Part shown: piece after piece, positions 1 to 64,000 of the stretch
How the letters are laid out: each line of letters starts with the position of its first letter
Numbering within the stretch: position 1 is the stretch's first letter
NCBI RefSeq assembly: GCF_958295425.1
Contig: NC_081136.1
Coordinates: 18,799,390-18,863,389 of the forward strand
Origin: Solea solea
Taxonomy: Eukaryota; Chordata; Actinopteri; Pleuronectiformes; Soleidae
Length of the DNA stretch: 64,000 nucleotides
Direction of reading: 5' to 3'
Program-made: the position numbers and the translations under genes
The notes under the pieces: generated by a model
The model's input: the letters and a program-made list of their open reading frames with translations, nothing else
Told to the model about the DNA's origin: nothing
Databases searched by the model: none

Positions 1-3000
1 CACTGGTAACTGAAGAATCCACTCCAACTCAACAAGTAACATCTGGTCACACTGACACCACTTTGCTAACTGAATCCACAGCTTGGACAGATACAGTGAC
101 ATCTGAGCTATCCAGCCCCACCACAGTGTCTGAATCCACCATTCAAACTGATTCAGTAACATCTCAGCCAACTGACACCTCGTCAGCAACAGCCACTCCC
201 ACTGACACTGTTATCACTGAGACTTCAAAGACAACAGTGCTATCTGAACCAACCACTGAGACTGCTACACCAACATCAGGAACTGCAGGGACAACATTGG
301 CATCTCAACCTACAATTACTACTGACTTTGTGTCTTCTGAGTCTATGGCTACTGTAACATCTGACCCCCATGAGACAATGACCACACCTGAAGAAACTAC
401 TCACACTGAAACAACATTAGTGCCAACAGAAACTACTGCAACATCTCAGACAACACTTGCCACATCTGAGACTACACTGGTAACTGAAGAATCCACTCCA
501 ACTCAACAAGTAACATCTGGTCACACTGACACCACTTTGCTAACTGAATCCACAGCTTGGACAGATACAGTGACATCTGAGCTATCCAGCCCCACCACAG
601 TGTCTGAATCCACCATTCAAACTGATTCAGTAACATCTCAGCCAACTGACACCTCGTCAGCAACAGTCACTCCCACTGACACAGTTATCACTGAGCCTTC
701 AAAGACAACAGTGCTATCTGAACCAACCACTGAGACTGCTACACCAACATCAGGAACTGCAGGGACAACATTGGCATCTCAACCTACAATTACTACTGAC
801 TTTGTGTCTTCTGAGTCTATGGCTACTGTAACATCTGACCCTCATGAGACAATGACCACACCTGAAGAAACTACTCACACTGAAACAACATTAGTGCCAA
901 CAGAAACTACTGCAACATCTCAGACAACACTTGCCACATCTGAGACTACACTGGTAACTGAAGAATCCACTCCAACTCAACAAGTAACATCTGGTCACAC
1001 TGACACCACTTTGCTAACTGAATCCACAGCTTGGACAGATACATTGACATCTGAGCTATCCAGCCCCACCACAGTGTCTGAATCCACCATTCAAACTGAT
1101 TCACTAACATCTCAGCCAACTGACACCTCGTCAGCAACAGTCACTCCCACTGACACAGTTATCACTGAGCCTTCAAAGACAACAGTGCTATCTGAACCAA
1201 CCACTGAGACTGCTACACCAACATCAGGAACTGCAGGGACAACATTGGCATCTCAACCTACAATTACTACTGACTTTGTGTCTTCTGAGTCTATGGCTAC
1301 TGTAACATCTGACCCCCATGAGACAATGACCACACCTGAAGAAACTACTCACACTGAAACAACATTAGTGCCAACAGAAACTACTGCAACATCTCAGACA
1401 ACACTTGCCACATCTGAGACTACACTGGTAACTGAAGAATCCACTCCAACTCAACAAGTAACATCTGGTCACACTGACACCACTTTGCTAACTGAATCCA
1501 CAGCTTGGACAGATACAGTGACATCTGAGCTATCCAGCCCCACCACAGTGTCTGAATCCACCATTCAAACTGATTCAGTAACATCTCAGCCAACTGACAC
1601 CTCGTCAGCAACAGCCACTCCCACTGACACTGTTATCACTGAGACTTCAAAGACAACAGTGCTATCTGAACCAACCACTGAGACTGCTACACCAACATCA
1701 GGAACTGCAGGGACAACATTGGCATCTCAACCTACAATTACTACTGACTTTGTGTCTTCTGAGTCTATGGCTACTGTAACATCTGACCCCCATGAGACAA
1801 TGACCACACCTGAAGAAACTACTCACACTGAAACAACATTAGTGCCAACAGAAACTACTGCAACATCTCAGACAACACTTGCCACATCTGAGACTACACT
1901 GGTAACTGAAGAATCCACTCCAACTCAACAAGTAACATCTGGTCACACTGACACCACTTTGCTAACTGAATCCACAGCTTGGACAGATACAGTGACATCT
2001 GAGCTATCCAGCCCCACCACAGTGTCTGAATCCACCATTCAAACTGATTCAGTAACATCTCAGCCAACTGACACCTCGTCAGCAACAGTCACTCCCACTG
2101 ACACAGTTATCACTGAGCCTTCAAAGACAACAGTGCTATCTGAACCAACCACTGAGACTGCTACACCAACATCAGGAACTGCAGGGACAACATTGGCATC
2201 TCAACCTACAATTACTACTGACTTTGTGTCTTCTGAGTCTATGGCTACTGTAACATCTGACCCTCATGAGACAATGACCACACCTGAAGAAACTACTCAC
2301 ACTGAAACAACATTAGTGCCAACAGAAACTACTGCAACATCTCAGACAACACTTGCCACATCTGAGACTACACTGGTAACTGAAGAATCCACTCCAACTC
2401 AACAAGTAACATCTGGTCACACTGACACCACTTTGCTAACTGAATCCACAGCTTGGACAGATACATTGACATCTGAGCTATCCAGCCCCACCACAGTGTC
2501 TGAATCCACCCTTCAAACTGATTCACTAACATCTCAGCCAACTGACACCTCGTCAGCAACAGTCACTCCCACTGACACAGTTATCACTGAGCCTTCAAAG
2601 ACAACAGTGCTATCTGAACCAACCACTGAGACTGCTACACCAACATCAGGAACTGCAGGGACAACATTGGCATCTCAACCTACAATTACTACTGACTTTG
2701 TGTCTTCTGAGTCTATGGCTACTGTAACATCTGACCCCCATGAGACAATGACCACACCTGAAGAAACTACTCATACTGAAACAACATTAGTGCCAACAGA
2801 AACTACTGCAACATCTCAAACAGTGCCAGCCACAACACTGGTGACTGAAGAATCCACTCCAACTCAACAATTAACATCTGGTCACACTGACACCACTTTG
2901 CTAACTGAATCCACAGCTTGGACAGATACAGTGACATCTGAGCTATCCAGCCCCACCACAGTGTCTGAATCCACCCTTCAAACTGATTCACTAACATCTC

Positions 3001-6000
3001 AGCCAACTGACACCTCGTCAGCAACAGTCACTCCCACTGACACAGTTATCACTGAGCCTTCAAAGACAACAGTGCTATCTGAACCAACCACTGAGACTGC
3101 TACACCAACATCAGGAACTACAGGGACAACATTGGCATCTCAACCTACAATTACTACTGACTTTGTGTCTTCTGAGTCTATGGCTACTGTAACATCTGAC
3201 CCTCATGAGACAATGACCACACCTGAAGAAACTACTCATACTGAAACAACATTAGTGCCAACAGAAACTACTGCAACATCTCAGACAACACTTGCCACAT
3301 CTGAGACTACACTGGTAACTGAAGAATCCACTCCAACTCAACAAGTAACATCTGGTCACACTGACACCACTTTGCTAACTGAATCCACAGCTTGGACAGA
3401 TACAGTGACATCTGAGCTATCCAGCCCCACCACAGTGTCTGAATCCACCATTCAAACTGATTCAGTAACATCTCAGCCAACTGACACCACATCAGCACCA
3501 GTCACTCCCACTGACACAGTTATCACTGAGCCTTCACAGACAACAGTGCTATCTGAACCAACCACTGAGACTGCTACACCAACATCAGGAACTGCAGGGA
3601 CAACATTGGCATCTCAACCTACAATTACTACTGACTTTGTGTCTTCTGAGTCTATGGCTACTGTAACATCTGACCCTCATGAGACAATGACCACACCTGA
3701 AGAAACTACTCACACTGAAACAACATTAGTGCCAACAGAAACTACTGCAACATCTCAGACAACACTTGCCACATCTGAGACTACACTGGTAACTGAAGAA
3801 TCCACTCCAACTCAACAAGTCACATCTGGTCACACTGACACCACTTTGCTAACTGAATCCACAGCTTGGACAGATACAGTGACATCTGAGCTATCCAGCC
3901 CCACCACAGTGTCTGAATCCACCATTCAAACTGATTCAGTAACATCTCAGCCAACTGACACCTCGTCAGCAACAGTCACTCCCACTGACACAGTTATCAC
4001 TGAGCCTTCAAAGACAACAGTGCTATCTGAACTAACCACTGAGACTGCTACACCAACATCAGGAACTGCAGGGACAACATTGGCATCTCAACCTACAATT
4101 ACTACTGACTTTGTGTCTTCTGAGTCTATGGCTACTGTAACATCTGACCCCCATGAGACAATGACCACACCTGAAGAAACTACTCATACTGAAACAACAT
4201 TAGTGCCAACAGAAACTACTGCAACATCTCAGACAACACTTGCCACATCTGAGACTACACTGGTAACTGAAGAATCCACTCCAACTCAACAAGTAACATC
4301 TGGTCACACTGACACCACTTTGCTAACTGAATCCACAGCTTGGACAGATACAGTGACATCTGAGCTATCCAGCCCCACCACAGTGTCTGAATCCACCATT
4401 CAAACTGATTCAGTAACATCTCAGCCAACTGACACCTCGTCAGCAACAGCCACTCCCACTGACACTGTTATCACTGAGACTTCAAAGACAACAGTGCTAT
4501 CTGAACCAACCACTGAGACTGCTACACCAACATCAGGAACTGCAGGGACAACATTGGCATCTCAACCTACAATTACTACTGACTTTGTGTCTTCTGAGTC
4601 TATGGCTACTGTAACATCTGACCCCCATGAGACAATGACCACACCTGAAGAAACTACTCACACTGAAACAACATTAGTGCCAACAGAAACTACTGAAACA
4701 TCTCAGACAACACTTGCCACATCTGAGACTACACTGGTAACTGAAGAATCCACTCCAACTCAACAAGTAACATCTGGTCACACTGACACCACTTTGCTAA
4801 CTGAATCCACAGCTTGGACAGATACAGTGACATCTGAGCTATCCAGCCCCACCACAGTGTCTGAATCCACCATTCAAACTGATTCAGTAACATCTCAGCC
4901 AACTGACACCTCGTCAGCAACAGTCACTCCCACTGACACAGTTATCACTGAGCCTTCAAAGACAACAGTGCTATCTGAACTAACCACTGAGACTGCTACA
5001 CCAACATCAGGAACTGCAGGGACAACATTGGCATCTCAACCTACAATAACTACTGACTTTGTGTCTTCTGAGTCTATGGCTACTGTAACATCTGACCCCC
5101 ATGAGACAATGACCACACCTGAAGAAACTACTCATACTGAAACAACATTAGTGCCAACAGAAACTACTGCAACATCTCAGACAACACTTGCCACATCTGA
5201 GACTACACTGGTAACTGAAGAATCCACTCCAACTCAACAAGTAACATCTGGTCACACTGACACCACTTTGCTAACTGAATCCACAGCTTGGACAGATACA
5301 GTGACATCTGAGCTATCCAGCCCCACCACAGTGTCTGAATCCACCATTCAAACTGATTCAGTAACATCTCAGCCAACTGACACCTCGTCAGCAACAGCCA
5401 CTCCCACTGACACTGTTATCACTGAGACTTCAAAGACAACAGTGCTATCTGAACCAACCACTGAGACTGCTACACCAACATCAGGAACTGCAGGGACAAC
5501 ATTGGCATCTCAACCTACAATTACTACTGACTTTGTGTCTTCTGAGTCTATGGCTACTGTAACATCTGACCCCCATGAGACAATGACCACACCTGAAGAA
5601 ACTACTCACACTGAAACAACATTAGTGCCAACAGAAACTACTGCAACATCTCAGACAACACTTGCCACATCTGAGACTACACTGGTAACTGAAGAATCCA
5701 CTCCAACTCAACAAGTAACATCTGGTCACACTGACACCACTTTGCTAACTGAATCCACAGCTTGGACAGATACAGTGACATCTGAGCTATCCAGCCCCAC
5801 CACAGTGTCTGAATCCACCATTCAAACTGATTCAGTAACATCTCAGCCAACTGACACCTCGTCAGCAACAGTCACTCCCACTGACACAGTTATCACTGAG
5901 CCTTCAAAGACAACAGTGCTATCTGAACCAACCACTGAGACTGCTACACCAACATCAGGAACTGCAGGGACAACATTGGCATCTCAACCTACAATTACTA

Positions 6001-9000
6001 CTGACTTTGTGTCTTCTGAGTCTATGGCTACTGTAACATCTGACCCTCATGAGACAATGACCACACCTGAAGAAACTACTCACACTGAAACAACATTAGT
6101 GCCAACAGAAACTACTGCAACATCTCAGACAACACTTGCCACATCTGAGACTACACTGGTAACTGAAGAATCCACTCCAACTCAACAAGTAACATCTGGT
6201 CACACTGACACCACTTTGCTAACTGAATCCACAGCTTGGACAGATACAGTGACATCTGAGCTATCCAGCCCCACCACAGTGTCTGAATCCACCATTCAAA
6301 CTGATTCACTAACATCTCAGCCAACTGACACCTCGTCAGCAACAGTCACTCCCACTGACACAGTTATCACTGAGCCTTCAAAGACAACAGTGCTATCTGA
6401 ACCAACCACTGAGACTGCTACACCAACATCAGGAACTGCAGGGACAACATTGGCATCTCAACCTACAATTACTACTGACTTTGTGTCTTCTGAGTCTATG
6501 GCTACGGTAACATCTGACCCCCATGAGACAATGACCACACCTGAAGAAACTACTCATACTGAAACAACATTAGTGCCAACAGAAACTACTGCAACATCTC
6601 AAACAGTGCCAGCCACAACACTGGTGACTGAAGAATCCACTCCAACTCAACAATTAACATCTGGTCACACTGACACCACTTTGCAAACTGAATCCACAGC
6701 TTGGACAGATACAGTGACATCTGAGCTATCCAGCCCCACCACAGTGTCTGAATCCACCATTCAAACTGATTCACTAACATCTCAGCCAACTGACACCTCG
6801 TCAGCAACAGTCACTCCCACTGACACAGTTATCACTGAGCCTTCAAAGACAACAGTGCTATCTGAACCAACCACTGAGACTGCTACACCAACATCAGGAA
6901 CTGCAGGGACAACATTGGCATCTCAACCTACAATTACTACTGACTTTGTGTCTTCTGAGTCTATGGCTACGGTAACATCTGACCCCCATGAGACAATGAC
7001 CACACCTGAAGAAACTACTCATACTGAAACAACATTAGTGCCAACAGAAACTACTGCAACATCTCAGACAACACTTGCCACATCTGAGACTACACTGGTA
7101 ACTGAAGAATCCACTCCAACTCAACAAGTAACATCTGGTCACACTGACACCACTTTGCTAACTGAATCCACAGCTTGGACAGATACAGTGACATCTGAGC
7201 TATCCAGCCCCACCACAGTGTCTGAATCCACCATTCAAACTGATTCAGTAACATCTCAGCCAACTGACACCTCGTCAGCAACAGTCACTCCCACTGACAC
7301 AGTTATCACTGAGCCTTCAAAGACAACAGTGCTATCTGAACCAACCACTGAGACTGCTACACCAACATCAGGAACTGCAGGGACAACATTGGCATCTCAA
7401 CCTACAATTACTACTGACTTTGTGTCTTCTGAGTCTATGGCTACTGTAACATCTGACCCCCATGAGACAATGACCACACCTGAAGAAACTACTCATACTG
7501 AAACAACATTAGTGCCAACAGAAACTACTGCAACATCTCAGACAACACTTGCCACATCTGAGATTACACTGGTAACTGAAGAATCCACTCCAACTCAACA
7601 AGTAACATCTGGTCACACTGACACCACTTTGCTAACTGAATCCACAGCTTGGACAGATACAGTGACATCTGAGCCATCCAGCCCCACCACAGTGTCTGAA
7701 TCCACCATTCAAACTGATTCAGTAACATCTCAGCCAACTGACACCTCGTCAGCAACAGCCACTCCCACTGACACAGTTATCACTGAGACTTCAAAGACAA
7801 CAGTGCTATCTGAACCAACCACTGAGACTGCTACACCAACATCAGGAACTGCAGGGACAACATTGGCATCTCAACCTACAATTACTACTGACTTTGTGTC
7901 TTCTGAGTCTATGGCTACTGTAACATCTGACCCCCATGAGACAATGACCACACCTGAAGAAACTACTCACACTGAAACAACATTAGTGCCAACAGAAACT
8001 ACTGCAACATCTCAGACAACACTTGCCACATCTGAGACTACACTGGTAACTGAAGAATCCACTCCAACTCAACAAGTAACATCTGGTCACACTGACACCA
8101 CTTTGCTAACTGAATCCACAGCTTGGACAGATACAGTGACATCTGAGCTATCCAGCCCCACCACAGTGTCTGAATCCACCATTCAAACTGATTCACTAAC
8201 ATCTCAGCCAACTGACACCTCGTCAGCAACAGTCACTCCCACTGACACAGTTATCACTGAGCCTTCAAAGACAACAGTGCTATCTGAACCAACCACTGAG
8301 ACTGCTACACCAACATCAGGAACTGCAGGGACAACATTGGCATCTCAACCTACAATTACTACTGACTTTGTGTCTTCTGAGTCTATGGCTACTGTAACAT
8401 CTGACCCCCATGAGACAATGACCACACCTGAAGAAACTACTCATACTGAAACAACATTAGTGCCAACAGAAACTACTGCAACATCTCAGACAACACTTGC
8501 CACATCTGAGACTACACTGGTAACTGAAGAATCCACTCCAACTCAACAAGTAACATCTGGTCACACTGACACCACTTTGCTAACTGAATCCACAGCTTGG
8601 ACAGATACAGTGACATCTGAGCTATCCAGCCCCACCACAGTGTCTGAATCCACCATTCAAACTGATTCAGTAACATCTCAGCCAACTGACACCTCGTCAG
8701 CAACAGCCACTCCCACTGACACAGTTATCACTGAGACTTCAAAGACAACAGTGCTATCTGAACCAACCACTGAGACTGCTACACCAACATCAGGAACTGC
8801 AGGGACAACATTGGCATCTCAACCTACAATTACTACTGACTTTGTGTCTTCTGAGTCTATGGCTACTGTAACATCTGACCCCCATGAGACAATGACCACA
8901 CCTGAAGAAACTACTCATACTGAAACAACATTAGTGCCAACAGAAACAACTGCAACATCTCAAACAGTGCCAGCCACAACACTGGTGACTGAAGAATCCA

Positions 9001-12000
9001 CTCCAACTCAACAATTAACATCTGATCACACTGGCACCACTTTGCTAACTGAACCCACAGCTTGGACAGATACAGTGACATCTGAGCTATCCAGCCCCAC
9101 CACAGTGTCTGAATCCACTATTCAAACTGATTCAGTAACATCTCGAACAACTGACACCACATCAGCAACAGCCACTCCCACTGACACAGTTATCACTGAG
9201 CCTTCAAAGACAACAGTGCTATCTGAACCAACCACTGAGACTGCTACACCAACATCAGGAACTACAGGGACAACATTGGCATCTCAACCTACAATTACTA
9301 CTGACTTTGTGTCTTCTGAGTCTATGGCTACTGTAACATCTGACCCTCATGAGACAATGACCACACCTGAAGAAACTACTCACACTGAAACAACATTAGT
9401 GCCAACAGAAACTACTGCAACATCTCAGACAACACTTGCCACATCTGAGACTACACTGGTAACTGAAGAATCCACTCCAACTCAACAAGTAACATCTGGT
9501 CACACTGACACCACTTTGCTAACTGAATCCACAGCTTGGACAGATACAGTGACATCTGAGCTATCCAGCCCCACTACAGTGTCTGAATCCACCATTCAAA
9601 CTGATTCAGTAACATCTCAGCCAACTGACACCTCGTCAGCAACAGTCACTCCCACTGACACAGTTATCACTGAGCCTTCAAAGACAACAGTGCTATCTGA
9701 ACCAACCACTGAGACTGCTACACCAACATCAGGAACTGCAGGGACAACATTGGCATCTCAACCTACAATTACTACTGACTTTGTGTCTTCTGAGTCTATG
9801 GCTACTGTAACATCTGACCCTCATGAGACAATGACCACACCTGAAGAAACTACTCACACTGAAACAACATTAGTGCCAACAGAAACTACTGCAACATCTC
9901 AGACAACACTTGCCACATCTGAGACTACACTGGTAACTGAAGAATCCACTCCAACTCAACAAGTAACATCTGGTCACACTGACACCACTTTGCTAACTGA
10001 ATCCACAGCTTGGACAGATACAGTGACATCTGAGCTATCCAGCCCCACCACAGTGTCTGAATCCACCATTCAAACTGATTCAGTAACATCTCAGCCAACT
10101 GACACCTCGTCAGCAACAGTCACTCCCACTGACACAGTTATCACTGAGCCTTCAAAGACAACAGTGCTATCTGAACCAACCACTGAGACTGCTACACCAA
10201 CATCAGGAACTGCAGGGACAACATTGGCATCTCAACCTACAATTACTACTGACTTTGTGTCTTCTGAGTCTATGGCTACTGTAACATCTGACCCCCATGA
10301 GACAATGACCACACCTGAAGAAACTACTCATACTGAAACAACATTAGTGCCAACAGAAACTACTGCAACATCTCAAACAGTGCCAGCCACAACACTGGTG
10401 ACTGAAGAATCCACTCCAACTCAACAATTAACATCTGGTCACACTGACACCACTTTGCTAACTGAATCCACAGCTTGGACAGATACAGTGACATCTGAGC
10501 TATCCAGCCCCACCACAGTGTCTGAATCCACCATTCAAACTGATTCAGTAACATCTCAGCCAACTGACACCACGTCAGCACCAGTCACTCCCACTGACAC
10601 AGTTATCACTGAGCCTTCAAAGACAACAGTGATATCTGAACCAACCACTGAGACTGCTACACCAACATCAGGAACTACAGGGACAACATTGGCATCTCAA
10701 CCTACAATTACTACTGACTTTGTGTCTTCTGAGTCTATGGCTACTGTAACATCTGACCCTCATGAGACAATGACCACACCTGAAGAAACTACTCATACTG
10801 AAACAACATTAGTGCCAACAGAAACTACTGCAACATCTCAGACAACACTTGCCACATCTGAGACTACACTGGTAACTGAAGAATCCACTCCAACTCAACA
10901 AGTAACATCTGGTCACACTGACACCACTTTGCTAACTGAATCCACAGCTTGGACAGATACAGTGACATCTGAGCTATCCAGCCCCACCACAGTGTCTGAA
11001 TCCACCATTCAAACTGATTCAGTAACATCTCAGCCAACTGACACCACATCAGCACCAGTCACTCCCACTGACACAGTTATCACTGAGCCTTCACAGACAA
11101 CAGTGCTATCTGAACCAACCACTGAGACTGCTACACCAACATCAGGAACTGCAGGGACAACATTGGCATCTCAACCTACAATTACTACTGACTTTGTGTC
11201 TTCTGAGTCTATGGCTACTGTAACATCTGACCCTCATGAGACAATGACCACACCTGAAGAAACTACTCACACTGAAACAACATTAGTGCCAACAGAAACT
11301 ACTGCAACATCTCAGACAACACTTGCCACATCTGAGACTACACTGGTAACTGAAGAATCCACTCCGACTCAACAAGTAACATCTGGTCACACTGACACCA
11401 CTTTGCTAACTGAATCCACAGCTTGGACAGATACAGTGACATCTGAGCTATCCAGCCCCACCACAGTGTCTGAATCCACCATTCAAACTGATTCAGTAAC
11501 ATCTCAGCCAACTGACACCTCGTCAGCAACAGTCACTCCCACTGACACAGTTATCACTGAGCCTTCAAAGACAACAGTGCTATCTGAACTAACCACTGAG
11601 ACTGCTACACCAACATCAGGAACTGCAGGGACAACATTGGCATCTCAACCTACAATTACTACTGACTTTGTGTCTTCTGAGTCTATGGCTACTGTAACAT
11701 CTGACCCCCATGAGACAATGACCACACCTGAAGAAACTACTCATACTGAAACAACATTAGTGCCAACAGAAACTACTGCAACATCTCAGACAACACTTGC
11801 CACATCTGAGACTACACTGGTAACTGAAGAATCCACTCCAACTCAACAAGTAACATCTGGTCACACTGACACCACTTTGCTAACTGAATCCACAGCTTGG
11901 ACAGATACAGTGACATCTGAGCTATCCAGCCCCACCACAGTGTCTGAATCCACCATTCAAACTGATTCAGTAACATCTCAGCCAACTGACACCTCGTCAG

Positions 12001-15000
12001 CAACAGCCACTCCCACTGACACTGTTATCACTGAGACTTCAAAGACAACAGTGCTATCTGAACCAACCACTGAGACTGCTACACCAACATCAGGAACTGC
12101 AGGGACAACATTGGCATCTCAACCTACAATTACTACTGACTTTGTGTCTTCTGAGTCTATGGCTACTGTAACATCTGACCCCCATGAGACAATGACCACA
12201 CCTGAAGAAACTACTCACACTGAAACAACATTAGTGCCAACAGAAACTACTGCAACATCTCAGACAACACTTGCCACATCTGAGACTACACTGGTAACTG
12301 AAGAATCCACTCCAACTCAACAAGTAACATCTGGTCACACTGACACCACTTTGCTAACTGAATCCACAGCTTGGACAGATACAGTGACATCTGAGCTATC
12401 CAGCCCCACCACAGTGTCTGAATCCACCATTCAAACTGATTCAGTAACATCTCAGCCAACTGACACCTCGTCAGCAACAGTCACTCCCACTGACACAGTT
12501 ATCACTGAGCCTTCAAAGACAACAGTGCTATCTGAACCAACCACTGAGACTGCTACACCAACATCAGGAACTGCAGGGACAACATTGGCATCTCAACCTA
12601 CAATTACTACTGACTTTGTGTCTTCTGAGTCTATGGCTACTGTAACATCTGACCCTCATGAGACAATGACCACACCTGAAGAAACTACTCACACTGAAAC
12701 AACATTAGTGCCAACAGAAACTACTGCAACATCTCAGACAACACTTGCCACATCTGAGACTACACTGGTAACTGAAGAATCCACTCCAACTCAACAAGTA
12801 ACATCTGGTCACACTGACACCACTTTGCTAACTGAATCCACAGCTTGGACAGATACAGTGACATCTGAGCTATCCAGCCCCACCACATTGTCTGAATCCA
12901 CCATTCAAACTGATTCACTAACATCTCAGCCAACTGACACCTCGTCAGCAACAGTCACTCCCACTGACACAGTTATCACTGAGCCTTCAAAGACAACAGT
13001 GCTATCTGAACCAACCACTGAGACTGCTACACCAACATCAGGAACTGCAGGGACAACATTGGCATCTCAACCTACAATTACTACTGACTTTGTGTCTTCT
13101 GAGTCTATGGCTACGGTAACATCTGACCCCCATGAGACAATGACCACACCTGAAGAAACTACTCATACTGAAACAACATTAGTGCCAACAGAAACTACTG
13201 CAACATCTCAAACAGTGCCAGCCACAACACTGGTGACTGAAGAATCCACTCCAACTCAACAATTAACATCTGGTCACACTGACACCACTTTGCTAACTGA
13301 ATCCACAGCTTGGACAGATACAGTGACATCTGAGCTATCCAGCCCCACCACAGTGTCTGAATCCACCATTCAAACTGATTCAGTAACATCTCAGCCAACT
13401 GACACCACGTCAGCACCAGTCACTCCCACTGACACAGTTATCACTGAGCCTTCAAAGACAACAGTGATATCTGAACCAACCACTGAGACTGCTACACCAA
13501 CATCAGGAACTACAGGGACAACATTGGCATCTCAACCTACAATTACTACTGACTTTGTGTCTTCTGAGTCTATGGCTACTGTAACATCTGACCCTCATGA
13601 GACAATGACCACACCTGAAGAAACTACTCATACTGAAACAACATTAGTGCCAACAGAAACTACTGCAACATCTCAGACAACACTTGCCACATCTGAGACT
13701 ACACTGGTAACTGAAGAATCCACTCCAACTCAACAAGTAACATCTGGTCACACTGACACCACTTTGCTAACTGAATCCACAGCTTGGACAGATACAGTGA
13801 CATCTGAGCTATCCAGCCCCACCACAGTGTCTGAATCCACCATTCAAACTGATTCAGTAACATCTCAGCCAACTGACACCACATCAGCACCAGTCACTCC
13901 CACTGACACAGTTATCACTGAGCCTTCACAGACAACAGTGCTATCTGAACCAACCACTGAGACTGCTACACCAACATCAGGAACTGCAGGGACAACATTG
14001 GCATCTCAACCTACAATTACTACTGACTTTGTGTCTTCTGAGTCTATGGCTACTGTAACATCTGACCCTCATGAGACAATGACCACACCTGAAGAAACTA
14101 CTCACACTGAAACAACATTAGTGCCAACAGAAACTACTGCAACATCTCAGACAACACTTGCCACATCTGAGACTACACTGGTAACTGAAGAATCCACTCC
14201 AACTCAACAAGTAACATCTGGTCACACTGACACCACTTTGCTAACTGAATCCACAGCTTGGACAGATACAGTGACATCTGAGCTATCCAGCCCCACCACA
14301 GTGTCTGAATCCACCATTCAAACTGATTCAGTAACATCTCAGCCAACTGACACCTCGTCAGCAACAGTCACTCCCACTGACACAGTTATCACTGAGCCTT
14401 CAAAGACAACAGTGCTATCTGAACCAACCACTGAGACTGCTACACCAACATCAGGAACTGCAGGGACAACATTGGCATCTCAACCTACAATTACTACTGA
14501 CTTTGTGTCTTCTGAGTCTATGGCTACTGTAACATCTGACCCCCATGAGACAATGACCACACCTGAAGAAACTACTCATACTGAAACAACATTAGTGCCA
14601 ACAGAAACTACTGCAACATCTCAGACAACACTTGCCACATCTGAGACTACACTGGTAACTGAAGAATCCACTCCAACTCAACAAGTAACATCTGGTCACA
14701 CTGACACCACTTTGCTAACTGAATCCACAGCTTGGACAGATACAGTGACATCTGAGCTATCCAGCCCCACCACAGTGTCTGAATCCACCATTCAAACTGA
14801 TTCAGTAACATCTCAGCCAACTGACACCTCGTCAGCAACAGTCACTCCCACTGACACAGTTATCACTGAGCCTTCAAAGACAACAGTGCTATCTGAACCA
14901 ACCACTGAGACTGCTACACCAACATCAGGAACTGCAGGGACAACATTGGCATCTCAACCTACAATTACTACTGACTTTGTGTCTTCTGAGTCTATGGCTA

Positions 15001-18000
15001 CTGTAACATCTGACCCCCATGAGACAATGACCACACCTGAAGAAACTACTCATACTGAAACAACATTAGTGCCAACAGAAACTACTGCAACATCTCAGAC
15101 AACACTTGCCACATCTGAGACTACACTGGTAACTGAAGAATCCACTCCAACTCAACAAGTAACATCTGGTCACACTGACACCACTTTGCTAACTGAATCC
15201 ACAGCTTGGACAGATACAGTGACATCTGAGCTATCCAGCCCCACCACAGTGTCTGAATCCACCATTCAAACTGATTCAGTAACATCTCAGCCAACTGACA
15301 CCTCGTCAGCAACAGCCACTCCCACTGACACAGTTATCACTGAGACTTCAAAGACAACAGTGCTATCTGAACCAACCACTGAGACTGCTACACCAACATC
15401 AGGAACTGCAGGGACAACATTGGCATCTCAACCTACAATTACTACTGACTTTGTGTCTTCTGAGTCTATGGCTACTGTAACATCTGACCCCCATGAGACA
15501 ATGACCACACCTGAAGAAACTACTCACACTGAAACAACATTAGTGCCAACAGAAACTACTGCAACATCTCAAACAGTGCCAGCCACAACACTGGTGACTG
15601 AAGAATCCACTCCAACTCAACAATTAACATCTGGTCACACTGACACCACTTTGCTAACTGAATCCACAGCTTGGACAGATACAGTGACATCTGAGCTATC
15701 CAGACCCACCACAGTGTCTGAATCCACCATTCAAACTGATTCAGTAACATCTCAGCCAACTGACACCACGTCAGCACCAGTCACTCCCACTGACACAGTT
15801 ATCACTGAGCCTTCAAAGACAACAGTGATATCTGAACCAACCACTGAGACTGCTACACCAACATCAGGAACTACAGGGACAACATTGGCATCTCAACCTA
15901 CAATTACTACTGACTTTGTGTCTTCTGAGTCTATGGCTACTGTAACATCTGACCCTCATGAGACAATGACCACACCTGAAGAAACTACTCATACTGAAAC
16001 AACATTAGTGCCAACAGAAACTACTGCAACATCTCAAACAGTGCCAGCCACAACACTGGTGACTGAAGAATCCACTCCAACTCAACAATTAACATCTGAT
16101 CACACTGGCACCACTTTGCTAACTGAACCCACAGCTTGGACAGATACAGTGACATCTGAGCTATCCAGCCCCACCACAGTGTCTGAATCCACTATTCAAA
16201 CTGATTCAGTAACATCTCGAACAACTGACACCACGTCAGCACCAGTCACTGACACAGTTATCACTGAGCCTTCAAAGACAACAGTGCTATCTGAACCAAC
16301 CACTGAGACTGCTACACCAACATCACGAACTGCAGGGACAACATTGGCATCTCAACCTACAATTACAACTGACTTTGTGTCTTCTGAGTCTATGGCTACT
16401 GTAACATCTGACCCTCATGAGACAATGACCACACCTGAAGAAAGTACTCACACTGAAACAACATTAGTGCCAACAGAAACTACTGCAACATCTCAGACAA
16501 CACTTGCCACATCTGAGACTACACTGGTAACTGAAGAATCAACTCCAACTCAACAAGTAACATCTGATCACACTGACACCACTTTGCTAACTGAATCCAC
16601 AGCTTGGACAGATACAGTGACATCTGAGCTATCCAGCCCCACCACAGTGTCTGAATCCACCATTCAAACTGATTCAGTAACATCTCAGCCAACTGACACC
16701 TCGTCAGCAACAGCCACTCCCACTGACACAGTTATAACTGAGCCATCAAAGACAACAGTGCTATCTGAACCAACCACTGAGACTGCTACACCAACATCAG
16801 GAACTGCAGGGACAACATTGGCATCTCAACCTACAATTACTACTGACTTTGTGTCTTCTGAGTCTATGGCTACTGTAACATCTGACCCCCATGAGACAAT
16901 GACCACACCTGAAGAAACTACTCATACTGAAACAACATTAGTGCCAACAGAAACTACTGCAACATCTCAGACAACACTTGCCACATCTGAGACTACACTG
17001 GTAACTGAAGAATCCACTCCAACTCAACAAGTAACATCTGGTCACACTGACACCACTTTGCTAACTGAATCCACAGCTTGGACAGATACAGTGACATCTG
17101 AGCCATCTATCCCCACCACAGTGTCTGAATCCACCATTCAAACTGATTCAGTAACATCTCAGCCAACTGACACCTCGTCAGCAACAGCCACTCCCACTGA
17201 CACAGTTATAACTGAGCCATCAAAGACAACAGTGCTATCTGAACCAACCACTGAGACTGCTACACCAACATCAGGAACTGCAGGGACAACATTGGCATCT
17301 CAACCTACAATTACTACTGACTTTGTGTCTTCTGAGTCTATGGCTACTGTAACATCTGACCCTCATGAGACAATGACCACACCTGAAGAAACTACTCACA
17401 CTGAAACAACATTAGTGCCAACAGAAACTACTGCAACATCTCAGACAACACTTGCCACATCTGAGACTACACTGGTAACTGAAGAATCCACTCCAACTCA
17501 ACAAGTAACATCTGGTCACACTGACACCACTTTGCTAACTGAATCCACAGCTTGGACAGATACAGTGACATCTGAGCTATCCAGCCCCACCACAGTGTCT
17601 GAATCCACCATTCAAACTGATTCAGTAACATCTCAGCCAACTGACACCTCGTCAGCAACAGTCACTCCCACTGACACAGTTATCACTGAGCCTTCAAAGA
17701 CAACAGTGCTATCTGAACCAACCACTGAGACTGCTACACCAACATCAGGAACTGCAGGGACAACATTGGCATCTCAACCTACAATTACTACTGACTTTGT
17801 GTCTTCTGAGTCTATGGCTACTGTAACATCTGACCCCCATGAGACAATGACCACACCTGAAGAAACTACTCATACTGAAACAACATTAGTGCCAACAGAA
17901 ACTACTGCAACATCTCAGACAACACTTGCCACATCTGAGACTACACTGGTAACTGAAGAATCCACTCCAACTCAACAAGTAACATCTGGTCACACTGACA

Positions 18001-21000
18001 CCACTTTGCTAACTGAATCCACAGCTTGGACAGATACAGTGACATCTGAGCTATCCAGCCCCACCACAGTGTCTGAATCCACCATTCAAACTGATTCAGT
18101 AACATCTCAGCCAACTGACACCTCGTCAGCAACAGTCACTCCCACTGACACAGTTATCACTGAGCCTTCAAAGACAACAGTGCTATCTGAACCAACCACT
18201 GAGACTGCTACACCAACATCAGGAACTGCAGGGACAACATTGGCATCTCAACCTACAATTACTACTGACTTTGTGTCTTCTGAGTCTATGGCTACTGTAA
18301 CATCTGACCCTCATGAGACAATGACCACACCTGAAGAAACTACTCACACTGAAACAACATTAGTGCCAACAGAAACTACTGCAACATCTCAAACAGTGCC
18401 AGCCACAACACTGGTGACTGAAGAATCCACTCCAACTCAACAATTAACATCTGATCACACTGGCACCACTTTGCTAACTGAACCCACAGCTTGGACAGAT
18501 ACAGTGACATCTGAGCTATCCAGCCACACCACAGTGTCTGAATCCACTATTCAAACTGATTCAGTAACATCTCGAACAACTGACACCACGTCAGCACCAG
18601 TCACTGACACAGTTATCACTGAGCCTTCAAAGACAACAGTGCTATCTGAACCAACCACTGAGACTGCTACACCAACATCACGAACTGCAGGGACAACATT
18701 GGCATCTCAACCTACAATTACTACTGACTTTGTGTCTTCTGAGTCTATGGCTCCTGTAACATCTGACCCTCATGAGACAATGACCACACCTGAAGAAACT
18801 ACTCATACTGAAACAACATTAGTGCCAACAGAAACTACTGCAACATCTCAGACAACACTTGCCACATCTGAGACTACACTGGTAACTGAAGAATCCACTC
18901 CAACTCAACAAGTAACATCTGGTCACACTGACACCACTTTGCTAACTGAATCCACAGCTTGGACAGATACAGTGACATCTGAGCTATCCAGCCCCACCAC
19001 AGTGTCTGAATCCACCATTCAAACTGATTCAGTAACATCTCAGCCAACTGACACCACGTCAGCACCAGTCACTCCCACTGACACAGTTATCACTGAGCCT
19101 TCAAAGACAACAGTGCTATCTGAACCAACCACTGAGACTGCTACACCAACATCAGGAACTGCAGGGACAACATTGGCATCTCAACCTACAATTACTACTG
19201 ACTTTGTGTCTTCTGAGTCTATGGCTACTGTAACATCTGACCCTCATGAGACAATGACCACACCTGAAGAAACTACTCATACTGAAACAACATTAGTGCC
19301 AACAGAAACTACTGCAACATCTCAGACAACACTTGCTACATCTGAGACTACATTGGTAACTGAAGAATCCACTCCAACTCAACAAGTAACATCTGATCAC
19401 ACTGACACCACTTTGCTAACTGAATCCACAGCTTGGACCGATACAGTGACATCTGAGCTATCCAGCCCCACCACAGTGTCTGAATCCACCATTCAAACTG
19501 ATTCAGTAACATCTCAGCCAACTGACACCACGTCAGCACCAGTCACTCCCACTGACACAGTTATCACTGAGCCTTCAAAGACAACAGTGCTATCTGAACC
19601 AACCACTGAGACTGCTACACCAACATCAGGAACTACAGGGACAACTTTGGCATCTCAACCTACAATTACTACTGACTTTGTGTCTTCTGAGTCTATGGCT
19701 ACTGTAACATCTGACCCTCATGAGACAATGACCACACCTGAAGAAACCACTCATACTGAAACAACATTAGTGCCAACAGAAACTACTGCAACATCTCTGA
19801 CAACACTTGCCACATCTGAGACTACATTGGTAACTGAAGAATCCACTCCAACTCAACAAGTAACATCTGATCACACTGACACCACTTTGCTAACTGAATC
19901 CACAGCTTGGACAGATACAGTGACATCTGAGCTATCCAGCCCCACCACAGTGTCTGAATCCACCATTCAAACTGATTCAGTAACATCTCAGCCAACTGAC
20001 ACCACGTCAGCACCAGGCACTCCCACTGACACAGTTATCACTGAGCCTTCAAAGACAACAGTGCTATCTGAACCAACCACTGAGACTGCTACACCAACAT
20101 CAGGAACTGCAGGGACAACATTGGCATCTCAACCTACAATTACTATTGACTTTGTGTCTTCTGAGTCTATGGCTACTGTAACATCTGACCCTCATGAGAC
20201 AATGACCACACCTGAAGAAACTACTCATACTGAAACAACATTAGTGCCAACAGAAACTACTGCAACATCTCAGACAACACTTGCCACATCTGAGACTACA
20301 CTGGTAACTGAAGAATCCACTCCAACTCAACAAGTAACATCTGGTCACACTGACACCACTTTGCTAACTGAATCCACAGCTTGGACAGATACAGTGACAT
20401 CTGAGCTATCCAGCCCCACCACAGTGTCTGAATCCACCATTCAAACTGATTCAGTAACATCTCAGCCAACTGACACCTCGTCAGCAACAGTCACTCCCAC
20501 TGACACAGTTATCACTGAGCCTTCAAAGACAACAGTGCTATCTGAACCAACCACTGAGACTGCTACACCAACATCAGGAACTGCAGGGACAACATTGGCA
20601 TCTCAACCTACAATTACTACTGACTTTGTGTCTTCTGAGTCTATGGCTACTGTAACATCTGACCCTCATGAGACAATGACCACACCTGAAGAAAGTACTC
20701 ATACTGAAACAACATTAGTGCCAACAGAAACTACTGCAACATCTCAGACAACACTTGCCACATCTGAGACTACACTGGTAACTGAAGAATCCACTCCAAC
20801 TCAACAAGTAACATCTGGTCACACTGACACCACTTTGCTAACTGAATCCACAGCTTGGACAGATACAGTGACATCTGAGCTATCCAGCCCCACCACAGTG
20901 TCTGAATCCACCATTCAAACTGATTCAGTAACATCTCAGCCAACTGACACCTCGTCAGCAACAGTCACTCCCACTGACACAGTTATCACTGAGCCTTCAA

Positions 21001-24000
21001 AGACAACAGTGCTATCTGAACCAACCACTGAGACTGCTACACCAACATCAGGAACTGCAGGGACAACATTGGCATCTCAACCTACAATTACTACTGACTT
21101 TGTGTCTTCTGAGTCTATGGCTACTGTAACATCTGACCCTCATGAGACAATGACCACACCTGAAGAAACTACTCACACTGAAACAACATTAGTGCCAACA
21201 GAAACAACTGCAACATCTCAAACAGTGCCAGCCACAACACTGGTGACTGAAGAATCCACTCCAACTCAACAATTAACATCTGATCACACTGGCACCACTT
21301 TGCTAACTGAACCCACAGCTTGGACAGATACAGTGACATCTGAGCTATCCAGCCCCACCACAGTGTCTGAATCCACTATTCAAACTGATTCAGTAACATC
21401 TCGAACAACTGACACCACATCAGCAACAGCCACTCCCACTGACACAGTTATCACTGAGCCTTCAAAGACAACAGTGCTATCTGAACCAACCACTGAGACT
21501 GCTACACCAACATCAGGAACTACAGGGACAACATTGGCATCTCAACCTACAATTACTACTGACTTTGTGTCTTCTGAGTCTATGGCTACTGTAACATCTG
21601 ACCCTCATGAGACAATGACCACACCTGAAGAAAGTACTCACACTGAAACAACATTAGTGCCAACAGAAACTACTGCAACATCTCAGACAACACTTGCCAC
21701 ATCTGAGACTACACTGGTAACTGAAGAATCCACTCCAACTCAACAAGTAACATCTGGTCACACTGACACCACTTTGCTAACTGAATCCACAGCTTGGACA
21801 GATACAGTGACATCTGAGCTATCCAGCCCCACTACAGTGTCTGAATCCACCATTCAAACTGATTCAGTAACATCTCAGCCAACTGACACCTCGTCAGCAA
21901 CAGTCACTCCCACTGACACAGTTATCACTGAGCCTTCAAAGACAACAGTGCTATCTGAACCAACCACTGAGACTGCTACACCAACATCAGGAACTGCAGG
22001 GACAACATTGGCATCTCAACCTACAATTACTACTGACTTTGTGTCTTCTGAGTCTATGGCTACTGTAACATCTGACCCTCATGAGACAATGACCACACCT
22101 GAAGAAACTACTCACACTGAAACAACATTAGTGCCAACAGAAACTACTGCAACATCTCAGACAACACTTGCCACATCTGAGACTACACTGGTAACTGAAG
22201 AATCCACTCCAACTCAACAAGTAACATCTGGTCACACTGACACCACTTTGCTAACTGAATCCACAGCTTGGACAGATACAGTGACATCTGAGCTATCCAG
22301 CCCCACCACAGTGTCTGAATCCACCATTCAAACTGATTCAGTAACATCTCAGCCAACTGACACCTCGTCAGCAACAGTCACTCCCACTGACACAGTTATC
22401 ACTGAGCCTTCAAAGACAACAGTGCTATCTGAACCAACCACTGAGACTGCTACACCAACATCAGGAACTGCAGGGACAACATTGGCATCTCAACCTACAA
22501 TTACTACTGACTTTGTGTCTTCTGAGTCTATGGCTACTGTAACATCTGACCCCCATGAGACAATGACCACACCTGAAGAAACTACTCATACTGAAACAAC
22601 ATTAGTGCCAACAGAAACTACTGCAACATCTCAAACAGTGCCAGCCACAACACTGGTGACTGAAGAATCCACTCCAACTCAACAATTAACATCTGGTCAC
22701 ACTGACACCACTTTGCTAACTGAATCCACAGCTTGGACAGATACAGTGACATCTGAGCTATCCAGCCCCACCACAGTGTCTGAATCCACCATTCAAACTG
22801 ATTCAGTAACATCTCAGCCAACTGACACCACGTCAGCACCAGTCACTCCCACTGACACAGTTATCACTGAGCCTTCAAAGACAACAGTGATATCTGAACC
22901 AACCACTGAGACTGCTACACCAACATCAGGAACTACAGGGACAACATTGGCATCTCAACCTACAATTACTACTGACTTTGTGTCTTCTGAGTCTATGGCT
23001 ACTGTAACATCTGACCCTCATGAGACAATGACCACACCTGAAGAAACTACTCATACTGAAACAACATTAGTGCCAACAGAAACTACTGCAACATCTCAGA
23101 CAACACTTGCCACATCTGAGACTACACTGGTAACTGAAGAATCCACTCCAACTCAACAAGTAACATCTGGTCACACTGGCACCACTTTGCTAACTGAACC
23201 CACAGCTTGGACAGATACAGTGACATCTGAGCTATCCAGCCCCACCACCGTGTCTGAATCCACTATTCAAACTGATTCAGTAACATCTCGAACAACTGAC
23301 ACCACATCAGCAACAGCCACTCCCACTGACACAGTTATCACTGAGCCTTCAAAGACAACAGTGCTATCTGAACCAACCACTGAGACTGCTACACCAACAT
23401 CAGGAACTACAGGGACAACATTGGCATCTCAACCTACAATTACTACTGACTTTGTGTCTTCTGAGTCTATGGCTACTGTAACATCTGACCCTCATGAGAC
23501 AATGACCACACCTGAAGAAAGTACTCACACTGAAACAACATTAGTGCCAACAGAAACTACTGCAACATCTCAGACAACACTTGCCACATCTGAGACTACA
23601 CTGGTAACTGAAGAATCCACTCCAACTCAACAAGTAACATCTGGTCACACTGACACCACTTTGCTAACTGAATCCACAGCTTGGACAGATACAGTGACAT
23701 CTGAGCTATCCAGCCCCACTACAGTGTCTGAATCCACCATTCAAACTGATTCAGTAACATCTCAGCCAACTGACACCTCGTCAGCAACAGTCACTCCCAC
23801 TGACACAGTTATCACTGAGCCTTCAAAGACAACAGTGCTATCTGAACCAACCACTGAGACTGCTACACCAACATCAGGAACTGCAGGGACAACATTGGCA
23901 TCTCAACCTACAATTACTACTGACTTTGTGTCTTCTGAGTCTATGGCTACTGTAACATCTGACCCTCATGAGACAATGACCACACCTGAAGAAACTACTC

Positions 24001-27000
24001 ACACTGAAACAACATTAGTGCCAACAGAAACTACTGCAACATCTCAGACAACACTTGCCACATCTGAGACTACACTGGTAACTGAAGAATCCACTCCAAC
24101 TCAACAAGTAACATCTGGTCACACTGACACCACTTTGCTAACTGAATCCACAGCTTGGACAGATACAGTGACATCTGAGCTATCCAGCCCCACCACAGTG
24201 TCTGAATCCACCATTCAAACTGATTCAGTAACATCTCAGCCAACTGACACCTCGTCAGCAACAGTCACTCCCACTGACACAGTTATCACTGAGCCTTCAA
24301 AGACAACAGTGCTATCTGAACCAACCACTGAGACTGCTACACCAACATCAGGAACTGCAGGGACAACATTGGCATCTCAACCTACAATTACTACTGACTT
24401 TGTGTCTTCTGAGTCTATGGCTACTGTAACATCTGACCCCCATGAGACAATGACCACACCTGAAGAAACTACTCATACTGAAACAACATTAGTGCCAACA
24501 GAAACTACTGCAACATCTCAAACAGTGCCAGCCACAACACTGGTGACTGAAGAATCCACTCCAACTCAACAATTAACATCTGGTCACACTGACACCACTT
24601 TGCTAACTGAATCCACAGCTTGGACAGATACAGTGACATCTGAGCTATCCAGCCCCACCACAGTGTCTGAATCCACCATTCAAACTGATTCAGTAACATC
24701 TCAGCCAACTGACACCACGTCAGCACCAGTCACTCCCACTGACACAGTTATCACTGAGCCTTCAAAGACAACAGTGATATCTGAACCAACCACTGAGACT
24801 GCTACACCAACATCAGGAACTACAGGGACAACATTGGCATCTCAACCTACAATTACTACTGACTTTGTGTCTTCTGAGTCTATGGCTACTGTAACATCTG
24901 ACCCTCATGAGACAATGACCACACCTGAAGAAACTACTCATACTGAAACAACATTAGTGCCAACAGAAACTACTGCAACATCTCAGACAACACTTGCCAC
25001 ATCTGAGACTACACTGGTAACTGAAGAATCCACTCCAACTCAACAAGTAACATCTGGTCACACTGACACCACTTTGCTAACTGAATCCACAGCTTGGACA
25101 GATACAGTGACATCTGAGCTATCCAGCCCCACCACAGTGTCTGAATCCACCATTCAAACTGATTCAGTAACATCTCAGCCAACTGACACCACATCAGCAC
25201 CAGTCACTCCCACTGACACAGTTATCACTGAGCCTTCACAGACAACAGTGCTATCTGAACCAACCACTGAGACTGCTACACCAACATCAGGAACTGCAGG
25301 GACAACATTGGCATCTCAACCTACAATTACTACTGACTTTGTGTCTTCTGAGTCTATGGCTACTGTAACATCTGACCCTCATGAGACAATGACCACACCT
25401 GAAGAAACTACTCACACTGAAACAACATTAGTGCCAACAGAAACTACTGCAACATCTCAGACAACACTTGCCACATCTGAGACTACACTGGTAACTGAAG
25501 AATCCACTCCAACTCAACAAGTAACATCTGGTCACACTGACACCACTTTGCTAACTGAATCCACAGCTTGGACAGATACAGTGACATCTGAGCTATCCAG
25601 CCCCACCACAGTGTCTGAATCCACCATTCAAACTGATTCAGTAACATCTCAGCCAACTGACACCTCGTCAGCAACAGTCACTCCCACTGACACAGTTATC
25701 ACTGAGCCTTCAAAGACAACAGTGCTATCTGAACTAACCACTGAGACTGCTACACCAACATCAGGAACTGCAGGGACAACATTGGCATCTCAACCTACAA
25801 TTACTACTGACTTTGTGTCTTCTGAGTCTATGGCTACTGTAACATCTGACCCCCATGAGACAATGACCACACCTGAAGAAACTACTCATACTGAAACAAC
25901 ATTAGTGCCAACAGAAACTACTGCAACATCTCAGACAACACTTGCCACATCTGAGACTACACTGGTAACTGAAGAATCCACTCCAACTCAACAAGTAACA
26001 TCTGGTCACACTGACACCACTTTGCTAACTGAATCCACAGCTTGGACAGATACAGTGACATCTGAGCTATCCAGCCCCACCACAGTGTCTGAATCCACCA
26101 TTCAAACTGATTCAGTAACATCTCAGCCAACTGACACCTCGTCAGCAACAGTCACTCCCACTGACACAGTTATCACTGAGCCTTCAAAGACAACAGTGCT
26201 ATCTGAACCAACCACTGAGACTGCTACACCAACATCAGGAACTGCAGGGACAACATTGGCATCTCAACCTACAATTACTACTGACTTTGTGTCTTCTGAG
26301 TCTATGGCTACTGTAACATCTGACCCTCATGAGACAATGACCACGCCTGAAGAAACTACTCACACTGAAACAACATTAGTGCCAACAGAAACTACTGCAA
26401 CATCTCAGACAACACTTGCCACATCTGAGACTACACTGGTAACTGAAGAATCCACTCCAACTCAACAAGTAACATCTGGTCACACTGACACCACTTTGCT
26501 AACTGAATCCACAGCTAGGACAGATACAGTGACATCTGAGCTATCCAGCCCCACCACAGTGTCTGAATCCACCATTCAAACTGATTCAGTAACATCTCAG
26601 CCAACTGACACCTCGTCAGCAACAGTCACTCCCACTGACACAGTTATCACTGAGCCTTCAAAGACAACAGTGCTATCTGAACCAACCACTGAGACTGCTA
26701 CACCAACATCAGGAACTGCAGGGACAACATTGGCATCTCAACCTACAATTACTACTGACTTTGTGTCTTCTGAGTCTATGGCTACTGTAACATCTGACCC
26801 CCATGAGACAATGACCACACCTGAAGAAACTACTCATACTGAAACAACATTAGTGCCAACAGAAACTACTGCAACATCTCAAACAGTGCCAGCCACAACA
26901 CTGGTGACTGAAGAATCCACTCCAACTCAACAATTAACATCTGGTCACACTGACACCACTTTGCTAACTGAATCCACAGCTTGGACAGATACAGTGACAT

Positions 27001-30000
27001 CTGAGCTATCCAGCCCCACCACAGTGTCTGAATCCACCATTCAAACTGATTCAGTAACATCTCAGCCAACTGACACCACGTCAGCACCAGTCACTCCCAC
27101 TGACACAGTTATCACTGAGCCTTCAAAGACAACAGTGATATCTGAACCAACCACTGAGACTGCTACACCAACATCAGGAACTACAGGGACAACATTGGCA
27201 TCTCAACCTACAATTACTACTGACTTTGTGTCTTCTGAGTCTATGGCTACTGTAACATCTGACCCTCATGAGACAATGACCACACCTGAAGAAACTACTC
27301 ATACTGAAACAACATTAGTGCCAACAGAAACTACTGCAACATCTCAGACAACACTTGCCACATCTGAGACTACACTGGTAACTGAAGAATCCACTCCAAC
27401 TCAACAAGTAACATCTGGTCACACTGACACCACTTTGCTAACTGAATCCACAGCTTGGACAGATACAGTGACATCTGAGCTATCCAGCCCCACCACAGTG
27501 TCTGAATCCACCATTCAAACTGATTCAGTAACATCTCAGCCAACTGACACCACATCAGCACCAGTCACTCCCACTGACACAGTTATCACTGAGCCTTCAC
27601 AGACAACAGTGCTATCTGAACCAACCACTGAGACTGCTACACCAACATCAGGAACTGCAGGGACAACATTGGCATCTCAACCTACAATTACTACTGACTT
27701 TGTGTCTTCTGAGTCTATGGCTACTGTAACATCTGACCCTCATGAGACAATGACCACACCTGAAGAAACTACTCACACTGAAACAACATTAGTGCCAACA
27801 GAAACTACTGCAACATCTCAGACAACACTTGCCACATCTGAGACTACACTGGTAACTGAAGAATCCACTCCAACTCAACAAGTAACATCTGGTCACACTG
27901 ACACCACTTTGCTAACTGAATCCACAGCTTGGACAGATACAGTGACATCTGAGCTATCCAGCCCCACCACAGTGTCTGAATCCACCATTCAAACTGATTC
28001 AGTAACATCTCAGCCAACTGACACCTCGTCAGCAACAGTCACTCCCACTGACACAGTTATCACTGAGCCTTCAAAGACAACAGTGCTATCTGAACTAACC
28101 ACTGAGACTGCTACACCAACATCAGGAACTGCAGGGACAACATTGGCATCTCAACCTACAATTACTACTGACTTTGTGTCTTCTGAGTCTATGGCTACTG
28201 TAACATCTGACCCCCATGAGACAATGACCACACCTGAAGAAACTACTCATACTGAAACAACATTAGTGCCAACAGAAACTACTGCAACATCTCAGACAAC
28301 ACTTGCCACATCTGAGACTACACTGGTAACTGAAGAATCCACTCCAACTCAACAAGTAACATCTGGTCACACTGACACCACTTTGCTAACTGAATCCACA
28401 GCTTGGACAGATACAGTGACATCTGAGCTATCCAGCCCCACCACAGTGTCTGAATCCACCATTCAAACTGATTCAGTAACATCTCAGCCAACTGACACCT
28501 CGTCAGCAACAGCCACTCCCACTGACACTGTTATCACTGAGACTTCAAAGACAACAGTGCTATCTGAACCAACCACTGAGACTGCTACACCAACATCAGG
28601 AACTGCAGGGACAACATTGGCATCTCAACCTACAATTACTACTGACTTTGTGTCTTCTGAGTCTATGGCTACTGTAACATCTGACCCCCATGAGACAATG
28701 ACCACACCTGAAGAAACTACTCACACTGAAACAACATTAGTGCCAACAGAAACTACTGCAACATCTCAGACAACACTTGCCACATCTGAGACTACACTGG
28801 TAACTGAAGAATCCACTCCAACTCAACAAGTAACATCTGGTCACACTGACACCACTTTGCTAACTGAATCCACAGCTTGGACAGATACAGTGACATCTGA
28901 GCTATCCAGCCCCACCACAGTGTCTGAATCCACCATTCAAACTGATTCAGTAACATCTCAGCCAACTGACACCTCGTCAGCAACAGTCACTCCCACTGAC
29001 ACAGTTATCACTGAGCCTTCAAAGACAACAGTGCTATCTGAACCAACCACTGAGACTGCTACACCAACATCAGGAACTGCAGGGACAACATTGGCATCTC
29101 AACCTACAATTACTACTGACTTTGTGTCTTCTGAGTCTATGGCTACTGTAACATCTGACCCCCATGAGACAATGACCACACCTGAAGAAACTACTCACAC
29201 TGAAACAACATTAGTGCCAACAGAAACTACTGCAACATCTCAGACAACACTTGCCACATCTGAGACTACACTGGTAACTGAAGAATCCACTCCAACTCAA
29301 CAAGTAACATCTGGTCACACTGACACCACTTTGCTAACTGAATCCACAGCTTGGACAGATACAGTGACATCTGAGCTATCCAGCCCCACCACATTGTCTG
29401 AATCCACCATTCAAACTGATTCACTAACATCTCAGCCAACTGACACCTCGTCAGCAACAGTCACTCCCACTGACACAGTTATCACTGAGCCTTCAAAGAC
29501 AACAGTGCTATCTGAACCAACCACTGAGACTGCTACACCAACATCAGGAACTGCAGGGACAACATTGGCATCTCAACCTACAATTACTACTGACTTTGTG
29601 TCTTCTGAGTCTATGGCTACGGTAACATCTGACCCCCATGAGACAATGACCACACCTGAAGAAACTACTCATACTGAAACAACATTAGTGCCAACAGAAA
29701 CTACTGCAACATCTCAAACAGTGCCAGCCACAACACTGGTGACTGAAGAATCCACTCCAACTCAACAATTAACATCTGGTCACACTGACACCACTTTGCT
29801 AACTGAATCCACAGCTTGGACAGATACAGTGACATCTGAGCTATCCAGCCCCACCACAGTGTCTGAATCCACCATTCAAACTGATTCAGTAACATCTCAG
29901 CCAACTGACACCACGTCAGCACCAGTCACTCCCACTGACACAGTTATCACTGAGCCTTCAAAGACAACAGTGATATCTGAACCAACCACTGAGACTGCTA

Positions 30001-33000
30001 CACCAACATCAGGAACTACAGGGACAACATTGGCATCTCAACCTACAATTACTACTGACTTTGTGTCTTCTGAGTCTATGGCTACTGTAACATCTGACCC
30101 TCATGAGACAATGACCACACCTGAAGAAACTACTCATACTGAAACAACATTAGTGCCAACAGAAACTACTGCAACATCTCAGACAACACTTGCCACATCT
30201 GAGACTACACTGGTAACTGAAGAATCCACTCCAACTCAACAAGTAACATCTGGTCACACTGACACCACTTTGCTAACTGAATCCACAGCTTGGACAGATA
30301 CAGTGACATCTGAGCTATCCAGCCCCACCACAGTGTCTGAATCCACCATTCAAACTGATTCAGTAACATCTCAGCCAACTGACACCACATCAGCACCAGT
30401 CACTCCCACTGACACAGTTATCACTGAGCCTTCACAGACAACAGTGCTATCTGAACCAACCACTGAGACTGCTACACCAACATCAGGAACTGCAGGGACA
30501 ACATTGGCATCTCAACCTACAATTACTACTGACTTTGTGTCTTCTGAGTCTATGGCTACTGTAACATCTGACCCTCATGAGACAATGACCACACCTGAAG
30601 AAACTACTCACACTGAAACAACATTAGTGCCAACAGAAACTACTGCAACATCTCAGACAACACTTGCCACATCTGAGACTACACTGGTAACTGAAGAATC
30701 CACTCCAACTCAACAAGTAACATCTGGTCACACTGACACCACTTTGCTAACTGAATCCACAGCTTGGACAGATACAGTGACATCTGAGCTATCCAGCCCC
30801 ACCACAGTGTCTGAATCCACCATTCAAACTGATTCAGTAACATCTCAGCCAACTGACACCTCGTCAGCAACAGTCACTCCCACTGACACAGTTATCACTG
30901 AGCCTTCAAAGACAACAGTGCTATCTGAACTAACCACTGAGACTGCTACACCAACATCAGGAACTGCAGGGACAACATTGGCATCTCAACCTACAATTAC
31001 TACTGACTTTGTGTCTTCTGAGTCTATGGCTACTGTAACATCTGACCCCCATGAGACAATGACCACACCTGAAGAAACTACTCATACTGAAACAACATTA
31101 GTGCCAACAGAAACTACTGCAACATCTCAGACAACACTTGCCACATCTGAGACTACACTGGTAACTGAAGAATCCACTCCAACTCAACAAGTAACATCTG
31201 GTCACACTGACACCACTTTGCTAACTGAATCCACAGCTTGGACAGATACAGTGACATCTGAGCTATCCAGCCCCACCACAGTGTCTGAATCCACCATTCA
31301 AACTGATTCAGTAACATCTCAGCCAACTGACACCTCGTCAGCAACAGCCACTCCCACTGACACTGTTATCACTGAGACTTCAAAGACAACAGTGCTATCT
31401 GAACCAACCACTGAGACTGCTACACCAACATCAGGAACTGCAGGGACAACATTGGCATCTCAACCTACAATTACTACTGACTTTGTGTCTTCTGAGTCTA
31501 TGGCTACTGTAACATCTGACCCCCATGAGACAATGACCACACCTGAAGAAACTACTCACACTGAAACAACATTAGTGCCAACAGAAACTACTGCAACATC
31601 TCAGACAACACTTGCCACATCTGAGACTACACTGGTAACTGAAGAATCCACTCCAACTCAACAAGTAACATCTGGTCACACTGACACCACTTTGCTAACT
31701 GAATCCACAGCTTGGACAGATACAGTGACATCTGAGCTATCCAGCCCCACCACAGTGTCTGAATCCACCATTCAAACTGATTCAGTAACATCTCAGCCAA
31801 CTGACACCTCGTCAGCAACAGTCACTCCCACTGACACAGTTATCACTGAGCCTTCAAAGACAACAGTGCTATCTGAACCAACCACTGAGACTGCTACACC
31901 AACATCAGGAACTGCAGGGACAACATTGGCATCTCAACCTACAATTACTACTGACTTTGTGTCTTCTGAGTCTATGGCTACTGTAACATCTGACCCCCAT
32001 GAGACAATGACCACACCTGAAGAAACTACTCACACTGAAACAACATTAGTGCCAACAGAAACTACTGCAACATCTCAGACAACACTTGCCACATCTGAGA
32101 CTACACTGGTAACTGAAGAATCCACTCCAACTCAACAAGTAACATCTGGTCACACTGACACCACTTTGCTAACTGAATCCACAGCTTGGACAGATACAGT
32201 GACATCTGAGCTATCCAGCCCCACCACATTGTCTGAATCCACCATTCAAACTGATTCAGTAACATCTCAGCCAACTGACACCTCGTCAGCAACAGTCACT
32301 CCCACTGACACAGTTATCACTGAGCCTTCAAAGACAACAGTGCTATCTGAACCAACCACTGAGACTGCTACACCAACATCAGGAACTGCAGGGACAACAT
32401 TGGCATCTCAACCTACAATTACTACTGACTTTGTGTCTTCTGAGTCTATGGCTACGGTAACATCTGACCCCCATGAGACAATGACCACACCTGAAGAAAC
32501 TACTCATACTGAAACAACATTAGTGCCAACAGAAACTACTGCAACATCTCAAACAGTGCCAGCCACAACACTGGTGACTGAAGAATCCACTCCAACTCAA
32601 CAATTAACATCTGGTCACACTGACACCACTTTGCTAACTGAATCCACAGCTTGGACAGATACAGTGACATCTGAGCTATCCAGCCCCACCACAGTGTCTG
32701 AATCCACCATTCAAACTGATTCAGTAACATCTCAGCCAACTGACACCACGTCAGCACCAGTCACTCCCACTGACACAGTTATCACTGAGCCTTCAAAGAC
32801 AACAGTGATATCTGAACCAACCACTGAGACTGCTACACCAACATCAGGAACTACAGGGACAACATTGGCATCTCAACCTACAATTACTACTGACTTTGTG
32901 TCTTCTGAGTCTATGGCTACTGTAACATCTGACCCTCATGAGACAATGACCACACCTGAAGAAACTACTCATACTGAAACAACATTAGTGCCAACAGAAA

Positions 33001-36000
33001 CTACTGCAACATCTCAGACAACACTTGCCACATCTGAGACTACACTGGTAACTGAAGAATCCACTCCAACTCAACAAGTAACATCTGGTCACACTGACAC
33101 TACTTTGCTAACTGAATCCACAGCTTGGACAGATACAGTGACATCTGAGCTATCCAGCCCCACCACAGTGTCTGAATCCACCATTCAAACTGATTCAGTA
33201 ACATCTCAGCCAACTGACACCACATCAGCACCAGTCACTCCCACTGACACAGTTATCACTGAGCCTTCACAGACAACAGTGCTATCTGAACCAACCACTG
33301 AGACTGCTACACCAACATCAGGAACTGCAGGGACAACATTGGCATCTCAACCTACAATTACTACTGACTTTGTGTCTTCTGAGTCTATGGCTACTGTAAC
33401 ATCTGACCCTCATGAGACAATGACCACACCTGAAGAAACTACTCACACTGAAACAACATTAGTGCCAACAGAAACTACTGCAACATCTCAGACAACACTT
33501 GCCACATCTGAGACTACACTGGTAACTGAAGAATCCACTCCAACTCAACAAGTAACATCTGGTCACACTGACACCACTTTGCTAACTGAATCCACAGCTT
33601 GGACAGATACAGTGACATCTGAGCTATCCAGCCCCACCACAGTGTCTGAATCCACCATTCAAACTGATTCAGTAACATCTCAGCCAACTGACACCTCGTC
33701 AGCAACAGTCACTCCCACTGACACAGTTATCACTGAGCCTTCAAAGACAACAGTGCTATCTGAACCAACCACTGAGACTGCTACACCAACATCAGGAACT
33801 GCAGGGACAACATTGGCATCTCAACCTACAATTACTACTGACTTTGTGTCTTCTGAGTCTATGGCTACTGTAACATCTGACCCCCATGAGACAATGACCA
33901 CACCTGAAGAAACTACTCATACTGAAACAACATTAGTGCCAACAGAAACTACTGCAACATCTCAGACAACACTTGCCACATCTGAGACTACACTGGTAAC
34001 TGAAGAATCCACTCCAACTCAACAAGTAACATCTGGTCACACTGACACCACTTTGCTAACTGAATCCACAGCTTGGACAGATACAGTGACATCTGAGCTA
34101 TCCAGCCCCACCACAGTGTCTGAATCCACCATTCAAACTGATTCAGTAACATCTCAGCCAACTGACACCTCGTCAGCAACAGTCACTCCCACTGACACAG
34201 TTATCACTGAGCCTTCAAAGACAACAGTGCTATCTGAACCAACCACTGAGACTGCTACACCAACATCAGGAACTGCAGGGACAACATTGGCATCTCAACC
34301 TACAATTACTACTGACTTTGTGTCTTCTGAGTCTATGGCTACTGTAACATCTGACCCCCATGAGACAATGACCACACCTGAAGAAACTACTCATACTGAA
34401 ACAACATTAGTGCCAACAGAAACTACTGCAACATCTCAGACAACACTTGCCACATCTGAGACTACACTGGTAACTGAAGAATCCACTCCAACTCAACAAG
34501 TAACATCTGGTCACACTGACACCACTTTGCTAACTGAATCCACAGCTTGGACAGATACAGTGACATCTGAGCTATCCAGCCCCACCACAGTGTCTGAATC
34601 CACCATTCAAACTGATTCAGTAACATCTCAGCCAACTGACACCTCGTCAGCAACAGCCACTCCCACTGACACAGTTATCACTGAGACTTCAAAGACAACA
34701 GTGCTATCTGAACCAACCACTGAGACTGCTACACCAACATCAGGAACTGCAGGGACAACATTGGCATCTCAACCTACAATTACTACTGACTTTGTGTCTT
34801 CTGAGTCTATGGCTACTGTAACATCTGACCCCCATGAGACAATGACCACACCTGAAGAAACTACTCACACTGAAACAACATTAGTGCCAACAGAAACTAC
34901 TGCAACATCTCAGACAACACTTGCCACATCTGAGACTACACTGGTAACTGAAGAATCCACTCCAACTCAACAAGTAACATCTGGTCACACTGACACCACT
35001 TTGCTAACTGAATCCACAGCTTGGACAGATACAGTGACATCTGAGCTATCCAGCCCCACCACAGTGTCTGAATCCACCATTCAAACTGATTCACTAACAT
35101 CTCAGCCAACTGACACCTCGTCAGCAACAGTCACTCCCACTGACACAGTTATCACTGAGCCTTCAAAGACAACAGTGCTATCTGAACCAACCACTGAGAC
35201 TGCTACACCAACATCAGGAACTGCAGGGACAACATTGGCATCTCAACCTACAATTACTACTGACTTTGTGTCTTCTGAGTCTATGGCTACTGTAACATCT
35301 GACCCCCATGAGACAATGACCACACCTGAAGAAACTACTCATACTGAAACAACATTAGTGCCAACAGAAACTACTGCAACATCTCAGACAACACTTGCCA
35401 CATCTGAGACTACACTGGTAACTGAAGAATCCACTCCAACTCAACAAGTAACATCTGGTCACACTGACACCACTTTGCTAACTGAATCCACAGCTTGGAC
35501 AGATACAGTGACATCTGAGCTATCCAGCCCCACCACAGTGTCTGAATCCACCATTCAAACTGATTCAGTAACATCTCAGCCAACTGACACCTCGTCAGCA
35601 ACAGCCACTCCCACTGACACAGTTATCACTGAGACTTCAAAGACAACAGTGCTATCTGAACCAACCACTGAGAATGCTACACCAACATCAGGAACTGCAG
35701 GGACAACATTGGCATCTCAACCTACAATTACTACTGACTTTGTGTCTTCTGAGTCTATGGCTACTGTAACATCTGACCCCCATGAGACAATGACCACACC
35801 TGAAGAAACTACTCATACTGAAACAACATTAGTGCCAACAGAAACAACTGCAACATCTCAAACAGTGCCAGCCACAACACTGGTGACTGAAGAATCCACT
35901 CCAACTCAACAATTAACATCTGATCACACTGGCACCACTTTGCTAACTGAACCCACAGCTTGGACAGATACAGTGACATCTGAGCTATCCAGCCCCACCA

Positions 36001-39000
36001 CAGTGTCTGAATCCACTATTCAAACTGATTCAGTAACATCTCGAACAACTGACACCACATCAGCAACAGCCACTCCCACTGACACAGTTATCACTGAGCC
36101 TTCAAAGACAACAGTGCTATCTGAACCAACCACTGAGACTGCTACACCAACATCAGGAACTACAGGGACAACATTGGCATCTCAACCTACAATTACTACT
36201 GACTTTGTGTCTTCTGAGTCTATGGCTACTGTAACATCTGACCCTCATGAGACAATGACCACACCTGAAGAAAGTACTCACACTGAAACAACATTAGTGC
36301 CAACAGAAACTACTGCAACATCTCAGACAACACTTGCCACATCTGAGACTACACTGGTAACTGAAGAATCCACTCCAACTCAACAAGTAACATCTGGTCA
36401 CACTGACACCACTTTGCTAACTGAATCCACAGCTTGGACAGATACAGTGACATCTGAGCTATCCAGCCCCACTACAGTGTCTGAATCCACCATTCAAACT
36501 GATTCAGTAACATCTCAGCCAACTGACACCTCGTCAGCAACAGTCACTCCCACTGACACAGTTATCACTGAGCCTTCAAAGACAACAGTGCTATCTGAAC
36601 CAACCACTGAGACTGCTACACCAACATCAGGAACTGCAGGGACAACATTGGCATCTCAACCTACAATTACTACTGACTTTGTGTCTTCTGAGTCTATGGC
36701 TACTGTAACATCTGACCCTCATGAGACAATGACCACACCTGAAGAAACTACTCACACTGAAACAACATTAGTGCCAACAGAAACTACTGCAACATCTCAG
36801 ACAACACTTGCCACATCTGAGACTACACTGGTAACTGAAGAATCCACTCCAACTCAACAAGTAACATCTGGTCACACTGACACCACTTTGCTAACTGAAT
36901 CCACAGCTTGGACAGATACAGTGACATCTGAGCTATCCAGCCCCACCACAGTGTCTGAATCCACCATTCAAACTGATTCAGTAACATCTCAGCCAACTGA
37001 CACCTCGTCAGCAACAGTCACTCCCACTGACACAGTTATCACTGAGCCTTCAAAGACAACAGTGCTATCTGAACCAACCACTGAGACTGCTACACCAACA
37101 TCAGGAACTGCAGGGACAACATTGGCATCTCAACCTACAATTACTACTGACTTTGTGTCTTCTGAGTCTATGGCTACTGTAACATCTGACCCCCATGAGA
37201 CAATGACCACACCTGAAGAAACTACTCACACTGAAACAACATTAGTGCCAACAGAAACTACTGCAACATCTCAGACAACACTTGCCACATCTGAGACTAC
37301 ACTGGTAACTGAAGAATCCACTCCAACTCAACAAGTAACATCTGGTCACACTGACACCACTTTGCTAACTGAATCCACAGCTTGGACAGATACAGTGACA
37401 TCTGAGCTATCCAGCCCCACCACATTGTCTGAATCCACCATTCAAACTGATTCACTAACATCTCAGCCAACTGACACCTCGTCAGCAACAGTCACTCCCA
37501 CTGACACAGTTATCACTGAGCCTTCAAAGACAACAGTGCTATCTGAACCAACCACTGAGACTGCTACACCAACATCAGGAACTGCAGGGACAACATTGGC
37601 ATCTCAACCTACAATTACTACTGACTTTGTGTCTTCTGAGTCTATGGCTACGGTAACATCTGACCCCCATGAGACAATGACCACACCTGAAGAAACTACT
37701 CATACTGAAACAACATTAGTGCCAACAGAAACTACTGCAACATCTCAAACAGTGCCAGCCACAACACTGGTGACTGAAGAATCCACTCCAACTCAACAAT
37801 TAACATCTGGTCACACTGACACCACTTTGCTAACTGAATCCACAGCTTGGACAGATACAGTGACATCTGAGCTATCCAGCCCCACCACAGTGTCTGAATC
37901 CACCATTCAAACTGATTCAGTAACATCTCAGCCAACTGACACCACGTCAGCACCAGTCACTCCCACTGACACAGTTATCACTGAGCCTTCAAAGACAACA
38001 GTGATATCTGAACCAACCACTGAGACTGCTACACCAACATCAGGAACTACAGGGACAACATTGGCATCTCAACCTACAATTACTACTGACTTTGTGTCTT
38101 CTGAGTCTATGGCTACTGTAACATCTGACCCTCATGAGACAATGACCACACCTGAAGAAACTACTCATACTGAAACAACATTAGTGCCAACAGAAACTAC
38201 TGCAACATCTCAGACAACACTTGCCACATCTGAGACTACACTGGTAACTGAAGAATCCACTCCAACTCAACAAGTAACATCTGGTCACACTGACACCACT
38301 TTGCTAACTGAATCCACAGCTTGGACAGATACAGTGACATCTGAGCTATCCAGCCCCACCACAGTGTCTGAATCCACCATTCAAACTGATTCAGTAACAT
38401 CTCAGCCAACTGACACCACATCAGCACCAGTCACTCCCACTGACACAGTTATCACTGAGCCTTCACAGACAACAGTGCTATCTGAACCAACCACTGAGAC
38501 TGCTACACCAACATCAGGAACTGCAGGGACAACATTGGCATCTCAACCTACAATTACTACTGACTTTGTGTCTTCTGAGTCTATGGCTACTGTAACATCT
38601 GACCCTCATGAGACAATGACCACACCTGAAGAAACTACTCACACTGAAACAACATTAGTGCCAACAGAAACTACTGCAACATCTCAGACAACACTTGCCA
38701 CATCTGAGACTACACTGGTAACTGAAGAATCCACTCCAACTCAACAAGTAACATCTGGTCACACTGACACCACTTTGCTAACTGAATCCACAGCTTGGAC
38801 AGATACAGTGACATCTGAGCTATCCAGCCCCACCACAGTGTCTGAATCCACCATTCAAACTGATTCAGTAACATCTCAGCCAACTGACACCTCGTCAGCA
38901 ACAGTCACTCCCACTGACACAGTTATCACTGAGCCTTCAAAGACAACAGTGCTATCTGAACTAACCACTGAGACTGCTACACCAACATCAGGAACTGCAG

Positions 39001-42000
39001 GGACAACATTGGCATCTCAACCTACAATTACTACTGACTTTGTGTCTTCTGAGTCTATGGCTACTGTAACATCTGACCCCCATGAGACAATGACCACACC
39101 TGAAGAAACTACTCATACTGAAACAACATTAGTGCCAACAGAAACTACTGCAACATCTCAGACAACACTTGCCACATCTGAGACTACACTGGTAACTGAA
39201 GAATCCACTCCAACTCAACAAGTAACATCTGGTCACACTGACACCACTTTGCTAACTGAATCCACAGCTTGGACAGATACAGTGACATCTGAGCTATCCA
39301 GCCCCACCACAGTGTCTGAATCCACCATTCAAACTGATTCAGTAACATCTCAGCCAACTGACACCTCGTCAGCAACAGCCACTCCCACTGACACTGTTAT
39401 CACTGAGACTTCAAAGACAACAGTGCTATCTGAACCAACCACTGAGACTGCTACACCAACATCAGGAACTGCAGGGACAACATTGGCATCTCAACCTACA
39501 ATTACTACTGACTTTGTGTCTTCTGAGTCTATGGCTACTGTAACATCTGACCCCCATGAGACAATGACCACACCTGAAGAAACTACTCACACTGAAACAA
39601 CATTAGTGCCAACAGAAACTACTGCAACATCTCAGACAACACTTGCCACATCTGAGACTACACTGGTAACTGAAGAATCCACTCCAACTCAACAAGTAAC
39701 ATCTGGTCACACTGACACCACTTTGCTAACTGAATCCACAGCTTGGACAGATACAGTGACATCTGAGCTATCCAGCCCCACCACAGTGTCTGAATCCACC
39801 ATTCAAACTGATTCAGTAACATCTCAGCCAACTGACACCTCGTCAGCAACAGTCACTCCCACTGACACAGTTATCACTGAGCCTTCAAAGACAACAGTGC
39901 TATCTGAACCAACCACTGAGACTGCTACACCAACATCAGGAACTGCAGGGACAACATTGGCATCTCAACCTACAATTACTACTGACTTTGTGTCTTCTGA
40001 GTCTATGGCTACTGTAACATCTGACCCCCATGAGACAATGACCACACCTGAAGAAACTACTCACACTGAAACAACATTAGTGCCAACAGAAACTACTGCA
40101 ACATCTCAGACAACACTTGCCACATCTGAGACTACACTGGTAACTGAAGAATCCACTCCAACTCAACAAGTAACATCTGGTCACACTGACACCACTTTGC
40201 TAACTGAATCCACAGCTTGGACAGATACAGTGACATCTGAGCTATCCAGCCCCACCACATTGTCTGAATCCACCATTCAAACTGATTCACTAACATCTCA
40301 GCCAACTGACACCTCGTCAGCAACAGTCACTCCCACTGACACAGTTATCACTGAGCCTTCAAAGACAACAGTGCTATCTGAACCAACCACTGAGACTGCT
40401 ACACCAACATCAGGAACTGCAGGGACAACATTGGCATCTCAACCTACAATTACTACTGACTTTGTGTCTTCTGAGTCTATGGCTACGGTAACATCTGACC
40501 CCCATGAGACAATGACCACACCTGAAGAAACTACTCATACTGAAACAACATTAGTGCCAACAGAAACTACTGCAACATCTCAAACAGTGCCAGCCACAAC
40601 ACTGGTGACTGAAGAATCCACTCCAACTCAACAATTAACATCTGGTCACACTGACACCACTTTGCTAACTGAATCCACAGCTTGGACAGATACAGTGACA
40701 TCTGAGCTATCCAGCCCCACCACAGTGTCTGAATCCACCATTCAAACTGATTCAGTAACATCTCAGCCAACTGACACCACGTCAGCACCAGTCACTCCCA
40801 CTGACACAGTTATCACTGAGCCTTCAAAGACAACAGTGATATCTGAACCAACCACTGAGACTGCTACACCAACATCAGGAACTACAGGGACAACATTGGC
40901 ATCTCAACCTACAATTACTACTGACTTTGTGTCTTCTGAGTCTATGGCTACTGTAACATCTGACCCTCATGAGACAATGACCACACCTGAAGAAACTACT
41001 CATACTGAAACAACATTAGTGCCAACAGAAACTACTGCAACATCTCAGACAACACTTGCCACATCTGAGACTACACTGGTAACTGAAGAATCCACTCCAA
41101 CTCAACAAGTAACATCTGGTCACACTGACACTACTTTGCTAACTGAATCCACAGCTTGGACAGATACAGTGACATCTGAGCTATCCAGCCCCACCACAGT
41201 GTCTGAATCCACCATTCAAACTGATTCAGTAACATCTCAGCCAACTGACACCACATCAGCACCAGTCACTCCCACTGACACAGTTATCACTGAGCCTTCA
41301 CAGACAACAGTGCTATCTGAACCAACCACTGAGACTGCTACACCAACATCAGGAACTGCAGGGACAACATTGGCATCTCAACCTACAATTACTACTGACT
41401 TTGTGTCTTCTGAGTCTATGGCTACTGTAACATCTGACCCTCATGAGACAATGACCACACCTGAAGAAACTACTCACACTGAAACAACATTAGTGCCAAC
41501 AGAAACTACTGCAACATCTCAGACAACACTTGCCACATCTGAGACTACACTGGTAACTGAAGAATCCACTCCAACTCAACAAGTAACATCTGGTCACACT
41601 GACACCACTTTGCTAACTGAATCCACAGCTTGGACAGATACAGTGACATCTGAGCTATCCAGCCCCACCACAGTGTCTGAATCCACCATTCAAACTGATT
41701 CAGTAACATCTCAGCCAACTGACACCTCGTCAGCAACAGTCACTCCCACTGACACAGTTATCACTGAGCCTTCAAAGACAACAGTGCTATCTGAACCAAC
41801 CACTGAGACTGCTACACCAACATCAGGAACTGCAGGGACAACATTGGCATCTCAACCTACAATTACTACTGACTTTGTGTCTTCTGAGTCTATGGCTACT
41901 GTAACATCTGACCCCCATGAGACAATGACCACACCTGAAGAAACTACTCATACTGAAACAACATTAGTGCCAACAGAAACTACTGCAACATCTCAGACAA

Positions 42001-45000
42001 CACTTGCCACATCTGAGACTACACTGGTAACTGAAGAATCCACTCCAACTCAACAAGTAACATCTGGTCACACTGACACCACTTTGCTAACTGAATCCAC
42101 AGCTTGGACAGATACAGTGACATCTGAGCTATCCAGCCCCACCACAGTGTCTGAATCCACCATTCAAACTGATTCAGTAACATCTCAGCCAACTGACACC
42201 TCGTCAGCAACAGTCACTCCCACTGACACAGTTATCACTGAGCCTTCAAAGACAACAGTGCTATCTGAACCAACCACTGAGACTGCTACACCAACATCAG
42301 GAACTGCAGGGACAACATTGGCATCTCAACCTACAATTACTACTGACTTTGTGTCTTCTGAGTCTATGGCTACTGTAACATCTGACCCCCATGAGACAAT
42401 GACCACACCTGAAGAAACTACTCACACTGAAACAACATTAGTGCCAACAGAAACTACTGCAACATCTCAGACAACACTTGCCACATCTGAGACTACACTG
42501 GTAACTGAAGAATCCACTCCAACTCAACAAGTAACATCTGGTCACACTGACACCACTTTGCTAACTGAATCCACAGCTTGGACAGATACAGTGACATCTG
42601 AGCTATCCAGCCCCACCACAGTGTCTGAATCCACCATTCAAACTGATTCACTAACATCTCAGCCAACTGACACCTCGTCAGCAACAGTCACTCCCACTGA
42701 CACAGTTATCACTGAGCCTTCAAAGACAACAGTGCTATCTGAACCAACCACTGAGACTGCTACACCAACATCAGGAACTGCAGGGACAACATTGGCATCT
42801 CAACCTACAATTACTACTGACTTTGTGTCTTCTGAGTCTATGGCTACTGTAACATCTGACCCCCATGAGACAATGACCACACCTGAAGAAACTACTCATA
42901 CTGAAACAACATTAGTGCCAACAGAAACTACTGCAACATCTCAGACAACACTTGCCACATCTGAGACTACACTGGTAACTGAAGAATCCACTCCAACTCA
43001 ACAAGTAACATCTGGTCACACTGACACCACTTTGCTAACTGAATCCACAGCTTGGACAGATACAGTGACATCTGAGCTATCCAGCCCCACCACAGTGTCT
43101 GAATCCACCATTCAAACTGATTCAGTAACATCTCAGCCAACTGACACCTCGTCAGCAACAGCCACTCCCACTGACACAGTTATCACTGAGACTTCAAAGA
43201 CAACAGTGCTATCTGAACCAACCACTGAGAATGCTACACCAACATCAGGAACTGCAGGGACAACATTGGCATCTCAACCTACAATTACTACTGACTTTGT
43301 GTCTTCTGAGTCTATGGCTACTGTAACATCTGACCCCCATGAGACAATGACCACACCTGAAGAAACTACTCATACTGAAACAACATTAGTGCCAACAGAA
43401 ACAACTGCAACATCTCAAACAGTGCCAGCCACAACACTGGTGACTGAAGAATCCACTCCAACTCAACAATTAACATCTGATCACACTGGCACCACTTTGC
43501 TAACTGAACCCACAGCTTGGACAGATACAGTGACATCTGAGCTATCCAGCCCCACCACAGTGTCTGAATCCACTATTCAAACTGATTCAGTAACATCTCG
43601 AACAACTGACACCACATCAGCAACAGCCACTCCCACTGACACAGTTATCACTGAGCCTTCAAAGACAACAGTGCTATCTGAACCAACCACTGAGACTGCT
43701 ACACCAACATCAGGAACTACAGGGACAACATTGGCATCTCAACCTACAATTACTACTGACTTTGTGTCTTCTGAGTCTATGGCTACTGTAACATCTGACC
43801 CTCATGAGACAATGACCACACCTGAAGAAAGTACTCACACTGAAACAACATTAGTGCCAACAGAAACTACTGCAACATCTCAGACAACACTTGCCACATC
43901 TGAGACTACACTGGTAACTGAAGAATCCACTCCAACTCAACAAGTAACATCTGGTCACACTGACACCACTTTGCTAACTGAATCCACAGCTTGGACAGAT
44001 ACAGTGACATCTGAGCTATCCAGCCCCACTACAGTGTCTGAATCCACCATTCAAACTGATTCAGTAACATCTCAGCCAACTGACACCTCGTCAGCAACAG
44101 TCACTCCCACTGACACAGTTATCACTGAGCCTTCAAAGACAACAGTGCTATCTGAACCAACCACTGAGACTGCTACACCAACATCAGGAACTGCAGGGAC
44201 AACATTGGCATCTCAACCTACAATTACTACTGACTTTGTGTCTTCTGAGTCTATGGCTACTGTAACATCTGACCCTCATGAGACAATGACCACACCTGAA
44301 GAAACTACTCACACTGAAACAACATTAGTGCCAACAGAAACTACTGCAACATCTCAGACAACACTTGCCACATCTGAGACTACACTGGTAACTGAAGAAT
44401 CCACTCCAACTCAACAAGTAACATCTGGTCACACTGACACCACTTTGCTAACTGAATCCACAGCTTGGACAGATACAGTGACATCTGAGCTATCCAGCCC
44501 CACCACAGTGTCTGAATCCACCATTCAAACTGATTCAGTAACATCTCAGCCAACTGACACCTCGTCAGCAACAGTCACTCCCACTGACACAGTTATCACT
44601 GAGCCTTCAAAGACAACAGTGCTATCTGAACCAACCACTGAGACTGCTACACCAACATCAGGAACTGCAGGGACAACATTGGCATCTCAACCTACAATTA
44701 CTACTGACTTTGTGTCTTCTGAGTCTATGGCTACTGTAACATCTGACCCCCATGAGACAATGACCACACCTGAAGAAACTACTCATACTCAAACAACATT
44801 AGTGCCAACAGAAACTACTGCAACATCTCAGACAACACTTGCCACATCTGAGACTACACTGGTAACTGAAGAATCCACTCCAACTCAACAAGTAACATCT
44901 GGTCACACTGACACCACTTTGCTAACTGAATCCACAGCTTGGACAGATACAGTGACATCTGAGCTATCCAGCCCCACCACAGTGTCTGAATCCACCATTC

Positions 45001-48000
45001 AAACTGATTCAGTAACATCTCAGCCAACTGACACCTCGTCAGCAACAGCCACTCCCACTGACACAGTTATAACTGAGCCTTCACAGACAACAGTGCTATC
45101 TGAACCAACCACTGAGACTGCTACAACAACATCAGGAACTGCAGGGACAACATTGGCATCTCAACCTACAATTACTACTGACTTTGTGTCTTCTGAGTCT
45201 ATGGCTACTGTAACATCTGACCCTCATGAGACAATGACCACACCTGAAGAAACTACTCACACTGAAACAACATTAGTGCCAACAGAAACTACTGCAACAT
45301 CTCAGACAACACTTGCCACATCTGAGACTACACTGGTAACTGAAGAATCCACTCCAACTCAACAAGTAACATCTGGTCACACTGACACCACTTTGCTAAC
45401 TGAATCCACAGCTTGGACAGATACAGTGACATCTGAGCTATCCAGCCCCACCACAGTGTCTGAATCCACCATTCAAACTGATTCACTAACATCTCAGCCA
45501 ACTGACACCTCGTCAGCAACAGTCACTCCCACTGACACAGTTATCACTGAGCCTTCAAAGACAACAGTGCTATCTGAACCAACCACTGAGACTGCTACAC
45601 CAACATCAGGAACTGCAGGGACAACATTGGCATCTCAACCTACAATTACTACTGACTTTGTGTCTTCTGAGTCTATGGCTACTGTAACATCTGACCCCCA
45701 TGAGACAATGACCACACCTGAAGAAACTACTCATACTGAAACAACATTAGTGCCAACAGAAACTACTGCAACATCTCAAACAGTGCCAGCCACAACACTG
45801 GTGACTGAAGAATCCACTCCAACTCAACAATTAACATCTGGTCACACTGACACCACTTTGCTAACTGAATCCACAGCTTGGACAGATACAGTGACATCTG
45901 AGCTATCCAGACCCACCACAGTGTCTGAATCCACCATTCAAACTGATTCAGTAACATCTCAGCCAACTGACACCACGTCAGCACCAGTCACTCCCACTGA
46001 CACAGTTATCACTGAGCCTTCAAAGACAACAGTGATATCTGAACCAACCACTGAGACTGCTACACCAACATCAGGAACTACAGGGACAACATTGGCATCT
46101 CAACCTACAATTACTACTGACTTTGTGTCTTCTGAGTCTATGGCTACTGTAACATCTGACCCTCATGAGACAATGACCACACCTGAAGAAACTACTCATA
46201 CTGAAACAACATTAGTGCCAACAGAAACTACTGCAACATCTCAGACAACACTTGCTACATCTGAGACTACATTGGTAACTGAAGAATCCACTCCAACTCA
46301 ACAAGTAACATCTGATCACACTGACACCACTTTGCTAACTGAATCCACAGCTTGGACCGATACAGTGACATCTGAGCTATCCAGCCCCACCACAGTGTCT
46401 GAATCCACCATTCAAACTGATTCAGTAACATCTCAGCCAACTGACACCACGTCAGCACCAGTCACTCCCACTGACACAGTTATCACTGAGCCTTCAAAGA
46501 CAACAGTGCTATCTGAACCAACCACTGAGACTGCTACACCAACATCAGGAACTACAGGGACAACTTTGGCATCTCAACCTACAATTACTACTGACTTTGT
46601 GTCTTCTGAGTCTATGGCTACTGTAACATCTGACCCTCATGAGACAATGACCACACCTGAAGAAACTACTCATACTGAAACAACATTAGTGCCAACAGAA
46701 ACTACTGCAACATCTCAGACAACACTTGCCACATCTGAGACTACATTGGTAACTGAAGAATCCACTCCAACTCAACAAGTAACATCTGATCACACTGACA
46801 CCACTTTGCTAACTGAATCCACAGCTTGGACAGATACAGTGACATCTGAGCTATCCAGCCCCACCACAGTGTCTGAATCCACCATTCAAACTGATTCAGT
46901 AACATCTCAGCCAACTGACACCACGTCAGCACCAGGCACTCCCACTGACACAGTTATCACTGAGCCTTCAAAGACAACAGTGCTATCTGAACCAACCACT
47001 GAGACTGCTACACCAACATCAGGAACTGCAGAGACAACATTGGCATCTCAACCTACAATTACTACTGACTTTGTGTCTTCTGAGTCTATGGCTACTGTAA
47101 CATCTGACCCTCATGAGACAATGACCACACCTGAAGAAACTACTCATACTGAAACAACATTAGTGCCAACAGAAACTACTGCAACATCTCAGACAACACT
47201 TGCCACATCTGAGACTACACTGGTAACTGAAGAATCCACTCCAACTCAACAAGTAACATCTGGTCACACTGACACCACTTTGCTAACTGAATCCACAGCT
47301 TGGACAGATACAGTGACATCTGAGCTATCCAGCCCCACCACAGTGTCTGAATCCACCATTCAAACTGATTCAGTAACATCTCAGCCAACTGACACCTCGT
47401 CAGCAACAGTCACTCCCACTGACACAGTTATCACTGAGCCTTCAAAGACAACAGTGCTATCTGAACCAACCACTGAGACTGCTACACCAACATCAGGAAC
47501 TGCAGGGACAACATTGGCATCTCAACCTACAATTACTACTGACTTTGTGTCTTCTGAGTCTATGGCTACTGTAACATCTGACCCTCATGAGACAATGACC
47601 ACACCTGAAGAAACTACTCATACTGAAACAACATTAGTGCCAACAGAAACTACTGCAACATCTCAGACAACACTTGCCACATCTGAGACTACACTGGTAA
47701 CTGAAGAATCCACTCCAACTCAACAAGTAACATCTGGTCACACTGACACCACTTTGCTAACTGAATCCACAGCTTGGACAGATACAGTGACATCTGAGCT
47801 ATCCAGCCCCACCACAGTGTCTGAATCCACCATTCAAACTGATTCAGTAACATCTCAGCCAACTGACACCTCGTCAGCAACAGTCACTCCCACTGACACA
47901 GTTATCACTGAGCCTTCAAAGACAACAGTGCTATCTGAACCAACCACTGAGACTGCTACACCAACATCAGGAACTGCAGGGACAACATTGGCATCTCAAC

Positions 48001-51000
48001 CTACAATTACTACTGACTTTGTGTCTTCTGAGTCTATGGCTACTGTAACATCTGACCCTCAAGAGACAATGACCACACCTGAAGAAACTACTCACACTGA
48101 AACAACATTAGTGCCAACAGAAACTACTGCAACATCTCAAACAGTGCCAGCCACAACACTGGTGACTGAAGAATCCACTCCAACTCAACAATTAACATCT
48201 GATCACACTGGCACCACTTTGCTAACTGAACCCACAGCTTGGACAGATACAGTGACATCTGAGCTATCCAGCCACACCACAGTGTCTGAATCCACTATTC
48301 AAACTGATTCAGTAACATCTCGAACAACTGACACCACGTCAGCACCAGTCACTGACACAGTTATCACTGAGCCTTCAAAGACAACAGTGCTATCTGAACC
48401 AACCACTGAGACTGCTACACCAACATCACGAACTGCAGGGACAACATTGGCATCTCAACCTACAATTACTACTGACTTTGTGTCTTCTGAGTCTATGGCT
48501 CCTGTAACATCTGACCCTCATGAGACAATGACCACACCTGAAGAAACTACTCATACTGAAACAACATTAGTGCCAACAGAAACTACTGCAACATCTCAGA
48601 CAACACTTGCCACATCTGAGACTACACTGGTAACTGAAGAATCCACTCCAACTCAACAAGTAACATCTGGTCACACTGACACCACTTTGCTAACTGAATC
48701 CACAGCTTGGACAGATACAGTGACATCTGAGCTATCCAGCCCCACCACAGTGTCTGAATCCACCATTCAAACTGATTCAGTAACATCTCAGCCAACTGAC
48801 ACCACGTCAGCACCAGTCACTCCCACTGACACAGTTATCCCTGAGCCTTCAAAGACAACAGTGCTATCTGAACCAACCACTGAGACTGCTACACCAACAT
48901 CAGGAACTGCAGGGACAACATTGGCATCTCAACCTACAATTACTACTGACTTTGTGTCTTCTGAGTCTATGGCTACTGTAACATCTGACCCTCATGAGAC
49001 AATGACCACACCTGAAGAAACTACTCATACTGAAACAACATTAGTGCCAACAGAAACTACTGCAACATCTCAGACAACACTTGCCACATCTGAGACTACA
49101 TTGGTAACTGAAGAATCCACTCCAACTCAACAAGTAACATCTGATCACACTGACACCACTTTGCTAACTGAATCCACAGCTTGGACAGATACAGTGACAT
49201 CTGAGCTATCCAGCCCCACCACAGTGTCTGAATCCACCATTCAAACTGATTCAGTAACATCTCAGCCAACTGACACCTCGTCAGCAACAGTCACTCCCAC
49301 TGACACAGTTATCACTGAGCCTTCAAAGACAACAGTGCTATCTGAACCAACCACTGAGACTGCTACACCAACATCAGGAACTACAGGGACAACTTTGGCA
49401 TCTCAACCTACAATTACTACTGACTTTGTGTCTTCTGAGTCTATGGCTACTGTAACATCTGACCCTCATGAGACAATGACCACACCTGAAGAAACTACTC
49501 ATACTGAAACAACATTAGTGCCAACAGAAACTACTGCAACATCTCAGACAACACTTGCCACATCTGAGACTACATTGGTAACTGAAGAATCCACTCCAAC
49601 TCAACAAGTAACATCTGATCACACTGACACCACTTTGCTAACTGAATCCACAGCTTGGACAGATACAGTGACATCTGAGCTATCCAGCCCCACCACAGTG
49701 TCTGAATCCACCATTCAAACTGATTCAGTAACATCTCAGCCAACTGACACCACGTCAGCACCAGGCACTCCCACTGACACAGTTATCACTGAGCCTTCAA
49801 AGACAACAGTGCTATCTGAACCAACCACTGAGACTGCTACACCAACATCAGGAACTGCAGGGACAACATTGGCATCTCAACCTACAATTACTACTGACTT
49901 TGTGTCTTCTGAGTCTATGGCTACTGTAACATCTGACCCTCATGAGACAATGACCACACCTGAAGAAACTACTCATACTGAAACAACATTAGTGCCAACA
50001 GAAACTACTGCAACATCTCAGACAACACTTGCCACATCTGAGACTACACTGGTAACTGAAGAATCCACTCCAACTCAACAAGTAACATCTGGTCACACTG
50101 ACACCACTTTGCTAACTGAATCCACAGCTTGGACAGATACAGTGACATCTGAGCTATCCAGCCCCACCACAGTGTCTGAATCCACCATTCAAACTGATTC
50201 AGTAACATCTCAGCCAACTGACACCTCGTCAGCAACAGTCACTCCCACTGACACAGTTATCACTGAGCCTTCAAAGACAACAGTGCTATCTGAACCAACC
50301 ACTGAGACTGCTACACCAACATCAGGAACTGCAGGGACAACATTGGCATCTCAACCTACAATTACTACTGACTTTGTGTCTTCTGAGTCTATGGCTACTG
50401 TAACATCTGACCCTCATGAGACAATGACCACACCTGAAGAAACTACTCATACTGAAACAACATTAGTGCCAACAGAAACTACTGCAACATCTCAGACAAC
50501 ACTTGCCACATCTGAGACTACACTGGTAACTGAAGAATCCACTCCAACTCAACAAGTAACATCTGGTCACACTGACACCACTTTGCTAACTGAATCCACA
50601 GCTTGGACAGATACAGTGACATCTGAGCTATCCAGCCCCACCACAGTGTCTGAATCCACCATTCAAACTGATTCAGTAACATCTCAGCCAACTGACACCA
50701 CATCAGCACCAGTCACTCCCACTGACACAGTTATCACTGAGCCTTCAAAGACAACAGTGCTATCTGAACCAACCACTGAGACTGCTACACCAACATCAGG
50801 AACTGCAGGGACAACATTGGCATCTCAACCTACAATTACTACTGACTTTGTGTCTTCTGAGTCTATGGCTACTGTAACATCTGACCCTCATGAGACAATG
50901 ACCACACCTGAAGAAACTACTCATACTGAAACAACATTAGTGCCAACAGAAACTACTGCAACATCTCAGACAACACTTGCCACATCTGAGACTACATTGG

Positions 51001-54000
51001 TAACTGAAGAATCCACTCCAACTCAACAAGTAACATCTGATCACACTGACACCACTTTGCTAACTGAATCCACAGCTTGGACAGATACAGTGACATCTGA
51101 GCTATCCAGCCCCACCACAGTGTCTGAATCCACCATTCAAACTGATTCAGTAACATCTCAGCCAACTGACACCACGTCAGCACCAGGCACTCCCACTGAC
51201 ACAGTTATCACTGAGCCTTCAAAGACAACAGTGCTATCTGAACCAACCACTGAGACTGCTACACCAACATCAGGAACTGCAGGGACAACAATGCCATCTC
51301 AACCTACAATTACTACTGACTTTGTGTCTTCTGAGTCTTTGGCTACTGTAACATCTGACCCTCATGAGACAATGACCACAGCTGAAGAAACTCCTCATAC
51401 TGAAACAACATTAGTGCCAACAGAAACTACTGCAACATCTCAAACAGTGCCAGCCACAACACTGGTGACTGAAGAATCCACTCCAACTCAACAATTAACA
51501 TCTGATCACACTGGCACCACTTTGCTAACTGAACCCACAGCTTGGACAGATACAGTGACATCTGAGCCATCTATCCTCACCACAGTGTCTGAATCCACCA
51601 TTCAAACTGATTCAGTAACATCTCAGCCAACTGACACCACGTCAGCACCAGTCACTCCCACTGACACAGTTATCACTGAGCCTTCAAAGACAACAGTGCT
51701 ATCTGAACCAACCACTGAGACTGCTACACCAACATCAGGAACTGCAGGGACAACAATGCCATCTCAACCTACAATTACTACTGACTTTGTGTCTTCTGAG
51801 TCTATGGCTACTGTAACATCTGACCCTCATGAGACAATGACCACACCTGAAGAAACTACTCATACTGAAACAACATTAGTGCCAACAGAAACTACTGCAA
51901 CATCTCAGACAACACTTGCCACATCTGAGACTACATTGGTAACTGAAAAATCCACTCCAACTCAACAAGTAACATCTGATCACACTGACACCACTTTGCT
52001 AACTGAATCCACAGCTTGGACAGATACAGTGACATCTGAGCTATCAAGCCCCACCACAGTGTCTGAATCCACCATTCAAACTGATTCAGTAACATCTCAG
52101 CAAACTGACACCACGTCAGCACCAGGCACTCCCACTGACACAGTTATCACTGAGCCTTCAAAGACAACAGTGCTATCTGAACCAAGCACTGAGACTGCAG
52201 GGACAACATTGGCATCTCAACCTACAATTACTACTGACTTTGTGTCTTCTGAGTCTATGGCTACTGTAACATCTGACCCTCATGAGACAATGACCACACC
52301 TGAAGAAACTACTCATACTGAAACAACATTAGTGCCAACAGAAACTACTGCAACATCTCAGACAACACTTGCCACATCTGAGACTACATTGGTAACTGAA
52401 GAATCCACTCCAACTCAACAAGTAACATCTGATCACACTGACACCACTTTGCTAACTGAACCCACAGCTTGGACAGATACAGTGACATCTGAGCCATCTA
52501 TCCCCACCACAGTGTCTGAATCCACCATTCAAACTGATTCAGTAACATCTCAGCCAACTGACACCTCGTCAGCAACAGCCACTCCCACTGACACAGTTAT
52601 AACTGAGCCTTCACAGACAACAGTGCTATCTGAACCAACCACTGAGACTGCTACACCAACATCAGGAACTGCAGGGACAACATTGGCATCTCAACCTACA
52701 ATTACTACTGACTTTGTGTCTTCTGAGTCTATGGCTACTGTAACATCTGACCCTCATGAGACAATGACCACACCTGAAGAAACTACTCACACTGAAACAA
52801 CATTAGTGCCAACAGAAACTACTGCAACATCTCAAACAGTGCCAGACACAACACTGGTGACTGAAGAATCCACTCCAACTCAACAATTAACATCTGATCA
52901 CACTGGCACCACTTTGCTAACTGAACCCACAGCTTGGACAGATACAGTGACATCTGAGCCATCTATCCCCACCACAGTGTCTGAATCCACCATTCAAACT
53001 GATTCAGTAACATCTCAGCCAACTGACACCACGTCAGCACCAGTCACTCCCACTGACACAGTTATCACTGAGCCTTCAAAGACAACAGTACTATCTGAAC
53101 CAACCACTGAGACTGCTACACCAACACCAGGAACTGCAGGGACAACAATGCCATCTCAACCTACAATTACTACTGACTTTGTGTCTTCTGAGTCTTTGGC
53201 TACTGTAACATCTGACCCTCATGAGACAATGACCACAGCTGAAGAAACTCCTCATACTGAAACAACATTAGTGCCAACAGAAACTACTGCAACATCTCAA
53301 ACAGTGCCAGCCACAACACTGGTGACTGAAGAATCCACTCCAACTCAACAATTAACATCTGATCACACTGGCACCACTTTGCTAACTGAACCCACAGCTT
53401 GGACAGATACAGTGACATCTGAGCCATCTATCCTCACCACAGTGTCTGAATCCACCATTCAAACTGATTCAGTAACATCTCAGCCAACTGACACCACGTC
53501 AGCACCAGTCACTCCCACTGACACAGTTATCACTGAGCCTTCAAAGACAACAGTGCTATCTGAACCAACCACTGAGACTGCTACACCAACATCAGGAACT
53601 GCAGGGACAACAATGCCATCTCAACCTACAATTACTACTGACTTTGTGTCTTCTGAGTCTATGGCTACTGTAACATCTGACCCTCATGAGACAATGACCA
53701 CACCTGAAGAAACTACTCATACTGAAACAACATTAGTGCCAACAGAAACTACTGCAACATCTCAGACAACACTTGCCACATCTGAGACTACATTGGTAAC
53801 TGAAAAATCCACTCCAACTCAACAAGTAACATCTGATCACACTGACACCACTTTGCTAACTGAATCCACAGCTTGGACAGATACAGTGACATCTGAGCTA
53901 TCAAGCCCCACCACAGTGTCTGAATCCACCATTCAAACTGATTCAGTAACATCTCAGCAAACTGACACCACGTCAGCACCAGGCACTCCCACTGACACAG

Positions 54001-57000
54001 TTATCACTGAGCCTTCAAAGACAACAGTGCTATCTGAACCAAGCACTGAGACTGCAGGGACAACATTGGCATCTCAACCTACAATTACTACTGACTTTGT
54101 GTCTTCTGAGTCTATGGCTACTGTAACATCTGACCCTCATGAGACAATGACCACACCTGAAGAAACTACTCATACTGAAACAACATTAGTGCCAACAGAA
54201 ACTACTGCAACATCTCAGACAACACTTGCCACATCTGAGACTACATTGGTAACTGAAGAATCCACTCCAACTCAACAAGTAACATCTGATCACACTGACA
54301 CCACTTTGCTAACTGAACCCACAGCTTGGACAGATACAGTGACATCTGAGCCATCTATCCCCACCACAGTGTCTGAATCCACCATTCAAACTGATTCAGT
54401 AACATCTCAGCCAACTGACACCTCGTCAGCAACAGCCACTCCCACTGACACAGTTATAACTGAGCCTTCACAGACAACAGTGCTATCTGAACCAACCACT
54501 GAGACTGCTACACCAACATCAGGAACTGCAGGGACAACATTGGCATCTCAACCTACAATTACTACTGACTTTGTGTCTTCTGAGTCTATGGCTACTGTAA
54601 CATCTGACCCTCATGAGACAATGACCACACCTGAAGAAACTACTCACACTGAAACAACATTAGTGCCAACAGAAACTACTGCAACATCTCAAACAGTGCC
54701 AGACACAACACTGGTGACTGAAGAATCCACTCCAACTCAACAATTAACATCTGATCACACTGGCACCACTTTGCTAACTGAACCCACAGCTTGGACAGAT
54801 ACAGTGACATCTGAGCCATCTATCCCCACCACAGTGTCTGAATCCACCATTCAAACTGATTCAGTAACATCTCAGCCAACTGACACCACGTCAGCACCAG
54901 TCACTCCCACTGACACAGTTATCACTGAGCCTTCAAAGACAACAGTACTATCTGAACCAACCACTGAGACTGCTACACCAACACCAGGAACTGCAGGGAC
55001 AACAATGCCATCTCAACCTACAATTACTACTGACTTTGTGTCTTCTGAGTCTATGGCTACTGTAACATCTGACCCTCATGAGACAATGACCACACCTGAA
55101 GAAACTACTCACACTGAAACAACATTAGTGCCAACAGAAACTACTGCAACATCTCAGACAACACTTGCCACATCTGAGACTACACTGGTAACTGAAGAAT
55201 CCACTCCAACTCAACAAGTAACATCTGGTCACACTGACACCACTTTGCTAACTGAATCCACAGCTTGGACAGATACAGTGACATCTGAGCTATCCAGCCC
55301 CACCACAGTGTCTGAATCCACCATTCAAACTGATTCAGTAACATCTCAGCCAACTGACACCACGTCAGCACCAGTCACTCCCACTGACACAGTTATCACT
55401 GAGCCTTCAAAGACAACAGTGATATCTGAACCAACCACTGAGACTGCTACACCAACATCAGGAACTACAGGGACAACATTGGCATCTCAACCTACAATTA
55501 CTACTGACTTTGTGTCTTCTGAGTCTATGGCTACTGTAACATCTGACCCTCATGAGACAATGACCACACCTGAAGAAACTACTCATACTGAAACAACATT
55601 AGTGCCAACAGAAACTACTGCAACATCTCAGACAACACTTGCCACATCTGAGACTACATTGGTAACTGAAGAATCCACTCCAACTCAACAAGTAACATCT
55701 GATCACACTGACACCACTTTGCTAACTGAATCCACAGCTTGGACAGATACAGTGACATCTGAGCTATCCAGCCCCACCACAGTGTCTGAATCCACCATTC
55801 AAACTGATTCAGTAACATCTCAGCCAACTGACACCACGTCAGCACCAGTCACTCCCACTGACACAGTTATCACTGAGTCTTCAAAGACAACAGTGCTATC
55901 TGAACCAACCACTGAGACTGCTACACCAACATCAGGAACTACAGGGACAACTTTGGCATCTAAACCTACAATTACTACTGACTTTGTGTCTTCTGAGTCT
56001 ATGGCTCCTGTAACATCTGACCCCCATGAGACAATGACCACACCTGAAGAAACTACTCATACTGAAACAACATTAGTGCCAACAGAAACTACTGCAACAT
56101 CTCAGACAACACTTGCCACATCTGAGACTACATTGGTAACTGAAGAATCCACTCCAACTCAACAAGTAACATCTGATCACACTGACACCACTTTGCTAAC
56201 TGAATCCACAGCTTGGACAGATACAGTGACATCTGAGCTATCCAGCCCCACCACAGTGTCTGAATCCACCATTCAAACTGATTCAGTAACATCTCAGCCA
56301 ACTGACACCACGTCAGCACCAGGCACTCCCACTGACACAGTTATCACTGAGCCTTCAAAGACAACAGTGCTATCTGAACCAACCACTGAGACTGCTACAC
56401 CAACATCAGGAACTACAGGGACAACTTTGGCATCTAAACCTACAATTACTACTGACTTTGTGTCTTCTGAGTCTATGGCTCCTGTAACATCTGACCCCCA
56501 TGAGACAATGACCACACCTGAAGAAACTACTCATACTGAAACAACATTAGTGCCAACAGAAACTACTGCAACATCTCAGACAACACTTGCCACATCTGAG
56601 ACTACATTGGTAACTGAAGAATCCACTCCAACTCAACAAGTAACATCTGATCACACTGACACCACTTTGCTAACTGAACCCACAGCTTGGACAGATACAG
56701 TGACATCTGAGCCATCTATCCCCACCACAGTGTCTGAATCCACCATTCAAACTGATTCAGTAACATCTCAGCCAACTGACACCTCGTCAGCCACAGCCAC
56801 TCCCACTGACACAGTTATAACTGAGCCTTCACAGACAACAGTGCTATCTGAACCAACCACTGAGACTGCTACACCAACATCAGGAACTGCAGGGACAACA
56901 TTGGCATCTCAACCTACAATTACTACTGACTTTGTGTCTTCTGAGTCTATGGCTACTGTAACATCTGACCCTCATGAGACAATGACCACACCTGAAGAAA

Positions 57001-60000
57001 CTACTCACACTGAAACAACATTAGTGCCAACAGAAACTACTGCAACATCTCAAACAGTGCCAGCCACTACACTGGTGACTGAAGAATCCACTCCAACTCA
57101 ACAATTAACATCTGATCACACTGGCACCACTTTGCTAACTGAACCCACAGCTTGGACAGATACAGTGACATCTGAGCCATCTATCCCCACCACAGTGTCT
57201 GAATCCACCATTCAAACTGATTCAGTAACATCTCAGCCAACTGACACCACGTCAGCACCAGTCACTCCCACTGACACAGTTATCACTGAGCCTTCAAAGA
57301 CAACAGTGCTATCTGAACCAACCACTGAGACTGCTACACCAACATCAGGAACTGCAGGGACAACAATGCCATCTCAACCTACAATTACTACTGACTTTGT
57401 GTCTTCTGAGTCTATGGCTACTGTAACATCTGACCCTCATGAGACAATGAGCACACCTGAAGAAACTACTCACACTGAAACAACATTAGTGCCAACAGAA
57501 ACTACTGCAACATCTCAGACAACACTTGCCACATCTGAGACTACACTGGTAACTGAAGAATCCACTCCAACTCAACAAGTAACATCTGGTCACACTGACA
57601 CCACTTTGCTAACTGAATTCACAGCTTGGACAGATACAGTGACATCTGAGCTATCCAGCCCCACCACAGTGTCTGAATCCACCATTCAAACTGATTCAGT
57701 AACATCTCAGCCAACTGACACCACGTCAGCACCAGTCACTCCCACTGACACAGTTATCACTGAGCCTTCAAAGACAACAGTGCTATCTGAACCAACCACT
57801 GAGACTGCTACACCAACATCAGGAACTACAGGGACAACATTGGCATCTCAACCTACAATTACTACTGACTTTGTGTCTTCTGAGTCTATGGCTACTGTAA
57901 CATCTGACCCTCATGAGACAATGACCACACCTGAAGAAACTACTCATACTGAAACAACATTAGTGCCAACAGAAACTACTGCAACATCTCAAACAGTGCC
58001 AGCCACAACACTGGTGACTGAAGAATCCACTCCAACTCAACAAGTAACATCTGGTCACACTGACACCACTTTGCTAACTGAATCCACAGCTTGGACAGAT
58101 ACAGTGACATCTGAGCTATCCAGCCCCACCACAGTGTCTGAATCCACCATTCAAACTGATTCAGTAACATCTCAGCCAACTGACACCACGTCAGCACCAG
58201 TCACTCCCACTGACACAGTTATCACTGAGCCTTCAAAGACAACAGTGCTAACTGAACCAACCACTGAGACTGCTACACCAACATCAGGAACTGCAGGGAC
58301 AACATTGCCATCTCAACCTACAATTACTACTGACTTTGTGTCTTCTGAGTCTATGTCTACTGTAACATCTGACCCCCATGAGACAATGACCACACCTGAA
58401 GAAACTACTCATACTGAAACAACATTAGTGCCAACAGAAACTACTGCAACATCTCAGACAACACTTGCCACATCTGAGACTACATTGGTAACTGAAGAAT
58501 CCACTCCAACTCAACAAGTAACATCTGATCACACTGACACCACTTTGTTAACTGAACCCACAGCTTGGACAGATACAGTGACATCTGAGCTATCCAGCCC
58601 CACCACAGTGTCTGAATCCACCATTCAAACTGATTCAGTAACATCTCAGCCAACTGACACCTCGTCAGCAACAGCCACTCCCACTGACACAGTTATCACT
58701 GAGCCATCAAAGACAACAGTGCTCTCTGAACCAACCACTGAGACTACTACACCAACATCAGGAACTACAGGGACAACATTGGCATCTCAACCTTCAATTA
58801 CTAGTGACTTTGTGTCTTCTGAGTCTATGGCTACTGTAACGTCTGACCCTCATGAGACAATGACCACACCTGAAGAAACTACTCACACTGAAACAACATT
58901 AGTGCCAACAGAAACTACTGCAACATCTCAGACAACACTTGCCACATCTGAGACTACACTGGTAACTGAAGAATCCACTCCAACTCAACAAGTAACATCT
59001 GGTCACACTGACACCACTTTGCTAACTGAATCCACAGCTTGGACAGATACAGTGACATCTGAGCTATCCAGCCCCACCACAGTGTCTGAATCCACCATTC
59101 AAACTGATTCAGTAACATCTCAGCCAACTGACACCACGTCAGCACCAGTCACTCCCACTGACACAGTTATCACTGAGCCTTCAAAGACAACAGTGCTATC
59201 TGAACCAACCACTGAGACTGCTACACCAACATCAGGAACTGCAGGGACAACATTGGCATCTCAACCTACAATTACTACTGACTTTGTGTCTTCTGAGTCT
59301 ATGGCTACTGTAACATCTGACCCCCATGAGACAATGACCACACCTGAAGAAACTACTCATACTGAAACAACATTAGTGCCAACAGAAACTACTGCAACAT
59401 CTCAGACAACACTTGCCACATCTGAGACTACTCTGGTAACTGAAGAATCCACTCCAACTCAACAAGTAACATCTGGTCACACTGACACCACTTTGCTAAC
59501 TGAACCCACAGCTTGGACAGATACAGTGACATCTGAGCCATCTATCCCCACCACAGTGTCTGAATCCACCATTCAAACTGATTCAGTAACATCTCAGCCA
59601 ACTGACACCTCGTCAGCAACAGCCACTCCCACTGACACAGTTATCACTGAGCCATCAAAGACAACAGTGCTCTCTGAACCAACCACTGAGACTACTACAC
59701 CAACATCAGGAACTACAGGGACAACATTGGCATCTCAAACTTCAATTACTAGTGACTTTGTGTCTTCTGAGTCTATGGCTACTGTAACATCTGACCCTCA
59801 TGAGACAATGACCACACCTGAAGAAACTACTCATACTGAAACAACATTAGTGCCAACAGAAACTACTGCAACATCTCAAACAGTGCCAGCCACAACACTG
59901 GTGACTGAAGAATCCACTCCAACTCAACAATTAACATCTGATCACACTGGCACCACTTTGCTAACTGAACCCACAGCTTGGACAGATACAGTGACATCTG

Positions 60001-61010
60001 AGCCATCTATCCCCACCACAGTGTCTGAATCCACCATTCAAACTGATTCAGTAACATCTCAGCCAACTGACACGTCGTCAGCAACAGTTACTCCCACTGA
60101 CACAGTTATAACTGAGCCATCAAAGACAACAGTGCTCTCTGAACCAACCACTGAGACTGCTAAACCAACATCAGGAACTACAGGGACAACATTGGCATCT
60201 CAACCATCAATTACTAGTGACTTTGTGTCTACACTTACTACTGTGTCATTATCTTCTGAGCCTTCGAAGACCACCATGGTATCTCAAAGCACCAAGCCTA
60301 GTGATATAGTAACATCTGTTCCTCACAATACAACCATTACAACTACAGCAACTGCCCAGACTGACAAACCAACATCACTGCCAATAGGAAGTCACACATC
60401 TCAATCAACCAGCCCAACCTACACATTAACATCTCCATCTTCTCTGACCACATCACCTGTCAATCTAACCACTACAACCAACGTACCACCCACTCAAACA
60501 ACTCCTAGTGCCTCATCCCTCCCACCAACAGGTTCAACAACCACAACACAAATTGTTGCATCAACAGTCCTGCCAACTTCAATCATGTCATCAACAAAGC
60601 TACAAAGTGACTCATCAACAACATTTCCAATTACAACACTCCTCTCAACAACTCCTCAAACAACCATAAAACCATCAACAACTGCAAAGCCTTTAGATTG
60701 CAAAAACGGTGGATACTACAATGGATCTGACTGCATATGTCCTCCTGGGTTCAACGAAACCCTTTGTGAAAATGTTATAGACTTTCAGCCAGGTATTGTT
60801 AATTTCAAGCAAAAACTTTCATTGCTAACTGAGTACACTTTTCTGAAAATATTTAATATCTACAGTTTCTAACTATGTCTTTTTTTTATTTCAGAAACAC
60901 TGAATCGGTCAGTTGTGGTTGACATGGTGATCCATCAGGAATACGATGAAAGATACAATGACAAACAATCACCTGAATATAAAGAGTTTGTTGGAAACTT
61001 CACCACTCAG
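1..61010 (+). CDS. Giant membrane-tethered mucin (MUC3/MUC12/MUC17-like), internal to partial 3' part
   Basis: This is a cell-surface mucin gene, open at both window edges. Exon A (1-60792, first whole codon at base 3) is read without a stop. It encodes about 20,080 residues of Ser/Thr/Pro tandem repeat, a unique PTS linker and a four-cysteine EGF-like module. A phase-1 GT-AG intron (60793-60894) joins it to exon B (60895-61010), which starts a SEA domain and ends in phase 0 at a GTAAAT donor. The order PTS repeats, EGF-like, SEA is that of transmembrane mucins MUC3/12/17. Such proteins form the glycocalyx of epithelia, and the SEA domain self-cleaves into two associated chains. No start codon is present: the first possible start by relaxed rules is a TTG inside the repeat at base 63, so the signal peptide lies upstream. 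The transmembrane and cytoplasmic exons lie downstream. Secreted gel-forming mucins are less likely because no VWD or cystine-knot sequence is seen. Orthology to one named MUC gene cannot be settled here. Confidence 0.9.
10360..13194 (+). repeat. Six-unit higher-order repeat (2,835 bp), reference copy
   Basis: Six successive unit types form a recognisable block: a VPATT unit with VISEP and SGTTG, a unit with TEPSQ, one with LSEL, one with SATATPT plus TETSK, one ordinary unit, and one with TTLSEST plus SLTSQ. Five units of 474 bp and one of 465 bp give 2,835 bp. Further copies start near 26866, 29701 and 37732, with the same marker order and the same 2,835-bp spacing to the next block. A copy near 32536 and shorter five-unit relatives near 13195 and 24505 keep the first units and differ in the rest. 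The match is by shared diagnostic variants, not by a computed alignment. Confidence 0.85.
21276..25049 (+). repeat. Tandem pair of four-unit blocks (1,887 bp each)
   Basis: A block of four units recurs with a period of 1,887 bp. It consists of a unit with SRTTDTT, an ordinary unit carrying the silent change CCCACTACAGTG, another ordinary unit, and a VPATT unit with VISEP. The SRT codon is at 21401 and again at 23288. The silent ACT change is near 21828 and 23716. The VPATT unit starts near 22618 and 24505. The second copy begins with a hybrid sequence (SGHTG) at about 23169-23180, which I read as the exchange junction. Outer limits are approximate. Confidence 0.85.
29266..44853 (+). repeat. 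Tandem duplication of a 17-unit block (8,031 bp) and its 16-unit copy (7,557 bp)
   Basis: Copy 1 spans about 29266-37296 and copy 2 about 37297-44853. Rare variants recur in the same order. TTLSEST occurs near 29393 and 32227, then 37423 and 40258 (offset 8,031). A silent GACACTACT occurs near 33100 and 41131 (offset 8,031). The TENAT variant occurs at 35673 and 43230 (offset 7,557). The SRT codon occurs at 36041 and 43598 (offset 7,557). The change of offset by exactly 474 bp shows that copy 2 has lost one unit, the SATATPT/TETSK unit found near 34462 in copy 1, or that copy 1 gained it. The duplication is therefore recent on the scale of the array. Confidence 0.88.
51285..55030 (+). repeat. 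Tandem pair of four-unit blocks (1,857 bp each) near the 3' end of the array
   Basis: Two adjacent copies share a set of rare variants at an offset of 1,857 bp. They are: SESLAT at about 51333 and 53190; a unit with TEKST, SQQTD and the 21-bp deletion, with phase points near 51931 and 53788; VPDTT near 52837 and 54699; and TPTPGT at 53124 and 54981. The length fits four units minus two 9-bp and one 21-bp deletions. The copies look almost identical, so this is among the youngest expansions in the array. Confidence 0.88.
60231..60695 (+). other. Unique Ser/Thr/Pro linker between repeat array and EGF-like module
   Basis: After DFVS the reading frame continues without tandem periodicity, but composition stays Thr/Ser/Pro-rich. 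A degenerate echo of the repeat is visible at the start (SSEPSKTTMVSQ resembles the unit segment TEPSKTTVLSEP), which suggests decayed units at the array edge. Unlike the array, it contains N-linked sequons (NTT and NLT). It probably acts as a glycosylated stalk that holds the EGF/SEA region away from the repeat domain. Confidence 0.85.
60696..60770 (+). other. EGF-like module of the mucin
   Basis: Cysteine codons at 60699, 60732, 60738 and 60765 give the pattern C-x10-C-x-C-x8-C with the typical NGG, CxCPPGF and LCE residues of the EGF fold's second half. A single EGF-like module before the SEA domain is usual in MUC3/12/17. Two N-glycosylation sequons, NGS and NET, lie inside it. These are the first cysteines in the window's coding sequence. 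Confidence 0.88.
60793..60894 (+). other. Phase-1 GT-AG intron, 102 bp
   Basis: The donor is CAG|GTATTG after the EGF-like module. The acceptor is TTTATTTCAG|AAACAC, preceded by a T-rich tract. A consensus-like branch point CTAAC sits at 60869-60873, about 22 bases before the AG. Splicing joins G|AA to form Glu, and the downstream exon then reads straight into a SEA-like sequence, which supports the junction. Unspliced, the frame runs 26 codons into the intron and stops at TAA 60870-60872, inside the branch-point motif. Confidence 0.85.
60895..61010 (+). other. Exon encoding the N-terminal part of the SEA domain
   Basis: The exon continues the mucin frame from a split Glu codon for 38 further residues and ends with TTQ at a GTAAAT donor (61011). 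The pattern VVVDMVIHQEY, then YNDKQSPEYKEF, resembles the first strand and helix of SEA domains in MUC3/12/17. Two N-glycosylation sequons (NRS and NFT) are present. The self-cleavage motif of SEA domains, usually GSVVV-like, is not in this exon and should be in the next one, outside the window. Confidence 0.85.
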
Positions 61011-61392
61011 GTAAATTAAATTAATTAAATATGTTGTATTAATTAACACACTGAACAGCTATATTAAGCAAATACACAATACAGAGGGTATGTTGTGTAG
61101 TAATCTCTTAGCTTGGTGAACAACAATGTACAAATCTGCTGTAACACTTAGTTTCAAAGTTCAACAATTATAATCTGTAGAGATAATATTCAAAGAGGTA
61201 ACATTTTTGAACACATTTACTGTACTGTATATTTGCTTTTGGTTATGAGTGATGACGTGCATTATAAGTTTCTTGGTAAAACTTTGAAAAAAGAAGACGC
61301 CGACTGTCTGGATTTTATTTTAATGCACACTCAATTCTGGTTTATGAGCGCCAGGCACTTTTTTTGGGACTAAGTTGGACTGTTTCCTAGTG

Positions 61393-61400
61393 TGTTAGGG
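61393..61400. repeat. Left target-site duplication of the hAT element
   Basis: TGTTAGGG lies directly before the left inverted repeat and matches the 8 bases after the right one. Confidence 0.93.
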
Positions 61401-61995
61401 CAGTGGTCCCCAACCCCCGGGTCAATTGGTCGCAGAGAAAGAATACATAACTTACATTATTTCCGTTTTATTTATTATCAGATTCTGAACAATGTTTTAT
61501 TTTGAAAAATTATCGGATTCTCTGACCACATCTGTCTATGACTTACTCTTGACGCATGTCAAGAGGCTTGCCTCGGTCACATGTCACGGTCAAAGAAGAA
61601 GATCAACTGCTGGTGATCGCAAAATGACGGCAGCATTAAAATTATGTTTGAGACAATAACTCTGCCGGTGTTCTGGATTAAAGACATAGCAGAATACCCT
61701 GAGATCGCCACAGTAGCACTGTAAACCCTGTTGCCATTTCAGACATCCTATCTGTATGAAGCAGGGTGAGCTGTTGACGAACTGCTGCTGTTGTGCGATG
61801 TTACGAGGATGCTGCTAATAAATTTGCATACACAGCGGATTCACGTTTATTATTATAATTCGAAAATATCAGTTTTTATGCCGGTCGTATCATTTTATTT
61901 TGTTATATTTATCCGCCACACATTAAAGGTCGGTCCGTGAAAATATTGTCTGACATTAAACCGGTCCGTGGCGCAATAAAGGTTGGGGACCACTG
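61401..61995 (+). mobile_element. Non-autonomous hAT-superfamily DNA transposon, 595 bp, complete
   Basis: The left end CAGTGGTCCCCAACC (61401-61415) and right end GGTTGGGGACCACTG (61981-61995) are perfect 15-bp inverted repeats of the CAGNGGTCCCCAACC type seen in Charlie-like hAT elements. The insertion is flanked on both sides by the identical 8-bp sequence TGTTAGGG, the target duplication length of hAT transposases. Subterminal CGGTCCGTG motifs near the right end are also typical of this group. No open frame for a transposase is present, so it was mobilised in trans. Strand is arbitrary. Confidence 0.93.
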
Positions 61996-62003
61996 TGTTA
62001 GGG
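61996..62003. repeat. Right target-site duplication of the hAT element
   Basis: TGTTAGGG lies directly after the right inverted repeat, identical to 61393-61400. Equality of the two copies suggests a fairly young insertion. Confidence 0.93.
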
Positions 62004-62374
62004 GACATTGATTCCCATTTCCGTCCTTTCCTGGCATCGGTACCAAAGGAGTTTCACCGCCGTGAGTTTGTTTTCCTGATCTCCAGGAGGGTCCGCAGGA
62101 GATGCGTGCACGCCCTCAGTAAGCCGGCAAATATGTCAAAACTAATGAGTGGTGGAGAGCGAGGAGTTTGGATCAGACTACCCATGTTATTGATCCAACT
62201 CAGGACTAATTTTCCCACTGGCGGTGGACCCTGCCTCTACAGCCGGAGTCTCTCGAGCAGAGTCAGCTGTTCTAGCCCAGCTGGATGAGGAGGACACAGG
62301 GTCGGAGCGGAGGAGTGTGTGCAGCTATTTCATGCAGTGGACTGCTATGGTCTGCGGAACACTCCAAGATCCAT

Positions 62375-63136
62375 ATGGCTTTTCTTAATGCCTGGTCATA
62401 TCTAATAAGATATTCATCCTCCACGACTTTTATACTTCCAACTCTCTGAATCTCATGTTTGTGACTGAAACTTGGATGCGTGAGGGCATTGTCGCACCTC
62501 TGCTTGTCCTCCTGAAACCAGTTTCTTCAGCTCTCCAAGACTGAAGAGGAAGGGTCGTGGCTTCACATTTTAATGGCAGATTTTTGTGCAGAGAGATTTT
62601 AAAACCTGTTTTTTACCAGCTTTGAGCTGTGATTTATCATCCTCCAGGGCAAGATTTTGATTTCATACTTTGACTTTGTATCTGATCTCATTTTACGTCA
62701 TGACAGGATATTGATAGTGGGTGATTTTAATATTCACACTTGCATGGTCAAAGACTTTTTGAACATAATTAAGTCCTTCAACAATCTGACCCAGTTTGTG
62801 TCTGTGCCAACCCACCAGCATGGACATACATTGGATCTGGTGTTAGGCCATGGCCTGTGCTTTTCAATCAATGAACTCTGTGTACTTCTAGTTTTAGATC
62901 ATGTTCTGATCTTATTTGATATAATAGTCTCAAATCTCTCTTGTAAAATGCAATCAAGAAGTAATTCAAGGATTTCTAGTTTCATCAGCCCTGCTGCTTT
63001 AATTGATTTTGATTTTATGACTGCCTGCTGTGGTAGAGCCAATTTTTATTCAGCATACTCAGTGGATCATCTCGCTGAGAACTTTAATGGTGTGCTCCGT
63101 GGGCTGCTGGACTCTTTAGGTCCTGAAAAGATGTGA
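62375..63136 (+). pseudogene. LINE AP-type endonuclease domain, broken
   Basis: This piece encoded the endonuclease that nicks target DNA for reverse transcription. The N-terminal motif block (FLNA, SNKIFIL, FVTETWM) lies in two frames between 62375 and about 62480, with a frameshift near 62392. It is followed by stops. From 62657 an open stretch of 159 codons carries the catalytic-loop motif GDFNIH and the C-terminal HTLDLVL block. At the place where SDH (a catalytic His motif) is expected, the sequence reads LDH, a change at a normally invariant serine. The frame ends at a TGA at 63134-63136 where related proteins continue into a WLNEDL-like block, visible shortly afterwards in another frame. 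Not functional. Confidence 0.82.
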
Positions 63137-63209
63137 AAGTGTCCTCAAAAGAACCCCGCACCCTGGCTCAATGAAGACTTGATATCACTGAGACAAAGCT
63201 GATGAAAGC

Positions 63210-63569
63210 TTGAACACCAGTGGCATCACCAATAGTCTGACTCTCTTCCAGATCAGGATGGCAGCTGCTAAAGCAACTTACTTTTCCAGTCTGATCAGTG
63301 ACAACAAGCACAATCCCCAACAGTTATTTGATACTGTTGCTAGACTCACTAAGGTTGATCAGCTAGTCATTAGCACAGATCTATCCGCTCAGGGCTTTTT
63401 GGCTTATGACAATGACAGGATAATTGATATAAGGTCTCAAATACCACGGTCTAGAACTAGCATGTTTGATATTGCTGCAACAATGTCAAACCATAGTAGT
63501 CACTGCTTCTCTGTGTTCGAGCTCCCTTCCCTGACTGATCTGACAGAGGCTGTCATAGAGACGAGATAA
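63210..63569 (+). pseudogene. LINE linker region between endonuclease and reverse transcriptase
   Basis: An open stretch carries the linker motifs KATYFSSLISDNKHNP, LFDTVARLTK and IIDIRSQI, which in L2-like LINE proteins lie between the endonuclease and the reverse transcriptase. It ends at a TAA (63567-63569). The next block (SLDPLPPWVVKDL, then the RT motifs) continues in the same frame, so this stop is a single nonsense mutation within the old reading frame. Confidence 0.78.
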
Positions 63570-64000
63570 ACTTTTTCTCTTGACCCTCTGCCTCCCTGGG
63601 TTGTTAAGGACCTTTGGCCTACCTTAGGCAGCTATGTTTTGTCTATTTTGCACTACTCACTTTCTACTGGAGTTTTTCCATCTTGTTTTAAAACTGCTGT
63701 GATCAAGCCTTTGTTGAAGAAACCAGGCCTGAATGTAAATTATTTTGGTAATCACCTACCTGTCTCAAATCTATTATTTTTCTCTAAAGTTTTTGAGAAT
63801 GTGGTGTCAAAGCAGCTTTTAAATTATTTGCCACCTTTGATTTTTTTGAGCCACTACAGTCTGCTTTCCGGATCAATCATTCCACAGAAACAGCAGTGGC
63901 TAAAGTATTGAAGCTATCAAGTTCATCTGTTGCTGGCTGCTGACCGTGACTCTTCATCTTCACAGTGGATCACTACATATTACAGAAAAGACTCCATAAT
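63570..64000 (+). pseudogene. LINE reverse transcriptase, N-terminal fragment, broken and cut by window edge
   Basis: The fragment carries the RT finger motifs STGVFPSCFKTAVIKPLLKK and LPVSNLLFFSKVFENVV in the frame of 63639-63911. It then carries QSAFRINHSTETAVAKV in another frame from 63857, so a frameshift lies near 63840-63856. The usual NYRPVSNLPF block reads NHLPVSNLLF here. Shortly afterwards the AAFD-type catalytic region appears deleted: VDHYILQKRL follows almost directly after an LLAADRDS-like stretch at about 63930-63995. The YxDD active site would lie beyond the window. Confidence 0.8.

Follow-up and report, generated by a model that had tools for sequence, protein, structure and literature searches.

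A predicted 76-kb coding exon in a putative membrane mucin gene of Solea solea

Results

An open frame of 76 kb over a tandem array

The analysed stretch of Solea solea contig NC_081136.1 (positions 18,799,390 to 18,863,389, 64,000 nucleotides, hereafter the window) is occupied from its left edge to position 60792 by the in-window part of a predicted giant coding exon on the plus strand (1..60792), which has 0 stops in one frame. Most of it is a plus-strand tandem array (1..60230) of a 474-bp (158-residue) Thr/Ser/Pro-rich unit, for which TRF gives 127.7 copies at 97% match. The array is followed on the same strand by a nonrepeated tail (60231..60695), whose translation is also rich in Thr, Ser, and Pro, and by an EGF-like segment with four Cys (DCKNGGYYNGSDCICPPGFNETLCENVIDFQP; 60696..60792) that closes the exon. 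A GT-AG intron of 102 bp in phase 1 (60793..60894, plus strand) then leads to an exon with the first part of a SEA-like domain (60895..61010, plus strand; phase 1 in, phase 0 out, donor GTAAAT at 61011).

The sequence-only reading had proposed a frame free of stops and frame-breaking indels from the left edge to the donor at 60793, and this is what we found. The plus frame that begins at base 3 has no stop over 3-60869 (20,289 codons); across the whole window, the two remaining plus frames contain 1,123 and 2,371. In a dinucleotide-preserving shuffle of a single 474-bp unit, the plus frame was open in 9 of 20,000 trials. On the stop counts of the frames and the shuffle trials, we rejected a chance open frame. 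That reading had also expected the array to continue leftward and the true exon to be longer, and had called for the flanking sequence, which bears this out: the frame stays open for 15,252 bases beyond the window edge, up to a strong acceptor in phase with it (intron end ...ttctttttcacag, exon start TATACATCC; 12.99 bits, this and all other splice scores being approximate because the scoring matrices were rough). The predicted exon is thus 76,044 bp long (contig positions 18784138-18860181, phase 1-1, 25,347 whole codons). It has 0 stops in 25,347 codons and no frame-breaking indels in 76 kb, and the 194 kb of window and flank contain no N bases. An uninterrupted coding sequence of ~76 kb in one exon appears to be real, and extreme.

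We cut 127 full units from the window (95 of 474 bp, 27 of 465 bp, 3 of 468 bp, and 2 of 453 bp). All lengths are multiples of three, the units share a start frame, and 72 of the 127 are distinct. The whole exon contains 158 full units, of which 92 are distinct; every length is again a multiple of three, and the indels fall into three classes, of 3, 2, and 7 codons. As the unit length is divisible by three and the unit has no stop in frame, gain or loss of units preserves the frame. The right edge of the array is more divergent, with the last 20 units 97.25% like the consensus against 98.78% in the middle, and the left-edge units are barely below the middle (97.88% for the first 5, 98.6% for the first 20). 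One stretch of 163 bp within 60231-61010 resembles the left array edge at 68.7%. Pro, Thr, and Ser make up 56% of the 25,347 residues encoded by the exon, which include 12,374 Thr and Ser and 5 Cys, and its product has 3,506 acidic versus 194 basic residues. Every 20-residue window of the consensus unit is at least 45% Pro/Thr/Ser, and a disordered structure is expected for the repeat.

The differences between units carry modest signs of selection at the codon level. Among 109 unit variants from the whole exon, compared under a simple mutation model with array copies that are not independent, there were 16 losses of Thr/Ser (27.4 expected, P 0.006), 40 synonymous changes (30.8 expected, P 0.034), and 0 new stops (2.9 expected, P 0.05), with 6 new stops in each wrong frame. 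The window units alone gave weaker results (P 0.05-0.06 for synonymous changes, 0.09 for stops, and 0.07 for a Fisher test contrasting Thr/Ser codons with the others).

Downstream exons and protein domains

The donor of the giant exon, CAG/GTATTG at 60793, is weak (5.42 bits); its score is equalled or exceeded at 142 sites within the exon, of which 141 are CTG/GT(A/G)ACTG. To the right, we listed 45 candidate exons from 99 acceptors and 139 donors and built one chain, in which 6 of the 45 were picked for phase and sequence sense and the last was extended to the stop codon; one exon from three further candidates and the exon at 60895-61010 complete it. The resulting eight exons are open, are chained in phase, and would encode the SEA-like, second EGF-like, transmembrane, and tail segments.

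The domain assignments are of uneven strength. Pfam hEGF matches a 99-residue piece with the first EGF-like segment at E 0.007, under the curated cut-off, and is absent from the Pfam matches listed for the 399-residue C-terminus. The second EGF-like segment is a Cys-rich stretch read from the spliced model, with no Pfam match in that C-terminus. For SEA, Pfam gives the spliced C-terminus 16 bits (E 0.014), under the cut-off of 26.4, and the first SEA exon (60895-61010) by itself has no Pfam match. The motif GSVVV, at which SEA domains undergo autocleavage, was not found in the SEA-like segment, where the model has FVINVSIRVIHDVIL; since SEA domains without cleavage exist, its absence is compatible with a SEA mucin. 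Hydropathy over 19 residues peaks, within the C-terminus, in the exon at 70228-70389 (Kyte-Doolittle mean 2.21, against 1.71 for the best stretch outside it); basic residues and then a tail with a TGA stop follow. At the other end, exon 1 (contig positions 18773412-18773475, plus strand; MAFLSYVLILSALLIYLCPAQ) is the best of four candidates for a signal peptide. It is a possible signal exon within reach of chance: in a reverse-strand control, one candidate had a better donor and another a higher hydropathy.

The long Pro/Thr/Ser-rich region in a large exon, predicted from sequence to be single, fits a SEA-type membrane mucin of the MUC3/12/17 layout, and so do the cytoplasmic tail and the transmembrane helix, identified by Kyte-Doolittle hydropathy. 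EGF-like segments flank the SEA domain on both sides in MUC3, MUC12, and MUC17. From the predicted gene structure, we consider it very probable that the window belongs to a gene with an exon of 76,044 bp, whose product is a single-pass membrane mucin of very large size, built on the layout of MUC3, MUC12, and MUC17. A gel-forming mucin was rejected, because the C-terminal scan contained no VWD or cystine-knot domain and a membrane segment is present. Homology searches added little. A protein search with the exon tail scored 8,000 candidates, none at E ≤10, and one with the EGF/SEA piece gave no candidate; both outcomes may reflect the small number of animal proteins in the database. Among solved structures, the EGF/SEA piece had weak matches to EGF-containing and other chains (E ≥0.088), and the whole C-terminus matched trefoil factor, also weakly (E ≥0.81).

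The proposed gene would comprise 10 predicted exons: the possible signal-peptide exon, the single 76,044-bp giant exon, and the small exons. The giant exon would hold a short N-terminal piece, the 158 full repeats with partial copies at the edges, the Ser/Thr tail, and the four-Cys EGF-like segment, and the small exons the SEA-like domain, the second Cys-rich EGF-like segment, the transmembrane helix, and the cytoplasmic tail. The predicted protein has about 25,730 residues. The 12,374 Ser/Thr of the giant exon could serve as dense O-glycosylation sites and give an extended acidic brush tethered to the epithelium. Unequal exchange and gene conversion may have spread and homogenised the in-frame unit.

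Alternative explanations for the array

The array might be coding and still owe its length to the assembly, with duplicated or mis-joined repeats and a true exon that is much shorter. Mucin repeats are difficult to assemble, as excerpts of two sources state (PMC12831279, PMC9578598); positions 28689-34393 differ from a copy 8,031 bp away by 1 mismatch over 5,705 bp, and some runs of 10 units differ at just 1 place. We nevertheless regard this as unlikely. Exact repeats in the in-window array are no longer than 3,570 bp, and, with gaps counted over the whole exon, any two runs of 21 units (~10 kb) have at least 65 differences and any two of 32 units at least 141, so that accurate reads of at least 10 kb can place the units (an ungapped comparison of 10-kb runs in the window part gave 120 differences, a measure that overstates them). 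The 92 distinct units among 158 and the 0 frame errors in 76 kb also speak against an assembly product, and even without the 8-kb duplication that is most suspect, the exon would measure ~68 kb. If the length is taken as real, the repeats might be spliced internally. In chicken Muc13, each repeat is its own exon, and in a zebrafish homologue the PTS region lies in several exons (PMC1552070, excerpt). The Solea repeat is rich in donor-like sites, and weak in-frame pairs of donors and acceptors 60-2,000 bp apart occur in the window (41 of 91 pairs when donors have ≥4.5 bits and acceptors ≥6.0; 96 of 1,962 at 3 and 4 bits). Internal splicing is very unlikely given that the consensus unit is open throughout, with no intron-like stretch in its Pro/Thr/Ser-rich sequence, that all 142 internal donors of at least 5.42 bits are in phase 0, and that every in-window array acceptor is below 8 bits, as against 13.0 for the giant exon and 11.4 for the exon at 60895-61010.

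The only acceptor of at least 8 bits within the giant exon is at 60532 (8.77 bits), in the unique tail and outside the array. This fits internal splicing poorly. The site could serve a product that skips the array, since its phase, 1, is also that of the acceptor predicted for the giant exon. Exon 1 (phase 1) would then join to 60532 to give a short mucin as the main product, and the giant exon would be included rarely or never. We judge this highly improbable, because the acceptor predicted for the giant exon scores much higher (12.99 bits), and because frame and Thr/Ser content, both of which an unused array would lose, seem to be kept. A decaying pseudogene or satellite, open by accident, would agree with codon-level tests that are just modestly significant. 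It is hard to reconcile with 0 stops in 25,347 codons, indels that are all multiples of three, a strong acceptor, and eight open downstream exons in phase, and we give it next to no credence; a noncoding satellite was rejected on the splice and phase evidence.

Comparison with known giant exons and mucins

Titin is a giant animal protein with a large exon; the protein is longer and the exon shorter than those of the Solea mucin, to which it is unrelated in sequence and function. Giant haptophyte polyketide synthase genes may be contenders for the largest coding exon. The sequence-only reading, in describing a single coding exon of more than 60.8 kb, is supported as to a single very long coding exon, which here encodes a mucin-type protein, whereas its yardstick of 17-22 kb for very large exons is out of date: excerpts of PMC9578598 give 39,267 bp for human MUC3B, 32,428 bp for MUC12, and 15,873 bp for MUC3A. 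Human MUC12 alleles are predicted to reach 23,080 residues (~69 kb coding), and the authors of the excerpted preprint (PMC13345508) describe that exon as, to their knowledge, the largest coding exon that some people have. Coding exons well above 60 kb have thus already been predicted in people, and the Solea exon (76,044 bp versus ~69 kb at most) is longer by roughly a tenth. As predicted, it is longer than the human MUC12 and MUC3B examples and the same kind of thing.

The likeness to MUC12, drawn from its description, is that of a membrane mucin with one huge central VNTR repeat exon (PMC13345508, excerpt); the difference is that the whole MUC12 coding sequence is at most ~69 kb, with an exon below 76,044 bp, and that its length polymorphism is documented. 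Human MUC3A and MUC3B likewise have a single PTS exon followed by SEA, transmembrane helix, and tail, but with a 17-residue perfect repeat and 12 exons (PMC9578598, excerpt) instead of a 158-residue unit and 10 predicted exons. MUC16 is also a very long Ser/Thr-rich membrane mucin, with multiple SEA domains where the Solea gene has a single SEA-like segment, and chicken and zebrafish Muc13 share the layout of PTS, EGF, SEA, and transmembrane regions, but with the PTS region split over several exons, in chicken one per repeat (multiple SEA domains and split PTS region from excerpts of PMC1552070). The fish mucin dealt with in the excerpted PMC11765562 is unrelated.

It is quite possible, and we propose it tentatively, that the locus holds the longest recognised animal coding exon, in a gene for a membrane mucin of ~25,700 residues with a coding mRNA of ~77 kb, whose repeats stay unspliced despite more than 100 higher-scoring internal donor-like sites. 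If they do stay unspliced, this would imply some active mechanism by which splice sites within homogenised repeats are ignored. If the exon is transcribed as predicted, the size ceiling of animal coding exons would move past the longest human MUC12 allele, and, this being a fish, giant mucin exons would not be peculiar to mammals. If so transcribed, the locus would be a test case for the splicing, transcription, and secretion of such templates, and for the keeping of frame in a homogenising array.

Neighbouring sequence

A tRNA scan of the window was empty, and 60001-64000 had no Rfam match at gathering thresholds. The open frames in the 130 kb of flank are, by eye, rich in transposable elements. 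In the intron after 61010, outside the coding gene, lies a hAT-like insertion (61401..61995, no strand assigned) with 15-bp terminal inverted repeats and an 8-bp target duplication (TGTTAGGG).

Extent of the giant exon

The forward frame that starts at base 3 is free of stop codons from 3 to 60869, and the other two forward frames contain 1,123 and 2,371 stops across the window. This bears out the claim of the sequence-only reading that the frame is open from the left edge to the donor at 60793, and its claim that no indel breaks this frame is upheld by the repeat units, since all 127 full units in the window have lengths that are multiples of three. The exon ends at 60792 and is followed by an intron of 102 bp (60793-60894, phase 1), after which the next exon carries the frame on. 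In the host assembly (642 Mb, 211 contigs) we also read 100 kb of left flank and 30 kb of right flank, and this flanking sequence contains no N bases. As had been expected, the array goes on leftward: the same frame stays open to position -15279 (negative positions lie left of the window), and the best acceptor in this stretch (12.99 bits, from rough matrices like all splice scores here) sets the first exon base at -15251, in phase 1. Because the numbering passes through 0, this adds 15,252 exon bases before the window. The predicted mucin-type exon (C3:18784138-18860181) thus measures 76,044 bp and holds 25,347 complete codons, none of them a stop.

In one assembly, the human mucin genes MUC3B and MUC12 have exons of 39,267 bp and 32,428 bp, respectively (PMC9578598). 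A 2026 preprint gives MUC12 proteins of up to 23,080 residues and states that in some humans no coding exon is larger than that of MUC12 (PMC13345508). These codons amount to at most 69,240 bases with all other exons included, whereas the predicted Solea solea exon alone has 76,044 bp and would therefore be longer. The literature searched, partly excerpts and mostly outside subscription journals, yielded no coding exon of 76 kb from any animal, which is not proof of absence.

Repeat array and signs of selection on its units

The array consists of a 474-bp unit. The 127 full units in the window share one start frame, and 72 are distinct. Over the whole exon we cut 158 full units (122 of 474 bp, 31 of 465 bp, 3 of 468 bp, and 2 of 453 bp), of which 92 are distinct at the DNA level and 71 at the protein level. 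When one unit was shuffled keeping its dinucleotides, a forward frame was open in 9 of 20,000 trials. CpG is strongly depleted in the array (1-60230; 138 observed vs 2,726 expected), which suggests methylation together with homogenisation. Of the 26 spacings between 465-bp units, 20 are 3-6 units long, forming a loose higher-order repeat.

We compared the units over the whole exon at 109 distinct single-base variants, excluding the last eight codons because the 465-bp type changes there. Synonymous variants are in excess (40 vs 30.8 expected, P 0.034), stop-making variants are absent (0 vs 2.9, P 0.05), and losses of Thr or Ser are rarer than expected (16 vs 27.4, P 0.006); the two wrong frames have 6 stops each (5.4 and 3.9 expected). 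The window units alone give 33 synonymous variants of 91 vs 25.4 expected (P 0.05), or 32 of 89 vs 24.9 (P 0.06), no stop-making variant (P 0.09), 11 Thr/Ser losses vs 22.2 (P 0.003), and P 0.07 in a Fisher contrast between Thr/Ser codons and all other codons. Under a simple mutation model, and with array copies that are not independent of each other, we take this to reflect selection that is real yet modest and keeps the Thr/Ser content.

Internal splicing and assembly

The open stretch might instead be cut by introns within the repeats. There is a precedent in chicken Muc13, where each repeat is its own exon (PMC1552070), which makes this alternative worth testing. Donors are plentiful over the whole exon: 142, each in phase 0, reach at least 5.42 bits, the strength of the true donor at 60793. 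One recurring site near unit starts, CTG|GT(A/G)ACTG, accounts for 141 of these (112 in the window, 1-60300). Acceptors are what argues against it, as none of at least 8 bits occurs in the in-window array. The consensus unit, moreover, is evenly rich in Pro, Thr, and Ser (at least 45% in every 20 residues) and has no intron-like part. Some weak donor/acceptor pairs are in frame (41 of the 91 pairs at thresholds of 4.5/6 bits and 96 of the 1,962 at 3/4 bits), so we rate splicing inside the array as unlikely rather than nil, and retain the uninterrupted exon. The sole acceptor of at least 8 bits over the whole exon, at 60532 (8.77 bits, in-frame, phase 1), lies in the unique tail (60231-60695); its use could produce an array-free isoform.

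Within the window's array, exact repeats reach 3,570 bp at most, nearly identical blocks extend over 5-7 kb, and 10-unit runs differ in as little as one place. Any two 21-unit runs (~10 kb) have at least 65 differences, gaps counted, and 32-unit runs at least 141. To judge by these sequences, accurate reads of at least 10 kb could resolve the array, and noisy or shorter reads could not. Relative to the middle, unit divergence is clearly higher at the right edge and slightly higher at the left, and a diverged stretch of 163 bp is common to both edges (68.7% match); this is the pattern of real arrays.

Gene model and flanking elements

Downstream, predicted forward-strand exons at 60895-61010, 65397-65461, 67246-67367, 68809-68868, 69285-69459, 70228-70389, 70932-71026, and 71750-72042 form an in-phase chain to a TGA. 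Their translations suggest a SEA-like domain, a second EGF-like segment that is rich in Cys, a membrane segment marked by its hydrophobicity (mean Kyte-Doolittle value of 2.21 across 19 residues), and a tail. The Pfam SEA match on this model (E 0.014) is below Pfam's cut-off for SEA. The SEA-like exon at 67246-67367 (C3:18866635-18866756) has NVSIRV in place of GSVVV, the cleavage motif of the SEA domain, and self-cleavage may therefore not occur. The best of 4 candidate signal-peptide exons lies at -25977 to -25914, an assignment we grade as possible to probable because a reverse-strand control yields candidates of similar rank. With it, the predicted protein has ~25,730 residues (21 added to the 25,710 of the giant exon and its downstream exons); titin and haptophyte polyketide synthases are larger.

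One downstream intron contains a hAT-like insertion (61393-62003), marked by terminal inverted repeats of 15 bp and a duplicated 8-bp sequence, TGTTAGGG, and a decayed LINE-like remnant (62633-63911), whose endonuclease match is below the cut-off (E 0.035) and whose other two pieces gave no sensible match. On the minus strand, another repeated family of open frames (LFSVLVIFSGVPAHV... and similar) occurs at several places in the left flank (~-97000 to -63000), and reverse-transcriptase-like open frames, recognised by eye, lie in intron 1 before the giant exon (~-20690 to -18684).
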